From Flavobacterium lacus (GTDB lineage: Bacteria > Bacteroidota > Bacteroidia > Flavobacteriales > Flavobacteriaceae): a DNA stretch of 64,000 nucleotides. Every line of letters starts with the position of its first letter. The first letter of the stretch is position 1. The stretch lies in assembly GCF_003268815.1 (NCBI RefSeq), contig NZ_QLSV01000001.1, positions 1 through 64,000 of the forward strand. The letters are read 5' to 3'. Under the pieces are notes generated by a model. The model did no database searches. It was not told the origin of the DNA and saw nothing but the letters and a program-made list of their open reading frames with translations. Both the position numbers and the translations under genes were made by a program. Below are positions 1-64,000 of this stretch, piece by piece.

Positions 1-1143
1 GGTAAATAAATCGACTGCAGCATCGGTTTCACATAAAACAGTAGCATCACTTGTTCCTGCATTTGGGATTGGATTGATGGTTACCGTTACCGTTGCCGAA
101 GCAGGCGGACATTCTGTGGAGGAACTTACATTATAGGTAAAAACAAATGGACTATCTGCCACTGATAATTGAGTAAAATCCAGAGTTCCCAAATTACCAT
201 TGATCGTGGAAAAAGGTCCTGTCCAAACTCCTGTATTAAAAGGAGTTCCTCCTAAGTAATCAAATAAATCAATAAAATTAGTAGTCGCTAAATCATCTTC
301 ACAAAAAGAAACAACTTCATCTGAACCGGCATTATTCCTCGGTTGAATCGATACTAATACTTCTAATCTTTCATCACTTTCGCAAGGCGGATCTACAGTG
401 GTGGCATAATACGTTTGACCATCTATTAATGGTGTATCCAATTCTAGTGGTAACGCAGATGAACTTGTTAAATACCAGTTATTATCTCCGCTAGCATTCA
501 AATTGGCAACTGTGGGAAGATTTAGAGGGTCTTGACAAAAAGTCTGAACAGCAGCTCCGGTTGGCACAGGAACAACTCCTATACTAACAAAAACTGAAAG
601 TCGAGATGTTTGACAACCTGTGTCTGGATTTGTTTGGCTAGCATAATAAATTGTATTGGGAATTAATACTGTACTTTGAGACAGCGGTGAACCACCACTC
701 GGAACATTATACCATTGCACATTATTTCCTATTGCAATTAAACTTGCAATTGTAGCCTGTTCTGGGGAATCAACACAAGGTCCTTGAAAATTTTGTCCGG
801 TGGGTGCCGAATAAATCGTTACAATAACTCTAACTCTAGATCCACAATTACCTAAACTATTGTCTGCAAAATAGTCTTCACCATTCACTAAACCTAAACT
901 AGAAGTTAACGGAGTCGTTGATGTTTCGGTGGCAAACCAAGCCACTCCCCCTCCGCTATTTATTGCTTGTAGGCTAGCAATTGTTGGCGATTGAATATCG
1001 CAAAACGATTGATTTAGATTTGTAACTGTTGGGCATTGAGCAACAACTGAATTTCCTGAAAACAATAAAAAACTCAGTAATAGCGTACTAGAAACTAATT
1101 TTGTAAAGTTAAAAGGAATAATTATTTTGTAAAAATAACCCAT
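1..1143 (-). CDS. Secreted Ig-like repeat adhesin, N-terminal part
   Basis: The frame is open from an ATG at 1143 down to the window edge (381 codons), so the gene is cut off at its C-terminus. It starts MGYFYKIIIPF, with a long hydrophobic stretch ending in SGNSVVAQ, a Sec signal peptide. Then come at least three repeats of about 90 residues, each with paired Cys and motifs such as WFATE, WYNVP and WYLTS, followed by a second repeat type (NAGSD...FCEDD...GVWTGPFSTING). These patterns are typical of large flavobacterial cell-surface adhesins that end in a gliding-associated or T9SS C-terminal domain; that end is outside the window. It lies 21 bp downstream of the LysM gene on the same strand, so the two may be co-transcribed. 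Role in adhesion or gliding is inferred from the family. Confidence 0.8.
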   Translation of the reverse strand, partial: MGYFYKIIIPFNFTKLVSSTLLLSFLLFSGNSVVAQCPTVTNLNQSFCDIQSPTIASLQAINSGGGVAWFATETSTTPLTSSLGLVNGEDYFADNSLGNCGSRVRVIVTIYSAPTGQNFQGPCVDSPEQATIASLIAIGNNVQWYNVPSGGSPLSQSTVLIPNTIYYASQTNPDTGCQTSRLSVFVSIGVVPVPTGAAVQTFCQDPLNLPTVANLNASGDNNWYLTSSSALPLELDTPLIDGQTYYATTVDPPCESDERLEVLVSIQPRNNAGSDEVVSFCEDDLATTNFIDLFDYLGGTPFNTGVWTGPFSTINGNLGTLDFTQLSVADSPFVFTYNVSSSTECPPASATVTVTINPIPNAGTSDATVLCETDAAVDLFT

Positions 1144-1164
1144 AAATGATTGAGTTTATAGTCT

Positions 1165-3477
1165 TTAATTTGCAATTTTTGTATTTGAATCTGTATCAAA
1201 TTGAAGAATATATCCACCTTTGTTTGAATATCCTACGTTTGAATCTTTTATATAATAAAATTTATGATTTAACTGTTCTGAAATTTCATCTTTCGCCAAT
1301 GCTTCAAAACTCTTGTCTTGAAACAATCTAATCAAAGCATCAAAAGTGATATCAAAACCTTTTATGACTTCATCAGACGCTTCAAAACTATATTTCCGTT
1401 TAAAATCGGCTTTAAATTTTTCAACTTCATTAAAATTATTTCGACTGGAATAAGATGGATAAATGGTCTTCAAAGCTTTAAATCGCATTTCCGAAAAACC
1501 CTCTTTTTGAATCGACTCTTTGGGTTCTATTAAGGCTAACTGGATAGTATATTCTTTGGAATGCTTCAACAAAACTGTGGTAGTATTTAGTATCAACCCA
1601 ATTTTATCGGTGTTGAGGAGAACGAAATTCTTTCTGTTTAAAATTAATTCTTTGGTTAACGCTTCATCTTCTAAAACATCTTTCCCTGAAATAGTGACAA
1701 ATCTGGCTTTTGGATAATTTTGTAAAATAAAATCTTCATTTAAAGCACTCGCTGCATCACTGACAACTACTAAATTTCCGTTTTTATCTGAAATATATTT
1801 TAAAACCATCAATGCCAAATCATTTTTGGAAGGAATACTAACATAAGTTGTTGCTGATTTTTGTGCACTTTCTTCGAAACTACTTACAAGAAATGGAATA
1901 GTATTCTTAGCTGTAAACTCTGCAATTCTTTCTGAATTAATTCCTTCCGAATAATAAAAAACAGCTTTTGATTTATCAACATTATTTTTCTTTAAAGAAG
2001 AAACATCTGCTTTACCTTCTTTACTAATTTCAATTTGAATATTTTTCATTTCAACCATCACTCCCATATTTTTAAGAGAATCAATTGCAAAATTCGCACC
2101 GGCAAAAACTTCAATTTCTTTGGTTGGTTCTGCAATTGGGTTTTGAATAAAACTCAAATATTTTTCAGCTGAAAATGATGTTAAAAAAGTAATTTCCTTT
2201 TTCTCAATTTTATTGATGGTTTTAAGAAGACCCGTTGGTTCAACATTATTTTTTGATGTTGGTGTTCTTTTTGTTTCAACTGTAGTAGCCTCTGTTTTTT
2301 TATATTCCGAAACTTTATCAGAAGGCATTTTTATAATTGTTCCTGCCTTTACACCTTCATTCATAATCGGATTCATTTCAATCAATTTATCTTGGGAAAC
2401 ACCTGCCATTCTTGCCAAACCAAACAATGTTTCTTTTGGTTGAATTTCATAATCAATCCAATTATTATTTGCAGATTCTAAGTTAACCGATTCTTTTTCA
2501 ACTAATTTTACTTCTGGTTTTTCTTCTTTTTGAGGTTCTGAAATCACTACTACTTCTTCAACTTTCTCTATTTGGGTTGGAGTTTCAACAACTTTAGGTT
2601 CCGATTTGATTTCTTCTGCTCTTGAAGTTTCTACAACTTTTACTTCCTGTTTTGTTTCAGACTTTTCAACTACACTTGAAGAAGCTCTTCCCGGTATTAC
2701 AATTCGTTGTCCGGTTTGAAGCATTCGAATAGTTTGTGGATTTTTTTGCTCTAATTCTCCAATTGTTACGCCATATCGTTTTGACAACCCGTATTTTGTT
2801 TCTCCTTCTTGCACTAAATGAAATTGACCATTTTCATCATTTTCTTTTGAATTAGATTTAACCGGAATTTGTAAAATCTGTCCACTTCTTAAAACTCCAA
2901 CTAAATTATTTGCATCCATCAAATCATCAACCGTCAGTCCGTATCGTCTTGAAATTCCGTACAAAGTTTCTCCGGGAAGAACTTCATATGTTATAAAATT
3001 TGATGCGGAAAAACTTGATTTTGTATTTTGTGATTTTGTTGGATTCGTATCGACTCCTCCTCTGATTTCCAATTGATGGCCAGCTTGAAGCATGTTGACA
3101 ATATGCGGATTTTGTCTTTCCAATTCTTTTATCGAAACACCATATCGTTTTGAAAGTCCAAACTTAGTTTCACCAAATTGAACATTGTGTAAAATAATTC
3201 CATCAACCGATTTGTTAGAACTATTCTCCGATTTCACATTATTTGATTGAGAAATTATAACTGATTTTGGAATACTAATCACCTGACCTTCTTTGATTCC
3301 ATCAAAAATATCCGGATTCAGTTGATATAAATCGTTTGGTGTGACTTTATATTTTCTGGCAATGGAAGATACTGTTTCGCCTTTAATAACGGTATGTTTG
3401 GAAGTATTTTCCTGAGCGAACCCAAAAAAAACAGTCAATTGAAAAACAATTAAAAACAGTAAAGTATGTTTGTTCAT
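1165..3477 (-). CDS. Exported multi-LysM protein with PBP1-like C-terminal domain
   Basis: About 770 aa. I start at MNKHTLLFLIVFQ (3477), five codons inside the longest frame, because it gives a clean signal peptide ending GFAQ. Five LysM modules follow at roughly residues 28-70, 93-135, 163-207, 217-262 and 340-385, each with a G-E/K-T-x-x-G/S-I/L-A/S core, joined by Glu/Lys/Val-rich linkers. LysM binds peptidoglycan. The C-terminal half (about 450-770) looks like a type-1 periplasmic-binding fold (alternating strands such as GNLVVVSDAAS and NFVLLNTDKIG), an arrangement found in Bacteroidetes LysM-PBP1 proteins of unknown ligand. It probably sits in the periplasm on the cell wall. It follows glyA on the same strand but a terminator separates them. 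Confidence 0.85.
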   Translation of the reverse strand: MNKHTLLFLIVFQLTVFFGFAQENTSKHTVIKGETVSSIARKYKVTPNDLYQLNPDIFDGIKEGQVISIPKSVIISQSNNVKSENSSNKSVDGIILHNVQFGETKFGLSKRYGVSIKELERQNPHIVNMLQAGHQLEIRGGVDTNPTKSQNTKSSFSASNFITYEVLPGETLYGISRRYGLTVDDLMDANNLVGVLRSGQILQIPVKSNSKENDENGQFHLVQEGETKYGLSKRYGVTIGELEQKNPQTIRMLQTGQRIVIPGRASSSVVEKSETKQEVKVVETSRAEEIKSEPKVVETPTQIEKVEEVVVISEPQKEEKPEVKLVEKESVNLESANNNWIDYEIQPKETLFGLARMAGVSQDKLIEMNPIMNEGVKAGTIIKMPSDKVSEYKKTEATTVETKRTPTSKNNVEPTGLLKTINKIEKKEITFLTSFSAEKYLSFIQNPIAEPTKEIEVFAGANFAIDSLKNMGVMVEMKNIQIEISKEGKADVSSLKKNNVDKSKAVFYYSEGINSERIAEFTAKNTIPFLVSSFEESAQKSATTYVSIPSKNDLALMVLKYISDKNGNLVVVSDAASALNEDFILQNYPKARFVTISGKDVLEDEALTKELILNRKNFVLLNTDKIGLILNTTTVLLKHSKEYTIQLALIEPKESIQKEGFSEMRFKALKTIYPSYSSRNNFNEVEKFKADFKRKYSFEASDEVIKGFDITFDALIRLFQDKSFEALAKDEISEQLNHKFYYIKDSNVGYSNKGGYILQFDTDSNTKIAN

Positions 3478-3526
3478 TTGTTGATTTTGCAATAGTAAAT
3501 AAAAACTTACTTTTAATGTATAAATT

Positions 3527-3565
3527 TAAAAAAAAACCTTCAGAAGTAAATCACTTCTAAAGGTT
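3527..3565 (-). terminator. Rho-independent terminator of glyA
   Basis: An inverted repeat (AACCTTCAGAAGT / ACTTCTAAAGGTT, one mismatch pair, 5-nt loop) at 3535-3565 is followed on the minus strand by a run of T (the A run at 3527-3536). It lies directly after the glyA stop. Confidence 0.75.
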
Positions 3566-3592
3566 GTTATTAAGATTGTTATTAACAATTTT

Positions 3593-4867
3593 TTAATATA
3601 CAAAAATGGCTCTTTCCCCCATAAAATCATTTACTTCACTTGCTACTTCTTCGATGATTTCCTCGTTTGTATGATTCATAATTACTCTATCAATCATTTC
3701 AACAACAGTTTCCATATCTTCTTCCAATAATCCTCTGGTAGTAATTGCAGGTGTTCCTACTCGAATTCCGGAAGTTACAAAAGGTGATTTATCATCAAAA
3801 GGAACCATATTTTTATTGACCGTAATTTCAGCTTTTACTAAAGCATTTTCAGCTTCTTTTCCGGTGATGTTTTTATTTCGTAAGTCAATCAGCATCATGT
3901 GATTATCTGTTCCCCCAGAGATAATATCGTAACCTCTCTTCACAAATGCTTCCGCCATTGCTTTCGCATTTTTTTGAACTTGAAGAGCATATCTGAAAAA
4001 TTCATCCGACAAAGCTTCTCCAAACGCAATCGCTTTTGCTGCAATAATATGTTCTAATGGTCCACCTTGATTGCCCGGAAAAACTGCAGCGTCTAACAAT
4101 GACGACATCATTCTTATTTCGCCTTTTGGTGTTTTAATTCCGAATGGATTTTCAAAATCTTTACCCATTAAAATCAAACCGCCACGGGGTCCGCGAAGGG
4201 TTTTGTGCGTTGTAGTTGTAATAATATGACAATACGGAACAGGGTCATTCAATAAGCCTTTGGCAATTAATCCCGACGGATGCGAAATGTCTGCTAACAA
4301 AATCGCACCAACGCTATCGGCAATTTCTCTGAAACGATTAAAATCCATATCACGAGAATAAGCAGAAGCACCGGCAATAATCATTTTCGGATTTTCTTTT
4401 GTAGCTATTTCCTGGATTTTATCATAATTTAATCGACCTGTTTCTTTTTCTACTCCGTAAAAAACCGGATTGTATAACCTTCCTGAAAAATTCACCGGAG
4501 AACCGTGCGTTAAATGTCCGCCATGTGATAAATCAAAACCTAAAATTTTGTCTCCCGGTTTTAAACAAGCAAAAAATACGGCTGTATTGGCTTGCGAACC
4601 AGAATGCGGTTGAACATTCGCATAATCAGCACCAAATAAAGCTTTTGCTCTATCAATAGCGATTTGTTCCACTTGGTCCACCACTTCGCAACCCCCATAA
4701 TAACGTTTGCCAGGATATCCTTCGGCATATTTATTTGTTAGTACGGAGCCTGCTGCTTCCATGACTTGATCGCTCACAAAGTTCTCAGAAGCAATCAATT
4801 CCAATCCGTGAATTTGTCTGTCTTGCTCATCTAAAATAAGCTCAAAAATTTGTTCGTCGCGTTGCAT
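3593..4867 (-). CDS. glyA: Serine hydroxymethyltransferase
   Basis: PLP enzyme that interconverts serine plus tetrahydrofolate and glycine plus methylene-tetrahydrofolate; cytoplasmic one-carbon metabolism. 424 aa, normal length. The start [20 protein letters not shown] at 4867 is preferred over the frame's upstream ATG (4960), because the N-terminus then matches the family ([11 protein letters not shown]) and a Bacteroidetes -7 box (TAATTTTG, 4894-4901) lies just upstream of it. Visible hallmarks: [17 protein letters not shown], the PLP-lysine motif [14 protein letters not shown] and the substrate-binding VFPGNQGGP. Divergently transcribed from fahA. Confidence 0.97.
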
Positions 4868-4893
4868 TTGATAATATTTCGTTAAATTGAGCT

Positions 4894-4901
4894 CAAAATT
4901 A
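4894..4901 (-). promoter_or_regulatory. glyA -7 box
   Basis: TAATTTTG on the minus strand fits the Bacteroidetes TAnnTTTG -7 consensus, 27 nt upstream of the chosen glyA ATG. No clear TTG is seen at -33. Confidence 0.45.
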
Positions 4902-4910
4902 CGAAAATCG

Positions 4911-4941
4911 TTTGTTAAATTAATAGTTAATAATATATTTG
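4911..4941 (+). promoter_or_regulatory. fahA promoter
   Basis: TTTG at 4911-4914, 19 nt, then TATATTTG at 4934-4941. This is a full match to the Bacteroidetes primary-sigma consensus and sits 36 nt upstream of the fahA ATG at 4978, which supports that start. Confidence 0.6.
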
Positions 4942-4977
4942 ATTGATAATTTTTCAACATTTAATAAACACCCAAAT

Positions 4978-6261
4978 ATGCCCATAACAGCAAACAACCC
5001 GAACAGAAAATCTTGGATAGATGTCCAAAAAGACAGTGATTTTCCTATTCAAAATATTCCTTTTGGCGTTTTTTTAACCAAAGATGATATTATAACAATT
5101 GGAACACGTATTGGAAATTGTGCCATCGATTTGGGAGCCATGCAACAATTAAACTATTTTGAAGGCATTGAATTGACCGACGATATGTTTATGCAAGACA
5201 CGTTAAATGATTTTATTTCGGATGGAAAAAAAACGTGGCGATTGGTAAGAAACCGAATTGGCGATTTATTTGATAGTGAAAATCCAAAATTAAGAGATAA
5301 TAAAGCTCATCGCGATATCATTATATTTGATATTAATGAAGTGGAAATGCAACTGCCGGTTTTAATTGGCGATTACACTGATTTTTACTCCAGTAAAGAA
5401 CACGCTACTAATGTCGGAAAAATGTTTCGTGATCCTGAGAATGCTTTGTTACCCAATTGGTTGCATATTCCTGTAGGCTATCACGGAAGAAGCTCCACAA
5501 TTGTACCATCCGGCATTCCTGTTCACCGACCAATGGGACAAACCTTACCAAACGGTGATACACAACCTGTTTTTGGTCCTTCACGATTAGTAGATTTTGA
5601 ATTGGAAACCGCTTTTATTACAACAGATGCTAATATTATGGGAGAAAATATTCCGGTGACTGAAGCTGAAGATTATATTTTTGGAATGGTTTTATTGAAT
5701 GATTGGAGTGCAAGAGATATGCAGAAATGGGAATATGTGCCACTTGGACCGTTTTTGGCTAAGAATTTTGCTTCATCCATTTCGCCATGGATTGTTACTA
5801 TGGATGCCTTAGAGCCTTTTAGAACGAAAGGTCCAAAACAAGAGCCTGCCCCACTTCCTTATTTGCAACAAAAAGGAAAACATGCTTATGATATTAGTTT
5901 GGAAGTTTATTTAACACCAAATAATGGCGAACCTGATTTGGTGAGCAAATCAAATTTTAAATATATGTATTGGTCAATGGCTCAGCAATTGGCTCATCAT
6001 ACTTCCAATGGTTGTAAAGTGAATTCGGGTGATATGATGGGATCGGGAACGATTTCCGGACCAACTCCTGAAAGTTTTGGATCGATGCTGGAATTGACTT
6101 GGGGAGGGAAAAACCCAATTAAATTATCGAATGGTACAGAACGAAAATTCATTGATGATAATGATACCATAACAATGAAAGGCTACTGTAAGAACAGTCA
6201 GATTCGAATTGGGTTTGGCGAGGTTTCGAGTAAGTTGCTTCCTTCGTTTGTGAGAAAATAA
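4978..6261 (+). CDS. fahA: Fumarylacetoacetase
   Basis: Hydrolyses fumarylacetoacetate to fumarate and acetoacetate, the last step of tyrosine/homogentisate breakdown. 427 aa, family length. The start MPITANNPNRKSWIDV is chosen because the promoter at 4911-4941 lies just upstream and the longer frame (from 4939) would begin inside it. Family motifs: DYTDFYSSKEHATNVG, LPVGYHGRSSTIV (as LHIPVGYHGR), ELETAF, NDWSARDMQKWEYVPLGPF and the C-terminal GDMMGSGTISGP. Other tyrosine-degradation genes are not in this window. Divergent from glyA; a terminator follows. Confidence 0.96.
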   Translation: MPITANNPNRKSWIDVQKDSDFPIQNIPFGVFLTKDDIITIGTRIGNCAIDLGAMQQLNYFEGIELTDDMFMQDTLNDFISDGKKTWRLVRNRIGDLFDSENPKLRDNKAHRDIIIFDINEVEMQLPVLIGDYTDFYSSKEHATNVGKMFRDPENALLPNWLHIPVGYHGRSSTIVPSGIPVHRPMGQTLPNGDTQPVFGPSRLVDFELETAFITTDANIMGENIPVTEAEDYIFGMVLLNDWSARDMQKWEYVPLGPFLAKNFASSISPWIVTMDALEPFRTKGPKQEPAPLPYLQQKGKHAYDISLEVYLTPNNGEPDLVSKSNFKYMYWSMAQQLAHHTSNGCKVNSGDMMGSGTISGPTPESFGSMLELTWGGKNPIKLSNGTERKFIDDNDTITMKGYCKNSQIRIGFGEVSSKLLPSFVRK

Positions 6262-6268
6262 TAATTGG

Positions 6269-6296
6269 CTCCGGTTTTTTAACCGGAGTTTTTTTT
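6269..6296 (+). terminator. Terminator of fahA
   Basis: Perfect stem CTCCGGTT / AACCGGAG with a TTTT loop (6269-6288) followed by eight T (6289-6296), 8 nt after the fahA stop. Confidence 0.9.
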
Positions 6297-6360
6297 ATGT
6301 TTATTTTTCTTTTGTCTATTTTCTTTTCTCTATTTTTCTCCTTTTACTTCTTTTATAGCA

Positions 6361-6505
6361 CGATTCTAGCCCGGATTGAAGTGGAAAGCCTTTTGCAGGA
6401 TTGTTGTACTTTTTCTTGGCGAAAAAAAGCGACCAAAGGAAGCTCTTTTTTTGCCTTAGAAAAAAACAACAAGACAAAAAAGCTTGAAACGGAAAGCCGG
6501 ATTAG
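6361..6505 (+). repeat. Interspersed intergenic repeat, copy A
   Basis: The 280-nt gap after fahA holds no credible gene. It contains segments GATTGAAGTGGAAAGC, TTTTGCAGG, GCGACCAAAGGAAGCTC and GAAACGGAAAGCCGGAT. The same segments, in the same order, occur at 19330-19500 and, inverted, at 21380-21560; part of the family is inverted at 14600-14715. It is a host intergenic repeat with no coding content. Confidence 0.6.
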
Positions 6506-6520
6506 CTTCAAAAAAAAATA

Positions 6521-6528
6521 TATATTTG
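6521..6528 (+). promoter_or_regulatory. -7 box of lipoprotein gene
   Basis: TATATTTG 15 nt upstream of the ATG at 6544 fits TAnnTTTG. No convincing TTG at -33. Confidence 0.35.
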
Positions 6529-6543
6529 CTAAAATTTTAACGG

Positions 6544-7725
6544 ATGAAAAAAATTACTTTTTTACTTGCTTTTTTTATTTTGGCCTCGTGTGGCGTGAAG
6601 CAGACGATGAACAGATTGACTTCGGGCGATTATGACGGTGCGATACAATCGGCCGTAAGTAGTTTGCGAGGCAATAAAAATGCGAAAGGAAAACAGGATT
6701 ATATTTATTTGTTAGAGGAAGCGTATGCGAAGGCAAAAGAACGTGATTTGCGAAATATTGAAACGTGGTCGCAGGATGCAAGTCCGGTTAATTTGGAGAA
6801 AATTTTTACTACATATATTAATTTGAACAACCGCCAAGAGTTAATTCGGCCTTTGCTTCCGCTGAAATTATTGAAAGAAGGTCGGGATGCAATTTTTCCG
6901 ATGGAGAATTATTCGACGGAAATTGTAAACAGTAAAAATGCTTTGTCTAATTATTTGTATACGAATTCTAAAAATGCTTTAAAAACCGCAAACAAACTGC
7001 AGGCTCGAGCTATTGTGGATGATTTGGTTTATTTGAATCAGATAAATCCGGGTTTTAAAGATGTGAATAGTTTGCTGGAAGAAGCTCGTTTTAAAGGAAC
7101 TGATTTTGTGCACGTTTACACGAAAAACGAAACGAGTATTATGATTCCGGTTCGTTTGCAAAATGATTTGTTGGATTTCAGTACGTATGGTTTAAACGAT
7201 AAATGGACGGTTTACCACAGCAACAGACAACAAGGAATTGTGTATGATTTTGGAATTATTTTAAATTTTAGGGAGATTAATATTTCGCCGGAGCAAATTC
7301 GAGAAAAAGAAGTTACGCAAGAAAAACAGATTAAAGACGGTGTAAAAAACTTAGTGGATGCGAATGGAAATATCGTTCGCGACAGTCTAGGCAACGCGAT
7401 AAAAGTGGATAAATTTATCACGGTGAAAGGAACTGCCTATCAGTTTACGCAATTTAAAGCGTGTCAAGTGACGGCGAAAGTGGATTATATTGATTTTAAT
7501 ACTAATCAGTTAATTAATGCATATCCGTTGGCGAGTGAGTTTATTTTTGAACATATTTATGCCACCGTTCGCGGTGATCGAAGAGCGTTTGATGAGCAGT
7601 TTATTTCGTATTTTGGACGAAGAGCGGTTCCGTTTCCTAGTAACGAACAAATGGTTTATGATACGGGTGAGGATTTGAAAGCGAAGTTGAAGGATATTAT
7701 TAGTAGAAATAGAATTAGACGATAG
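6544..7725 (+). CDS. Lipoprotein of unknown function
   Basis: 393 aa. Starts MKKITFLLAFFILASCG, a lipoprotein signal with lipobox LASC, so it is probably membrane anchored. The rest is soluble and mixed helix/strand, with no domain I recognise. Residues about 20-160 look helical and repeat-like (YDGAIQSAVSSLRGNKNAKGK, RQELIRPLLPLKLLKEGRD), reminiscent of TPR-type helices. The second half is strand rich and basic, ending RNRIRR. It is followed 15 bp later by another exported protein and the two may form a unit. I do not assign a function. Confidence 0.8.
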   Translation: MKKITFLLAFFILASCGVKQTMNRLTSGDYDGAIQSAVSSLRGNKNAKGKQDYIYLLEEAYAKAKERDLRNIETWSQDASPVNLEKIFTTYINLNNRQELIRPLLPLKLLKEGRDAIFPMENYSTEIVNSKNALSNYLYTNSKNALKTANKLQARAIVDDLVYLNQINPGFKDVNSLLEEARFKGTDFVHVYTKNETSIMIPVRLQNDLLDFSTYGLNDKWTVYHSNRQQGIVYDFGIILNFREINISPEQIREKEVTQEKQIKDGVKNLVDANGNIVRDSLGNAIKVDKFITVKGTAYQFTQFKACQVTAKVDYIDFNTNQLINAYPLASEFIFEHIYATVRGDRRAFDEQFISYFGRRAVPFPSNEQMVYDTGEDLKAKLKDIISRNRIRR

Positions 7726-7740
7726 TACTAAATTATAATT

Positions 7741-8367
7741 ATGAAATTAAAATTTGCTATATTTTTTTTATTATTATTCGTAAAATCGTTCTCTCAAAAT
7801 TTTGAAGGAGAAATAGTCTACAAAAATGTTTGTAAAAGCAATAAACCTGATTGGAAAATTGAGTACTGTCAACTAATAACCGATTCAATTCAAAATTTTT
7901 ATTATAAGAATGGAAGTTATAAATACAGTCATCCTAAAAATGAAAATTGGACTATTTTTAAACAAAAGGAAAACAAAATTTATACTAAAACGAAAAAAGG
8001 AAAAATATTCTGGAAATATACAAATTCCTATAATGACAGTATAGTAAATGTGACAATTAATAAAAAGGTTTTAAATATTCTTGGTTACGACTGTGATGAA
8101 TTAATTCTGGAAACTATTAGCGGTATTCAGAAATACTATTACAACTCAAAATTATCTATAAATCCAGAGCTTTATAAAAATCACAAATATGGTAATCTTT
8201 ATTCTATCACTTTAATTACAAAGTCCATTCCATTAAAAACAATATTCATTATAGAATCTCAAGGTTTGGTATTAGAAAGTACGGCTATTAAATTAGACAT
8301 AGATATAATAGATAAGAAAATTTTTTTAATTCCAAAAAATATAGAAATAGAGGACGGAAATTTTTAA
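7741..8367 (+). CDS. Exported protein, DUF4412/GLPGLI-like
   Basis: 208 aa. N-terminal signal MKLKFAIFFLLLFVKSFSQ followed by NFEGEIVYKN, a start typical of GLPGLI and DUF4412 families of Bacteroidetes exported proteins. The middle (VLNILGYDCDELILET, KYYYNSKLSINPELYKNHKYGN) follows the pattern of those families: a conserved Gly-Tyr-x-Cys followed by a Tyr-rich strand. The GLPGLI hexapeptide itself is absent. Function unknown. Very A/T-rich composition compared with its neighbours. It is 15 bp behind the lipoprotein gene. Confidence 0.7.
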   Translation: MKLKFAIFFLLLFVKSFSQNFEGEIVYKNVCKSNKPDWKIEYCQLITDSIQNFYYKNGSYKYSHPKNENWTIFKQKENKIYTKTKKGKIFWKYTNSYNDSIVNVTINKKVLNILGYDCDELILETISGIQKYYYNSKLSINPELYKNHKYGNLYSITLITKSIPLKTIFIIESQGLVLESTAIKLDIDIIDKKIFLIPKNIEIEDGNF

Positions 8368-8455
8368 ATAAAAAAAAACGATTTACTCTATATATTTTAT
8401 AATAAATCAAGTTTTTTCTTCAGCATATTTTTTTTGAAAATTTTTTGTAACAACC

Positions 8456-8854
8456 TTAAAGGAAACTATTGTAAAAGTTCTTCAAGCCGTCTATGTCAAT
8501 CCCATCGTGTGATTCATCGTAAACACATTTTCCTTCTTTAATTAATAGGATTTGTGGCGATTGATGCATCACGTTAAACCGAGTGGCTATTTCGTTTGAA
8601 ATATTTCTGTATTCTAATAAGTCTAAAAAATACGGTTGTAATTTTTCTCCTGAAAAATCATATTCATTTTCAAAGTTTTTCAAGGCAAAACGGCTGATAC
8701 TACATCGTGTGCTGTGTTTAAAAATTAAAACCGGTTGCTGATGCGATAACTCGATAAGTTCATTAATCTGACCTAAATCAGTTAACATCCTCCATCCTAC
8801 TTTGGATGAATTTCCCTCTTCTGAATTCCCGAATAAATTAGTGAAAAAACTCAT
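8456..8854 (-). CDS. ytxJ: Bacillithiol-system thioredoxin-like protein YtxJ
   Basis: 132 aa cytoplasmic protein with a thioredoxin-like fold. The family motif FKHSTRCSISRFALKNFE carries a single redox Cys, followed by LLEYRNISNEIATRFNVMHQSPQILLIKEG, which includes the usual cis-Pro loop. The family is named from co-occurrence with bacillithiol genes and is thought to act on bacillithiol-protein mixed disulfides; that role is not proven here. Divergent from clpB across 163 bp. Confidence 0.88.
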   Translation of the reverse strand: MSFFTNLFGNSEEGNSSKVGWRMLTDLGQINELIELSHQQPVLIFKHSTRCSISRFALKNFENEYDFSGEKLQPYFLDLLEYRNISNEIATRFNVMHQSPQILLIKEGKCVYDESHDGIDIDGLKNFYNSFL

Positions 8855-9017
8855 TTTTGACGTGTTTTAAGACATTTTGACTTGTTTTCGGATGTGTTTC
8901 ATTCAAAAATCAGTCATTTTGTCTTGGTTTTTGATTTGGAATAGTAGTTGACTAAACCTCAACAAAGATATCAAATTATTAGGCATTTAATTGTCCAAAA
9001 AAATAAAAACACAACAA

Positions 9018-11621
9018 ATGAATTTAAAAAATTTAACTATTAAATCGCAAGAGGCTTTGCAACAAGCTCAGCAAATTGCACAAGGTTTTGGTCAGCAACA
9101 ACTGGAAAACGAACATATATTTAAAGGAATTTTAGAAGTTGATGAAAACGTAGCTCCATTTATTTTGAAAAAAATGAATGTGAATGTCAACTTGTTTTCG
9201 CAGATTTTAGATAGCGCGATTCAAAGTTTTCCAAAAGTTTCCGGTGGCGAAATTATGCTTTCTCGTGAAGCCGGAACGATGTTGAATGAAGCCTCCATCA
9301 TTGCTAAAAAAATGAATGATGAATATGTTTCGATTGAACATCTACTCTTAGCCATTTTCAAATCCAAAAGTAAAGTCGCTCAGATTTTAAAAGATCAAGG
9401 TGTGACTGAAAAAGGTTTAGGAGCTGCGATTTCTGAATTACGAAAAGGCGAACGCGTAACCTCTGCTTCTGCTGAAGAAACGTATAACGCGTTGAATAAG
9501 TACGCCAAAAACCTCAACGAATTAGCCAAAACAGGAAAACTTGACCCAGTCATTGGTCGTGACGAAGAAATTCGCAGAGTGCTGCAAATTTTATCACGTA
9601 GAACCAAAAACAACCCGATGTTAGTGGGTGAACCTGGTGTCGGTAAAACTGCCATTGCCGAAGGTTTAGCTCACCGAATTGTAGATGGCGACGTACCCGA
9701 AAACCTAAAAGACAAAATTGTTTTTTCGTTAGATATGGGTTCGTTAATTGCCGGTGCAAAATACAAAGGTGAATTTGAAGAACGCTTGAAATCGGTTGTG
9801 AAGGAAGTCATTGCTGCCGAAGGCGACATTGTGTTATTCATTGATGAAATCCATACACTTGTAGGTGCCGGTGGTGGCGAAGGTGCGATGGACGCTGCTA
9901 ATATTTTGAAACCTGCCTTGGCCCGTGGCGAGTTGCGTGCGATTGGTGCAACGACTTTAGACGAATACCAAAAATATTTTGAAAAAGACAAAGCTCTCGA
10001 ACGACGTTTTCAGAAAATCATGGTCGATGAACCAGATACTGAAAGTGCAATCTCGATTTTACGTGGGATTAAAGAAAAATACGAAGCTCATCACAAAGTA
10101 CGCATCAAAGACGAGGCCATTATTGCTGCCGTTGAATTATCGCAACGCTATATTTCCAATCGATTTTTACCGGATAAAGCGATTGATTTAATGGATGAAG
10201 CCGCTTCTAAATTGCGAATGGAAATCAATTCCAAACCAGAAGAATTGGATGTTTTGGATCGAAAAATAATGCAGTTAGAAATTGAAATTGAAGCGATTAA
10301 AAGAGAAAACGACGAATCTAAATTAAAAATTTTAGGACTGGAATTAGCCAATTTAAAAGAAGAACGCAACGAGATTTTTGCCAAATGGAAATCAGAAAAA
10401 GATGTGGTAGATGCCATTCAAAATGTAAAATTAGAAATTGAAGATTTCAAGCAAGAAGCGGAACGAGCTGAACGCGAAGGCGATTACGGTAAAGTAGCTG
10501 AAATCCGTTACGGAAAAATCAAAGAAGCTCAAGAGCGTTTGGATAAATTACAAATTCAATTACAAGAAAATCAATCCGGAACTTCATTGATTAAAGAAGA
10601 AGTAACGCGTGAAGATATTGCGGAAGTCGTAGCCAAATGGACCGGCGTTCCGGTAACCAAAATGCTACAAGGCGAACGTGATAAATTATTAAAATTAGAA
10701 GACGAATTACACCATCGTGTCGTGGGACAAGAAGAAGCCATTGAAGCCATTAGCGACGCTGTTCGCAGAAGCCGTGCCGGATTGCAAGACATGAAAAAAC
10801 CAATCGGAACCTTTCTTTTCTTGGGAACAACCGGTGTGGGAAAAACTGAATTAGCCAAAGCGTTAGCAGAATATTTATTTGACGACGAAAACGCAATGAC
10901 TCGAATTGATATGAGCGAATACCAAGAACGTCACGCCGTGAGCCGATTAGTGGGTGCTCCTCCGGGCTATGTGGGATACGATGAAGGTGGACAATTGACC
11001 GAGGCCGTGCGTCGCAAACCATATTCTGTCGTGTTACTAGACGAAATTGAAAAAGCTCATCCAGATACGTTCAATATTTTATTGCAAGTCTTGGATGAAG
11101 GTCGACTAACCGATAACAAAGGACGCGTAGCCGATTTCAAAAACACCATCATCATTATGACCTCCAACATGGGAAGTCATATTATTCAAGAGAAATTTGA
11201 AAATTTAACAGGTGGATTAGAAGCCGCAACCGAAGCCGCCAAAGCGGAAGTGTTAGGTTTATTAAAACAAACCGTTCGTCCGGAATTTATCAATCGGATT
11301 GATGAAATTGTAATGTTCACGCCATTATCCAGCACAAACATTCGAGAAATCGTTGGTTTGCAATTGAAAAGTGTTACCAAAATGTTAGCTCAGCAAAACA
11401 TTACAATGGATGCCACTCCGGAAGCAATTGATTATTTAGCGAAGAGAGGTTATGATCCACAATTTGGAGCCAGACCGGTGAAACGAGTGATTCAACGCGA
11501 AGTATTAAACAAATTATCAAAAGAAATTTTGAGCGGAACCGTAAAAACCGACAGCATCATTTTACTCGACAGTTTCAATAACGAATTGGTTTTTAGAAAC
11601 CAAAGTGAGTTAGTGAAGTAA
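9018..11621 (+). CDS. clpB: ATP-dependent chaperone ClpB
   Basis: 867 aa Hsp100 disaggregase that works with DnaK to rescue aggregated proteins. The start at 9018 (MNLKNLTIKSQEALQQAQQIA) is the family start; the longer frame from a TTG is not needed. Order: Clp N-domain repeats (1-145), first AAA+ with GEPGVGKTAIAEGLA and VLFIDEIHTLVGAGGGEGAMDA, the coiled-coil middle domain that separates ClpB from ClpA/C (about 400-525), the second AAA+ with GTTGVGKTELAKALAE and VVLLDEIEKAHPD, and the D2-small domain ending with GYDPQFGARPVKRVIQREV. Complete and unremarkable. No heat-shock operator could be identified upstream. Confidence 0.98.
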   Translation: MNLKNLTIKSQEALQQAQQIAQGFGQQQLENEHIFKGILEVDENVAPFILKKMNVNVNLFSQILDSAIQSFPKVSGGEIMLSREAGTMLNEASIIAKKMNDEYVSIEHLLLAIFKSKSKVAQILKDQGVTEKGLGAAISELRKGERVTSASAEETYNALNKYAKNLNELAKTGKLDPVIGRDEEIRRVLQILSRRTKNNPMLVGEPGVGKTAIAEGLAHRIVDGDVPENLKDKIVFSLDMGSLIAGAKYKGEFEERLKSVVKEVIAAEGDIVLFIDEIHTLVGAGGGEGAMDAANILKPALARGELRAIGATTLDEYQKYFEKDKALERRFQKIMVDEPDTESAISILRGIKEKYEAHHKVRIKDEAIIAAVELSQRYISNRFLPDKAIDLMDEAASKLRMEINSKPEELDVLDRKIMQLEIEIEAIKRENDESKLKILGLELANLKEERNEIFAKWKSEKDVVDAIQNVKLEIEDFKQEAERAEREGDYGKVAEIRYGKIKEAQERLDKLQIQLQENQSGTSLIKEEVTREDIAEVVAKWTGVPVTKMLQGERDKLLKLEDELHHRVVGQEEAIEAISDAVRRSRAGLQDMKKPIGTFLFLGTTGVGKTELAKALAEYLFDDENAMTRIDMSEYQERHAVSRLVGAPPGYVGYDEGGQLTEAVRRKPYSVVLLDEIEKAHPDTFNILLQVLDEGRLTDNKGRVADFKNTIIIMTSNMGSHIIQEKFENLTGGLEAATEAAKAEVLGLLKQTVRPEFINRIDEIVMFTPLSSTNIREIVGLQLKSVTKMLAQQNITMDATPEAIDYLAKRGYDPQFGARPVKRVIQREVLNKLSKEILSGTVKTDSIILLDSFNNELVFRNQSELVK

Positions 11622-11769
11622 GTAGTTTTCTTTGGTAGCCTCAGATTCACAGATTTTCCTTTGAGATTTGATAAAATAGTAGAATATTAAGCAGCGGATC
11701 AGCGGCTAACTTAAATCAAATAAATTAAAATAAATAGTTTTTTCATAAATTGATTAGTTAAGTGGAGAG

Positions 11770-11801
11770 CACCAACTCAGCAATGAGTTGGTGTTTTTTT
11801 T
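11770..11801 (+). terminator. Terminator
   Basis: Perfect 10-bp stem CACCAACTCA / TGAGTTGGTG with loop GCAA and eight T. It lies 148 nt after clpB; the rest of the 249-nt gap holds nothing I can identify. Confidence 0.9.
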
Positions 11802-11870
11802 ACAAAGTATTCACAGTAATTATATACTTTTATCACGAAATTTGAGTTATATATTCATTAAACAACCCCT

Positions 11871-12272
11871 ATGAAATCATTAATTTGCTTACTGTTAGTC
11901 ACGCTAAATTCCTTTGCACAAACAAATCCAGAGTACAACAAAAAACTAAACCACACCGTTTCTGGTGAAAAAGTCTATTTGGAAAGCGAAGTTGATATCA
12001 AACCCAAATTAATGTATGGCGAAAATGCGATGCAACGTTTCATTGCTCGAAATATGAAACAAGACATCAAAGAACCATTAGTTCCCAAAATTGTATGCAG
12101 TTTTATAGTAGAAATCGACGGAACCATCTCTGACATCAAAGTATTAAATTCTATCTCAGCACATTACAAAGCACAAACTATCAAAGTATTCACTAAGTTT
12201 GACGAACCGTGGTATCCTGCTGTCAAAGATAAAAAGCAAGTGCGTTGCCAATACGTTTACACTATCAATTAA
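11871..12272 (+). CDS. Small exported TonB C-terminal-like protein
   Basis: 133 aa. Signal peptide MKSLICLLLVTLNSFAQ. The mature part (GENAMQRFIARNMK, PKIVCSFIVEIDGTISDIKVL, WYPAVKDKKQVRCQYVYTIN) follows the layout of the TonB C-terminal domain as found in many short periplasmic Bacteroidetes proteins: an aromatic/basic helix, then a beta strand with DG, then W-x-P-A...G/K...V. There is no transmembrane anchor or proline-rich linker, so it is not a complete TonB and probably does not drive transport by itself. Confidence 0.65.
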   Translation: MKSLICLLLVTLNSFAQTNPEYNKKLNHTVSGEKVYLESEVDIKPKLMYGENAMQRFIARNMKQDIKEPLVPKIVCSFIVEIDGTISDIKVLNSISAHYKAQTIKVFTKFDEPWYPAVKDKKQVRCQYVYTIN

Positions 12273-12386
12273 TTTTGACAATCAAAATCAACTTGATTTA
12301 AAATTCATCAGGTTAAAAAAAGTCTAAATCTTCTTCAAAACTTTCTCAATTGTTTAAATTTGTAATTCAACTTTAAAACAATTGTT

Positions 12387-13562
12387 TTGCGTATTCCACT
12401 CTTTTTTCTTCTTTTAGTTAACCTTTCTTTCAGCCAAAAAGTAAATTTTGAAACAACTGTTGATGATGCTTTTCGTAAAGCCAAAAAAGAAAACAAATTG
12501 GTTTTTATAGAGTATTACAACGAAGAATGTACCATCTGCAAAAGCATTGAGCCATTGTTTTCCAACAAAGAAATGGCTGATTTTTACAACAAAAATTTTG
12601 TTAGTTACAAAATTAACACCAAAGGCGGTCTACAAGGAAAAGATAGTCTTTTTATGGCTGAAACTAAAATAAAATTCCAAGGTGTTCCCTATTTTATGTT
12701 TTTTGATCAAAACAAAAATTTCATTCACTATTCCGGTGCCAAAAGCGATTTAGACTATCTGTTAAACATTGGTAAAACCGCACTCAATCCCGAACAGCGA
12801 ACCGGAAGTCTTCAAGCAAAATATGATGCCGGAGACCGCACAATCAAAACCTTGTATGCCTATACCGATGTTGCTCAATTGTATCAAGATGACGAATTAA
12901 GTAACACCATTTCCAATCAATTATTTGAGGTTTATCCTAAACAAAATTTAGGAACTAGGCAGAGTTATTTAATTCTGAAAAATTCTGTTTTTTCCATTGA
13001 TAATGGATTTTTTATCTATTGGTATCAAAATCGATCCAACCTAAAAGACTTTGAAAAAGGTTCAAAAAGCGGCGAAGAAATTAAAGTGTTAGAGAGAATT
13101 GTATTAGAATCCATCCAAAAACAAAAATCAAATTGGGATTTAATTCAAATCGAAAAAGTAAAAGAATATACCATCGGATTAGGACTATCTAAAAGTGGAA
13201 ATGATTTTTTATGGGAAGAAGAAGCTCAACTCCTGCTCAAAAACAATCAACATTCCGAAGCTATTTTGTTAATGCAATCACTGTTAGAAGAAAGTCAGAA
13301 TAACCTTTTTTCCACTTTATACATCACTGAAATTTTTCTCAATTTCACATTAGATAAAGTGACTTTGCAAACTATTTTATCCGAATTAGAAAAGCTAACT
13401 AAGCAAGAAATGGACGTTGAACAAAAGGCAGACATGTACTATCAACAATTACTATGCTTAAAAAAATTGAAAGAAGATAAAAAGTTGGATGAATTAAAAA
13501 AAGTAGCTACAAAATTTTATTCAGATCACACGTTAGATATTACCAATCTAAACAAGATATAA
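12387..13562 (+). CDS. Exported thioredoxin-family protein
   Basis: 391 aa. The only possible start giving the signal peptide (MRIPLFFLLLVNLSFSQ) is a TTG at 12387: an in-frame stop lies at 12363-12365 and no ATG or GTG occurs between. A -7 box TAAATTTG at 12355-12362 fits this start. Residues 20-125 form a thioredoxin fold with active-site CTIC (Cys48, Cys51) and cis-Pro loop GVPYFMFF; the remainder is helical and TPR-like. Probably a periplasmic thiol oxidoreductase or reductase with a helical partner domain; substrate unknown. Confidence 0.75.
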   Translation: MRIPLFFLLLVNLSFSQKVNFETTVDDAFRKAKKENKLVFIEYYNEECTICKSIEPLFSNKEMADFYNKNFVSYKINTKGGLQGKDSLFMAETKIKFQGVPYFMFFDQNKNFIHYSGAKSDLDYLLNIGKTALNPEQRTGSLQAKYDAGDRTIKTLYAYTDVAQLYQDDELSNTISNQLFEVYPKQNLGTRQSYLILKNSVFSIDNGFFIYWYQNRSNLKDFEKGSKSGEEIKVLERIVLESIQKQKSNWDLIQIEKVKEYTIGLGLSKSGNDFLWEEEAQLLLKNNQHSEAILLMQSLLEESQNNLFSTLYITEIFLNFTLDKVTLQTILSELEKLTKQEMDVEQKADMYYQQLLCLKKLKEDKKLDELKKVATKFYSDHTLDITNLNKI

Positions 13563-13590
13563 AAAAAACACCAACCGGCACAGTTGGTGT
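13561..13590 (-). terminator. Terminator of the 97-aa paralog pair
   Basis: Stem ACACCAAC / GTTGGTGT with 7-nt loop (13568-13590), followed on the minus strand by eight T (A run at 13561-13568). It sits between convergent genes and mainly serves the minus strand. Confidence 0.75.
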
Positions 13591-13616
13591 TTCAACTTAA
13601 CAAACTAACTAGAGAT

Positions 13617-13910
13617 CTATTGCGAATAATAGATTCTGTTTATCGGTATGATTGTTCCTTTTTTCAAAATCACTTTATCATCTGTAATTCCCCAAATGGT
13701 AGTTTCTACTACTCGTTTAGTCAACTCATCTTCAAAGTAAATTTTGGTTTTAATGTGTTCTAAATTGCCCAGTGCCAATGCTCTCGCGAGTCCGGCGATT
13801 CTGGTTCTTTTCAATTGTTTGTCTTCCAAAACATCAACCGGAGGAAAGTGTAACGATTGAATCGTCTCTTTTTCGATAGGCTCGAAAAAAGTAGTAGCAG
13901 TTTCTATCAT
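13617..13910 (-). CDS. Conserved hypothetical, 97 aa, paralog 1
   Basis: Starts MIETATTFFEPIEKETIQSL. It is the same length as its upstream neighbour and shares the pattern PI/SIE-E-I-SL-FP-DVL...ALA/TLGNLE/DY-K-KIYFEDxLxKxVVE...G-T/KS-VIL-xG-xIPINRIY. This looks like a small one-domain protein with an N-terminal helix pair and C-terminal beta strands. No signal peptide, cytoplasmic. Function unknown. 11 bp downstream of paralog 2. Confidence 0.75.
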   Translation of the reverse strand: MIETATTFFEPIEKETIQSLHFPPVDVLEDKQLKRTRIAGLARALALGNLEHIKTKIYFEDELTKRVVETTIWGITDDKVILKKGTIIPINRIYYSQ

Positions 13911-13921
13911 AAATATGTTTT

Positions 13922-14215
13922 TTAATTATAAAACTTAAAAGTCCTATAAATTCTATTAATCGGAATACCAATACCTTGCGTTAAAATCACACGGCTTTTG
14001 GTCACGCCGCATACTTTTGCTTCCACAACTTTTTTGGACAGATTGTCTTCAAAATAAATTTTAATCTTAAAATAATCAAGATTACCAAAGGTCAAAGCCA
14101 TTTTCAACTCAGTAATACGTTGATTAATTGCTTCATTTCTGCTTAAAACATCGGACTTTGGGAAGACGAGAGAAGAAATTTTCTCGTTTTCGATGGACTC
14201 GTAAACAGTAGCCAT
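13922..14215 (-). CDS. Conserved hypothetical, 97 aa, paralog 2
   Basis: Starts MATVYESIENEKISSLVFP. Same length and layout as paralog 1 (see the shared KIYFED and IPINRIY blocks), so a tandem duplication. A full Bacteroidetes promoter lies upstream (14254-14282). Function unknown. Confidence 0.75.
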   Translation of the reverse strand: MATVYESIENEKISSLVFPKSDVLSRNEAINQRITELKMALTFGNLDYFKIKIYFEDNLSKKVVEAKVCGVTKSRVILTQGIGIPINRIYRTFKFYN

Positions 14216-14253
14216 AGTAGTTAATTTAGGTTAATAATAGATTTAAGGGGACT

Positions 14254-14282
14254 CAAATTTAACATAAAAATTTAAATAACAA
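14254..14282 (-). promoter_or_regulatory. Promoter of paralog pair
   Basis: On the minus strand TTG (14282-14280), 18 nt, TAAATTTG (14261-14254). This matches the Bacteroidetes consensus; the ATG at 14215 is 38 nt further on. Confidence 0.6.
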
Positions 14283-14369
14283 CATTTTTATTGATATTTT
14301 TTTAATTATTTTTTAATGAATAGGGAAATTTGCAGTAAATAAAGTTGTTTTTCTATCTAAATCATCAAC

Positions 14370-14715
14370 TTGAAACCTGCAAACCTGAAACTTGAAACCT
14401 CAAAAATCACTTCGCTTACTCTATGGAAGTCGGATGAAACAGATAAAAACAGATTTTCACGGCTTTTGATAGCTTTGCTTTTCGGGATTAAAAAGGATTT
14501 GTCTTAAGAACACTTCCTTTTAAACAAATCCCAACTTTTAACTAACGACTCCTAACTACCAACCTGCAACCTGAAACTTGAAACGCTTAAACTAATTTTC
14601 AATCGGGCGTGCCCCTCCAACAAGTTCCGGGTCGGGCTATCCGCTGCAAGTCCTCGTTCGTCGTGCCTCCTCTCTGTGGGCTTTCCGCTTCTATCCCTCA
14701 CGCGGGTGAAGTGCT
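14370..14715. repeat. Non-coding spacer with interspersed repeats (copy D)
   Basis: The 627-nt gap before the GNAT gene has no gene. It holds two short related tracts, AACCTGAAACTTGAAAC, at about 14373-14400 and 14562-14584. A more GC-rich tract at about 14600-14715 matches, inverted, the end of the repeat at 19446-19495: GAGGACTTGCAG(C/T)G, AGCCCGACC, GGA(A/G)CTTG and GGAGG in the same order. The boundaries are approximate. Confidence 0.5.
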
Positions 14716-14842
14716 AGGAAGAGAATCGCATTTAAAATAGTAGTGTACCTTAAAAGAAATATTGTATTTTAGTGTAAAAAAAGAAAACGAGAGACATTTT
14801 AGCGTTTCGGAATGCACAAAACAACATAAAATCTCAACCTTC

Positions 14843-15310
14843 ATGACCAAAACCAAAGTTGAACTAATCAATTTTTCAAACGAGCTGCACGAACCTATCA
14901 AAACACTCAATTATGAATGGCTAGAAAAGTATTTTCGTGTGGAGGCTAGTGATCGCATTTCACTTTCCAATCCAAAAGAACAAATTATTGACAAAGGCGG
15001 ATTTATTTTTTATGCCAAATTAAATGATGAAATTATTGGCACAGCTTGTTTATTAAAGAAAACAGAAACAATTCTTGAGTTAGGAAAAATGGCCGTTACC
15101 TCAAAAGCACAAGGGAATAAAATTGGAACATTACTACTGGAACATTGTTTAACCGTGGCAAAACAAAAAAACATCAAAACGATTATTTTATATTCAAACA
15201 CACAATTAGCATCGGCTATTCATCTTTATAAAAAGTATGGTTTTAGGGAAATTGAACTCGAAAAAGGACTGTATGAAAGAGCAAATATAAAAATGGAAAA
15301 AGAGGTTTGA
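14843..15310 (+). CDS. GNAT family N-acetyltransferase
   Basis: 155 aa from MTKTKVELINFSNELHEPIK. I prefer this ATG to the frame's upstream start (14762), whose extra 27 residues do not resemble the family. GNAT signature: LELGKMAVTSKAQGNKIGTLLLEHCL (the acetyl-CoA-binding V-x-x-x-x-Q/R-G-x-G/K motif) and ASAIHLYKKYGFREIE. Transfers acetyl from acetyl-CoA to an unknown amine. Stands alone. Confidence 0.85.
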   Translation: MTKTKVELINFSNELHEPIKTLNYEWLEKYFRVEASDRISLSNPKEQIIDKGGFIFYAKLNDEIIGTACLLKKTETILELGKMAVTSKAQGNKIGTLLLEHCLTVAKQKNIKTIILYSNTQLASAIHLYKKYGFREIELEKGLYERANIKMEKEV

Positions 15311-15354
15311 AAATTAATTTAAATGTTGTAAGGAAATAGTTTAAAGTAGTAAAT

Positions 15355-15410
15355 GACTGGATTATTTCATGATCCAGAGAAGGGGTTTGATGCTAGTAAA
15401 ATCCTTAAAA
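15355..15410. repeat. Tandem repeat unit 1, possibly tRNA-Pro-derived
   Basis: A 56-bp unit starting GACTGGATTATTTC and ending ATCCTTAAAA. An identical copy lies 33 nt further on. Both ends of the unit (ACTGGATT and ATGCTAGTAA) match the same positions of the tRNA-Pro gene at 15611-15684, in the same orientation. Confidence 0.75.
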
Positions 15411-15443
15411 AAAATTCAAAAAAATTCATCAATTATTTTCTAA

Positions 15444-15499
15444 GACTGGATTATTTCATGATCCAGAGAAGGGGTTTGATGCTAGTAAAATCCTTAAAA
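15444..15499. repeat. Tandem repeat unit 2
   Basis: Perfect 56-bp copy of 15355-15410. Its last 10 bases form the left arm of the terminator at 15490-15528. Confidence 0.8.
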
Positions 15500-15528
15500 C
15501 TTTTTTCAAAAGTTTTAAGGATTTTTTT
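15490..15528 (+). terminator. Strong terminator hairpin
   Basis: Perfect 15-bp stem ATCCTTAAAACTTTT / AAAAGTTTTAAGGAT with a 3-nt loop, followed by a run of T to 15528. On the plus strand it would end transcription from the GNAT gene or from the repeats. Confidence 0.85.
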
Positions 15529-15582
15529 ATGCCTAAAATTTTCTCAAGCAAACTTGGAAAAATTTTAGGCATAAAAAAATCC
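15519..15582. repeat. Perfect 24-bp inverted repeat
   Basis: Arms at 15519-15542 and 15559-15582 are exact reverse complements (GGATTTTTTTATGCC... and ...GGCATAAAAAAATCC) with a 16-nt spacer that itself holds CAAG/CTTG. It shares bases with the terminators on both sides and is bidirectional. Confidence 0.85.
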
Positions 15583-15606
15583 CTTGAGCAAAGCTCAAGA
15601 GATTTT
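15576..15606 (-). terminator. Terminator of tRNA-Pro
   Basis: Stem CTTGAGC / GCTCAAG (15583-15599) with flanking pairs AAAATC / GATTTT. On the minus strand it is followed by seven T, starting 5 nt after the tRNA 3' end. Confidence 0.85.
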
Positions 15607-15610
15607 ACTG

Positions 15611-15684
15611 TCGGGATGACTGGATTCGAACCAGCGACCCCTAGCACCCCATGCTAGTAAGCTACCAGGCTGCTCTACATCCCG
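15611..15684 (-). tRNA. tRNA-Pro (anticodon GGG)
   Basis: Minus-strand cloverleaf: acceptor CGGGATG / CATCCCG, anticodon stem CTAGC / GCTAG around the loop ATGGGGT (anticodon GGG), T-arm with GGTTCGAATCC, discriminator A. The 3' CCA is not encoded. A terminator follows. Confidence 0.95.
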
Positions 15685-15761
15685 AAAAGTGTTGGCAAAA
15701 GTAAGGGTTTGTAAATTATATCACAAAAATTATAGCGTAGAAATTTTAAATTTATACTTTT

Positions 15762-16262
15762 ATGAAGAGTATTGTGATGAAAATCATTGTTTCCTTATTG
15801 TTAGTGCTTGTATTTCAACAAACTATAACCCAATCCGCAACCACTACTCTCTACTTCATTCGCCACGCAGAAAAAGCTGATACTTCAGAAAATCCCGAAC
15901 TTTCTGCAGAGGGCATAAAAAGAAGTGTTCGATGGACAAAACTCTTTGAGAAAAAAACAATTGATATTTTGTATACTACACTTACCCGAAGAGCACAAAT
16001 GACGTTTAGCACCATAGCTACTTCTAAACAAAAGGATATGATTTTTTATGATCTTTCAAAATTCTCGTTAAAAGAAACAATTGAAAAACATCCCGGAAAA
16101 ACCATTTTAATTGTTGGTCACAATAACACCATTCCAAAACAAATTAATGCCTTTTTAGGCGAAGAAATCCATCAACAAATAGATGAAAACGAATTTGGAA
16201 ATCTTTATACAATTACTATAAAAGGTGATAAAATTGAACACAAACTTACTCATCACAAGTAA
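15762..16262 (+). CDS. Exported histidine phosphatase family protein
   Basis: 166 aa with an N-terminal signal (LLVLVFQQTITQS). The RHG-type core is present: LYFIRHAEKAD (phospho-acceptor His in RHAE), TTLTRRAQMTF (second Arg) and LIVGHNNTIPK (second catalytic His). It resembles SixA-like and short phosphoglycerate-mutase-fold phosphatases; the substrate is unknown. A possible -7 box TATACTTT (15753-15760) ends one base before the first ATG, so translation may begin at the second ATG (15777, MKIIVSLLLVL). Confidence 0.85.
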   Translation: MKSIVMKIIVSLLLVLVFQQTITQSATTTLYFIRHAEKADTSENPELSAEGIKRSVRWTKLFEKKTIDILYTTLTRRAQMTFSTIATSKQKDMIFYDLSKFSLKETIEKHPGKTILIVGHNNTIPKQINAFLGEEIHQQIDENEFGNLYTITIKGDKIEHKLTHHK

Positions 16263-16285
16263 AGACACCAATTGCTAAAGTAATT

Positions 16286-16355
16286 TAGCCACGAATTAAA
16301 CTAATTTACACAAATCAATTCGTGTAAATTAGTGTAATTCGTGGCTATTTTTTTT
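16286..16355. terminator. Long terminator hairpin
   Basis: TAGCCACGAATT...ACTAATTTACAC pairs with GTGTAAATTAGT...AATTCGTGGCTA (a few bulges), followed on the plus strand by nine T. It lies between convergent genes and terminates the phosphatase gene. Confidence 0.75.
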
Positions 16356-17868
16356 ATTGAACCGCAGTCAACGCATTGATGATTCCATGACCAAATTGCG
16401 AATTTTTGGTTGGGTAAAATTGCGAAGATTGTTTCATTTTAGTTAGCACCTGACCTTTTGTCCACGACGGATTTTTTGCCCAAACCAAAGCGGCAATTCC
16501 AGCCGTAGTTGCAGTAGCCACCGATGAACCACCTACATAATCCGCTTGGTTGTTGTAGTAACTCAACACAGGCACTTTATTTCCCGTTCCGGCACGTTCC
16601 ATCATGATGGTGAAATCAATTTCGCTTCCGCTGTGGCAAACATCACATTTTTGGTAAGTGGACGCTTCTTTAATTCCGGTAACGGCAACTGTCTCAGGCA
16701 TCCACGCAGGAAAGATTACACCCACAAAATTGGTGAATGATGTTGACGTTCCGCCAGCACAAAAGATTAACTTTCCTCTGTTGTTGGCATAACGAACGCC
16801 GTCTTCAATTCTTCCAACTGAAAAAATATGACCCATTGACATAGAAATAATTTTAACATCTGAACGATTTCCTAATCCTGTAAATGCATTTTGAACCCCT
16901 CTTTGCTCGTGATAACCATTTAACACCACATCAGACGAAGCACGATACGACACTAAATTGGCATTGTATGCCACTCCAACCGGAAGTCCTGCATTATTTC
17001 GTGGAGCAGTTGCTACGGAAGCCATGCTAGTTCCGTGACTGCATAAATCGTTTACGCCATCTGTTGTGGTAGACCATGGCCAAATGGAATCAACATAGGT
17101 TCCATATTTTTGAACATATCGACCGGACGATAATCCTGTATTAAAACTTCCATTCATTAGAGATTGTTGAGGAGATAAACCGGTATCAACCACGCCGATA
17201 GTTACACCGCTTCCTGAGGTTAAACTCCAAGCCGCCGGAATATTATGTTTATAGAAAGCCCAAGGTACTCTTGCGTTTGGTGTAACGGTTGTAAAATCTG
17301 CTGTGCTAATTGTAGACGAGCTATAACCACAACCTGAACTTGATTGTATTTGATTGTCACCAGGATTTCCTAGGCTTTCATACGTAAAATAGCGATAATC
17401 TGCGGGTTCTACATAACGCACATTTCGGTTTTTGCGCAGAGCCTCCAATGTTTCCTGTTTGGTGATTCGTACATCGATTAAATTTAAAAACGGGTCTTCA
17501 TAAATTAGTAAATCTTCTGTCTGATCGGTTTCATACCGTTTGATCAGATTTAAAATTTCTGTTTGCATTTGGCTGGCCGAGTTGGATTGCGAACGATCAA
17601 AATCGTTTCCATTACTACCAAATCCAATCGTAACTAAATTGTTCCCTTTTAGTACCGCACTCCAAAGCATGTGAGAGCTCGCTTCTTTCCAATAAAACTT
17701 TTTACCGTTTTGATTAAATGAATTGATTTTGTCATTAATCTGGCGGGCTGTTAATGGTTCCTGTTGATTTTCGATGGTGATTAATTCCTCTTTAAAATCT
17801 TCTTCTTTTGAACAAGAAGCAAAAACCAATAACGCCAAAACTGAAATTTTGAATACTTTTTTTATCAT
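16354..17868 (-). CDS. S8 (subtilisin-like) protease lipoprotein
   Basis: 504 aa. Starts MIKKVFKISVLALLVFASC with lipobox FASC (Cys19), so anchored in a membrane. An inhibitor-like propeptide region (about 70-155) is followed by the catalytic domain: Asp228 in VTIGVVDTGLS, His278 in LCSHGTSMASVAT and Ser449 in VGGSSVATATTAGIAALVW. The block that normally carries the oxyanion-hole Asn (AAGN) reads FCAGGTSTS here, so the Asn seems replaced. A CDVC pair sits at about 408-411. The triad suggests an active exported protease; the oxyanion change leaves doubt. Confidence 0.88.
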   Translation of the reverse strand: MIKKVFKISVLALLVFASCSKEEDFKEELITIENQQEPLTARQINDKINSFNQNGKKFYWKEASSHMLWSAVLKGNNLVTIGFGSNGNDFDRSQSNSASQMQTEILNLIKRYETDQTEDLLIYEDPFLNLIDVRITKQETLEALRKNRNVRYVEPADYRYFTYESLGNPGDNQIQSSSGCGYSSSTISTADFTTVTPNARVPWAFYKHNIPAAWSLTSGSGVTIGVVDTGLSPQQSLMNGSFNTGLSSGRYVQKYGTYVDSIWPWSTTTDGVNDLCSHGTSMASVATAPRNNAGLPVGVAYNANLVSYRASSDVVLNGYHEQRGVQNAFTGLGNRSDVKIISMSMGHIFSVGRIEDGVRYANNRGKLIFCAGGTSTSFTNFVGVIFPAWMPETVAVTGIKEASTYQKCDVCHSGSEIDFTIMMERAGTGNKVPVLSYYNNQADYVGGSSVATATTAGIAALVWAKNPSWTKGQVLTKMKQSSQFYPTKNSQFGHGIINALTAVQ

Positions 17869-18014
17869 ACTGTTATTATTTTAGCTTGAGAATAACGAAT
17901 GTAATAAAAAAATGAATTAAAAAATAAAAAGTTAATAAAAAGTTAATAAAAATGGCTGGTGTTTGCACACCAACCATAAGCAGATTTATACTAGCAAATA
18001 AACCAACTATTCAA

Positions 18015-18701
18015 TTAAAATTTCATCCCAAACCCTAACCCAATAATCCAAGGATTGATTTCAACTTGTGCAGGAATAATTAATCCTTCTGCTAAATTAG
18101 TTGCATTTACTGATACATCTGTTTTTAAGAACAACCGTTTTACGTCAAAGTTTACAAAAAATGTATCGTCAAACATTACATCAAAACCAATTTGAGCTGC
18201 GAAACCAATCGCATTGTCATACTCTACATCTTTTACAACATCGCCTTCTTTTACATTATAGAACAAGGTGTAATTAATACCCGCTCCAACATACGGTTTA
18301 AATTTTTTCTCTTTTAACGGAAAAAAGTGGTATTGCGCCGTTAACGTCGGCGGTAAAAGCATTACACTTCCCAAGTCTACATCAAAACTTGTAGGCCCAC
18401 CAATAGCAGAAATATCAGAGCCAACCGTGTTTACATCATGTTTTGCCGTTCCTAAAATCAATTCAGCCGCAAAGTTTTTGGTAAAGAAATAAGTAAAATC
18501 CAGTTCCGGTACAAAGGCATTTGAAATAGCAACATCGCCACCAATAATTCCGATGTTAGCACTTTCATTTGGTACTACCGCGATTCCTCTTAACCGAACT
18601 TGCCATCTTTTAAAATCGTTGTTTTTTATTTCTTCTTGAGCCTGTGTAACAGTTGTCATTAATAATGACGTTGCTACTAATGCAAAAACTATTTTTTTCA
18701 T
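18015..18701 (-). CDS. OmpW-like outer membrane beta-barrel protein
   Basis: 228 aa from MKKIVFALVATSLLMTTVTQAQ (signal peptide); the longer frame upstream overlaps smpB and is rejected. The mature protein is built of alternating amphipathic strands: RWQVRLRGIAVVP, TYFFTKNFAAELILG, LPPTLTAQYHFFP, FKPYVGAGINYTLF and WIIGLGFGMKF with C-terminal Phe, as in OmpW. Small-molecule passage is the usual guess for this family. A -7 box TATTTTTG lies at 18726-18733 on the minus strand with TTG 16 nt upstream. Confidence 0.85.
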   Translation of the reverse strand: MKKIVFALVATSLLMTTVTQAQEEIKNNDFKRWQVRLRGIAVVPNESANIGIIGGDVAISNAFVPELDFTYFFTKNFAAELILGTAKHDVNTVGSDISAIGGPTSFDVDLGSVMLLPPTLTAQYHFFPLKEKKFKPYVGAGINYTLFYNVKEGDVVKDVEYDNAIGFAAQIGFDVMFDDTFFVNFDVKRLFLKTDVSVNATNLAEGLIIPAQVEINPWIIGLGFGMKF

Positions 18702-18806
18702 TTTTTTGTTTGTTAAAATTACGTCCAAAAATAATTTTAACTTAAAACACAACGACTGATAAAAATCATTTATCATAAAATATTTCTTAAGTATAAAATT
18801 ATCAAA

Positions 18807-18832
18807 TTTGAACAATTTTGTTCTTACCTTTG
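18807..18832 (+). promoter_or_regulatory. smpB promoter
   Basis: TTTG (18807-18810), 14 nt, TACCTTTG (18825-18832). The -7 box ends only 7 nt before the first ATG (18840), so the mRNA would have almost no leader unless the second ATG at 18849 is used. The spacing is shorter than usual. Confidence 0.45.
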
Positions 18833-18839
18833 CATTCCT

Positions 18840-19292
18840 ATGCAGAAAATGATTAACATACAAAATAAAAGAGCCAAATTTGACTACGAAATTTTGGAGC
18901 GATACGATTCCGGAATTGTCTTGACAGGAACGGAAATCAAATCGATTCGATTGGGAAAAGCATCGATTACTGAAAGTTTTTGTGAATTTCATAACGGCGA
19001 ATTATTTGTGATCAACTCTCAAGTGGAAGAATATTTGTATGGCACACACTACAACCACAAAGCCAAAAGCGAACGCAAACTTCTATTAAATAAAAAAGAA
19101 TTGAAAAGCTTAGAAAAAAGTATGCAAAACAAAGGATTAACCATTGTACCGTTGCGACTTTATGTAAACGAAAAAGGCTATGCTAAGATGGAAATTGCCT
19201 TGTGTCGCGGAAAGAAAAACTACGATAAACGCGAAACTATAAAAGACCGAGATACCAAACGCGATATTGATCGGGTGAAGAAAAGCTTTTAA
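18840..19292 (+). CDS. smpB: SsrA-binding protein SmpB
   Basis: 150 aa. Binds tmRNA and delivers it to stalled ribosomes (trans-translation). Family blocks: INIQNKRAKFDYEILERY, GIVLTGTEIKSIRLGKASI, SFCEFHNGELFVINS, the H-Y-N-H-x-x-x-S-E-R-K-L-L motif (THYNHKAKSERKLLLNKKE) and the basic tail YDKRETIKDRDTKRDIDRVKKSF. Start may be 18840 or 18849 (MINIQNK). Divergent from the OmpW-like gene. Confidence 0.97.
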   Translation: MQKMINIQNKRAKFDYEILERYDSGIVLTGTEIKSIRLGKASITESFCEFHNGELFVINSQVEEYLYGTHYNHKAKSERKLLLNKKELKSLEKSMQNKGLTIVPLRLYVNEKGYAKMEIALCRGKKNYDKRETIKDRDTKRDIDRVKKSF

Positions 19293-19329
19293 ATTTCGGG
19301 AATAAATTTCAATTGAATTACATAATTGC

Positions 19330-19500
19330 ACTGCATTGCGTTAGGGATTGAAGCGAAAAGCCCGGAGCAAAAAAACACTAATTTACTTGAACCAAAAAAG
19401 CGACCAACGGCAGCTCTTTTTGGTTTATAGAAAATTGTGTTTTTTGTGAGGACTTGCAGTGAAAAGCCCGACCGGAGCTTGCGGAGGAACGCTAAAAAAG
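19330..19500 (+). repeat. Interspersed intergenic repeat, copy B
   Basis: Contains GATTGAAGCGAAAAGC, GCGACCAACGGCAGCTC, and GAGGACTTGCAGTGAAAAGCCCGACC, matching copy A at 6361-6505 and, inverted, copies at 21380-21560 and 14600-14715. No gene. Confidence 0.6.
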
Positions 19501-19512
19501 TTGAAAAAAGTT

Positions 19513-19555
19513 TTGTGCCTCGAAAGAAAATGACTAAATTTGTCATGACAATTTT
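19513..19555 (+). promoter_or_regulatory. Promoter with overlapping palindromic operator of XRE-Fic gene
   Basis: TTG (19513-19515), 19 nt, TAAATTTG (19535-19542): a full consensus promoter. A 20-bp near-perfect palindrome, AAATTTGTCATGACAATTTT (19536-19555, one mismatched pair; inner 12 bp TTGTCATGACAA perfect), overlaps the -7 box and the likely transcription start, 6 nt before the ATG. It is a good candidate site for the HTH domain of the protein encoded next. Confidence 0.65.
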
Positions 19556-19561
19556 TGGAAA

Positions 19562-20614
19562 ATGAAAGATTTACTACGAACAGCTCGTGAAAAAAAGAAC
19601 TTAAAAACCCGTGAAGTAGCACAGCTTCTAGGGATAGATCAGGCATTGGTGAGTAAATTTGAAAGTGGAAACCGAAAACCCACCCGCGAGCAAGTAGCAA
19701 AATTGGCTTCGGTGTTGGAGATTGATTTTGAAACGTTGATGGTGGCCTGGTTGAAGGAAAAAATTCTTTATGAAATTGGTGAGGACACTCATTTTGGCAT
19801 CAAAGCGATGACACTTGCCGAAGGTGAAATGAAGTATGAACTCACTCCACAAAAGAGAGAATTATCATCTTCGTTAATGGATATCTTAAATGAGATTGAT
19901 TCACTCAAAAAAATTCTAGACCAAAAAAGAGCGTTTGATAGTTTTAGAATTGCTCAAGCTTTAGAGCTAGAATATACGTTTGAAAGTAACCGCATTGAGG
20001 GAAACACGCTCACTTTGCGTGAAACCGATTTGGTTATTAACGAAGGGTTAACCGTTTCAGGAAAAAGTATGCGAGAGCATCTGGAAGCCATTAATCATCA
20101 AGAAGCGATTGGTTATGTCAAAAAATTGATGGAAAGAGGTTTTGGTTTTAATGAACGAGAATTATTGTCGATTCACAATTTGATTCTGCGAGGTATACTT
20201 CCCGAAGATGCAGGAAGATACCGCAGAGTGCAAGTCATGATTAAAGGAAGTACTCACATGCCACCTCAACCCTATTTGGTTGCCAAAGAAATGGAAGACT
20301 ATTTTTTGTGGTATGAAAGTCAGAAAACCAAATTGCATCCGGTGATTTTAGCCGCAGAAATGCACGAAAGATTGGTCACTATCCATCCTTTTATTGATGG
20401 CAATGGTAGAACTTCTCGCTTAGTAATGAATTTAATTTTACTACAACACGGTTATGTAATTGCCAATATTAAAGGTGATTATGACAATAGAATGAGCTAC
20501 TACAACGCGTTGGAAACTGCTCAAACCAAAAACAATAAAGAAGATTTTTTGCTCTTTATTGCTCAAATTGAAAAGGAAAGCATAGAACGTTATTTAAGTA
20601 TTATTGGTCATTAA
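19562..20614 (+). CDS. XRE-type HTH fused to Fic domain
   Basis: 350 aa. Residues 1-62 are a helix-turn-helix of XRE type (LKTREVAQLLGIDQALVSKFESGNRKPTREQ). Residues about 125-330 are a Fic domain: an inhibitory motif S-N-R-I-E-G (Ser142-Gly147), and the catalytic HPFIDGNGRTSR with His275. Fic enzymes normally move AMP from ATP to a hydroxyl of a target protein; the N-terminal S-x-x-x-E-G helix holds the enzyme off (class II). The HTH suggests that it represses its own promoter through the palindrome at 19536-19555. Host core, not in the mobile element. The target protein cannot be seen from sequence. Confidence 0.9.
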   Translation: MKDLLRTAREKKNLKTREVAQLLGIDQALVSKFESGNRKPTREQVAKLASVLEIDFETLMVAWLKEKILYEIGEDTHFGIKAMTLAEGEMKYELTPQKRELSSSLMDILNEIDSLKKILDQKRAFDSFRIAQALELEYTFESNRIEGNTLTLRETDLVINEGLTVSGKSMREHLEAINHQEAIGYVKKLMERGFGFNERELLSIHNLILRGILPEDAGRYRRVQVMIKGSTHMPPQPYLVAKEMEDYFLWYESQKTKLHPVILAAEMHERLVTIHPFIDGNGRTSRLVMNLILLQHGYVIANIKGDYDNRMSYYNALETAQTKNNKEDFLLFIAQIEKESIERYLSIIGH

Positions 20615-20636
20615 AAAACCCGCTTCGTCGGGTTTT
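20615..20636. terminator. Bidirectional terminator
   Basis: AAAACCCG / CGGGTTTT stem with a 6-nt loop CTTCGT between the convergent XRE-Fic and pcm genes. Confidence 0.8.
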
Positions 20637-20642
20637 GTGTTT

Positions 20643-21284
20643 TTAATTCTTATCCTCCAACAACGGCACAAATCGAAATTCACCAAACTCATGTTTTTCA
20701 AATTGCGTTTCATTTTTTCGAATTAACAACGTCATAATTTGTTCTTTCTCACCTACTGGAATAACTAACCTACCTCCTATTTTGAGCTGAGCCATTAATG
20801 GTTTTGGAATTGTAGGAGCACCGGCCGTCACAATAATACTATCAAAAGGTGCATCATTGGGTAAACCTTTGTAACCGTCACCAAATGTTAACACTTTTGG
20901 ACGGATATTTAGTTTTGGCAATAATAAAGAGGTGGTTTTAAATAATTCTTTTTGTCGTTCCACCGAAAAAACTTTGGCACCCATCGTGCACAAAACGGCG
21001 GTTTGATAGCCAGAGCCCGTGCCAATTTCAAGTACTTTATCATCTTTTTTTACTTCCAATAATTGCGATTGAAAAGCAACGGTATAGGGCTGCGAAATCG
21101 TTTGTCCGGCTCCAATGGGAAACGCCTTATCTTGATACGCGTACTGCTCAAAACCGGAATCCAAAAACAAATGCCTTGGGATTTTTCGAATGGCTTCCAA
21201 CACATTATTGTCGGTAATTCCTTTTCCTTGCAAAAGCTTTACTAATTGATTGCGAAGTCCTTGATGTTTTTCTGTATCTCTCAC
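20643..21284 (-). CDS. pcm: Protein-L-isoaspartate O-methyltransferase
   Basis: 213 aa. Uses S-adenosylmethionine to methylate isoaspartyl residues and start their repair. Family motifs: IPRHLFLDSGFEQYAYQDKA, FPIGAGQTISQPYTVAFQ, the SAM-binding VLEIGTGSGYQTAVL, and FDSIIVTAGAPTIPKPLMAQLK followed by GGRLVIPVG. Complete, cytoplasmic, at the usual length. Confidence 0.96.
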   Translation of the reverse strand: MRDTEKHQGLRNQLVKLLQGKGITDNNVLEAIRKIPRHLFLDSGFEQYAYQDKAFPIGAGQTISQPYTVAFQSQLLEVKKDDKVLEIGTGSGYQTAVLCTMGAKVFSVERQKELFKTTSLLLPKLNIRPKVLTFGDGYKGLPNDAPFDSIIVTAGAPTIPKPLMAQLKIGGRLVIPVGEKEQIMTLLIRKNETQFEKHEFGEFRFVPLLEDKN

Positions 21285-21379
21285 GTGAGGTTCGGGTTTG
21301 TTTGGGTAAAATTAAACTTTAAAAAACGAACTTGCAAATAATGTTGGAAGACCGATGTTGGATGTTTGCAAAGGCAAAA

Positions 21380-21560
21380 ATTTTAATTATTCGAGCCTTT
21401 ATCCCGCTTTCCACTCCAAGATTTTTTGTCTGCTTGGCATTTTATAAGCCAAAACATGAGCTCCCAAGGTCGCTATTTTTTGGCAAAAAAAATGTCCAAC
21501 CAGCCTGCAAAATGCTTTTCGTTTCGATCGGGGGCAGTGGCTGTGCAAACAACGTTTTCA
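21380..21560 (-). repeat. Interspersed intergenic repeat, copy C (inverted)
   Basis: The 357-nt spacer between pcm and mnmE holds no gene. Read on the minus strand it contains GAAACGAAAAGC, TTTTGCAGG, GCGACC(T)TGGGAGCTC and GTGGAAAGCGGGAT in the same order as copies A and B. A -7 box TAATTTTG for mnmE follows at 21619-21626. Confidence 0.55.
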
Positions 21561-21618
21561 AAATAAAATTAGCAAACAGAGAATACACGCCTAATAACCG
21601 TCAACCAAAAAAAATCCC

Positions 21619-21626
21619 TAATTTTG
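21619..21626 (+). promoter_or_regulatory. mnmE -7 box
   Basis: TAATTTTG, 15 nt upstream of the mnmE ATG; no clear -33 TTG. Confidence 0.4.
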
Positions 21627-21641
21627 CAGAAATAAAAAACT

Positions 21642-23063
21642 ATGATTCCAACTGAAACAATTGTTGCTCTCGCTACACCTTCGGGTGCCGGAGCCATTGC
21701 AATTATTCGTTTATCCGGTAAAGATGCAATTGCTTTAACAGCAAAGGTTTTTGTTTCAGTTTCAGGCAAAGACTTAACGAAACAAAAAACACATTCCATC
21801 CATCTCGGTCATATTGTGGATAATGGAAAAACGTATGACCAGGTATTGGTTTCGGTGTTCAAAAATCCACATTCGTATACCGGTGAAGATGTGATTGAAA
21901 TTTCTTGTCACGGATCTACTTTTATTCAACAGCAAATTATTCAGCTTCTGTTGCGAAGGGGAGCAAAAATGGCTCAACCCGGCGAATTTACACTTCGTGC
22001 ATTTTTGAATGGAAAATTAGATTTGTCGCAAGCAGAAGCGGTGGCCGATTTAATTGCTTCAGACAACGAAGCTTCGCACCAAATTGCCATGCAACAAATG
22101 CGTGGTGGCTTTAGCAACGAGATTGCTAACTTACGTCAGGAACTCTTAAATTTTGCCTCGTTAATTGAATTAGAATTAGACTTTGCGGAAGAAGATGTAG
22201 AATTTGCCGATCGAACACAATTTAACGAACTTTTAATCCGAATTGAATTTGTGTTGAAACGATTAATCGATTCATTTGCCGTAGGTAATGTCATCAAAAA
22301 CGGGATTCCGATTGCGATTGTAGGCGAACCGAATGTGGGTAAGTCCACCCTGCTCAACGCATTGCTCAACGAAGAACGAGCCATTGTTTCCGACATTGCC
22401 GGAACCACTCGCGACACGATTGAGGATGAATTAGTGATTGAAGGCATGAGTTTCCGATTCATTGATACAGCGGGAATTCGTGAGACGACAGATCATGTGG
22501 AAAGCATTGGTATTAAAAAGACGTTTGAGAAGATTGAGCAGGCACAGGTGGTGTTGTATTTGGTTGACAGTTCTCAGTTGTCAGTTGTCGGTTCTCAGTT
22601 ATCGGTTGAAAAGTTGAAAAGTGATATTGAACAGATTAAAAACAAATATCCTCATAAATCGTTGCTCACCATTATAAATAAAAAAGACCTCCTTTCAGCT
22701 GAAATGATAACTAAGCTAGAAAAGGAACTGACAACAGACAACGGACAACAGCAAACACTTTTCATCTCTGCTAAAAACAAAATCGGTATTGATGAACTCA
22801 AGCAAACGCTTTTATCATTTGTAAACACCGGAGCTTTACGAAACAATGAAACGATTGTCACCAATTCAAGACATTATGACTCGCTCTTAAAAGCGTTGGA
22901 AGAAATTCAAAAAGTGAAATGGGGATTGGAATCGGGACTTTCTTCTGACCTCATGGCAATTGACATTCGGGAGGCATTGTTTCACTTTGGTGAGATTACG
23001 GGTGAAGTAACAAATGATGAATTGTTGGGGAATATTTTTGCTAATTTCTGTATTGGGAAATAA
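21642..23063 (+). CDS. mnmE: tRNA modification GTPase MnmE
   Basis: 473 aa. With MnmG it makes the xmnm5 group on wobble uridine of tRNAs. N-terminal folate-binding domain (TIVALATPSGAGAIAIIRLSG, YTGEDVIEISCHGS, AQPGEFTLRAFLNGKLDLSQAEAV), GTPase domain with G1 GEPNVGKSTLLNALL, G2 region IAGTTRDTIEDE, G3 DTAGIR and G4 NKKD, then a C-terminal helical domain ending FCIGK with the modification Cys. Between G3 and G4 an extra stretch, SSQLSVVGSQLSVEKL, is encoded by a low-complexity DNA repeat (22564-22608). The last codons lie inside the 37-bp attachment repeat, so integration keeps the gene intact. Confidence 0.97.
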   Translation: MIPTETIVALATPSGAGAIAIIRLSGKDAIALTAKVFVSVSGKDLTKQKTHSIHLGHIVDNGKTYDQVLVSVFKNPHSYTGEDVIEISCHGSTFIQQQIIQLLLRRGAKMAQPGEFTLRAFLNGKLDLSQAEAVADLIASDNEASHQIAMQQMRGGFSNEIANLRQELLNFASLIELELDFAEEDVEFADRTQFNELLIRIEFVLKRLIDSFAVGNVIKNGIPIAIVGEPNVGKSTLLNALLNEERAIVSDIAGTTRDTIEDELVIEGMSFRFIDTAGIRETTDHVESIGIKKTFEKIEQAQVVLYLVDSSQLSVVGSQLSVEKLKSDIEQIKNKYPHKSLLTIINKKDLLSAEMITKLEKELTTDNGQQQTLFISAKNKIGIDELKQTLLSFVNTGALRNNETIVTNSRHYDSLLKALEEIQKVKWGLESGLSSDLMAIDIREALFHFGEITGEVTNDELLGNIFANFCIGK

Positions 23064-23081
23064 ATGACCAAAATCACCGCT
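23045..23081 (+). repeat. attL, 37-bp core repeat
   Basis: Identical to 52043-52079. Begins TTTCTGTATTGGGAAATAA (the mnmE end, Phe-Cys-Ile-Gly-Lys-stop) and continues 18 nt beyond it, ending ATCACCGCT. Confidence 0.95.
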
Positions 23082-23104
23082 TAAAATTCATTAAAAATAC
23101 AAAC

Positions 23105-23130
23105 AAAACCCACGAAAAACGTGGGTTTTT
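23105..23130 (+). terminator. Terminator just inside attL
   Basis: AAAACCCACG / CGTGGGTTTT with 5-nt A loop and T run, 42 nt after the mnmE stop. It lies on the element side, so the element supplies mnmE with a terminator and insulates itself from mnmE transcription. Confidence 0.85.
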
Positions 23131-23184
23131 ACATGTTTATTAGTTTTGTCATTTTTTAAATATTATTCGCTGTTTTGGAATTAT

Positions 23185-23204
23185 TTGTACCTCCCTTGTA
23201 CCTC
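23185..23204 (+). repeat. Left arm-type sites (two TTGTACCTC)
   Basis: TTGTACCTC at 23185-23193 and 23196-23204, an 11-bp period. The same doubled motif with the same period occurs inside the right end (51988-52007). They look like integrase arm-type or excisionase sites. The rest of the 268-nt left-end spacer shows nothing else. Confidence 0.65.
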
Positions 23205-23331
23205 GAAAAATTTTTTTTGATTACATTTGAAAAGTCAATGAAATTTTGGCACTTATTTCTACTTAAATAATACAATCCATTTTAGCCCATTTTAAGGTAG
23301 TGGAGAAAACATACCTCAAAAACACAAAATT

Positions 23332-23898
23332 ATGAGTTCAAATCTGAGTATAAAAAAACGGTGCGAACACTGCAAAAATGAATTTTTTGCAAAAACCACA
23401 AAAACTCGTTATTGTTCCTTAGATTGCAATCGAAAGCATTATAAAATTTTAGCAAAGCAAAAGAAGGTCTCCGTTGTTGAAACAGCAATTAAGTTCAAAA
23501 TCAATGATATTACGGAAATAAATAAAAAGGATTTTTTAACAGTCAAAGAAGCTGCCTTTATTTTAAGCATGTCATTGAGAACAATTTATAGATTAGTTGA
23601 GAACAAAGAAATCAATGCCTACAATTTCGGTGTTCGAAAAACACTAATACGTAGAAAGGATATTGATTTTTATTTCGATTTAAGTATGAATAATATTGAT
23701 ATTAATAAAGATCATTTAAAAAACATGATCACAACGGAAAACTCCTATTCTATTAATGAGGCCTCCGAGAAATATAATATTTCAACCTCCGCTCTTTACA
23801 ATCTAATAAATAGACTTGAAATTCCAAAAAAGCAGTACGGAAAATTTGTACTAGTAAAAAAAGCCGATATTGATTCAATTTTTGTAAAACATGACTAA
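23332..23898 (+). CDS. Zinc-ribbon protein with two HTH domains
   Basis: 188 aa. N-terminal zinc ribbon (CEHCKNEFFAKTTKTRYCSLDC, Cys at about 11, 14, 28, 32), then two HTH_17/MerR-like DNA-binding modules: FLTVKEAAFILSMSLRTIYRLVENKEI (about 63-90) and YSINEASEKYNISTSALYNLINRLEIP (about 137-163). This layout fits an excisionase or a recombination-directionality factor. It overlaps the integrase start by 8 bp, so the two are translated together. Role as excisionase is inferred. Confidence 0.75.
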   Translation: MSSNLSIKKRCEHCKNEFFAKTTKTRYCSLDCNRKHYKILAKQKKVSVVETAIKFKINDITEINKKDFLTVKEAAFILSMSLRTIYRLVENKEINAYNFGVRKTLIRRKDIDFYFDLSMNNIDINKDHLKNMITTENSYSINEASEKYNISTSALYNLINRLEIPKKQYGKFVLVKKADIDSIFVKHD

Positions 23899-25033
23899 AG
23901 TAACGCTTCGAGAAAAACCGCTGAAAACTGAGAAAATCAGTTTGTACCTAGATTACTACCCTCCTATTATTGATCCTAAAACTGGAAAAACTACAAGGCG
24001 TGAATTTTTAGAACTTCGTACTTTTAAAAATCCAAAAAATCAAGAGGAAAAAAAACATAATACGGAAACGCTCGCTTTTGCCAATGGGATCCGTTCGAAA
24101 AGAGAAGTTCAATTGCGAAATAAAGAATTTGGCTTTAAGGATAATGTTAATTTAAGTATTGACTTTGTCGGTTTTTACCAACGTATTGTTGATGACTATT
24201 ATAACAAAGGAAGTAAATCCAATTACCAAGCATGGAAGGCATCGTTGAATCACTTCTCAAATTTTTGCAGTAATTTGATTATGACCAGTAATTTGGATAT
24301 TCAATTTGTCAACCGATATCGAAGTTATTTACTAAATGTGAATACGACACGAAATTCCGAGAAACCAAAAAAGCTCACACAAAATACTGCAGCCACTTAT
24401 TTCAAACATTTTCTGTATGTATTGAAACAAGCCTATAAAGAGAATTTCATTGAAAAAAATTTGGCAGAAGATGCCGATTATATTAAGGAGCAAGAAACAC
24501 ACCGTGAATATTTAACCGAAGAGGAATTATTACACTTGTGGAAAACGGATATTAAAAATGTGAAGGTTAAACATATGGCTTTTTTTTCGGCATTAACCGG
24601 ATTACGATTTGTGGACATCCAAAACCTAGACTGGAGTAAAATTTATCAAGATAAGCACCAAGGACATTATATGCAATTACGGGAAAAGAAAACCAATTCT
24701 ATTCACAACCATCCGATCTCTGAAACAGCCTATAATATATTGAAGTCACAAAATACATCCAATGGTTTAATTTTTGGAGATATAGAATACTCGCAAATAA
24801 CCCGACCGTTAAAAGATTGGTTAGAAATTGCAAACATCAATAAGAAAATTTCTTTTCATAACTTTAGGCACACCTATGCAACATTGCAACTTGCCAACGG
24901 TAGTGATATATATATCGTATCAAAGTTGTTAGGACATAAAAATGTTTCTACCACACAGATTTATACAAAAGTATTGGACAAAAACAAAATTGAAGCTGCT
25001 AACCGAATTAAATTAGATTTAGATGGATTATAA
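23891..25033 (+). CDS. Tyrosine recombinase (integrase)
   Basis: 380 aa. An N-terminal arm-binding/SAM-like domain (to about 215) and a C-terminal catalytic domain with Arg in LTGLRFVDIQNLDW (about 238), the HxxR box HNFRHTYATLQLANG (about 324-327) and LLGHKNVSTTQIYTKV with the catalytic Tyr at about 357. Typical Bacteroidetes integrative-element integrase. It lies 0.8 kb inside attL and most likely acts on the 37-bp core and on the TTGTACCTC sites. Confidence 0.95.
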   Translation: MTKVTLREKPLKTEKISLYLDYYPPIIDPKTGKTTRREFLELRTFKNPKNQEEKKHNTETLAFANGIRSKREVQLRNKEFGFKDNVNLSIDFVGFYQRIVDDYYNKGSKSNYQAWKASLNHFSNFCSNLIMTSNLDIQFVNRYRSYLLNVNTTRNSEKPKKLTQNTAATYFKHFLYVLKQAYKENFIEKNLAEDADYIKEQETHREYLTEEELLHLWKTDIKNVKVKHMAFFSALTGLRFVDIQNLDWSKIYQDKHQGHYMQLREKKTNSIHNHPISETAYNILKSQNTSNGLIFGDIEYSQITRPLKDWLEIANINKKISFHNFRHTYATLQLANGSDIYIVSKLLGHKNVSTTQIYTKVLDKNKIEAANRIKLDLDGL

Positions 25034-26003
25034 CGAGTTTGAGAAAAGTATTTATGATTTTCACAAGAAAGAAATTATATTAAAGTTTAAAAATGCATCT
25101 AGGAAAGAAAGACCTTTTAACAAAGCTCTGGATGATATTACTTCTGAATTATCAGAAATCAGAAATAATAGCATTATTCGTAAAAATGAAAATTTACTTA
25201 AGAATTGTACTTATGAAATAAATCATAGATTAGATTATTATAAATCAGAAATAGCCCTCAACTCAATAATTTCAAATGAGATCAAAGATTCATTTAATAA
25301 AATAAGTGACAGAATAATTGGTCTTGATAACGAAAAAATTAATATTTCATATGATGATTTTATAAAAGAACTAATTACTTATGACTGCTTGGGTAGAATA
25401 GAGCAAATAGTAAAAAACAATAAAGACCTTTATAAAATATTTTATGATAATAATTATTACAAAGAATTTACTTTAGAAAAGTTTGAAGGACATGTTGTAA
25501 ATAGTAAATTGTATCGAAAGGTTTTTGCAAAATTTTATCCAGATAAATTTGTTCCAATAGCTATTGAAACAATTAATGAATTCGGACAAATTACCTATAA
25601 AATAAACTTGACCGAAGATGAATTAGAAAATGATAAGAACAAAATAAAGAAATCTGAAAAGCAAATTTCTAAATTTTTAGTCAAATATAGTAACATCGCT
25701 AATCTCCTAAAAGATGATGAAAAACTACTACTTATACATATTTGTTTATCAAAAAAATATAAAATAGATGAATCTGAACAAATAAAATTAATACTGCTAT
25801 CAAGCGGAATTAATGATTTTAGAATTTTTGAAGAATTACCAAATAAAAATCTAGTATATAACAAAGTAAATAAGGGTTTGAAATATAATTATTCACCCGA
25901 AACAAAAATAGAATTAGTTAATTCAATTAAAAGTAAGATTGAAATATGTAAACTGGTAAAAACTGAAGAAATTCTAGATTCATTACTTATAAATATTAAT
26001 TAA
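25023..26003 (+). CDS. Unknown protein in integrase operon
   Basis: 326 aa, overlapping the integrase end by 11 bp, so translationally coupled to it. Very rich in Lys, Asn, Ile and Glu, mostly helical, no signal peptide or membrane segment. I see no domain. A central region YKEFTLEKFEGHVVNSKLYRKVFAKFYP has a basic-aromatic pattern. RteC was considered and not supported. Coupling suggests a role in integration, excision or its control. Confidence 0.65.
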   Translation: MDYNEFEKSIYDFHKKEIILKFKNASRKERPFNKALDDITSELSEIRNNSIIRKNENLLKNCTYEINHRLDYYKSEIALNSIISNEIKDSFNKISDRIIGLDNEKINISYDDFIKELITYDCLGRIEQIVKNNKDLYKIFYDNNYYKEFTLEKFEGHVVNSKLYRKVFAKFYPDKFVPIAIETINEFGQITYKINLTEDELENDKNKIKKSEKQISKFLVKYSNIANLLKDDEKLLLIHICLSKKYKIDESEQIKLILLSSGINDFRIFEELPNKNLVYNKVNKGLKYNYSPETKIELVNSIKSKIEICKLVKTEEILDSLLININ

Positions 26004-26098
26004 AACAACAAAACTTCAACCTAAATAAGCAGAATATTAATAAAATATAACAAAAAACAAAGCAACGTAAAATATTGATTTTAAGGTACTTATAGAAA

Positions 26099-26126
26099 CC
26101 TAAGTATTACCTAAGCATTACCTAAT
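26099..26126 (+). repeat. 11-bp direct repeats upstream of HTH gene
   Basis: CCTAAGTATTA, CCTAAGCATTA and CCTAAT: three units with 11-bp period, about 70 bp upstream of the small HTH gene at 26193. A -7 box TACTTTTG follows at 26154-26161. They could be repressor or activator sites on one DNA face. Confidence 0.5.
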
Positions 26127-26192
26127 AAATCATATATTCTTTCTACACATATATACTTTTGAACCATAATTAATAATATAACATTAATAATC

Positions 26193-26546
26193 ATGGATCA
26201 AAAATTTTTTAAATCACTTGAGTTAGCTGTAGAGTACTTTGCAGATAAAATCTCAACAAAAATCGAACAGCGGTTGAACCTTCCAAATAATTCAACTAGC
26301 TTACTTACTGACAAAACAGAGGATGTTATTTTCAACATCAATGAACTATCTAGTTTTGTCGGGTTATCAAAACCAACAATTTACGGCCACGTACATCGCA
26401 AAACAATTCCCTTTATCAAAAAGGGTAAGATGTTACGTTTCTCAAAAAACGACATTCTAAAATGGTTGCAAGACGGAAAAAGTCAATCCGCTTCTACATT
26501 AGAAGCTAAAGTGAATGACTATTTAGCTAAAAAACCACTGTTTTAA
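26193..26546 (+). CDS. Small HTH_17 (excisionase-family) protein
   Basis: 117 aa. Residues about 45-93 are a MerR/excisionase-type HTH: NINELSSFVGLSKPTIYGHVHRKTIPFIKKG followed by MLRFSKNDILKWLQ, the classic wing and recognition layout of HTH_17. The N-terminal part is short and helical. In Bacteroidetes elements such genes sit beside the primase/helicase and control mobility. 27 bp before the zinc-ribbon gene. Confidence 0.8.
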   Translation: MDQKFFKSLELAVEYFADKISTKIEQRLNLPNNSTSLLTDKTEDVIFNINELSSFVGLSKPTIYGHVHRKTIPFIKKGKMLRFSKNDILKWLQDGKSQSASTLEAKVNDYLAKKPLF

Positions 26547-26573
26547 CGTCAATCTAACGTAAAATTTACGATA

Positions 26574-27014
26574 ATGGATACATATCACTATACATGTCTG
26601 TATTGTGGGAAAACATATAAACCCAATAGACGAAAGAAACAAAAGTATTGCAGTAATAGTTGCAGAACCAGAGCATTCCAATTACGAACAAACAAACTAG
26701 CATCAATTGTTCCGTCAGTTGAAAAAAAACCGGAAGCTATGAAGATTGATAAAATGAGTTTTGCCGGAGTTGGAAATGCTGCTGCCGGAGTAGCTGCGAT
26801 AAAACTGGTTGAAAGTATTTTCACCAGTGAAGAAAACAAGCCTGCTACTAAAAAAGACATCGAAATGCTTAAAAAAGCATTATCAAAAGATCGTTATAAA
26901 CTAATGGAAAATTTAATACCTAGACCAGATGGATATAGAGCTTATTTTGATAGTTTCACTAACAATCTTGTTTACCTCCCTCCTTACACAAACTCTTTAA
27001 ATTTAAAAAAATAA
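26574..27014 (+). CDS. Zinc-ribbon protein
   Basis: 146 aa. N-terminal zinc ribbon CLYCGKTYKPNRRKKQKYCSNSC, the same type as in the gene at 23332, followed by TRAFQLRTN, a hydrophobic Gly/Ala-rich stretch (FAGVGNAAAGVAAIKLVES, about 62-80) and a helical tail. It may bind DNA and associate with membrane or protein through the Ala-rich helix. Function unknown; mobility-module neighbour. Confidence 0.7.
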   Translation: MDTYHYTCLYCGKTYKPNRRKKQKYCSNSCRTRAFQLRTNKLASIVPSVEKKPEAMKIDKMSFAGVGNAAAGVAAIKLVESIFTSEENKPATKKDIEMLKKALSKDRYKLMENLIPRPDGYRAYFDSFTNNLVYLPPYTNSLNLKK

Positions 27015-27045
27015 TGCCTTTTGCAACGGCAATTACAAAAGGCAT
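27014..27045. repeat. Inverted repeat before primase gene
   Basis: ATGCCTTTTG / CAAAAGGCAT, perfect 10-bp arms with a 12-nt loop, followed by a short A run. Overlaps the stop of the zinc-ribbon gene; it could attenuate transcription into the primase gene (ATG at 27060) or bind a regulator. Confidence 0.55.
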
Positions 27046-27059
27046 AAAAAATTATAATT

Positions 27060-29213
27060 ATGATGACACATAACATTGACAAAGATACCATTTTTAGTCA
27101 AACTACGGCTGAAAACATATTCCTCAAGTTTTTAAACTTGAATGAGTTTCCTAAGGGAAATATTAGTAGTCCGTTTTCCGAAGATAAAAATCCATCTTTT
27201 AAAGTTTATAAAAATGGAACATTCAAATGTTTTTCCACTCACAAACAGGGAGATGTTATGCAATTTGTGGCGGAACTATATAAACTAGATTGCAAATCAC
27301 AATTTCAAGAATTACTTAAAATCATCGCAACAGAAATGAACATAACCACTTATAAAAATCTAGCCTTAAAAAAAGAGAATAATACTCCTAAAATTACTCA
27401 AGAGGAATCGTTTAAAATTGACTCCATCAAGCACATTGAGTTCAATAATGGCCATTTAGATTTCTGGAAAAAATTAGGGGTTTCAGTCGATTTATTAATC
27501 GAGTATAATGTTAAGGCAGTATCTGCTTTTAGTTTTTATAATAAATCGAAAGACAAAAACTATAATTATTCGATAAAAAATGATGAAGTTGGTTTTAGTT
27601 ATGAAATAAACTCTAACCATGAAATTTATATACCAGAACAAAAAAATCGAAAAAAATTCTTTTGCAATGGTTTATTGCAAAACGACATTTTCGGACTAGA
27701 ACAACTTTCCTCTTCAGTTGACAATATAATGATTTGTGCCGGCAAAAAAGATGCATTAGTAGCCGTATCAAGAGGTTTCCCTGCGGTATCTTTTAGAAGT
27801 GAAACTCAAAGACCAACAAAGGAACATATTCAAGGCTTGCAAAAACTTTGCAAAAAACTTTTTATATGTTATGACAATGACAAAGGTGGTGAAATTGGCA
27901 CTAAAAACATTATTTCTCTTTTTCCTGAAATCAGCATTTTGCAAATTCCAAAATCGTACAATGATATAGCAGACTATTTTCTTGAAAATTCCAACGACGA
28001 TTTTCAAAAAATTATTGACAGTACTCTCCAAGAGATTGAAACACAAGTTGAATCTGAAAATAGTACTGCACAAGAAACTATTACTATATTTCATATTACA
28101 GAGGACTACCTTAATGAAAGGTATGATTTGAGGTACAATACTATTTCGCTAGAGATAGAAATTTCGAAAAAAAATGAGAATCAATGGAATAGTTGCAATG
28201 AAAACTCATTATGGCTCGAACTACAAAAAAAAAGCATTAAAATATCTTTAAATTCGTTAATTGCAATTTTAAAAAGTGATGCTATACAAAAGTATAATCC
28301 AATATTAAATTACTTTAACAGCTTACCTGCATGGAATTGCGAAGTGGATTATATTACTGAATTTTCAAAGTACGTTATACTAGAGGAAAACGAAAACAAG
28401 GAACAATTTGAATATCATTTTAAAAAATGGTGTGTTAGAGCCGTTAAATGTGCCACAATAGACGATTACTTCAATAAACAAGCATTTGTGTTAACCGATG
28501 ATGGTTTAGGTCAAAATATAGGTAAAAGCTCTTGGTGTCGATTTTTATGTCCGACTGAACTGTCAAACTACCTTGCCGAAGACATGGGAGACGATAAAGA
28601 TTCGAGAATACTTCTTTGCAAAAACTTCTTAATCAACCTTGATGAACTTGCTGCACTATCCAGAAAAGAAATTAATCAATTAAAATCATACTTTAGTAAA
28701 GCACAAATCAATGAACGGCTTCCTTACGACAAAAAGAACTCAGTTATTCCAAGGGTTGCAAGTTTTATTGGGTCTACTAACATGTCAACCTTTTTGCAAG
28801 ACGAAACTGGCTCTGTAAGGTGGCTCTGCTTTGTAGTAAAAAGTATAAATTGGAATTATAAAAAAGAATTTACTATCGATAATTTATGGGCACAAGCATT
28901 TGCCTTATCAAATGATGTCAATTTTGACGAGACTTTGAGTTCTCAAGATATTCAACAAAACGAGCAAAGAAATGATAAATTTCAGATTGTTTCCCCGGAA
29001 AAAGATTTAATCTTGAAACATTTCGCTATTCCAACTAATAGTAATGAAGCTGAATTTTTAACATCTACGGATATCCTTCATCATTTAAATCTTAATACTT
29101 CAGGAATAAGACTTTCATCCGTTGGAATTGGAAAAGCCCTCAAGGCTATCGGTTTCAAAAGGGATAAAAACAATCAAGTATATGGATATTGGGTTGAAAA
29201 AAAATCAGTTTAA
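27060..29213 (+). CDS. Primase-helicase (CHC2-like, Toprim-like, VirE/D5-type)
   Basis: 717 aa replication protein of the element. Residues about 35-85 resemble a CHC2 primase zinc finger (SPFSEDKNPSFKVYKNGTFKCF), but the usual Cys/His set is incomplete. About 220-285 resemble Toprim: MICAGKKDALVAVSRGFPAVSF then LFICYDNDKGG; the conserved Glu before Gly is replaced (AGKKD). About 440-640 are a VirE/D5-type ATPase: GLGQNIGKSSW (Walker A), LINLDELAAL (Walker B), IGSTNMSTFL and SVRWLCF. The C-terminus has a winged-helix look. A substrate-degenerate primase with a working helicase is possible. Candidate replication origin repeats follow directly. Confidence 0.85.
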   Translation: MMTHNIDKDTIFSQTTAENIFLKFLNLNEFPKGNISSPFSEDKNPSFKVYKNGTFKCFSTHKQGDVMQFVAELYKLDCKSQFQELLKIIATEMNITTYKNLALKKENNTPKITQEESFKIDSIKHIEFNNGHLDFWKKLGVSVDLLIEYNVKAVSAFSFYNKSKDKNYNYSIKNDEVGFSYEINSNHEIYIPEQKNRKKFFCNGLLQNDIFGLEQLSSSVDNIMICAGKKDALVAVSRGFPAVSFRSETQRPTKEHIQGLQKLCKKLFICYDNDKGGEIGTKNIISLFPEISILQIPKSYNDIADYFLENSNDDFQKIIDSTLQEIETQVESENSTAQETITIFHITEDYLNERYDLRYNTISLEIEISKKNENQWNSCNENSLWLELQKKSIKISLNSLIAILKSDAIQKYNPILNYFNSLPAWNCEVDYITEFSKYVILEENENKEQFEYHFKKWCVRAVKCATIDDYFNKQAFVLTDDGLGQNIGKSSWCRFLCPTELSNYLAEDMGDDKDSRILLCKNFLINLDELAALSRKEINQLKSYFSKAQINERLPYDKKNSVIPRVASFIGSTNMSTFLQDETGSVRWLCFVVKSINWNYKKEFTIDNLWAQAFALSNDVNFDETLSSQDIQQNEQRNDKFQIVSPEKDLILKHFAIPTNSNEAEFLTSTDILHHLNLNTSGIRLSSVGIGKALKAIGFKRDKNNQVYGYWVEKKSV

Positions 29214-29234
29214 TGAGATTTTACGCTTGAACTT

Positions 29235-29422
29235 CTTACCCATCTTACCAGTTTTATTCTATAGCCCTATTACATTGACATTTTCACAGGTAACTTTAAA
29301 TAAATCTTATTACCCGGCTTACCAATTCTTACCTAAATTATTTTTTTAAGTTGGTAACTTAGGTAAGTTGGGTAATTTGATTAAAATATGCCTTATACTT
29401 TTGTTTTTAGGGCTTGGGTAAG
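29235..29422. repeat. TTACC repeat cluster, candidate replication origin
   Basis: The 353-nt gap after the primase gene has no gene but carries about ten TTACC/GGTAA hexamer-like units: forward at 29235, 29244, 29309, 29318 and 29328; reverse at 29289, 29353, 29362, 29371 and 29417. The halves 29309-29333 and 29353-29376 form a large inverted repeat. The density right behind a primase-helicase gene suggests an iteron-like origin of the excised element. Confidence 0.5.
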
Positions 29423-29481
29423 AAGGGAAGGATTTTTTATTTTTTTTGAAATAATTTACTTTATTACGGATTTCCGCATTT

Positions 29482-29508
29482 TTGTTAAAATAACTTTTTT
29501 TATATTTA
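29482..29508 (+). promoter_or_regulatory. Possible promoter of DISARM-like operon
   Basis: TTG (29482-29484), 16 nt, TATATTTA (29501-29508), 58 nt upstream of the drmE-like ATG. One mismatch to TAnnTTTG and short spacing, so tentative. Confidence 0.35.
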
Positions 29509-29566
29509 CAAAGAATGTATTTTCCTATCAATAAAGAAAAATAAACAAATGTAATTTTTAAAATTT

Positions 29567-32011
29567 ATGAAGTTAAAAGGTTACATCGAAAGCGTTAATC
29601 ATGAAGTAAAATCAAACATTCAAAACGATTTCAACTTTAATAATGTCGCATTTAAAGATTTTTCAAGTTTTGATTATATAAATTTTTACTTGATTTATAA
29701 ATACATCTTAAATGAGGATTGTGAAGACTTTTTTTTAAGCATTCCGGAAGATGAGTATAGACCAAATTTCTTTGCGTCGATTTTTCATTCACTTATTTTA
29801 ATAAAATTGTTTCAAAATTATTTTTATCATAAAAATAACAGACCCATATTACAGAAAGATGACTTAGTTTACGGTAAAATTGGAAGAGAAAATAGAATTT
29901 TAACGATAAAAGCAGTTGGGCCAGAGGAATTGAGAGTGAATTACAAGTTTCCAGTTGGTAAAGAAAAACAGGCTGAAAACACCACAATACCCTATAAAAA
30001 TCAAACAAAAATAAACCCAAATCTTAAGAATGGTAGAAATACAGTAAAATATATAAATACATATAAAGAGTTTCTAAGTGAAAATTTTGGTTTAGATTTC
30101 CCTTTTATTACGGATTTCTCAAAGAAAACATTAGTAATTGCGGATACAAAATTTTTTAAAGAAAACGATTCGTTACCTGTCAACTACACAAATAAAAAGG
30201 GTAACAATAAAAACGAACTTCCTTTTTTTAATTATCTGATTGAATGTTGTAACGATTTCAATACTGCAAAAAGTTATCTACTTGACAATGAATATACTTT
30301 TGACGAAATTGTAGTTATTGGTGATAATAAGTATCGTGATTGTTTTATTGATATATTACAAGAATGTAAGTGGAAAGGCAAAGTTAATAATGTAATTATT
30401 ATAGGAACTAACGAACCTTCTTCAGAACATACTTTTAAAAAATGGCTTTGGTCAAATCAAGAAATCAGAATCGCAAATAGCGAAAATTATAAAATTATTA
30501 GTAAAGAAGTAGTAAAATTTGAAGATTTATATAACGACCTAATTAATTTTTCTTCTACAATAGAAAAATATAAAACTGAAAAAAATATTGATCTTTCATT
30601 CGTTCTCAAGTATTTAAACTTCTTTTATAAAATAATTGTAACAGATTCAAATATTTCAAGAGGAATATATCAGGAATATGCAGATAGGCTATTACATTAT
30701 TTTTCCGGAGATAGTTTCGAAGAGGATTTAAAGAATAATTTTTATAAAAATGATATTTATGACCCTTATCAAATAAACGAATGTAAGGGTAATATTATTA
30801 TTCATTTTAAATCTATTGCTACTGTATTACAAGAGAGAAATCCCAAATGGGAAGTTATAGTTCGTAATAGTAGAGAATTGCAAAAATTCTATTTATTGGT
30901 AGAGAAAAAGAGTTATGACATTATTAAAAATCAATTACAAAAAAACCGCATCAGTAATGTCGTATTAGTAAGTGATAAACGAATTGACAATAATATTCTT
31001 TATTGGGATAAATGTTTTAATGATGATTTTAATACAGAAAATAAAATATTTGTAATTCCTTATTTAAACAATTACGATGTTTTAACTAGGTTGTATGAAT
31101 TGAAAGGTAAAACAATTGTTTTGTGCTATGAGAACATTGATGAAATTGCATTTGACAAGCTAATCAAAAAAAAGTTGACAGATGAAGATTCGAGAATTAC
31201 ACATTGTGATAGAAACAGTTTTATAAAAACTAAATATTGTTTAAAACAAGAACAACTTAAACATAATCCATTGGATAGTCTTTTTGATTTAGATTTTAAT
31301 TTACATAATAAATCGAATGCTTCGATTGAAGAATTAGAATTACCAAAAGATAAAATACTTTATGATATCTTATTTTCTGATGGTTCTAATGAAAAATTTG
31401 AATCAACAAAAGGGATTTTCTTGATTGAAAACGATGAGCAAATTAAAACTACTATAGGTGAAATATATGTTGGAGCAAAAATTAGATTCTATCAAAATAA
31501 CAACCCAGAGGTATTTAAAAAAATTCTAAAAATTTTTGATTCTGAAGGATTATTAAAATCGTTTGATACTTATTCCGAAAGTTGGAGAATATCTTTGAAA
31601 AAATTATTGATAAAATACAATAATATAGAAACACTACATTCGAAGATATTTGATAATTCTAATAAAATCAATCTTGTTACTTTTAAAAATTATTTTGATA
31701 ATAATTCGAGTACACGATTTCCAAGGATTAAAGTTTTAAATGCTATAAAAAATCATTGTGAAAAAATTGGTTTAATAAACGAATTGATCGTTACTGATTA
31801 TGATAAATTCGTGGTTTATTCAAAAAAAGACCACTCTATTAGGCAGCAAGCCGGAAGATTGCTAGGGAGCGATTTATTAGACTATATGGCTTCTAATGAA
31901 ACAGAAAAAAGCGATGCTTTGAAAAAACTTAACGATGAAATAATTGAACAGCTAATCAATACGATAGTTGAAAAAGTTATAAAACAAAAAATAATTTCTA
32001 ATGAGGAATAA
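29567..32011 (+). CDS. DrmE-like protein of DISARM
   Basis: 814 aa, cytoplasmic, very rich in Asn/Lys/Ile. No catalytic motif is visible. Size and position (directly before drmA, 11-bp overlap) fit DrmE, the class 2 DISARM protein of unknown function. The chain looks like alternating strand-helix repeats (KTLVIADTKFF, EIVVIGDNKYRDCF, NVVLVSDKRIDNN, GKTIVLCYENIDE), suggesting Rossmann-like units. C-terminal helical region IRQQAGRLLGSDLLDYMAS. Identification rests on context and length more than on motifs. Confidence 0.6.
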   Translation: MKLKGYIESVNHEVKSNIQNDFNFNNVAFKDFSSFDYINFYLIYKYILNEDCEDFFLSIPEDEYRPNFFASIFHSLILIKLFQNYFYHKNNRPILQKDDLVYGKIGRENRILTIKAVGPEELRVNYKFPVGKEKQAENTTIPYKNQTKINPNLKNGRNTVKYINTYKEFLSENFGLDFPFITDFSKKTLVIADTKFFKENDSLPVNYTNKKGNNKNELPFFNYLIECCNDFNTAKSYLLDNEYTFDEIVVIGDNKYRDCFIDILQECKWKGKVNNVIIIGTNEPSSEHTFKKWLWSNQEIRIANSENYKIISKEVVKFEDLYNDLINFSSTIEKYKTEKNIDLSFVLKYLNFFYKIIVTDSNISRGIYQEYADRLLHYFSGDSFEEDLKNNFYKNDIYDPYQINECKGNIIIHFKSIATVLQERNPKWEVIVRNSRELQKFYLLVEKKSYDIIKNQLQKNRISNVVLVSDKRIDNNILYWDKCFNDDFNTENKIFVIPYLNNYDVLTRLYELKGKTIVLCYENIDEIAFDKLIKKKLTDEDSRITHCDRNSFIKTKYCLKQEQLKHNPLDSLFDLDFNLHNKSNASIEELELPKDKILYDILFSDGSNEKFESTKGIFLIENDEQIKTTIGEIYVGAKIRFYQNNNPEVFKKILKIFDSEGLLKSFDTYSESWRISLKKLLIKYNNIETLHSKIFDNSNKINLVTFKNYFDNNSSTRFPRIKVLNAIKNHCEKIGLINELIVTDYDKFVVYSKKDHSIRQQAGRLLGSDLLDYMASNETEKSDALKKLNDEIIEQLINTIVEKVIKQKIISNEE

Positions 32012-35000
32012 GTATAAAGAAGAACCAAGATTAATATTTAGAGATACCATACAAAAGAACTTAATTGGTCCGGGTTCTGATATTTTAATTAGTGATGCCG
32101 AAAATGAAATTATATCAGATTATCCTTTAAGTAGATACTTTTCAGGCATTGTTTTTCCTGAAAAATTTGTTGACCCTATTCAGGATAGTTTTGGATTTGA
32201 TAATGAATCAAATGCTAATGCTGAAACTATTGATGCTGAAAATGAGACTAATGAAGAATTAATTGAATCAAATGATTCTATTCAATCAGAAGATGATAAT
32301 TCAGAAAAAAAAGCTAAAGTAAATAGTGATAATGAATATTCAGAAGCTAATCAATATTTCCCAACAAACTTTGGTTTAACTTTTTGTGTCCCAAATGACC
32401 AAAAAGAAATTACAGTTGAGTTTATATATGCTAAATACAAACAATTAAAACCACTTGAAGCTAAAGTAGAAATAACTAAAGAAGATTTTGAGAAATTCAG
32501 TGGTCATCCATTTAATCCAATAAAACAACATTTAGTGTATGAAGATGGTTTTTTAATATTCAATAGAGAAACATTTGGAAAAAGTGGATTAAATGTTAGA
32601 AACTTAAAGAAAACATTTCAAGAACATGAACAGCAAAAAGAATTAATAGACTCCGTTGGATATAGAAAAGTTGAACTACTACTTGGAAGATTATGGAAAC
32701 GTTTACGAAATGAACAAAAAATAATCAAAATTATACTTGAAGATGAAAATTCAAGTGAAGCTATTCCAATTCCTTTAGAAGTTGAAGAGGAAACAAAAGA
32801 AACAATTACTTGTTTTTATAAAAAAGTATTAGAAACAACTCATGGTAAGTTTATTAAAATTTTACTTGCTAACAGATTAAAACATTCAAAAAAGAAATTT
32901 TCATTCAGTAATGAGAGGTTAAATTCAAAAGCAATGTTTCAAGCACATATCAAAGTAAATGGCACAAAATTTTTACCCTGCAAACAATTTTCTGAAAACA
33001 ACCCTTTTGATAAAGAATTAAATACAATAAACTTTCAATATAGAGAAGAATTTTCTTTTGCTATTGGCCACGGTTGTGCAGTTCATTGGAATGATGATAA
33101 ACAACCTACTGAACTTAATACAACATTCTTGCCAGAAGTTGATATCAAGAGTTATAGTAATGAATTTAAAGAAGATTTTCCAGAAGGTTTAAAGTCAATT
33201 ACACAACTAAAAAAGTTGTCTATTTGGTCTGATTTGAATGATGATGAGATTATAGATCAACTATATTTATTTGCAAAAGAATATCAAAAATGGATTGATA
33301 AACAAATCGCAATTAAAACAACAGATAATTTTCAAAATATTAAAAATAATATTATTGGAAAACAATCAGAAACATTTGAAAGACTTATTAAGAATATAAC
33401 ATTTTTAAAAAATAACGATGATGCATTCAAATCGTTTAAGTTAGCCAATACGGCAATGTTCATTCAAATGTTTGTTTCAAATGAGAAATATTTTGGTAAA
33501 AAGAATGTAGAGCTAACAGAAATAGACGAAAATATAAATTATGACAACTTACGATATTTTAGTGAGAATACAACTTTTAATCCCAAATACAGACCTTTTC
33601 AACTAGCTTTTTTTCTTTTAAACCTTGAATCACTAATCAATCCTGATTCTGAAGACAGAAATAACATAGTTGATTTATTGTGGTTCCCAACTGGTGGTGG
33701 TAAAACGGAAGCATATTTAGCTTTAACTGCTTTTACAATAATTAGTAGAAGAATTTTAAATGAGGACAATGCTGAAGGTGTAGCAGTAATAATGCGTTAC
33801 ACTTTAAGACTTCTAACAGCACAACAGTTTGAACGTGCTACAAAACTAATACTATCATTAGATTTTTTAAGAAAACAATTCAATAATAGGGATGAGTATT
33901 ATTTTGGCAATACTCCTATCTCAATTGGTATGTGGGTTGGTGCTTCATCAACACCTAACTATTTCAAAGATGCATTAAGTATTTATAATAAGATAAATGA
34001 CAATTTAGTAAAAGCAAATTCCAAAAAAAATCACGATTTACAAAAAGTTAATACATTTCCAATTGAAAGTTGTTCATGGTGTGGATGTAAGATTATATCA
34101 AAGAATAAAATCAATTTCTTTGAACAAGGATACCTCGCTACAGCAAATTCATTTAAAATGAAATGTATAAACAATGCTTGTACATTCAGCAATGAATTAC
34201 CAATATATTTTGTAGATGATAAAATTTACCAGACTCCACCTACATTACTTTTTGCTACAGTGGACAAATTTGCGATGATTTCACACAGAGAAGAAGGTCA
34301 TAAACTATTTAATTCTCTTGAAAAACATAAACTCCCTCCCGATTTAATAATTCAAGATGAGTTGCACCTTTTAAGCGGGCCACTCGGTTCCATAACGGGT
34401 ATGTACGAATCTATCGTGGAATTATTATCAACAAAAGGAAATAGAAAGCCTAAAATTATTGCATCAACAGCAACAACAAGAAATACAGCACATCAAGTTG
34501 AAATGTTGTACGGTAATAGACAGCTAAACATATTTCCTCCAATAGGATTAAGTTATAATGACAACTTTTTTTCTTTCGTATCTAAAGATAGTACAAGAAA
34601 GCATATTGGATTTATGCCAACTGGTAAAACAGGACTTAATTCACAAATTCAAATTTTAGGAAACTTATTTATTGCACGTATTGAACTATTCAAATATTTA
34701 ATAGAAAATGAAAAACTAACTGAAGAAGAATGCATTAATAAAATGAACTATTTCTGGACAATCGTTTCTTTTTACAATAGTTTGAGAGATGTTGGTAAAA
34801 TTTATAATAAAGTTCCGGCAGAAATACTTTCTTTAATAAAATTACTTCACAGTAGATACAATATTAGTAGAGATAAATATGCTTTTAATTGGAAAGGATT
34901 ACCATCTCGAACTAAAGAATTAACTAGTCGTATAGAAAGTAATTCAATTAAAAAACTTTTAGATCAATTAGAACAATCATTCAACTTAAATAAATATGAA

Positions 35001-35609
35001 GGAAGAGATTATGTTAATCAAACGGTTGATTTAGTTTTAGCTTCAAATATGTTTTCGGTTGGTATCGATATAAAAAGATTGAATGTGATGTTAATGAATG
35101 GGCAATCTAAAAATGTAGCAGAATACATTCAAGCATCAAGTAGAGTTGGACGTGAGGATATGGGCATTGTAATTAATCTTTTAGATGCAAACCGTTCAAG
35201 AGACAAATCCTATTTTGAAAACTATGTAAGTTTCCATAATGCATACTACAAATATGTAGAACCATTAAGTGTTACACCGTTCACAGAAATTGCAGTTGAT
35301 AAAGTTATGGCAAGTCTCTTAGTTGCTTATATAAGACACAAAAAAGGGTTATATTTAAATAGTCAAGCAAAGGATTTTGAAGGTAATATAGATGAGCTAA
35401 AAACATTTTTATCAGAAAGAATTAAAAACAAGAAGCAACGTGATTATGCAATAAGTAAACTTGATGAGTATGTAAAAAAATGGGTTTCAAAAGAAGAAGG
35501 TCTTACATATAAATTATTAATTCAAAAAATTGCAGACCTAGATGAATGGAGTTTGATGATGTCGATGAGAGAAATTGATACTAATAGTATAATAAAATTA
35601 GCAAATTAA
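32001..35609 (+). CDS. drmA: DISARM helicase DrmA
   Basis: 1202 aa SF2-type helicase. The N-terminal DrmA domain starts RDTIQKNLIGPGSDILI...PLSRYFSGIVFPEK and is followed by an acidic linker (about 65-105). Motor motifs: Walker A FPTGGGKTEAYLALTAF (about 562-578), DEAD-like DELHLLSGPLGS (about 785), SAT-equivalent ASTATTRN, a zinc-finger insert CSWCGC...CINNAC (about 693-730) and motif VI QASSRVGREDMG (about 1043). DrmA with DrmB forms the core that binds and restricts incoming phage DNA in DISARM. Coupled to the neighbours: overlap with the drmE-like gene and zero gap to drmB. Confidence 0.85.
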   Translation: MRNKYKEEPRLIFRDTIQKNLIGPGSDILISDAENEIISDYPLSRYFSGIVFPEKFVDPIQDSFGFDNESNANAETIDAENETNEELIESNDSIQSEDDNSEKKAKVNSDNEYSEANQYFPTNFGLTFCVPNDQKEITVEFIYAKYKQLKPLEAKVEITKEDFEKFSGHPFNPIKQHLVYEDGFLIFNRETFGKSGLNVRNLKKTFQEHEQQKELIDSVGYRKVELLLGRLWKRLRNEQKIIKIILEDENSSEAIPIPLEVEEETKETITCFYKKVLETTHGKFIKILLANRLKHSKKKFSFSNERLNSKAMFQAHIKVNGTKFLPCKQFSENNPFDKELNTINFQYREEFSFAIGHGCAVHWNDDKQPTELNTTFLPEVDIKSYSNEFKEDFPEGLKSITQLKKLSIWSDLNDDEIIDQLYLFAKEYQKWIDKQIAIKTTDNFQNIKNNIIGKQSETFERLIKNITFLKNNDDAFKSFKLANTAMFIQMFVSNEKYFGKKNVELTEIDENINYDNLRYFSENTTFNPKYRPFQLAFFLLNLESLINPDSEDRNNIVDLLWFPTGGGKTEAYLALTAFTIISRRILNEDNAEGVAVIMRYTLRLLTAQQFERATKLILSLDFLRKQFNNRDEYYFGNTPISIGMWVGASSTPNYFKDALSIYNKINDNLVKANSKKNHDLQKVNTFPIESCSWCGCKIISKNKINFFEQGYLATANSFKMKCINNACTFSNELPIYFVDDKIYQTPPTLLFATVDKFAMISHREEGHKLFNSLEKHKLPPDLIIQDELHLLSGPLGSITGMYESIVELLSTKGNRKPKIIASTATTRNTAHQVEMLYGNRQLNIFPPIGLSYNDNFFSFVSKDSTRKHIGFMPTGKTGLNSQIQILGNLFIARIELFKYLIENEKLTEEECINKMNYFWTIVSFYNSLRDVGKIYNKVPAEILSLIKLLHSRYNISRDKYAFNWKGLPSRTKELTSRIESNSIKKLLDQLEQSFNLNKYEGRDYVNQTVDLVLASNMFSVGIDIKRLNVMLMNGQSKNVAEYIQASSRVGREDMGIVINLLDANRSRDKSYFENYVSFHNAYYKYVEPLSVTPFTEIAVDKVMASLLVAYIRHKKGLYLNSQAKDFEGNIDELKTFLSERIKNKKQRDYAISKLDEYVKKWVSKEEGLTYKLLIQKIADLDEWSLMMSMREIDTNSIIKLAN

Positions 35610-37547
35610 ATGGGGAAATACGAACAAATACAAACAAGGAAAACCATAAGTGCTTATGGTGGTGTTGGTTCTATTGTCGAAACTCGAGATGGTTCAATAA
35701 TAATAAAACCATTTGATGAATGGCCATTTTTTATTAGTATTGATGGTGATTTTCAAGAACACAACAATATAGAAGATATACGTTTCAAAAATAGGTTAAG
35801 CAAATATTTTATTAATCTTGAGCGTTTGGTGAAAATTCCTATAAATGATTTAAAAAATGGGTTTCAATTACAGAATGGTGATCAAAATACAATTGGAGCA
35901 TCCTATTTTCCGGAATGGTTTTATTGTAGTAGCTGTAACAAATTTGATAAAATTTCAAATTGGAAATATAATTGGTTAAATAATGTTGACATCAATCATA
36001 AAGATAATTTTTTTCCACCAAAATGTTATAAGTGTTACGCTAGAAACCGCAACAGTAAGAGAAAATTCTTTGATTTAGAACAAGTACGTTTTATTTTAAC
36101 TGCTCCAAATGGAGAGATTGCTGATATACCCTGGGATAAATGGTCAATGTTAAAAAGACAAAAAAGAGATAATTCAAATAATGTAAATAAAGATATTGAT
36201 ACTAACGAAGAAACAATCTCTTTATCAAATGTAGATGTTCCTAGTGATTTAATATTGGAATATCGTACTTCAGATAAATTAGATGATTTAAGTGGTATTA
36301 ACATTATTGCAAAAAATAAGGAGGGTGAAACATTAAATTTTACGACATTATCCGGTTTGTTCAATTTAAGAATTAAAATTCAAGAATTAATTCCAAATGC
36401 TGAAATAAAAGACATCCTCTTTAAACCGGTTATTCGCTCTAGTAATAGTGTCTATTATCCAAATATTTTATCCAGTATTTACATTCCGGCAAAAGACGAA
36501 TTAAATAAATCAAAAATCAAAATGATTAGAGAGTTATTCGATAAAGGTCTTTCGGCTGACATAATTTCGAGTGTTTTATTAGCAACTAATTCATTTACTA
36601 TTGAAGCAAATACTATTCAAAGACTAATCGATAATGACTTTGTTGAAAGAGATACTGAAATTACAAAAAGTGAAAATGAGTATCGTTTTGATGAGTTTAA
36701 ATACATTACTAGTAAAGGTAATGATGAAATAAAAGACTTATTGATATTTGATAAAATAGATTCTAATTATTTTCAGAATGACCTAATAAAATCCATTTTC
36801 AGAATGGATAAAATAAAATTTACATCTGTTCAAACTTCTTACACACGGCAAGAACCTATATCAATTGATACTGCATTAAAAGAAGAAGATATTGAAAGTG
36901 ACAAAGTTGATGCAATACGAAAAAAATATACTTCCAAAAAAGGCTTAACTACAAAGTATCTTCCTGCTATAGAAAGTTTTGGAGAAGGTATCTTTTTTGA
37001 ATTTGATAATGACATTTTAGATAAATGGATAAATTCTAATATATTAATTCTTGATCGAGTTCAACCTATACTAACCAACTATAATAAATTTGATTCTGCA
37101 TTTAATAAGGACATTGAAGTAAATCCTAAATTAATATTGATTCACACATTTTCACATTTAATAATCAAAGAGTTAGAGTATTTATGTGGTTATCCTTCAA
37201 CGTCAATTCAAGAACGAATCTATGTAAGCGAAAACCCAAATATGAATGGTGTATTAATTTATACTATTGCGGGTTCAGAAGGTAGCTATGGTGGTTTAAC
37301 TTCTTTATGTGATGATAATAAGATTGGTAAACTAATTCAATCGGCTATAATGAGAGCTACAGATTGTGCGACTGACCCAATATGTTATCACACAACAGGT
37401 CAAGGTGTTGGAAATCTTAATATTTCAGCATGTTTTAGTTGTTCTTTATTACCTGAAACATCTTGTGAATTATTTAATAGCTTTTTAGATAGAAGATTAT
37501 TAATTGATAATGATTATGGCTATTTTAAACAAATTAGTAATACATAA
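35610..37547 (+). CDS. drmB: DISARM protein DrmB (DUF1998)
   Basis: 645 aa. Begins KYEQIQTRKTISAYGGVGSI, the DrmB-type N-terminus, with a zinc-binding block CSSCNKFDKIS...PPKCYKCYARN (about 109-147). The C-terminal DUF1998 shows HTFSHLIIKELEYLCGYPS (about 510), GVLIYTIAGSEGSYGGLTSL and the Cys-rich end CATDPICY...SACFSCSLLPETSCELFN (about 589-625). It works with DrmA. The start codon follows the drmA stop with no gap. No drmC (phospholipase-D type) gene follows; the next gene starts 156 nt later. Confidence 0.85.
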   Translation: MGKYEQIQTRKTISAYGGVGSIVETRDGSIIIKPFDEWPFFISIDGDFQEHNNIEDIRFKNRLSKYFINLERLVKIPINDLKNGFQLQNGDQNTIGASYFPEWFYCSSCNKFDKISNWKYNWLNNVDINHKDNFFPPKCYKCYARNRNSKRKFFDLEQVRFILTAPNGEIADIPWDKWSMLKRQKRDNSNNVNKDIDTNEETISLSNVDVPSDLILEYRTSDKLDDLSGINIIAKNKEGETLNFTTLSGLFNLRIKIQELIPNAEIKDILFKPVIRSSNSVYYPNILSSIYIPAKDELNKSKIKMIRELFDKGLSADIISSVLLATNSFTIEANTIQRLIDNDFVERDTEITKSENEYRFDEFKYITSKGNDEIKDLLIFDKIDSNYFQNDLIKSIFRMDKIKFTSVQTSYTRQEPISIDTALKEEDIESDKVDAIRKKYTSKKGLTTKYLPAIESFGEGIFFEFDNDILDKWINSNILILDRVQPILTNYNKFDSAFNKDIEVNPKLILIHTFSHLIIKELEYLCGYPSTSIQERIYVSENPNMNGVLIYTIAGSEGSYGGLTSLCDDNKIGKLIQSAIMRATDCATDPICYHTTGQGVGNLNISACFSCSLLPETSCELFNSFLDRRLLIDNDYGYFKQISNT

Positions 37548-37703
37548 AACAAATTAAAAAGAAAATTCTTTCAAAACATGAGTTTCTCTTTTTTACGTTA
37601 GTTTGCTTTTTTATATATTTACACTCTATCATAAAAAACATTCTTTTTACAAAAAAAGTTCAAAAATAAAAAGTAGTTTAAAACTAGTAATGAATCAAGT
37701 TAA

Positions 37704-40526
37704 ATGACTGATACCCGAAACCAAAACCCAGAACAAATTGCACGCGATAAAATTGACCAAATGCTTAGACAAGCAGGATGGATTGTTCAATCAAAAGAGA
37801 AAGTGAATTTGTCAGCTGGTATTGGTATAGCACTTCGTGAAACTAATACCGAATCTGGTTCTGCAGATTATATTCTTTTTATTAATTCAAAAGCAGTCGG
37901 AGTTATTGAAGCAAAAGCAGAAGACCTTGGTTATAAATTATTACAAGTGGAAGAGCAATCTTCTAGATATTCAACAGATGCAATAAAAATTGGTAAATAT
38001 ACTTTAGACAACGTAAAACCATTTGTATACGAAAGTACCGGAACACTTACTAGATTTACAGATTACAGAGATCCAAAGCCTAGAGGAAGAAATGTGTTTT
38101 GGTTTCATAAACCAGAAACATTGGCTGAATGGATTAAAAAAGATAAATCTCTTAGAGAAAACCTTCTATCTATGCCAGATTTAGACCCAACAGGTCTTCG
38201 TCCTGCACAGATTAAAGCGGTTGAAAACTTAGAACATTCTTTTAAGAAAAACCGACCTAAAGCCCTAATCCAAATGGCAACAGGAGCTGGAAAAACATTT
38301 ACAGCAGCTACTTTTGTTTACAGATTATTGAAACATGTCGATGCAAAACGAATCTTATTTGTAGTAGATACCAAAAACTTGGGAGAGCAAGCCGAACAAG
38401 AGTTCATGACTTTTCAGCCCAATGATGATAATCGTAAATTCACAGAACTTTACAATGTACAGAGACTAAATTCCAGTTACATAGCTTCAGACAGTCAAGT
38501 GTGTATATCAACGATTCAACGATTATATTCTATTTTAAAAGGAGAAGAGTTAGATGAAAGTGCTGAAATGGAAAATCCTGAAGAAAATTCCTGGATGCAA
38601 CAGCAGATAAATAAAAAAGCAGCACTTCCCGTAGATTATACTCCAAAAGTTCCAATAGAACAGTTTGACTTTATTGTGATTGATGAATGCCACCGTTCCA
38701 TTTATAATTTATGGAAACAGGTGTTGGATTATTTTGATGCTTTTCTAATTGGTTTGACTGCTACACCCGACAAAAGAACTTTTGGTTTTTTCAATGAAAA
38801 CGTCGTTAGCCAATATACCTATGAAGAATCAGTAACTGATGGTGTTAATGTACCTTATGAGGTTTATACAATTGAAACAGAGATTTCGCAAAATGGAGAA
38901 ACCATTAAAGCAGGCTGGTTTATTGATAGAAGAGACAAATTAACTCGTGCAAAACGTTGGCAACAAGAAGACGAAGATACGGAGTACAAGCGAAATGATT
39001 TGGATAAGAAAGTTGTCAATCCTAGTCAAATTAGAAACATTATTAGAGAATATAAAAAGGCTTTAAAAACTGAAATATTTCCAAATCGTGTGGACAAAGA
39101 TGGTGATTATGAAGTGCCTAAAACGTTAGTTTTTGCAAAAACAGATAGCCATGCCGACGATATTATAAAAATTATACGTGAGGAGTTTGATGAAGGTAAC
39201 GATTTCTGTAAAAAAGTAACATACAAAGCTGAGGAAGATTCAAAATCGGTCTTAAACCGTTTTCGAAATTCCTATTATCCTCGTATTGCAGTAACTGTAG
39301 ATATGATTGCTACCGGTACAGATGTAAAGCCTTTAGAAGTATTGCTTTTTATGCGAGATGTAAAAAGTGTCAATTACTTTGAACAAATGAAAGGAAGAGG
39401 AACAAGAACAATTACTAACGATTCCTTGCAAATGGTTTCTCGTACTGCCAAAAGCAAAACACACTTTGTAATAGTGGATGCCGTTGGAGCAACCAAATCT
39501 AAAAAGACCGACAGCCGACCTCTTGAAAGACAACCTACAGTGCCTATGAAAGATTTGTTAGGAGCTGTAACAATGGGTGTGGCAGACGAAGATTTATTCT
39601 TATCATTGGCAAACCGACTAATCCGTTTGGAAAAACAAATCACCGAAAAGGAAAAAGAAAAATTATTAGAATACTCCGGTGGTAAAAACTTAAAGCAAAT
39701 TACCAAAGAGTTAATTATGGCGTACGACCAAGATGAAATAGACATCTTGGCAAAAATTGAAATAGACAAAATTCCAAGGCAAGACTTAACACCTGCTTTA
39801 GTTGAAGAAGCTAAAAAAGTAGCACATGAACAATTAATTGCTGCTGCTACTAAAACTTTTAATGGAGAACTGAATAACTATTTAGACAATGTCCGTCGTG
39901 AACACGAACAGATTATTGACAGTGTAAATATTGACAAAGTTATTAAATCCGAATGGGATACCACTTCAGTTGATAAAGCAACAGCTATTGTAAAAGATTT
40001 TAGCGAATATTTAGAGCAACACAAAGACGAAATTAAAGCATTAAGTATTTTCTATAACCAACCTTATAATCGTAGAGAAATTACTTTTAAAATGATTAAG
40101 GATGTGTTTGATAAATTAGCTTTAGAGAAACCTGTACTGGCTCCAGATTATGTTTGGAGTGCTTATGCAGTATTAGAAAATGTAAAAAGCGACCAGCCCA
40201 AAGATGAATTAACAGCCTTAGTTTCATTAATCCGCAGAGCTTGTGGTATAGACAAAGAACTGAAAGGATTTGACAAAACCATTGACGAAAACTTTAAAAA
40301 CTGGATATTTAAACAAAATGCCGGAAAACACAACCGCTTTACCAACGAACAAATGGAATGGCTACGAATGATTAAAGATCACGTAGTGAGTAGTTACCAT
40401 ATAGAACTAGACGATTTAGATTACACACCATTTGACAGTCAAGGCGGCAGAGGAAAAATGCACCAATTATTTGGAGACCAAATGAAGGATATTATTAACG
40501 AACTTAATGAAGTATTAGCAGCATAA
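37704..40526 (+). CDS. hsdR: Type I restriction enzyme R subunit
   Basis: 940 aa. N-terminal PD-(D/E)xK nuclease with Asp55 and Glu69-x-Lys71 (GSADYILFINSKAVGVIEAKA), then the SF2 translocase: ATGAGKT (192-198), VIDECHRSIYNLWKQ, GLTATPDKRTFGFF, and TGTDVKPLEVLLFMR...GRGTR. The C-terminal domain is of the EcoEI/EcoKI family R type. Cuts DNA when the HsdS site is unmethylated. The 156-nt gap before it suggests a transcription unit separate from drmEAB. Overlaps hsdS by 1 bp (TAATG). Confidence 0.95.
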   Translation: MTDTRNQNPEQIARDKIDQMLRQAGWIVQSKEKVNLSAGIGIALRETNTESGSADYILFINSKAVGVIEAKAEDLGYKLLQVEEQSSRYSTDAIKIGKYTLDNVKPFVYESTGTLTRFTDYRDPKPRGRNVFWFHKPETLAEWIKKDKSLRENLLSMPDLDPTGLRPAQIKAVENLEHSFKKNRPKALIQMATGAGKTFTAATFVYRLLKHVDAKRILFVVDTKNLGEQAEQEFMTFQPNDDNRKFTELYNVQRLNSSYIASDSQVCISTIQRLYSILKGEELDESAEMENPEENSWMQQQINKKAALPVDYTPKVPIEQFDFIVIDECHRSIYNLWKQVLDYFDAFLIGLTATPDKRTFGFFNENVVSQYTYEESVTDGVNVPYEVYTIETEISQNGETIKAGWFIDRRDKLTRAKRWQQEDEDTEYKRNDLDKKVVNPSQIRNIIREYKKALKTEIFPNRVDKDGDYEVPKTLVFAKTDSHADDIIKIIREEFDEGNDFCKKVTYKAEEDSKSVLNRFRNSYYPRIAVTVDMIATGTDVKPLEVLLFMRDVKSVNYFEQMKGRGTRTITNDSLQMVSRTAKSKTHFVIVDAVGATKSKKTDSRPLERQPTVPMKDLLGAVTMGVADEDLFLSLANRLIRLEKQITEKEKEKLLEYSGGKNLKQITKELIMAYDQDEIDILAKIEIDKIPRQDLTPALVEEAKKVAHEQLIAAATKTFNGELNNYLDNVRREHEQIIDSVNIDKVIKSEWDTTSVDKATAIVKDFSEYLEQHKDEIKALSIFYNQPYNRREITFKMIKDVFDKLALEKPVLAPDYVWSAYAVLENVKSDQPKDELTALVSLIRRACGIDKELKGFDKTIDENFKNWIFKQNAGKHNRFTNEQMEWLRMIKDHVVSSYHIELDDLDYTPFDSQGGRGKMHQLFGDQMKDIINELNEVLAA

Positions 40527-41977
40527 TGAGAGAAGATTGGACAGAATGTTGCTTCGAAGATATATTAGATTACGAACAACCTACAAAATATATAGTAAAT
40601 AGTACCGACTATAATGATGCCTATAAAATGCCTGTTTTAACAGCAGGAAAATCATTTATAAAAGGATATACTAACGAAACAGAAGGTATATTTGAGAATT
40701 TACCGACCATCATTTTTGATGATTTTACCACAGCATCACAATATGTTGATTTTAAATTCAAAGTAAAGTCATCAGCAATGAAAATCTTGGTGCCTACAAG
40801 TAAATTGGTAAATATGAGATTTGCTTTTTATTGTATGCAAGTCAATCAAATAAGGAATGACACTCATAAAAGATATTGGATTTCTGTTTATGCAAAAAAG
40901 AAGTTTTTATTACCATCTTTAGTGGAACAAAAAGCGATTATTTCTAAAATTGAAGAATTATTCAGTGATTTAGACAAAGGTATTGATGACCTTAAAAAAG
41001 CAAAAGATCAATTGGTAATTTATAGACAAGCCGTTTTGAAAAAAGCGTTTGAAGGTGAATTAACCAAAGAATGGAGAGAGAAACAAATTAATTTACCTTC
41101 TGTTGATGAATTAATAAAACAAATCAAAGTAGAACGTGAAAAACACTACAAACAACAAATTGAAGATTGGAAAAAAGAAGTTAAAGTATGGGAGCAAAAC
41201 GGTGAGAAAGGTCTAAAACCTATTAAACCAAAAAGTTTGAAATTAGTAAATTCTTTAAAAGAAGATGATATAAAAAAACTAATATCTATTCCTAAGGTAT
41301 GGAAATATCACTATTTAGCTTATGCTGGAGATCTTGGTAGAGGAAAATCAAAGCATCGTCCAAGGAATGATAAAAGACTTTTTGGAGGTCCCTATCCTTT
41401 CTTTCAAACATCTGAGGTAAAAGCCCAAGAAATTATTAGCTCATACACTCAAACTTATAGTGAATTTGGTTTAAAGCAAAGTAAACTTTGGCCTGCGGGC
41501 ACTCTTTGTATTACTATTGCGGCTAATATTGCTGAAACTGGTTTTTTAGGAATTGACGCCTGTTTTCCTGATAGTATAGTGGGCTATACTCCTTATGAAA
41601 GTATTATTGATATCAAATATATTGATTACTTTTTTCAATCTGCAAAAAGAAGAATTAGTGCATACGCTCCAGCTACAGCTCAAAAAAATATTAATTTGAC
41701 AACACTTGAAAATTTGTTAGTTCCTTACTGTTCAAAAAATGAGCAAGGACAAGTTGTAAAAGAAATAGAATCTCGACTTTCAATTTGTGAAAAAGTTGAA
41801 CAAAGTATAAATGATAGTTTAGAAAAAGCAAAAGCGTTGCGACAAAGCATACTTAAAAAAGCTTTTGAGGGCAAATTGCTTTCTGCTGCAGAAATAGCAA
41901 GATGCAAAAAAGAAACAGATTATGAATCAGCTTCGGTTTTATTAGCAAAAATCAAAGTTGATAAAAAGAATAAATAG
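40526..41977 (+). CDS. hsdS: Type I restriction specificity subunit
   Basis: 483 aa. Two target-recognition domains (about 1-130 and 250-400), each followed by a conserved helical spacer: EQKAIISKIEELFSDLDKGI...RQAVLKKAFEGELT and GQVVKEIESRLSICEKVE...RQSILKKAFEGKLL. These internal repeats are the hallmark of HsdS and set the spacing of a bipartite DNA target. The second target domain begins with the KYHYLAYAGDLGRGKS pattern. Only one hsdS is seen, with no inverted partial copy for shuffling. Confidence 0.95.
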   Translation: MREDWTECCFEDILDYEQPTKYIVNSTDYNDAYKMPVLTAGKSFIKGYTNETEGIFENLPTIIFDDFTTASQYVDFKFKVKSSAMKILVPTSKLVNMRFAFYCMQVNQIRNDTHKRYWISVYAKKKFLLPSLVEQKAIISKIEELFSDLDKGIDDLKKAKDQLVIYRQAVLKKAFEGELTKEWREKQINLPSVDELIKQIKVEREKHYKQQIEDWKKEVKVWEQNGEKGLKPIKPKSLKLVNSLKEDDIKKLISIPKVWKYHYLAYAGDLGRGKSKHRPRNDKRLFGGPYPFFQTSEVKAQEIISSYTQTYSEFGLKQSKLWPAGTLCITIAANIAETGFLGIDACFPDSIVGYTPYESIIDIKYIDYFFQSAKRRISAYAPATAQKNINLTTLENLLVPYCSKNEQGQVVKEIESRLSICEKVEQSINDSLEKAKALRQSILKKAFEGKLLSAAEIARCKKETDYESASVLLAKIKVDKKNK

Positions 41978-41985
41978 TATAATGA

Positions 41986-42564
41986 ATGGCTAAACAGAAA
42001 TTAAAAATAATGGTTTCTTCAACGGTTCATGGATCAGATTCAGATTTGGATCAAATTCATGGTATTTTGAATGGATATGGCTATGAAGTTATCATGTCTA
42101 AGAATGGAACCGTTTATGTACCTATTGGTGTATCAAATGAAGAAGCATGTTTACAAGCTGTAGTAGATTGTGACTTATTTCTTGGTGTGATTTTCCCAAG
42201 ATATGGTTCTGGAATCACACATAAAGAATTTTCAAAAGCAATAGAGATTGATAAACCTAGATGGTTTATTTCCCATCATTTTATTGAGTATACAAGACAA
42301 TTAATGAAACAATTTATGTATGACGCTAATGGTATTAGAAATGATTTTCAAATTAAATATACTCCTGTACTTGATAATATTAAAGTTGTGGATATGTATA
42401 ATGAAGCAATTCAAAATCATCTTGATTCAGATAAAAGAAGATCACATTGGGCACAACCTTTTTTTAAAACATCTGATACATTTGATTTTCTTAAAACACA
42501 GTTTGCTGATATGAACAAAAGAATTATTGAATTAGAAAAACTTAATGATATTGACAATGAGTGA
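41986..42564 (+). CDS. DUF4062 protein
   Basis: 192 aa. The N-terminus KLKIMVSSTVHGSDSDLDQI with NEEACLQAVVDCDLFLGVIFPRYGSG matches DUF4062, a TIR-like/nucleoside-binding fold found in front of many defence and STAND proteins. Here it is free-standing, with a helical C-terminal extension ending ELEKLNDID. It sits between hsdS and the AlbA_2/ATPase gene and overlaps the latter's start by 8 bp, so both are probably made together. Possibly a sensor or regulator of restriction; inference only. Confidence 0.8.
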   Translation: MAKQKLKIMVSSTVHGSDSDLDQIHGILNGYGYEVIMSKNGTVYVPIGVSNEEACLQAVVDCDLFLGVIFPRYGSGITHKEFSKAIEIDKPRWFISHHFIEYTRQLMKQFMYDANGIRNDFQIKYTPVLDNIKVVDMYNEAIQNHLDSDKRRSHWAQPFFKTSDTFDFLKTQFADMNKRIIELEKLNDIDNE

Positions 42565-44059
42565 TGAACTACTTTTAAAAAACCTTATAAAACAAGGCGA
42601 AAGCGAACAGCTCGAATTCTTGGCAGATGTTCGTAAAGATACAATTGCACGTAATCTATGTGCTTTTCTTAATGGAGATGGTGGTCGTGTATTAGTTGGT
42701 GTTTCTGATGAAGGCATGCCAATTGGTATTGAAAACCCTAAACAATATGTTGAGGAATTAAAAATATTTTTATTAGACTCTATTGTGCCAGATGCTCCTG
42801 TTACTATTTCTGTAGAAGAATTAGGTTTCAAACAGTTCATTATGCTTAAAGTTTGGGGTGGTTCTAAACAACCCTATATTTTTGATGGCAATATCTATTT
42901 CCGCAAAGGTGCAAATACACAAAAAGCAACTTCAAAAGAAATTTCTGAACTAATTCATGGTCGTCAATTGTCCGAACAGCATTGGGAAAGACAAATAACT
43001 TTAGGTGTTGAACTAGAAGATTTAGACCAAAAATTAATTGTAGATACTATAGTTGAATCGAGAAAAAACCATAGAAGCAATTTTGAAAACGATGATGTTT
43101 TAGAGTTTCTAAGTCATTATGGTTTATATCTAAATGGTTCTTTTACCAATGCTTGTGTGGTGCTTTTTGGCAAAAAGCCAAGTAAATTCATTCCACAAAT
43201 AAGAGTTCGATTAACAGAATATGCTGATAGTAAAACCGACAATAGTTTAATCAGAGACCAACTTTTTGAAGGTAATATTTTTAGTATTAGAGATGAGTTA
43301 GAAAAGTATGTTAATGGTCTTGGTGTTAGAAGTTCGTTTGATAAAAATCAATGGAAGCGACAAGATTTTACTTTTCCAAGAAAAGCATTGCAAGAAGGTA
43401 TTATTAATGCTTTAATGCATAGAGATTATAGTAGTTTCTCTAGTAGTGTGGCTATTAGTGTGTATCCAGACCGTTTTGTAATTTCAAATAGCGGAAAACT
43501 TCCAAATGATATTGAAATAAAAGATTTAAAAAAGAATCACAGTTCACATCCTGTAAATCCGGATATAGCACATATTGTTTTTTTACGAGGTTTAATCGAT
43601 AAATTAGGAAGAGGTACAATAAAGATTATAGAAGATTGTAAAGATGCAGGTTTAAGAGCACCAGAATGGAAAGAAACTTCTAATGGTGTAACACTTACAT
43701 TCTATGGTCCAAAAAGTTTATCAGAAAGAAAAGAGCGAAATGATGCTGCAAATGATGCTGTAAATGATGCTGTAAGTGATGCTGTAAAAAAGAAAGTTTA
43801 TGATGCTGTAAATGATGCTGTAAATGATACTGCAAGTGATGCTGTAATTAATAGACTAATAAACGAAGTGCTACTGTTAATAGTAGAAGATGGTAAAAGC
43901 TTAAAAGACTTTATGCTTGCTTTTGATGTAGCTAGAGCAACTATGCAAAGAGATATGGCATTATTAAAAGCACATCAATTTGTGGTTTTTGGTGGAGCAG
44001 CAAAATCAGGTGTTTATAGATTAGCACAAGAATTTAAATTAAAATTAGAAATACAATAA
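42557..44059 (+). CDS. AlbA_2 (Schlafen-like) DNA-binding ATPase
   Basis: About 500 aa from MSDELLLKNLIKQGESEQLEF (the ATG at 42545 is possible but adds four residues). AlbA_2 domain first (about 5-130: ESEQLEFLADVRKDTIARNLCAFLNGDGG, NIYFRKGANTQKAT), then a GHKL-type ATP-binding half (ALQEGIINALMHRDYSSFS, SGKLPNDIE, GRGTIKIIEDCKDAGLRAPEW). A linker of DAVN/DAVS units follows, encoded by 12-bp DNA repeats, then a C-terminal winged helix (LKDFMLAFDVARATMQRDMALLKAH). Such proteins are common inside type I RM loci and are thought to regulate; the function is not proven. Confidence 0.85.
   Translation: MSDELLLKNLIKQGESEQLEFLADVRKDTIARNLCAFLNGDGGRVLVGVSDEGMPIGIENPKQYVEELKIFLLDSIVPDAPVTISVEELGFKQFIMLKVWGGSKQPYIFDGNIYFRKGANTQKATSKEISELIHGRQLSEQHWERQITLGVELEDLDQKLIVDTIVESRKNHRSNFENDDVLEFLSHYGLYLNGSFTNACVVLFGKKPSKFIPQIRVRLTEYADSKTDNSLIRDQLFEGNIFSIRDELEKYVNGLGVRSSFDKNQWKRQDFTFPRKALQEGIINALMHRDYSSFSSSVAISVYPDRFVISNSGKLPNDIEIKDLKKNHSSHPVNPDIAHIVFLRGLIDKLGRGTIKIIEDCKDAGLRAPEWKETSNGVTLTFYGPKSLSERKERNDAANDAVNDAVSDAVKKKVYDAVNDAVNDTASDAVINRLINEVLLLIVEDGKSLKDFMLAFDVARATMQRDMALLKAHQFVVFGGAAKSGVYRLAQEFKLKLEIQ
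43742..43849 (+). repeat. 12-bp coding repeats in ATPase linker
   Basis: Nine 12-bp units of GATGCTGTAAAT type in frame (one divergent unit, AAGAAAGTTTAT, in the middle), encoding D-A-V-N/S. Unit changes would keep the frame and alter only linker length. Confidence 0.85.
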
Positions 44060-44064
44060 ATAAA

Positions 44065-45594
44065 ATGACAGATTCAAGTATAATATCAAAAATTTGGAAC
44101 CTAGCTAGTGTATTACGTGATGATGGGGTTGGTTATGGAGATTATCTAGAACAAATTACCTATTTGCTGTTTCTTAAAATGGCAGACGAACTCAACAAAC
44201 CTCCTTATGGTAAAGGACTAGATTTCCCAAGACTAAAAGATGTAGAAGGACATGAAATTGAAGATGCTGAAACTTGCGACTGGGAAACACTTTCTAGCAA
44301 AAGAGGTGCAGAATTAGAATCGTTCTATAGTCAATTACTTAGAAGTCTTTCTACTGAAAAAGGAATGTTAGGTCAAATTTTTACTAAAAGCCAAAATAAA
44401 ATTCAAGATCCATCAAAGTTGTTAAAAGTTATTGATTTAATCAATAAAGAAAACTGGAACTTGATGGGTACTGATATCAAAGGTAAAATTTACGAAGGAT
44501 TATTAGAAAAGAATGCCATTGATAGCAGTGGTAGTTCAGGTGCAGGTCAGTATTTCACACCAAGAGCATTAATAAAAGCGATTGTTGCCTGTATTCAACC
44601 AAAACCTATGAAATCTATTGCAGATCCAGCATGTGGTACTGGAGGCTTCTTTCTGGCGGCTTACGATTGGATAATTACAAACAACAAACTAGACCGTGAT
44701 GAAAAAGCATTTCTTAAAAACGATACTTTTTATGGAAATGAAATTGTTGCCAACACGCGAAGAATGTGTTTAATGAACATGTACTTACATAATATTGGTG
44801 AGATAGATGGCAATACTCCAATAAAATCAACAGATGCTTTAATTTCAGATGATGGATTAAGAGTAGATTATGTTTTGGCAAATCCTCCATTCGGAAAGAA
44901 GAGTAGCATGACTATTACCACTGAAGAAGGAGATGCAGAAAAGCAAGACATGAGTTACAACCGTCAAGACTTTTGGGAAACAACTTCCAATAAGCAGTTG
45001 AACTTTTTGCAACATATTAAAACGATGTTAAGAATTAATGGTGAGGCAGCAGTTGTATTACCAGATAATGTTTTATTTGAAGGTGGTGCAGGCGAAGAAG
45101 TACGTAAACAACTATTAAAGACAACAGAACTACATACTATTTTGAGATTACCTACCGGTATTTTTTATGCACCAGGAGTAAAAGCAAATGTGTTATTTTT
45201 TGATAATAAACCAGCAAGTAAAGAAGCATGGACAAAAGATATTTGGTTCTATGATTACAGAACCAATATTCACCATACACCAAAAAAGCGCACCATGACA
45301 ATGCAGCATTTGGAAGAGTTCATCAAACTTTACAATCCTGGGAATCGTAATAAAAGAGTGGAAACATGGTCTGAAGAAAACGAAGAAGGAAGATGGAGAA
45401 AATACACCTATGATGAAATTATAACGAAAGACAAAACAAGCTTAGATATCTTTTGGATAAAAGACAAGAGCTTAACAGACCTAGACAATTTACCTGATCC
45501 AGATATATTAGCTAATGAAATTATTGAAAATATTGAAGCTGGTTTAAATAGTTTTAGAGAAATTATGGAGACGATAAATGGGAATGATGAGTAA
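44065..45594 (+). CDS. hsdM: Type I restriction methylase subunit
   Basis: 509 aa adenine-N6 methyltransferase. N-terminal HsdM domain (IISKIWNLASVLRDDGVGYGDYLEQI...LLFLKMADE), SAM-binding ADPACGTGGFFLAAYDW (about 185-201), catalytic NPPFGKKSS (about 273) and the C-terminal PTGIFYAPGVKANVLFF. It protects host sites and may be the only DNA methylase of this island. It begins 5 bp after the ATPase gene and ends 12 bp before the mcrB-like gene, so it is part of one run of genes. Confidence 0.96.
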   Translation: MTDSSIISKIWNLASVLRDDGVGYGDYLEQITYLLFLKMADELNKPPYGKGLDFPRLKDVEGHEIEDAETCDWETLSSKRGAELESFYSQLLRSLSTEKGMLGQIFTKSQNKIQDPSKLLKVIDLINKENWNLMGTDIKGKIYEGLLEKNAIDSSGSSGAGQYFTPRALIKAIVACIQPKPMKSIADPACGTGGFFLAAYDWIITNNKLDRDEKAFLKNDTFYGNEIVANTRRMCLMNMYLHNIGEIDGNTPIKSTDALISDDGLRVDYVLANPPFGKKSSMTITTEEGDAEKQDMSYNRQDFWETTSNKQLNFLQHIKTMLRINGEAAVVLPDNVLFEGGAGEEVRKQLLKTTELHTILRLPTGIFYAPGVKANVLFFDNKPASKEAWTKDIWFYDYRTNIHHTPKKRTMTMQHLEEFIKLYNPGNRNKRVETWSEENEEGRWRKYTYDEIITKDKTSLDIFWIKDKSLTDLDNLPDPDILANEIIENIEAGLNSFREIMETINGNDE

Positions 45595-45606
45595 AATGAT
45601 TTATAT

Positions 45607-47721
45607 ATGAATTATTGGCATATACAATTACACCCAGATAATAGGCTTTCTATTGTTGACCTAATTTCTATTCTTAATACAAAAAAAGTAATAGGTTTAG
45701 GAGAGGAATGGAATGATAGAAATAATAATCCTGTCCTAGATCCTCAGTATTTTAAGAAGGATATGAGAATTGGAGATGTAGTAATGGTCAGAGATACTGT
45801 TACACCGGTAGCTTTAGTAAAAATAGAAAGTGATGCATTTATCGAAAAAAATATAGATGAAGATTTCGATTGGTTTAAGTTAAGACGTAAAGTAAGTGTT
45901 TTAAATTTTTTTGAAGATTCTGATAAGAACACACTTGATGAAATATTAAAAAAATATGGTAATAAACATATACAAGCTCCTGGTACATTAACTTTTTGTC
46001 AAGGTGATAATGCAACAAATAAGTTTATTAAAGTTTGGCATAAAAAATCAATTTATAAAAACATTATGGAAAGTTTAAAATTATCTCAAGAAAGACAAGA
46101 CCAGATAAAACTACTTTGGACTAAATTCAAATCTGATACTAAAAAGGGCGAGGAAAAATATCGTACTGACGAGATAGCAAAACTATTAAATGATTGGGAC
46201 ATCTATAGAGTTAAAATAATTAATGATACACTTACATTAGAGGATTTTACAAATATTTTAAATAATCCAACTGCAACAATGCCTGGTGGGTATTTGTGTA
46301 ATTTTTTGGAAAGAACAACAAAAACTGTTTTTGGTTCTTCAAAACCGGGTAATGCAGAAAATTTTGAAGTAAAACTTAACAATGACAATGACACCTATTT
46401 TATTAAAAGTGAAAAGAACCATAAAGCAACAAAGGTAGAAGCGGAAACATATTTTAATACCAATATCAAAGTATTACTAAAGAAAATTATTGAAGAAAAA
46501 GACCCGTTAAAAAAAATTGAAATTATTGACACTGCAAATTATAGTGCTAAGCAAATTCTAATGAAAGTTGCTGTTTTAGAGCATGTATCTAGTTTTCTTT
46601 CAATATATTCTACAGATGTTTTAAATAGTTTATATGAAGAATTTATTGAAGGTGATGCTACTGGAAATCTAGATAAATCACATCAGATTATGACAGTGAG
46701 TAAAAAGTTACTTGAAATTCAAGAAGACAACAAATATGAACTGACTTTATTGGCTTGGTTTCTTTGGCAGTATTCAACAGCAAATGCTATTGCAGATAAG
46801 GATAATCCAAACGTTATTATGTATGGCCCGCCTGGTACTGGGAAAACTTATGCAGTAATAAATAGTCTTGATTTTGTATGTCAAGGAGATAGTTCGCGAT
46901 TTGAAATACTTCAATTCCATCCTTCATTTACATATGAAGATTTCATAGAAGGAATTAAACCAAAAGGAGTATCTAAAGATGGAAATATTCGATTTGAATT
47001 AGTAAATGGTGTTTTCAAAAACTTCTGTATTAAAGCCAAAAAAAATCCAAATAAAGAATATTATTTTGTAGTAGATGAGATTAATCGTGCCAATCTTTCC
47101 TCAGTATTTGGTGAAACATTATCACTTTTAGAAAGAGACTATAGACATGATGTTTCCATTGCTGATAATACAAAAAATATTATTAGAACTCAATATTCAT
47201 CATTGATTGACGAATTGATTAGTGAGAATCCTCTAAAAAAGGACTTAGCATATGCTATTGATAACAATGTAGTTAAATTTGGTGTACCTAGCAATGTTTT
47301 TTTTATTGGTATGATGAACGATGTAGATAAAAGCATTGATGCTTTTGATTTAGCACTTCGCAGAAGATTCAAATGGATTAGAAAAGATTGTGATTATGAT
47401 GTAGTAGAGGAAGAAACTAAATTCAAAAACAAAGAAGATTTCAATAATATAGTCTATTACAAAAAAGCTTGTGAACGCTTGAATAATTACATTTCATATG
47501 ATTTAGGATTAGGAAAGTCTTATGAGTTTGGGCATTCTTTCTTTATGAAAATGAAAGATATTGCAAAAAGAAAAGAAATTACTCAAAATAATATGGAGGT
47601 ACTTTTTAATCTTTATTTACGACCTACATTAAAAGAATATTTGAGAGCTGTATTTGCCGAAAGCGAATTGGATAATAAATTAAATGATGCATTAGCAAAT
47701 TTTAAAGCTGCCATAAATTAA
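45607..47721 (+). CDS. mcrB: McrB-like AAA+ restriction protein
   Basis: 704 aa. C-terminal AAA+/MoxR-like GTPase domain: Walker A MYGPPGTGKTYAVIN (about 405), FHPSFTYEDFIEG, Walker B FVVDEINRANLSSVFGE (about 484-500), the McrB NxxD signature GMMNDVDKSIDAFD and arginine finger LRRRFKW. The N-terminal 1-115 (YWHIQLHPDN...RIGDVVMVRDTVTPVALVKIES) looks like an EVE/PUA-type modified-base reader. A helical middle domain follows. With McrC it would cut DNA with modified bases. Confidence 0.88.
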   Translation: MNYWHIQLHPDNRLSIVDLISILNTKKVIGLGEEWNDRNNNPVLDPQYFKKDMRIGDVVMVRDTVTPVALVKIESDAFIEKNIDEDFDWFKLRRKVSVLNFFEDSDKNTLDEILKKYGNKHIQAPGTLTFCQGDNATNKFIKVWHKKSIYKNIMESLKLSQERQDQIKLLWTKFKSDTKKGEEKYRTDEIAKLLNDWDIYRVKIINDTLTLEDFTNILNNPTATMPGGYLCNFLERTTKTVFGSSKPGNAENFEVKLNNDNDTYFIKSEKNHKATKVEAETYFNTNIKVLLKKIIEEKDPLKKIEIIDTANYSAKQILMKVAVLEHVSSFLSIYSTDVLNSLYEEFIEGDATGNLDKSHQIMTVSKKLLEIQEDNKYELTLLAWFLWQYSTANAIADKDNPNVIMYGPPGTGKTYAVINSLDFVCQGDSSRFEILQFHPSFTYEDFIEGIKPKGVSKDGNIRFELVNGVFKNFCIKAKKNPNKEYYFVVDEINRANLSSVFGETLSLLERDYRHDVSIADNTKNIIRTQYSSLIDELISENPLKKDLAYAIDNNVVKFGVPSNVFFIGMMNDVDKSIDAFDLALRRRFKWIRKDCDYDVVEEETKFKNKEDFNNIVYYKKACERLNNYISYDLGLGKSYEFGHSFFMKMKDIAKRKEITQNNMEVLFNLYLRPTLKEYLRAVFAESELDNKLNDALANFKAAIN

Positions 47722-47727
47722 AAAATA

Positions 47728-49125
47728 ATGAAAATTACAATACCTGTAAATCATAATTATTACGAAGAAGCACCAATACATGAATCAGTATTAGGTGTTG
47801 CTTTTGGCGTAAATAAATCAGGTATTAAAAATGTACAGAATCTATTTTCTTCACTTCATGAATTAAAACTTGGATCCGAACAACTAAAGCAGATTAAATT
47901 ATTTAGTTTTAAAAAAAGCAGTTTTTTTGAACCAGATGAAGAAAGGTTAATTCTGAAATTATATTCAAAAGAAAAACTTGAAAAGGAAAAACAATATTTT
48001 GTTCAAACTGGTTTATATGCTGGAACCTTATTTTATAAAGGTTGTAAAATAAACATTACTTCAAATCATGGAGATGTTTTTTTAAAAAGGATGCTCAATT
48101 TCGTAAATGATATTTATATAGATAATGAGCAAGTAAAGGCAAAAAAAGACGAAACTGTAAATCAATTTTTATTCATTATAGCCTACCTTTTTATTCAATC
48201 ACTTGAAAAAGCTGCTGTTTTAGGTTTGCCACAAGAATATAAAACGCAAAGAGAACGTAGTCATAAAGTAAGAGGTGCAATAGATTTCAATGCCTACTTA
48301 AAACAAGATATACCATTTCAAGGTAAGTTAACTTCTGTATTCAAAGAGCGTAGCTATGTCCAAGAAATTATAGACGTACTATATTTAACTTTAAGAAAAT
48401 TGGAATCACTTTTTGGAAAAGAGATTCACAATAGACTTCTAGGAGTAAATCAATTATTAAAACAGAATTATTCAGGTAGATATGTTACTAATGATACAAT
48501 TCGTAAAGCAAAACTACATCCATCAATTAATAATCCATTATACAGTTCATTTAAGAAAGTATTGGACTATGCTGAAATAATATTATTGGAAAATGATTTG
48601 ATGTCTGATGATTCGAATAGTAATATGTCAACTACTGGTTATTTGTTTGACATAGCAGAGCTTTTTGAATTGTATATTGAAAAACTACTTAATAAAAATT
48701 TTAATGAGTGGTCTGTAAATGCTCAACAACAGATAGATATTTATAAACATAAATTTTATATGCGTTCAATGTTTCCGGATATTGTAATGAAAAACAGAGA
48801 TAATAATAAAATTGCAGTTTTTGATGCAAAGTTTAAAAAAATGGAAATGATTAATAAAGATGTTGATAGGAATGATTTACATCAAATCCATTCCTATTCT
48901 GGATATTATAAAACTGAAATAATTACCGCTGGATTACTATTTCCTTTGTCAAATGAAATCAATATTGAAAAATCACATTCTGACTCACTTTATGGATTAG
49001 TTGGAAACAAAATAAAATTTTTAATTGATGGTGTATATATAAATGATAAACTATCTATGAAAGAACTTATACAAAAAGAAGAAGAATTTATTGAGCGAAT
49101 AGGTGCTGCATTAAACAATTACTAA
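47728..49125 (+). CDS. mcrC: McrC-like restriction endonuclease subunit
   Basis: 465 aa. N-terminal half fits the McrB-binding domain of McrC; the C-terminal nuclease has the PD-(D/E)xK motif in MFPDIVMKNRDNNKIAVFDAKFKK (about 348-371: Asp, then Asp-Ala-Lys) and DLHQIHSYSGYYKTE. Joins McrB hexamers and cleaves. It starts 6 bp after the mcrB-like gene. Confidence 0.88.
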   Translation: MKITIPVNHNYYEEAPIHESVLGVAFGVNKSGIKNVQNLFSSLHELKLGSEQLKQIKLFSFKKSSFFEPDEERLILKLYSKEKLEKEKQYFVQTGLYAGTLFYKGCKINITSNHGDVFLKRMLNFVNDIYIDNEQVKAKKDETVNQFLFIIAYLFIQSLEKAAVLGLPQEYKTQRERSHKVRGAIDFNAYLKQDIPFQGKLTSVFKERSYVQEIIDVLYLTLRKLESLFGKEIHNRLLGVNQLLKQNYSGRYVTNDTIRKAKLHPSINNPLYSSFKKVLDYAEIILLENDLMSDDSNSNMSTTGYLFDIAELFELYIEKLLNKNFNEWSVNAQQQIDIYKHKFYMRSMFPDIVMKNRDNNKIAVFDAKFKKMEMINKDVDRNDLHQIHSYSGYYKTEIITAGLLFPLSNEINIEKSHSDSLYGLVGNKIKFLIDGVYINDKLSMKELIQKEEEFIERIGAALNNY

Positions 49126-49275
49126 ATATAATCTCATTACCTCATTGAAATGCACAAAATCCCTATTTAGTCCAAGTATTCCTTAACTCACGTCTTTGTT
49201 TGCTTCATTTAGTTACTTTCATTTTTTAATCAACATTTTGTATCTTTAATTCAGTTTTTTAAAGAGGTGTTTTTT

Positions 49276-50400
49276 ATGGAAACTATCGAATTAACTAGAA
49301 AAGAATTATACAATATGGTATGGTCAACAACACTTTCAAAGTTGACACAGCAGTATGCATACACAATTGACGCTATAAAAAAAATTTGCAAACAATATGA
49401 AATCCCTATGCCTGATGGGAGTTATTGGTCAAAACTCAAATTCAATAAAAAGTTCAAAAAAGAAAAGCTGAATCCAATTTTTGATGGAGTTGATAAAATC
49501 GTTTTAACAATAAGAAAAGAGGGTAATCCAATTAATGTGGACCAAGCACCATTAACCATTAGAACCAAAGAAATTGAAAATGATCCAAAGGCACCTTTAA
49601 TTGTTCCGAATGAAATAACAAGACCTGATATTCTAACTATACAAACAAAACAATACTGGTCAGGCAAAATTATTTTCAATTCATATCGCGATGATAATAG
49701 AATTACCTACCCAATCAGAGTTGAAAAAAACAGTAGGGAAAGAGCTTTGAAATTCATGGATACTTTCACAAAATTACTCCGATATAGAGGACACACCATG
49801 TCAAAACAGTATGGTTGTGATTGTGTACTAATTGATGGTATAAAAATCGAGATTGATTTAAGGGAAGCATCAAAACGTGTCCCACCAACAACAAAATATC
49901 GTTCATCTCAATATGTTCCAACTGGTGAATTTATTTTTAAAGTGGGTAAATATTCAGGAGAAAGAGAGTGGCGAGATGGCAAGGTTAAATTGGAAGGAAT
50001 GTTGGCTAGGATTGTTGCCAAATTAGAGCTTATTGCTGAAAGAGAAAAAGAATGGCAAGAGCGAGCCAGAATATCCGATTTAAAAAGAGCTGAGGAAGAA
50101 AAAATCAGAAAAGAGTTTGAAGCTCGCAAAGAAAAAGAAATAATCAATACAAAAAAGTTTTTTTCAGATGCTGAAAAATTTGAAAAAGCAACAATTTACA
50201 GAAACTTTATAAATGCAACTGAGCAAAAATCGATTAAAGAAAATAAACTCACAACGGAATTGAAAGAATGGATAAAATGGGCAAATGAAAAAGCAGATTG
50301 GTTTGATCCTTTTATTAATAGGAAAGATGAATTATTAAATGACAACGACAGAGAAGAATTTCATAAACCTAAGCAACAAAAAAACTATTACGGATTTTAA
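49276..50400 (+). CDS. Conserved unknown protein of defence islands
   Basis: 374 aa from METIELTRKELYNMVWSTTL (the frame's GTG at 49267 adds three residues). The N-terminus, R-x-x-L-Y-x-x-V-W-S...I-x-K-I-C-x-x-Y-x-I-P-x-P-x-G-x-Y-W, is a recurring signature I associate with an uncharacterised protein family of mobile islands; it reads like a HTH. A charged coiled coil lies at about 245-300. It has its own upstream spacer (150 nt), so it need not be part of the restriction operon. Function unknown. Confidence 0.7.
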   Translation: METIELTRKELYNMVWSTTLSKLTQQYAYTIDAIKKICKQYEIPMPDGSYWSKLKFNKKFKKEKLNPIFDGVDKIVLTIRKEGNPINVDQAPLTIRTKEIENDPKAPLIVPNEITRPDILTIQTKQYWSGKIIFNSYRDDNRITYPIRVEKNSRERALKFMDTFTKLLRYRGHTMSKQYGCDCVLIDGIKIEIDLREASKRVPPTTKYRSSQYVPTGEFIFKVGKYSGEREWRDGKVKLEGMLARIVAKLELIAEREKEWQERARISDLKRAEEEKIRKEFEARKEKEIINTKKFFSDAEKFEKATIYRNFINATEQKSIKENKLTTELKEWIKWANEKADWFDPFINRKDELLNDNDREEFHKPKQQKNYYGF

Positions 50401-50510
50401 AACGTTTACCACAAATTAATAATTTACCTCCCTCCGTATAATATAATTTTCGATATCACCGAAATTTGGAAATTATACAGGTGCGGTCATTTTTAATGTT
50501 AATCACTGCT

Positions 50511-50547
50511 TTTTTGCGGTGATTAATACAAATAATCACCGCAAAAA
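50511..50547. promoter_or_regulatory. 15-bp inverted repeat upstream of DUF4172-Fic gene
   Basis: Perfect arms TTTTTGCGGTGATTA (50511-50525) and TAATCACCGCAAAAA (50533-50547) with a 7-nt spacer, about 50 bp before the Fic ATG. A third half-site AATCACTGC lies at 50501-50509. Likely operator; each half shares AATCACCGC with the attachment core. Confidence 0.6.
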
Positions 50548-50598
50548 TTAGTTAATACGGTCATAAGACCTTATATTTACCGCATAAATGCATTGATT

Positions 50599-51717
50599 AT
50601 GTACATTCACGAACAAAAAAATTGGCCTTCATTTATATGGGATGCAGAAACCATCAGTTCTATTCTTGGTGAGGTAAGACATCGCCAAGGCAAGATACTG
50701 GGTCAAATGCAAACGTTAGGATTTCACATTCAGGAAGAAACGATGTTGAAAGCACTAACAATGGACGTAGTAAAATCGAGTGAGATAGAAGGTGAATTGC
50801 TCAACCCGGAACAAGTACGTTCTTCAATAGCAAAACGTTTAGGAATTGAAATTGCAGGTGCAATACCCGCAGAACGAGATGTTGAAGGAATTGTAGAAAT
50901 GATGTTGGATGCAACACAAAAATATAATTCTCCGCTAACTGCTGAGCGATTGTTTGATTGGCATGGAGCATTGTTTCCAACAGGTCGAAGTGGAATGTAT
51001 AAAATAAAAACGGCAGCTTGGCGTGATGATATAGTGCAAGTGACTTCAGGGGCAATGGGAAAAGAAATTGTACATTTTGAAGCCCCCAATGCTAGCAAAG
51101 TGCCCGATGAAATGAATGTTTTTTTAGAATGGATGGAAAAAGAGTTAGACCTTGACCCTGTTCTCAAAGCTGGACTTGCACATTTATGGTTTGTTACCAT
51201 TCATCCTTTTGATGATGGAAATGGTCGTATTACAAGAGCAATTACGGATATGTTATTAGCACGAGCAGATAAAACGCCACAACGATTTTATTCTATGTCG
51301 GCACAAATACAAGCGGAACGTAAGAATTATTATGACATATTAGAAAGCACACAAAAAGGAAATCTTGATGTGACTGCGTGGCTAGTTTGGTTTTTAGATT
51401 GCTTAATGCGTTCGATGGATCAAACCGATGAAATAATTGCAAAAACAATTGTTCGTGCTCAGTTTTGGGAAACACACAAAGAAACCATTTTTAATGCTCG
51501 ACAACAAAAAATTTTACAATTACTCTTAGATGATTTTTTCGGAAATCTCAATGTTTCCAAGTATGCTAAAATCGCGAAAACTTCTACTGATACTGCCCTA
51601 CGTGATTTGCAAGACTTAGTCAAAAAAAATGTATTGGAGCAAATTGGTGCTGGAAGGAGTACTTCGTATAAACTGAAATTAAGGTTAAAAATACATAACC
51701 CAGAAAAGATTAAATAA
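50599..51717 (+). CDS. DUF4172-Fic family protein
   Basis: 372 aa from MYIHEQKNWPSFIW. N-terminal DUF4172 (1-85) with the inhibitory motif S-S-E-I-E-G (Ser60-Gly65), then Fic with IHPFDDGNGRITRAI (His202). C-terminal winged helix at about 310-365 (VSKYAKIAKTSTDTALRDLQDLVKKNVLEQ). It is a class II-type AMP transferase candidate that may bind DNA. It differs from the host XRE-Fic gene in domain order and is the last gene of the element before attR. Confidence 0.92.
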   Translation: MYIHEQKNWPSFIWDAETISSILGEVRHRQGKILGQMQTLGFHIQEETMLKALTMDVVKSSEIEGELLNPEQVRSSIAKRLGIEIAGAIPAERDVEGIVEMMLDATQKYNSPLTAERLFDWHGALFPTGRSGMYKIKTAAWRDDIVQVTSGAMGKEIVHFEAPNASKVPDEMNVFLEWMEKELDLDPVLKAGLAHLWFVTIHPFDDGNGRITRAITDMLLARADKTPQRFYSMSAQIQAERKNYYDILESTQKGNLDVTAWLVWFLDCLMRSMDQTDEIIAKTIVRAQFWETHKETIFNARQQKILQLLLDDFFGNLNVSKYAKIAKTSTDTALRDLQDLVKKNVLEQIGAGRSTSYKLKLRLKIHNPEKIK

Positions 51718-51987
51718 ATATGGATATTTATTGGTGGATTGATAATAGAACTTTATTGTACTTAACACAATAGTTCTGTATAAAGCAATCGGAAAAAGAA
51801 TGAGCTGGTTAAATTATTTAATCGGCTGAAAAATGATAAACCTTCACTATGAAATAGTTGTTTGAAATAAATTTCTGATAGAAAAATTTCTGTGAAAAAA
51901 TAAATTATTGGAGAGATTACAAACGATGATAATAGTAGTATATTTGAACTTTAGGTTGCTTACAGAAATTAGCACCGATTTTAGAAT

Positions 51988-52007
51988 TTGTACCTCGCTT
52001 GTACCTC
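51988..52007 (+). repeat. Right arm-type sites (two TTGTACCTC)
   Basis: TTGTACCTC at 51988-51996 and 51999-52007, 11-bp period, same orientation as the left pair. The rest of 51718-52042 is A/T rich with no gene. Confidence 0.65.
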
Positions 52008-52042
52008 CATACTTCAAAGCCCTTTAATAGTTAACTCCGCAC

Positions 52043-52079
52043 TTTCTGTATTGGGAAATAAATGACCAAAATCACCGCT
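52043..52079 (+). repeat. attR, 37-bp core repeat
   Basis: Identical to attL (23045-23081); it holds a second copy of the mnmE 3' end (FCIGK-stop) with no gene before it. Host sequence resumes at 52080. Confidence 0.95.
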
Positions 52080-52094
52080 CTTTAGTAAAATAAA

Positions 52095-52130
52095 AAACCA
52101 TCTAAGAGATTTACCCTTAGATGGCTTTTT
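52095..52130. terminator. Bidirectional terminator
   Basis: CCATCTAAG / CTTAGATGG stem with A run before and T run after. It serves the rhodopsin gene (minus) and, before insertion, would have served mnmE too. Confidence 0.85.
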
Positions 52131-52144
52131 ATAAATAAGTTTAA

Positions 52145-52870
52145 TTATTTACTAGATTTAACTGCTAAAGTGTAGATTACTAAACCAAAACCAATTTTGT
52201 TAATGGCATCAGCAATGTTGTAAACAACATCAATATTTAAGTTTAAACCATGTAAACCACTATACCAGCCGTCTGTACCTAACATATATCCTAGCGGATA
52301 AATAGACCATCCAACTAATACAAACCAACATAAAATTTTGTGAGCGGCTAAAACATCTCCGCCTGCCTCTTTAGCCAATTTTGCAGCTGCTCCTAACCAA
52401 ATGTCATAAACAATTACAAAGTAAGCTACTCCTGAAACAAATCCCCAAAATGCAGCACTGTCTCTGTAAACAGCTTCCCCTAAATAACCTGTTACTAACA
52501 TGATGATTGAAAAACCAATCATTCTCCATAGTAAAGACTGTTTTGCACCTGCAATTTTTAGAATTAAATAAAACTCAAGACACATCAAAGGCACTGTTAA
52601 CACCCAATCTACATAACGAAAAAACGTTGGTGATTCCATGTGAGAAGCCCAATAATCTCTCATGTAAAAATAATGAACAGCGGCAATAAACGTGATTAAG
52701 CCGGAAACCAAAACTGAAGTACGCCATTTTTTGTCAAACTGACTCAATGACAAAAAGAAAAAAGCTGAGGCGGCCATCATAGCCATACAGCCTACAAAAA
52801 ATGTAAATCCTACATAATCTGTAGGGTCTAACTTAGGAACTAAATCCGCTACTAACATAAAGTTTTTCAT
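52145..52870 (-). CDS. Green-absorbing proteorhodopsin
   Basis: 241 aa, seven membrane helices. Light-driven proton pump. Helix C carries RYVDWVLTVPLMCLE: Asp88 (proton acceptor), Thr92, Met96 (spectral-tuning position, equal to residue 105 of the reference protein; Leu/Met gives green, Gln gives blue) and Glu99 (donor), the DTE proton-pump set. His66 in AAVHYFYMRD matches the conserved His beside the acceptor. Lys225 in AINKIGFG carries retinal. A -7 box TAAATTTG lies at 52901-52908 on the minus strand. Divergent from blh, which makes its retinal. Confidence 0.95.
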   Translation of the reverse strand: MKNFMLVADLVPKLDPTDYVGFTFFVGCMAMMAASAFFFLSLSQFDKKWRTSVLVSGLITFIAAVHYFYMRDYWASHMESPTFFRYVDWVLTVPLMCLEFYLILKIAGAKQSLLWRMIGFSIIMLVTGYLGEAVYRDSAAFWGFVSGVAYFVIVYDIWLGAAAKLAKEAGGDVLAAHKILCWFVLVGWSIYPLGYMLGTDGWYSGLHGLNLNIDVVYNIADAINKIGFGLVIYTLAVKSSK

Positions 52871-52980
52871 AAAATTATAATTTAATTTTTTTGTTCAAAC
52901 AAATTTATAAAAGATTAAACAAAATAAAAAAACTTTTGTTTAATTTTTTTTACTTATATTTAAACAAATTTTAAAAAACC

Positions 52981-53874
52981 ATGCATAAATTTACAAATTA
53001 TTCAATAGTAGCAAGCTTCTTAGGATTATGGATTAATTCTTTCTTTACTGAGCAAGTCCAAATATTTATAGGATTTTTACTAATTTTTTCATTTGGGATT
53101 CTTCATGGAGCAAATGATTTACTATTAATTGGTCAAACAAAATCAAAGTTTAGTAATCAATCCTTTTGTAAAATTTTAGTTTATTACATCGTTGTAGTCA
53201 TTTTGGGAGCACTTTTATTTTATTTTATACCCTCGCTTGCTTTAGTATTGTTTATACTCGTTAGTGGTTATCATTTTGGAGAGCAACATTGGCAAAGTAA
53301 TAAACAAGATGGAATTAAAGTATTGAATGTAGTGTTCCATCTAATTTACGGTTTACTAATACTCAGCCTCCTATTTATTTTTCATATTAAAGAAGTTCAA
53401 CGTATTATTTTTGATATTACTAAAATTCATATTTCCTCTGATAGCATTAATTTACTTTTTTACATTTTATTAAGTATTTTTTTATCATTGTGTCTTGTAA
53501 AATATTTTAATTCAAAACCTTTCAAAAATAGAGTGTTACAAGAATTCTTATTTTTATTCGTTTTTGCCATTATTTTTAAAACATCTTCATTGATTTGGGG
53601 ATTTGCCATCTACTTTATTTTGTGGCACAGTATCCCTTCAATGATGGATCAAATCAATTATTTATACGGTTCAATTTCCTATAATAACTTTAAAAAATAT
53701 TTTAAAGCTGCTTTTTATTATTGGATTATTTCACTGGTTGGTATTTTGTTGCTGTATTTAATTTTTAAAAATGAGTATTTTTTTGATGCTCTGTTCTTCT
53801 CTTTTTTAGCCGCCATTACTTTCCCTCATGTTTGGGTAATTATAAATATGTTTAATACAAAAAAAGCGAACTAG
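52981..53874 (+). CDS. blh: Brp/Blh beta-carotene 15,15'-dioxygenase
   Basis: 297 aa, polytopic membrane enzyme that cleaves beta-carotene to two retinals. Family motifs: FSFGILHGANDLLLIG (early His), SGYHFGEQHWQSN, LWHSIPSMMDQI and TFPHVWVIINMF, which supply the metal-binding His residues. It supplies the chromophore of the adjacent proteorhodopsin. Beta-carotene synthesis genes are not in this window. Possible promoter: TTG (52937-52939), 16 nt, TATATTTA (52956-52963). The stop codon lies inside the terminator stem. Confidence 0.93.
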   Translation: MHKFTNYSIVASFLGLWINSFFTEQVQIFIGFLLIFSFGILHGANDLLLIGQTKSKFSNQSFCKILVYYIVVVILGALLFYFIPSLALVLFILVSGYHFGEQHWQSNKQDGIKVLNVVFHLIYGLLILSLLFIFHIKEVQRIIFDITKIHISSDSINLLFYILLSIFLSLCLVKYFNSKPFKNRVLQEFLFLFVFAIIFKTSSLIWGFAIYFILWHSIPSMMDQINYLYGSISYNNFKKYFKAAFYYWIISLVGILLLYLIFKNEYFFDALFFSFLAAITFPHVWVIINMFNTKKAN

Positions 53875-53892
53875 TTACAGTTCGCTTTTTTA
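53861..53892. terminator. Bidirectional terminator
   Basis: AAAAAGCGAACT / AGTTCGCTTTTT with a 6-nt loop between the convergent blh and dnaK genes. Confidence 0.9.
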
Positions 53893-53910
53893 TTCTTATG
53901 AAGGAGGAAA

Positions 53911-55797
53911 TTATTTCACTTCTTCAAAATCAACATCTTGTGTTTGATCTCCACTTGTATCAGCTTGTGGCTGAGCTTGTTGAGCACCTTGATTGTCTTG
54001 TGATTTATACATTTCTTCGGAAGCATTTTTCCATGCTTCGTTGATTTTGTCTAAAGCAGGTTGAATTGTTGCGATGTCTTTTGTTTCATAAGCCGCTTTC
54101 AACTCATTTAACGCAGCTTCAATTGGTTGCTTGTTCGCATCTGACAATTTATCGCCGTATTCTTTTAATTGACTTTCAGTTTGGAAAATCATTCCGTCTG
54201 CTTCGTTCAATTTGTCAACTCTTTCTTTTGCAATTTTATCAGCTTCCGCATTGATTTCTGCTTCTTTTTTCATTCTTTCGATTTCTTCCGGAGTTAATCC
54301 TGATGAAGCTTCGATACGAATATCATGTGATTTTCCTGTTCCTTTATCCGTTGCAGAAACTTTGATGATACCATTAGCATCAATGTCAAACGTTACTTCA
54401 ATTTGCGGAACACCTCTTGGAGCTGGCGGAATTCCGTCTAAATGGAAACGACCAATTGTTTTGTTGTCATTTGCCATTGGTCTTTCTCCTTGCAACACGT
54501 GAATTTCAACCGATGGTTGGTTATCCGCAGCTGTAGAGAAAACTTGTGATTTTTTGGTTGGAATGGTTGTATTCGACTCAATTAATTTGGTCATTACACT
54601 TCCCATTGTTTCAATCCCTAATGATAAAGGCGTAACATCCAATAACAATACATCTTTTACATCACCACTTAAAACACCACCTTGAATAGCAGCACCAATT
54701 GCCACAACTTCATCAGGATTTACACCTTTGGATGGTTTTTTTCCAAAATATTTTTCAACTTGTTCTTGAATAACCGGCATTCTGGTTGAACCTCCAACTA
54801 AGATTACTTCATCAATGTCTGAAGTTGATAAACCTGCATCTTTTAATGCTTTTACAACCGGTTCCATTGAACGTTTTACTAAACTTTCAGCCAATTGCTC
54901 AAATTTAGCTCTGGTTAATGATTTTACCAAGTGTTTTGGTCCACTTGCTGTAGCTGTTACATAAGGCAAGTTAATTTCTGTTTGTGTAGAAGATGATAAT
55001 TCAATCTTCGCTTTTTCAGCTGCTTCTTTCAAACGTTGCAAAGCCATTGGGTCTTTACGTAAATCGATACCCTCTTCGCTGTTGAAGTCGTTGGCCAACC
55101 AATCGATGATTACTTGGTCAAAATCGTCTCCACCTAAATGAGTATCTCCATTTGTTGATAATACTTCAAAAACGCCATCACCTAATTCAAGTACAGAAAT
55201 ATCAAATGTACCTCCACCTAAATCGTACACTGCAATTTTTTGATCTTTTCCGGCTTTATCCAAACCATAAGCTAACGCAGCAGCAGTTGGTTCGTTGATA
55301 ATTCTCATTACTTTTAAACCGGCAATTTCTCCCGCTTCTTTTGTAGCTTGACGTTGAGCATCGTTAAAATAGGCAGGAACAGTGATAACCGCTTCGGTTA
55401 CTGTTTGACCTAAATAATCCTCAGCCGTTTTTTTCATTTTTTGAAGTGTCATTGCTGACAATTCTTGTGGTGTATATAAACGACCATCAATATCCACACG
55501 TGGCGTATCGTTGTCACCTTTTACCACTTTATACGCTACATTTCCAGCCTCTTTTGCACTTTCAGTATATTTATTACCCATAAAACGTTTGATAGACGCA
55601 ATGGTTTTGGTTGGATTAGTTACCGCTTGTCTCTTGGCAGGGTCACCTACTTTGATTTCACCACCGTCAACAAATGCAATAACAGATGGCGTAGTTCTTT
55701 TACCTTCAGCATTTGCAATTACTACCGGTTCTCCACCTTCCATTACGGATACACAAGAGTTGGTAGTTCCTAAATCGATTCCAATTATTTTACTCAT
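53911..55797 (-). CDS. dnaK: Chaperone DnaK (Hsp70)
   Basis: 628 aa. ATPase domain with [47 protein letters not shown] and [11 protein letters not shown]; substrate-binding domain with [13 protein letters not shown] and [16 protein letters not shown]-terminal lid ending DVDFEEVK. Folds and refolds proteins with DnaJ and GrpE, which are not adjacent here. Normal length. Cytoplasmic. Confidence 0.98.
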
Positions 55798-55885
55798 AAT
55801 TTTTTAATTTGTATGTCTTGTTTTTAAATTCGTTTTTCAAAACTTGATTTGCAAAGGACAAGGATTATGCCAAGTGAGAAATTTA

Positions 55886-55947
55886 AAAAGAAATGTCATA
55901 TATCGATTGAAGATTCAGAAAAAATATGACATTATGACATTTCTTTT
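55886..55947. promoter_or_regulatory. Inverted repeat with TGTCATA units
   Basis: Perfect 15-bp arms AAAAGAAATGTCATA (55886-55900) and TATGACATTTCTTTT (55933-55947). Further copies of TGTCATA or its complement lie at 55925, 56031 and, as TGTCATG, 56077. All are in the 283-nt spacer between dnaK and the cupin gene; no gene is seen there. They may be operator sites of dnaK or of the cupin gene. Confidence 0.45.
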
Positions 55948-56080
55948 GTATCTATTTAAAATATTACTAGTTATAGTAGTAAAAAAAACATGTGAATTAT
56001 ACAATTCATTCTATGATTTAAGAAACAATTTGTCATATTAAAGCACCAACTTTACCAAAGTAAGAAATAAAAAAAATGTC

Positions 56081-56479
56081 ATGAAAAAAAATAAAGTAAA
56101 CGATAAAAGCTCACTTGGTCATATACTAGGTGCTGAATTAGAAAAAGGCGAGCCGCATATTATAGTAGAAATAATTGAATATGCTCCACACGCTATTGAA
56201 AGTAAAACAATCATCAGGAAGTCCACAGGAAATGTTACCGCCAAATCTTTTGATGAAGGAGAAGAATTATGTGAAAAAACGATTCCATTTGATACTTATG
56301 TTCAAATTATTCATGGTGTTGCAAGCGTGACAATAGATAAAAAAGAACATAGTTTAAAGCTTGGCCATGGTATTGTAATTCCTGCACATTCCCATCACTG
56401 TTTTAATGCCAATGAAAAGTTTAAAATGATTTCTACCATTATAAAAAGTGGTTATGAAGATATGAATGTCGGCATTTAA
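56081..56479 (+). CDS. Cupin domain protein
   Basis: 132 aa, no signal peptide. A single cupin barrel (about 45-115): YVQIIHGVASVTIDKKEH and LGHGIVIPAHSHHCFNANEKFKM, with His-rich motif that may bind a metal. The N-terminus KSSLGHILGAELEKGEP is typical of a group of small cupins. Substrate unknown. Downstream gene is convergent, 3 bp away. TGTCATG overlaps the start region. Confidence 0.82.
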   Translation: MKKNKVNDKSSLGHILGAELEKGEPHIIVEIIEYAPHAIESKTIIRKSTGNVTAKSFDEGEELCEKTIPFDTYVQIIHGVASVTIDKKEHSLKLGHGIVIPAHSHHCFNANEKFKMISTIIKSGYEDMNVGI

Positions 56480-56482
56480 AAC

Positions 56483-58981
56483 TTATTCAACCAAGAATAA
56501 AGCATTACTAAACAATAAATTACCATTTTCCCAAAATCCTCTAAACAACGGATTATCAATCATATAAATCACTTTTCCGTTTCCGTGATAATCAACGGCA
56601 AATGAAACGGTTTCTTGCAATGATTTTTTTAATTTGTTGCCAATGAATCCAAAACTTTGGTAATTTTTGGGAACATAAATGACATTTTGAGCCCCTTTTA
56701 AGAGTTTAAAATTGGAATCATTCGTTTTCAAACTGAAATATTTTTCACCTAATCCAAACGTTAACGGATGACTCGCATCAATTGAATTTTCAATAATTGC
56801 TCCCGGAATATAACCCGAAATCGAACGTCTTTCACTTCCTTCAAAATCAAGAAAACGATCTAATAATTCTTGTTCTTCAATGAATTTTTGAGCTTCTGCT
56901 TTTTCATCTTCTGTGGCAAATTTTGTTAAATGATAACCAGGACGGTCCTCAAATTGACCCACAGCACCACCGATTGCAATGACTTTTCCACCTTTGGAAA
57001 TAAAACTATCGATTGAAGTCTTTTGACTGTCTGAAAAACCATACCAACCTTCGGGTAAAATTAATGTGTTGTAATCGGCTAAGTTTACACGATTAAAATG
57101 TTGCATTTCAACAGTACTCATCGGATATTCAATCACTTGATCCATAAAAAACCAAACTTGTCCGAAATCGATATTACTGACTCCGCTTCCACCTAACACC
57201 AATACTTTTGGTGCTTTTAATAATGGATAACTTTCGCCCCCTAAATCACCACCATTACTGGCAAAACCACTTTCTAACGCGACGTAATCATATTTTTCTT
57301 GTATTAAATTCTGAATCGTCTCTTCAAAATTTTGCACTTTCGAATTATCGCCTTTCGTCACAATCAAGCCACCTCTTTCGATTTTTAAATCTCCAAAATA
57401 AACTTCTTTTCTCGCCGAACGAACTTTGATATTTCCTTGATGCAACAAACTCAACACACGAGCTGAACTTCTATTATTCCAAGGAATATAAAACGCATAA
57501 GCATTCGGAACTATTGTAGGTGCACTGAAATCTAACCTTGTTTTTGTTTTAACGGGCAAATTTCCTTTCACGGCAAAACTTTCCACGCCATACGCCAATG
57601 GCAACGACCAAGCTGTGATGTCATACGACAAACTATCGGTTAATTTATGATGCGGTTCAAATAAAACTTGCGTTAAAACCGATCTTGGTTGATCTACTTT
57701 AATAATCAAATCATTCGGTTCGATTGTAAACGATTTTTCTTTATTGGATTGATAATGATAACCGGAAAGTTTCTTCGTTTCATCTGTAAAGGCAGTTTCA
57801 ATTCTATTTCGATTAAGTAATACAGAAAGTTCTAAATTTTTCGGACTATTTTTTACGATGTACGTTTGGTATTTTCCTTTTGGTTTGGTTCGATTATCTT
57901 TAAAATAAGCTCTAAACGCTTTAGTTAAAACATCTTTTTGCACGTTAGAAAGTTCAACCACGGTTAGAATGGCTTTGGTATGATGATTAATTCTGTCCTG
58001 CAAAGTCAATACTTCACCATTTTTTAATAAAACAGCTCTTCCTGCTCCAATTCCGCCTTGTTCATACGTCATTCCTACCGCTCCATTGTAGCATGGATAC
58101 GTGTCGCCATAACTCGGATAAAACAAATCAAATCGTTCGCCGGAATAATACATCCAACCTTCTTTATCAAACTTTTTAGAGGTAATCTCCCCTATTTTTT
58201 TATGAAAATCCCGCTGAAAAGGAGCAATTTGTTCGTGATAGGGTTCAGCTGCCGGTGGAAAAAAATAGGGTTCATTATAACCCATTTCGTGCACATCGGC
58301 ATGTATCATCGGCATCCATTGATGATACAAATCCATTCGCAATTGCGTTTCCAATTGTGTTTGCCAAGCCCAATCGCGGTTTAAATCATACACATAATGA
58401 TTTTGTCTTCCGCCCGGCCAAGGTTCCATATGCTCTCGGTCTGAAACTCCGGGATGCGTTTTCTTGCCCGAAATATCGCGAAGCCAATTCGCATAACGTG
58501 AAAAACCATCGGGATTTAAACATGGGTCTAAAATGACAACAATGTCTTCTAACCACTTTTTTGTTTCTTTATTATTTGGGTTTATCAGTTCATAAGCAAC
58601 GGATAACGCACTCTCAATTGCTCCAATTTCATTACCGTGCACATTAAAACTCAACCAAACAATTGTTTTTGATTTTGAATTATTTTTGGTTGAAAAAAGT
58701 CCGATTTCATACAAATGATTCTTTCGGATTTCTTCTAAATTTTTTAAATTTTCCGGTGTTGAAATATAATAGGCATTCAAATTTCTTTCCTGCGTTGTTT
58801 CACCATATTTCTGATGCTGAATCCAATCTGAATTTTTAACTAATTGATCAAAATAAGCTTCCACTTGATGATAATAGGTCACTTGTTTTCCATAATTAGG
58901 TAAAAATTCTGATGGCGATTTGGGTTGTGAAAATCCAATTAAACATACAAAAAACAGAAGTAGGTTAAAAAATCGATTCAT
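56483..58981 (-). CDS. Exported M14 zinc carboxypeptidase
   Basis: About 832 aa from MNRFFNLLLFFVCLIGFSQ, a signal peptide (the longer start at 59002 adds seven residues). Peptidase M14 domain: zinc site H-x-x-E in VHGNEIGAIES, LDPCLNPDGFSRY and the second zinc His in IHADVHEMGYNEPYFFPP, then the catalytic Glu in GMTYEQGGIG. The C-terminal part (about 560-830) has a glutamine-amidotransferase-like fold (KVLVLGGSGVSNIDFG, LILPEGWYG, GGKVIAIGGAVG). Such two-domain exported M14 proteins are common in Bacteroidetes. Probably degrades peptides outside the inner membrane. Confidence 0.9.
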   Translation of the reverse strand: MNRFFNLLLFFVCLIGFSQPKSPSEFLPNYGKQVTYYHQVEAYFDQLVKNSDWIQHQKYGETTQERNLNAYYISTPENLKNLEEIRKNHLYEIGLFSTKNNSKSKTIVWLSFNVHGNEIGAIESALSVAYELINPNNKETKKWLEDIVVILDPCLNPDGFSRYANWLRDISGKKTHPGVSDREHMEPWPGGRQNHYVYDLNRDWAWQTQLETQLRMDLYHQWMPMIHADVHEMGYNEPYFFPPAAEPYHEQIAPFQRDFHKKIGEITSKKFDKEGWMYYSGERFDLFYPSYGDTYPCYNGAVGMTYEQGGIGAGRAVLLKNGEVLTLQDRINHHTKAILTVVELSNVQKDVLTKAFRAYFKDNRTKPKGKYQTYIVKNSPKNLELSVLLNRNRIETAFTDETKKLSGYHYQSNKEKSFTIEPNDLIIKVDQPRSVLTQVLFEPHHKLTDSLSYDITAWSLPLAYGVESFAVKGNLPVKTKTRLDFSAPTIVPNAYAFYIPWNNRSSARVLSLLHQGNIKVRSARKEVYFGDLKIERGGLIVTKGDNSKVQNFEETIQNLIQEKYDYVALESGFASNGGDLGGESYPLLKAPKVLVLGGSGVSNIDFGQVWFFMDQVIEYPMSTVEMQHFNRVNLADYNTLILPEGWYGFSDSQKTSIDSFISKGGKVIAIGGAVGQFEDRPGYHLTKFATEDEKAEAQKFIEEQELLDRFLDFEGSERRSISGYIPGAIIENSIDASHPLTFGLGEKYFSLKTNDSNFKLLKGAQNVIYVPKNYQSFGFIGNKLKKSLQETVSFAVDYHGNGKVIYMIDNPLFRGFWENGNLLFSNALFLVE

Positions 58982-59096
58982 TTTAAAAAAATTAGAAGTC
59001 AAATATAGGTTATTTTTTGAACGGTTGAACTGAAAAGTGAATTCACAAACTAATAAAGAAAAGTTAATTTTTCAATTCTATTTTTAAGAAACTCGT

Positions 59097-59128
59097 TTGA
59101 ATAAGCAATAAACAAAACACTATATTTG
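59097..59128 (+). promoter_or_regulatory. sdaA promoter
   Basis: TTG (59097-59099), 21 nt, TATATTTG (59121-59128), 22 nt upstream of the ATG. Confidence 0.55.
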
Positions 59129-59150
59129 CCTTTACTAAATCGTTTGCGTT

Positions 59151-60575
59151 ATGGAAGAATGTATTTCTGTTTTTGATATGCTTAAAATTGGTGTTGGACC
59201 ATCGAGTTCGCACACGCTCGGACCGTGGAGAGCTGCTGAGCGGTTTTTGGCCGAATGCAGAGAAGAAAGCATTCTGAATCAAGCCATTAGAGTCAAAGTC
59301 GATTTATATGGCTCGCTTTCCTTAACGGGAAAAGGGCATGCCACCGACTTAGCAATAGTATTAGGACTAAGTGGACAAGATCCGGAAACCATCCCGATTG
59401 CTGACATTGATGGAATTGTTCAATCGGTAAAAACTTCCAAAAAAATCAATCTGGGAAATGAAATCCAAGTTGATTTTAATTTTGAAAATGATATTGTTTT
59501 CAACCGAAATTTTCTTCCTTTTCATGCTAATGGTTTGACTTTTACTTTATTTACTCATGATAAAGAGTTTAGTGAAACCTATTATTCAATTGGTGGCGGA
59601 TTTGTGGTGAAAGAAGAACGAACCAATGCCAAAAAGAAATTAGAGATAAAATGTGCTTTCCCCTATCCTATTCAAAAAGCAGATGAATTATTAGAATTTT
59701 GTAAAAAAGAAAATAAATCGATTTCTGAAATTGTCTATGAAAATGAAAAATCGATGCGTTCCGAAGAAGAAATTAACTACGAGTTAATGCGAATTTGGGA
59801 CACGATGTTAGAATGCATTTACATCGGTTGTCACTCCGAAGGAATTTTGCCCGGCGGATTAAACGTTCGTCGAAGAGCATTTGATATGCACGAAGGTTTA
59901 AAAGGAACTATTCCGTATTCAAATCCGCAAGAATGGCTGGAAACCATTCGTAAAACAGAAGTGAAGTTTAGACAAATTCTAAAGTGGGTAAGCTGTTTTG
60001 CGTTGGCCGTTAACGAAGTAAATGCTGCTTTAGGTCGTGTTGTGACCGCTCCAACCAACGGAAGTGCGGGTGTAATTCCGTCCGTTTTAATGTATTATTT
60101 AGTGATTGAAAACCACGAAGCCGGTGAAAAAGAAATCAAACAATTTCTACTTGTTGCAGGAGAAATTGGTAGTATTTTCAAAAAAGGAGCGACAATTTCT
60201 GCCGCAATGGGCGGTTGTCAAGCTGAAATTGGCGTATCCAGTGCGATGGCAGCAGCAGCGTTGTGTGAATTGATGGGTGGAACACCTGCTCAAGTGACGA
60301 TGGCTGCCGAAATTGCGATGGAACATCATTTAGGAATGACGTGTGATCCGATTGGCGGATTGGTTCAAATTCCGTGTATCGAACGCAATACGATGGGAGC
60401 AATTAAAGCGATTAATGCCGCTGAATTAGCTTTGGAAACCGATGCAAACAACGCGAAAGTTCCGTTAGATAAAGTAATCAATACGATGTGGGAAACCGCT
60501 AAAGATATGAACTCCAAATACAAAGAAACCAGCGAAGGCGGATTGGCAGTTGGAGTGAATTTGGCCGATTGTTAA
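59151..60575 (+). CDS. sdaA: L-serine ammonia-lyase (iron-sulfur)
   Basis: 474 aa. Converts L-serine to pyruvate and ammonia. Beta domain first (MEECISVFDMLKIGVGPSSSHT), alpha domain after about 190 with cluster Cys in MGGCQAEIGVSSAMAAAAL and MTCDPIGGLVQIPCIERN, plus APTNGSAGVIPSVLMYYL. One-chain form with both domains. Iron-sulfur site predicted to be [4Fe-4S]. The K+ channel gene follows at 7 bp and may be co-transcribed. With glyA it belongs to serine/glycine metabolism, although the two are far apart. Confidence 0.96.
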   Translation: MEECISVFDMLKIGVGPSSSHTLGPWRAAERFLAECREESILNQAIRVKVDLYGSLSLTGKGHATDLAIVLGLSGQDPETIPIADIDGIVQSVKTSKKINLGNEIQVDFNFENDIVFNRNFLPFHANGLTFTLFTHDKEFSETYYSIGGGFVVKEERTNAKKKLEIKCAFPYPIQKADELLEFCKKENKSISEIVYENEKSMRSEEEINYELMRIWDTMLECIYIGCHSEGILPGGLNVRRRAFDMHEGLKGTIPYSNPQEWLETIRKTEVKFRQILKWVSCFALAVNEVNAALGRVVTAPTNGSAGVIPSVLMYYLVIENHEAGEKEIKQFLLVAGEIGSIFKKGATISAAMGGCQAEIGVSSAMAAAALCELMGGTPAQVTMAAEIAMEHHLGMTCDPIGGLVQIPCIERNTMGAIKAINAAELALETDANNAKVPLDKVINTMWETAKDMNSKYKETSEGGLAVGVNLADC

Positions 60576-60582
60576 ATTAAGG

Positions 60583-61272
60583 ATGATACTAGATTCAATA
60601 AAAAAAATCAAAAAATTCTGGTTATCCGACACCAGTTTCATCAGTTTACTGATCGTTTTATTGTGTCTGAATTTTATTGTTCCGGTTTTAATAGATGCAG
60701 AAATAATTGGAGAATATTCACTCAATGCTATTTATCTCTTTCTTTTTTTAATTGGAATTTTCTCGTCTGATCATTTATGGTTTAAAGTATTAACGATAAG
60801 TTTTTTTCTACTTCAGGTCATATTACGCTTCATTCGTTTTAGCGATTCGGATACCGAATTCTATTTTTGGGAACAAGTCGTAATACTAATGAACCTCATT
60901 TTACTGATTATTGTCAACTTAAAATTGCTTTTCAGAGATAAGGAAATCACGTATTACAGAATTATTGGTGCTGTGAATGTTTATTTAATGTTGGGTTTAA
61001 TTGGTGTATCACTATTAGAAATTATTCATTTAGTCTTCGGGAACTCACTAGAAGGCAGTTGGAAACCCGACGAAGAAACACTCAATTTTCCTAACTTTAT
61101 TTATTACAGTATGACCAGTTTAACAACCGTTGGTTATGGTGATTTAATTCCAATCAATGCGGCTGCTAGGATGACATCCGTCTTTTTGTCTGCAGTTGGA
61201 ATTTTATATCCTGCCGTGGTTATTTCCAATCTTATTTCAACTGGGATGGCTAAGAAAAAAGAGGATCAATAA
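60583..61272 (+). CDS. Potassium channel family protein
   Basis: 229 aa membrane protein with about six hydrophobic segments and a C-terminal pore loop YSMTSLTTVGYGDLIPINAAAR, where TVGYGD is the K+ selectivity filter. The first TM segments lack the regular Arg/Lys spacing of a strong voltage sensor. Ends shortly after the last helix (AKKKEDQ), with no RCK domain. Follows sdaA. Confidence 0.88.
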   Translation: MILDSIKKIKKFWLSDTSFISLLIVLLCLNFIVPVLIDAEIIGEYSLNAIYLFLFLIGIFSSDHLWFKVLTISFFLLQVILRFIRFSDSDTEFYFWEQVVILMNLILLIIVNLKLLFRDKEITYYRIIGAVNVYLMLGLIGVSLLEIIHLVFGNSLEGSWKPDEETLNFPNFIYYSMTSLTTVGYGDLIPINAAARMTSVFLSAVGILYPAVVISNLISTGMAKKKEDQ

Positions 61273-61299
61273 AATTAAAAATTGAAAAATAATTACTTT

Positions 61300-61730
61300 T
61301 TATTTCCGCCTCGTATCCAAAATATAAACCACTTTCCAAACCTCGTTTTCTTTGTATAATTGAAAAGAATTCACCCCGGAATGGCTCAATTTATCATTCA
61401 CATAAAATTCGTACGGTGTCCAAACGTGAGCCATTGCACCATCAATTTGAACTTTGAAACTTAGAATTTTTTCCTCAAATTTCATCGATAATGGAATTGT
61501 TGCAATGGATTTATAAAAATCCGATGCTTTTTGAATTGAAAAATTTGATTCTTTTTCTGATTCAGAAATAGAATGTAAAACCAAATTTTCAGAACACACC
61601 TTCTTTAAAGCAATGGAATCTCTTTGATGAAAAGCATTAAAAAATTTTCCAATTGTCATTTGAATTTCGCTCTCCTGAGCAAAAGAAAATTGAAAACACA
61701 GTACTAAAATGAGAAGTGAAACTTTTTCAT
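61300..61730 (-). CDS. NTF2-like exported protein with 1-nt frameshift
   Basis: The NTF2/SnoaL-like domain reads from MTIGKFFNAFHQRDSIAL (61659) to the stop at 61300, 119 aa, with WTPYEFYVNDKLSHSGVNSFQLYKENEVWKVVYI at its end. In the same frame upstream lies a signal peptide, VSLLILVLCFQFSFAQ, but no start codon. ATGAAAAAG at 61730 reads M-K-K-F... and meets a stop after eight codons. One more A in the run (61723-61727) would give MKKVSLLILVLCFQFSFAQ joined to the domain. So either a base is lost in the sequence or genome, or the frame is restored by slippage. It lies 11 bp after nhaD. Confidence 0.75.
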
Positions 61731-61741
61731 AAGTGAATTTT

Positions 61742-63028
61742 CTAATGAGTTAGTAGGTTTAAAATCAGATACGTTACAATTCCGGCAACATATCCGGCAA
61801 TGGCCAAAGGCGTTATTTTTTTTAAATACCACAAAAAGGTCATTTTTTCTTTTTCCATAATGGCAATTCCGGCAGCTGAACCGATGATTAGCATACTTCC
61901 TCCGGTTCCGGCACAAAGAGCAATGAATTCCCAAAGAGAATCATCCATAGGATAATCAGAAATTGGAAACATTCCTTGCGTGGCCGCAACCAAGCTTCCA
62001 TTATCAACAATGGATGATAAAACGCCAATGGCAATGATCATCACATTATTGTTCGGTAAACTTTCTTGCAGAAAAATAGATAATTGACTCAAAATCTGAA
62101 CTTCTTGCAAAACATACACCAAAAGCAAAATTCCCATAAAATAAAGGATGGAACTCACATCTACTTTTGACAATGCATACGCAACCGAATATTTTTCTTT
62201 TTCCTCTTGTGGTTTATTGCGATGATAGATGATCGAAACCAAGGAAACAAAAGCCAAAGCCATTAAAACCCCAATAAACGGTGGCAATCCAGTAATTGAT
62301 TTGATGACCGGAACCATTACCAATCCAAAAACGCCGGCTAAAAACACACTTAAACTGCCTCGCATTTTTTCTTCTTTAATCACTTCTGCCATAGAAAGTT
62401 GAACTCTTAGCATCGTAAAACCTTTCATTCGATAACTGGCAATTATCAAAGGAATTAAAAGACACATCACCGAAGGAAGAAAAAGTACTTTTACAATTCC
62501 AAATGCACTGACTTGTCCGCCAATCCAAAGTAAAGTGGTGGTGATATCTCCAATTGGACTGAAAGCTCCACCGGCATTGGCAGCAATTACTACAATTCCG
62601 GCTAAAATCATTCGTGTTTCACTCTTTGGCATCAATTTTCGCAAGAGCGTAATCATGATAATTGCTGTAGCTAAATTGTCTAATAAAGCCGACATAAAAA
62701 AGGTAATTCCACCTACAATCCATAACAATTTTAAAACCGATTTTGTGCGAATACGATTCGTAATAACCGAAAAACCTTTGTGAATATCAATCAATTCTAC
62801 AATCGTCATCGCTCCCAAAAGGAAAATTAACAATCCTGAAATTTCACCAAAATGAAGAATCAATTTGTCTGAAACTTCATGTTTATCGCCTGTGTACAAA
62901 AAGGCATAAACAATCCAACACAATGAACCCGTTAGAATAGATGTAATGGTTTTGTTTATACGGATTGGAGATTCGAAAATAATCGATAAATAGCCCAAAA
63001 TTGCTATCGCTAGAAGGATTGAAGTCAT
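61742..63028 (-). CDS. nhaD: Na+/H+ antiporter NhaD
   Basis: 428 aa, about 12 membrane segments. ArsB/NhaD superfamily blocks: LLIFLLGAMTIVELIDIHKGF, FFMSALLDNLATAIIMITLL (the conserved Asp-Asn pair) and ANAGGAFSPIGDITTTLLWI. The second half has SSIVDNGSLVAATQGMFP and CAGTGGSMLIIGSAAGIAIM. Exports Na+ (or Li+) for protons; consistent with a marine or brackish habitat and useful beside a proton-pumping rhodopsin. Upstream of the NTF2-like gene in a likely operon. Confidence 0.93.
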   Translation of the reverse strand: MTSILLAIAILGYLSIIFESPIRINKTITSILTGSLCWIVYAFLYTGDKHEVSDKLILHFGEISGLLIFLLGAMTIVELIDIHKGFSVITNRIRTKSVLKLLWIVGGITFFMSALLDNLATAIIMITLLRKLMPKSETRMILAGIVVIAANAGGAFSPIGDITTTLLWIGGQVSAFGIVKVLFLPSVMCLLIPLIIASYRMKGFTMLRVQLSMAEVIKEEKMRGSLSVFLAGVFGLVMVPVIKSITGLPPFIGVLMALAFVSLVSIIYHRNKPQEEKEKYSVAYALSKVDVSSILYFMGILLLVYVLQEVQILSQLSIFLQESLPNNNVMIIAIGVLSSIVDNGSLVAATQGMFPISDYPMDDSLWEFIALCAGTGGSMLIIGSAAGIAIMEKEKMTFLWYLKKITPLAIAGYVAGIVTYLILNLLTH

Positions 63029-63124
63029 TTTTATAAGATTAAAAAATCCTTAGCTAAAGTAGTAAGTTTTTGTAACCGAAAACATCTTTATCTAAAATAT
63101 TTTAAGTCACAAATAAACATTGCT

Positions 63125-63132
63125 TACATTTG
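63125..63132 (+). promoter_or_regulatory. panB -7 box
   Basis: TACATTTG fits TAnnTTTG, 26 nt upstream of the panB ATG at 63159. Confidence 0.4.
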
Positions 63133-63158
63133 TATTTCGTTCCAATAAATTTATAAAA

Positions 63159-63977
63159 ATGTCAACAGCAAAAAAAGATTACAAACGCATCACGACCAAA
63201 TCACTTTTTGATATGAAAGCCAATGGCGAAAAAATATCAATGCTTACAGCCTACGATTTTACAATGGCAAAAATTGTAGATGCCGCAGGAATTGATGTAA
63301 TTTTAGTAGGTGATTCTGCCAGTAATGTAATGGCCGGTCACGAAACGACTTTACCGATTACTTTAGATCAAATGATTTATCACGCCAGTAGCGTGGTTCG
63401 TGCTTGTGAAAGAGCTTTGGTTGTGGTTGATTTACCGTTTGGAACCTATCAATCCGACCCCAAAGAAGCCTTGCGTTCTTCTATTAGAATCATGAAAGAA
63501 AGTGGCGGTCATGCTGTTAAATTAGAAGGTGGAAGCGAAATCAAAGAGTCCATTAAAAAAATATTAAATGCCGGTATTCCGGTCATGGGACATTTGGGTT
63601 TAACGCCTCAATCTATCTATAAATTTGGAACCTATACTGTTCGTGCCAAAGAAGAAGCCGAAGCCGAAAAGTTAGTGGAGGATGCCAAATTGTTGGAACG
63701 AATTGGTTGTTTTGCTTTAGTTTTAGAAAAAATACCGGCTAAATTAGCTCAAACAGTCGCCGAAAGTATTTCAATTCCGGTCATTGGAATTGGAGCCGGA
63801 AATGGTGTGGATGGCCAAGTGTTAGTTTTACACGATATGATCGGAATGACACACGAATTTAGTCCACGATTCCTAAGAAGATACATGAATTTATACGAAG
63901 ATATGACCAAAGCCATCGGTCAATATGTTGCCGATGTGAAAGCGGTAGATTTTCCGAATGCAAATGAACAATATTAA
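63159..63977 (+). CDS. panB: 3-methyl-2-oxobutanoate hydroxymethyltransferase
   Basis: 272 aa from [20 protein letters not shown]; the frame's TTG start at 63120 is rejected because the -7 box overlaps it. First committed step of pantothenate (coenzyme A) synthesis, using methylene-tetrahydrofolate. Blocks: [39 protein letters not shown] (with Mg2+ ligand Asp), [29 protein letters not shown] and [19 protein letters not shown]. The last 23 nt of the window hold no gene. Confidence 0.97.
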
Positions 63978-64000
63978 TATGGCAATGAGTCAATGAGTCA

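What the first reader, a model, noticed from the sequence alone, without database searches (positions are those of the whole stretch)
29567..49125. Composite defence island: DISARM-like core without methylase or drmC, fused in layout to type I RM and McrBC
Seen: a drmE-like gene, drmA (Walker A, DELH, SSRVGRE) and drmB (DUF1998) with overlaps or no gap, then hsdR-hsdS-DUF4062-AlbA_2 ATPase-hsdM-mcrB-mcrC with gaps of 15 bp or less. Known: published DISARM has a methylase (drmMI or drmMII), drmA, drmB, drmC, plus drmD (class 1) or drmE (class 2). Here drmC and any DISARM methylase are missing. Inference: a class 2 5mC methylase would make host DNA a McrBC target, so losing it is logical. The HsdM adenine mark, of the same chemistry as DrmMI, may tell DrmAB what is self. 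That would be a new hybrid restriction system.
Basis: partly seen in the sequence, partly recalled or inferred. Interest (0 to 1): 0.88.

Follow-up and report, generated by a model that had tools for sequence, protein, structure and literature searches.

The report
Methylase-free three-gene DISARM on mobile element
A bacterial mobile DNA element carries a stripped-down relative of the DISARM anti-virus system that lacks the usual self-marking enzyme, sitting beside two ordinary DNA-cutting defences with which it shares a neighbourhood rather than a proven mechanism.

Summary
The first is a divergent DrmE; drmA and drmB are clear; a type I RM module and mcrBC follow; no DISARM methylase or drmC is present. 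All lie in a ~29-kb integrative element bounded by exact 37-bp repeats at the mnmE 3' end. The hybrid reading (HsdM marks self for DrmAB) is not supported. One of the two closest relatives has drmE-drmA-drmB alone, with no methylase gene of four Pfam families within 100 kb; the other has methylases and an McrB-like gene upstream. In Bacteroidota and allies, 0 of 24 cassettes with adequate flanks have a C5 methylase nearby, against 22 of 23 on the other side of the DrmA tree; the window's genome has none. Type I RM genes or remnants lie near 8 of 24, not clearly more than 3 of 23. Published work already notes McrBC beside DISARM-like and type I RM genes. New, as far as my searches show: a widespread methylase-free, mostly drmC-free class-2 lineage, and a prediction that DrmE is an SF2-helicase fold lacking the ATP-binding lysine. 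Best mechanism: DNA-structure sensing by autoinhibited DrmAB. No function was tested.

The parts
23045..23081 (.). attL, 37-bp direct repeat overlapping the end of mnmE
   Evidence: identical to 52043-52079
23891..25033 (+). tyrosine integrase of the element
   Evidence: Pfam Phage_integrase 3.4e-22
27060..29213 (+). primase/VapE-like replication protein of the element
   Evidence: Pfam VapE-like 4.6e-26, CHC2 zinc finger 2.3e-9
29567..32011 (+). drmE (divergent); predicted SF2-helicase fold without a P-loop lysine
   Evidence: DrmE_C in 29 of 55 homologues, not in this protein; model pLDDT 87; fold matches; motif check
32001..35609 (+). drmA, YprA-type helicase; Walker A and DELH intact; acidic trigger-loop-like stretch near residues 54-117
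35610..37547 (+). drmB (MZB/DUF1998)
37704..40526 (+). hsdR of a type I RM system
40526..41977 (+). hsdS
41986..42564 (+). DUF4062 protein of the type I module
42545..44059 (+). SLFN_AlbA_2 protein of the type I module
44065..45594 (+). hsdM, N6-adenine methylase
45607..47721 (+). mcrB-like GTPase gene
47728..49125 (+). mcrC
   Evidence: Pfam PF10117 4.5e-33
52043..52079 (.). attR, 37-bp direct repeat

Best explanation
The locus is an integrative element carrying three separable defence modules. The first, drmE-drmA-drmB, belongs to a class-2-like DISARM lineage of Bacteroidota and allies that as a rule has neither the C5 methylase nor drmC. Shown by sequence: the cassette usually ends at drmB, recurs with varied neighbours, keeps intact DrmA helicase motifs and an acidic stretch where Serratia DrmA has its autoinhibitory trigger loop (weak alignment). 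Inferred: DrmAB is held off until a 5'-overhang or single-stranded phage DNA end displaces that loop, so self is avoided by DNA structure rather than by a mark made by the operon; DrmE, a predicted helicase-like protein without an ATP-binding lysine, acts as a non-motor scaffold or DNA sensor for DrmAB. hsdRSM and mcrBC act independently as sequence-specific and modification-dependent restriction, giving layered protection.
For: The cassette occurs without type I RM genes or remnants in G022, in the Haliscomenobacter plasmid and in 16 of 24 loci with adequate flanks. C5 methylase near 0 of 24 cassettes against 22 of 23 on the other side of the DrmA tree (tree: 0 of 52 against 29 of 36 rows). 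12 of 21 cassette genomes searched, the window's included, have no Pfam C5 methylase match, and one more only a hit under the cut-off. A same-strand ORF (110 aa or more) starts within 60 bp of drmB in 5 of 41 loci, of five different lengths. DrmA WFPTGGGKTE and QDELHL in 52 of 52 rows of this side; acidic stretch present. Bravo 2022 (PMC9142583, passages): DrmC dispensable, trigger loop restricts DrmAB to ssDNA/5' overhang. DrmE fold: judged by entry titles, the 50 listed rows for the window DrmE and for a Lachnospiraceae DrmE beside a C5 methylase are SF2-type helicases or translocases, chain identity inferred in multi-protein entries. hsd module separate; hsdR and hsdM GC 0.34-0.35 against drmEAB 0.25-0.28.
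Against: The trigger-loop alignment is weak (13.6 bits). N6_Mtase-family genes exist somewhere in 21 of 21 cassette genomes, so marking in trans is not excluded, although in one (G562) the only hit is weak, 7.8e-14. Type I RM genes or remnants lie near 8 of 24 cassettes, against 3 of 23 on the other side (Fisher p 0.17), so some coupling cannot be excluded. The sister G291 has methylases upstream. Bravo 2022 reports that DrmAB ATPase is reduced by 5mC, so methylation can matter. drmE is split in two ORFs in five loci of this side (L038, L075, L076, L077, L079). Nothing here shows that the cassette is expressed or protects.
Confidence: 0.6

Rival explanations
1. Hybrid restriction system: HsdM's adenine mark tells DrmAB what is self, so drmEAB and hsdRSM work as one system with McrBC.
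For: One strand, 156 bp between modules. Type I RM genes or remnants near 8 of 24 cassettes. drmB and mcrB are separated by 13 bp in Hymenobacter L065.
Against: No methylase gene of four Pfam families near the cassette in G022, nor in 17 to 19 of 24 loci. In L044, L065 and L069 only hsdR fragments lie beside the cassette and no HsdM was found in the fetched flanks. hsd module found without drm. Type I proximity is not a clear excess over the C5-methylase side (p 0.17).
Confidence: 0.08
2. Co-selected layered defence: three independent systems whose joint carriage gives synergy, as in published defence superoperons, without a shared self mark.
For: RM or McrBC neighbours in L025, L049, L065, L068, L073 and G291. 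Bell 2024 (PMC11090510, passages) reports McrBC branches linked to type I RM and to a DISARM-like system.
Against: Neighbours differ between loci and are absent in most; shared mobility alone could explain clustering.
Confidence: 0.22
3. Decayed class-2 DISARM, or one relying on a host methylase and nuclease in trans.
For: Two of five class-2 parts are missing; PLDc_2 genes exist elsewhere in the genome; Bravo 2022 suggests host PLD nucleases may stand in. drmE is split in five loci of this side.
Against: DrmA motifs are intact in 52 of 52 rows of this side, the three genes are open in the window and its two closest relatives, and the window's genome and 11 others of 21 have no C5 methylase match.
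Confidence: 0.1

Closest known systems
DISARM class 2 (DrmE, DrmA, DrmB, DrmC, DrmMII)
   Same: drmE-drmA-drmB in the order seen in the Firmicutes loci here; DrmA/DrmB families; DrmE_C in the DrmE family
   Different: no C5 methylase and no drmC; DrmE and DrmA divergent; other side of the DrmA tree
DISARM-like cassettes beside McrBC and type I RM (Bell 2024, PMC11090510; Bell 2025, PMC12458937)
   Same: a DISARM-like, YprA-containing cassette beside McrBC; McrBC beside type I RM
   Different: the passages read do not describe a drmE-drmA-drmB, methylase-free cassette; figures and supplements were not seen
ARMADA (PMC12458937)
   Same: YprA-family helicase core
   Different: no BrxHII-like helicase or PglX-like methylase; DUF1998 in a separate gene, as in DISARM

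Membership tests
DISARM class 2 | DrmA helicase | tested here: met
   PADLOC 2.4e-182; NCBIfam DrmAS 800 bits, under its cut-off of 950
DISARM class 2 | DrmB | tested here: met
   NCBIfam DrmB_fam 306 bits, cut-off 240
DISARM class 2 | DrmE | tested here: met
   by family only: DrmE_C in 29 of 55 homologues; the window protein itself hits no DrmE model
DISARM class 2 | DrmMII C5 methylase | tested here: not met
   none in the locus and no PF00145 match in the whole genome
DISARM class 2 | DrmC PLD nuclease | tested here: not met
   no PLDc_2 match in the window; genes after drmB are hsd and mcr
DISARM class 1 | DrmD and DrmMI | tested here: not met
   the genes from 27060 to 49125 are assigned to other families; HsdM scores as a type I methylase
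[quoted passage not shown]
   neither found among the element's scanned genes
Type I restriction-modification | HsdR, HsdM and HsdS | tested here: met
Type IV McrBC | McrB GTPase and McrC | tested here: met
Integrative element | integrase and flanking att direct repeats | tested here: met
   an empty site was not found in 60 genomes searched
SF2 helicase (DrmE) | two RecA-like lobes | tested here: met
   predicted models only; best VIA-align 2 Z 11.3 (289 residues, rmsd 8.8) for the window DrmE, 12.3 (285 residues, 4.9) for a Lachnospiraceae DrmE
SF2 helicase (DrmE) | Walker A GK[ST] | tested here: not met
   absent around window residues 45-80 in 55 of 55; one off-site [AG]x4GK[ST] in L107

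The most novel reading that the evidence does not exclude
A third class of DISARM: DrmE-DrmA-DrmB alone, tuned to work without operon-borne methylation. Self is spared purely by DNA-end structure through the DrmA trigger loop, and the base-contact position equivalent to Serratia V1296 has drifted (Ile in 37 of 51, against 3 of 36 on the other side). DrmE is a helicase-like non-motor subunit standing where class 1 has the DrmD helicase (DrmD's nature recalled).
Probability: 0.45. Interest if true: 0.68.

Novelty: new variant of a known kind. Interest (0 to 1): 0.5.

Why it matters
How DISARM spares its host, and whether that needs methylation, is unsettled. A large natural lineage lacking the methylase makes it directly testable: one three-gene cassette in a methylase-free laboratory strain would show whether DNA-end structure is enough. 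A helicase-like DrmE without an ATP-binding lysine would give a structural hypothesis for a subunit whose interplay with DrmAB Bravo 2022 leaves to future studies (passages), and would make class 2 (DrmE) look more like class 1 (DrmD helicase, recalled).

Tried and rejected
DrmE models on the 814-aa protein: no hit at the thresholds used. A genome-contig scan with DrmE alone confirmed nothing; DrmA worked. Whole-genome absence of HsdM as a test of the hybrid idea: uninformative, since PF02384 matches in 21 of 21 genomes. DrmC as the gene after drmB in nine loci of the C5 side: that 565-591-aa gene resembles by profile the L032 gene that Pfam reads as NERD nuclease plus helicase, not a PLD nuclease. 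Consensus promoter and terminator scans: no excess over shuffles. A Bacteroidetes-type promoter pattern (recalled): none in the four gaps scanned. An empty attachment site: not found; matches cover one side or the other, one (G026) crossing the join by 11 bases only. DrmE in phages: no match. DrmA in viral contigs: 13 loci at 31-34% identity, not followed. The L009 protein sharing one stretch with DrmE (E 5.2e-19) stands before a P-loop ATPase gene (by inspection) and was not pursued. The DrmE model outside residues 10-560 was hardly tested by the fold comparison.

L028 (G291) is labelled 'none' in the tree because its methylases lie in the separate piece L029; labels of short contigs are likewise incomplete. 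L049 has HsdM at the locus edge and L068 just beyond it (placed by contig coordinates), so 'any methylase' is 5 of 24 by the rule and 7 of 24 with them. HsdR profile hits under 40 bits (L058 in the 24) were not counted; the three hits on the other side (L089, L110, L111) were not checked with Pfam. Fisher p-values ignore relatedness. The tree is a quick search with a midpoint root. In some searches only two candidates per genome were scored.
Full report
WHAT IS THERE. All ORFs in the finding exist at the stated places and strand. drmA and drmB are unambiguous. HsdR, HsdS, HsdM, a DUF4062 protein, a SLFN_AlbA_2 protein, an McrB-like GTPase and McrC follow. The modules differ in base composition (drmEAB 0.25-0.28 GC; hsdR and hsdM 0.34-0.35; hsdS, DUF4062 and AlbA_2 0.29-0.32; mcrBC 0.27-0.29), and drmB and hsdR are 156 bp apart.

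THE FIRST GENE IS A DIVERGENT DrmE. The 814-aa protein matches no DrmE model in PADLOC, Pfam or NCBIfam. Homologues do: Pfam DrmE_C hits the Haliscomenobacter plasmid protein at 9.8e-11, over the cut-off, and 29 of 55 aligned homologues at E<=0.001. An iterated profile from the window protein also picks up the gene between the C5 methylase and drmA in most Firmicutes loci, but not in L026 or L092.

IT LIES IN AN INTEGRATIVE ELEMENT. A 37-bp direct repeat at 23045-23081 (over the mnmE end) recurs exactly at 52043-52079. A tyrosine integrase, two HTH_17 genes (excisionase-like, recalled) and a primase/VapE-like gene lie inside. No empty site was found in 60 genomes searched.

THE CASSETTE IS A UNIT OF ITS OWN. 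The two closest relatives in the DrmA tree are G022 and G291. In G022 (76%, 88%, 92% identity) drmE-drmA-drmB lies between unrelated chromosomal genes; the gene after drmB reads as an arginyl-tRNA synthetase (by inspection, not a call). G022's matches to four Pfam methylase families are all more than 100 kb away. G291 (80%, 88%, 89%) has upstream, on the same strand, an N6/N4 methylase, a C5 methylase and an McrB-like protein, the nearest methylase 5-6 kb off. A Haliscomenobacter plasmid has the cassette with no RM gene annotated within 11 kb; a Hymenobacter plasmid has it just after hsdM-hsdS-hsdR. In a class sample, strong DrmA matches (E<1e-100) occur in 7 of 395 genomes and close HsdR relatives (E<1e-80) in 24 of 395; only the window's own genome is in both lists. 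The order hsdR-hsdS-DUF4062-AlbA_2-hsdM occurs without drm genes in the fetched stretch in 2 of 6 HsdR relatives examined, L143 (with one small ORF between hsdR and hsdS) and L144.

A METHYLASE-FREE LINEAGE. A scan with a DrmA alignment gave 80 loci (the best of 574 confirmed places). In a tree of 88 DrmA, one side (36 rows, mostly Firmicutes) has a C5 methylase in the locus in 29; the other (52 rows, mostly Bacteroidota and allies, the window included) in 0; of these 52, four have HsdM, one MmeI, one N6N4 and 46 none in the locus. With at least 5 kb upstream and 2 kb downstream: C5 in 0 of 24 against 22 of 23 (Fisher 1.6e-12, relatedness ignored); any methylase 5 of 24 against 22 of 23, or 7 of 24 when HsdM at or just past the locus edge in L049 and L068 is added. 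Of 21 cassette genomes searched whole, 12 have no C5 methylase match and one more only a sub-threshold one. A same-strand ORF of 110 aa or more starts within 60 bp of drmB in 5 of 41 loci on this side, with five different lengths. PLD-type genes by a strict motif occur in the flanks of two loci of this side (L069, L080), both confirmed by Pfam. drmE is split in two ORFs in L038, L075, L076, L077 and L079.

Type I RM genes or remnants lie in or at the edge of the flanks of 8 of 24 such cassettes: L025, L049, L068, L073 and L082 with HsdM (L068's just outside), and L044, L065 and L069 as hsdR fragments with no HsdM found in the flanks. The other side has 3 of 23 by the same profile (p 0.17). In L065 mcrB and mcrC follow drmB by 13 bp. 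N6_Mtase-family genes exist somewhere in all 21 cassette genomes (one weak hit only in G562), so marking in trans cannot be excluded.

MECHANISM. Bravo 2022 (PMC9142583; passages) reports that DrmC is dispensable, that a trigger loop (residues 176-232) limits Serratia DrmAB to ssDNA and 5' overhangs, and that 5mC lowers its ATPase. In the window's DrmA the Walker A and DELH motifs are intact, and an acidic stretch (61 residues, 19 D/E, 3 K/R) stands where the profile alignment, weakly (13.6 bits), places that loop; mostly acidic stretches of 24-75 residues stand there across the 88 DrmA. Serratia V1296, in SMREVE, aligns with I1192; this position is Ile in 37 and Val in 14 of 51 on the methylase-free side, and Ile in 3 and Val in 33 of 36 on the other, which phylogeny alone could explain.

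DrmE STRUCTURE. Models of the window DrmE (pLDDT 87) and of a Lachnospiraceae DrmE beside a C5 methylase (pLDDT 83) were compared with the PDB. Judged by entry titles, the 50 listed rows in each are SF2-type helicases or translocases, the chain being inferred in spliceosome and other multi-protein entries (best Z 11.3 and 12.3; rank 50 at 9.6 and 11.1; the tool gives 7-8 as a typical best Z for models without a clear match). Single lobes fit better (UvsW: Z 10.5, 165 residues, 3.7 A; ISWI: Z 9.9, 184 residues, 4.5 A). Foldseek TM-scores over the whole chain are low (about 0.2), so the lobes' arrangement is unsure. No GK[ST] stands around the expected strand-loop-helix in 55 of 55 sequences; that place was chosen from the order of strands and helices. 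A catalytically dead helicase-like subunit is therefore the working idea; it is a prediction.

PRIOR ART. Bell 2024 (PMC11090510, passages) states that McrBC branches are associated with type I RM and with a DISARM-like system; Bell 2025 (PMC12458937, introduction, parts 1-2 of 3 of the results, figure legends, passages) repeats the McrBC link and speaks of many uncharacterised DISARM-like classes. PADLOC's paper (PMC9252829, passages) requires DrmA, B, C, E and MII for type II DISARM, which this locus fails. Searches, judged by titles and starts of abstracts and with capped lists in 81 and 125, showed no paper on this lineage; Ofir 2018 is not held and supplements were not read, so a mention elsewhere is possible.

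VERDICT. Observation confirmed; the hybrid idea is not supported; what remains is a new variant of DISARM that is worth a bench test.

Noticed in passing
23045-52079: A 29-kb integrative element at the 3' end of mnmE bounded by exact 37-bp repeats.
   Followed up: yes
50593-51717: Fic/DOC protein with DUF4172 at the right end of the element; its neighbour 49267-50400 has no Pfam match.
   Followed up: no
52145-52870: Bacteriorhodopsin-like protein gene just outside the element.
   Followed up: no
L143:1787-10081 and L144: hsdR-hsdS-DUF4062-SLFN_AlbA_2-hsdM recurs as a type I RM variant with two accessory genes.
   Followed up: partly
L083, L085, L098, L100-L103, L106, L109 after drmB: A 565-591-aa gene follows drmB in nine loci of the C5-methylase side; by profile it resembles the NERD-plus-helicase gene of L032.
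   Followed up: partly
L009:13196-17275: A 920-aa protein shares a stretch with DrmE residues 425-544 and stands before a P-loop ATPase gene (by inspection).
   Followed up: no
L026:8261-17342: Lactiplantibacillus plasmid with C5 methylase, an 801-aa gene, drmA and drmB; the next annotated gene is on the other strand.
   Followed up: partly
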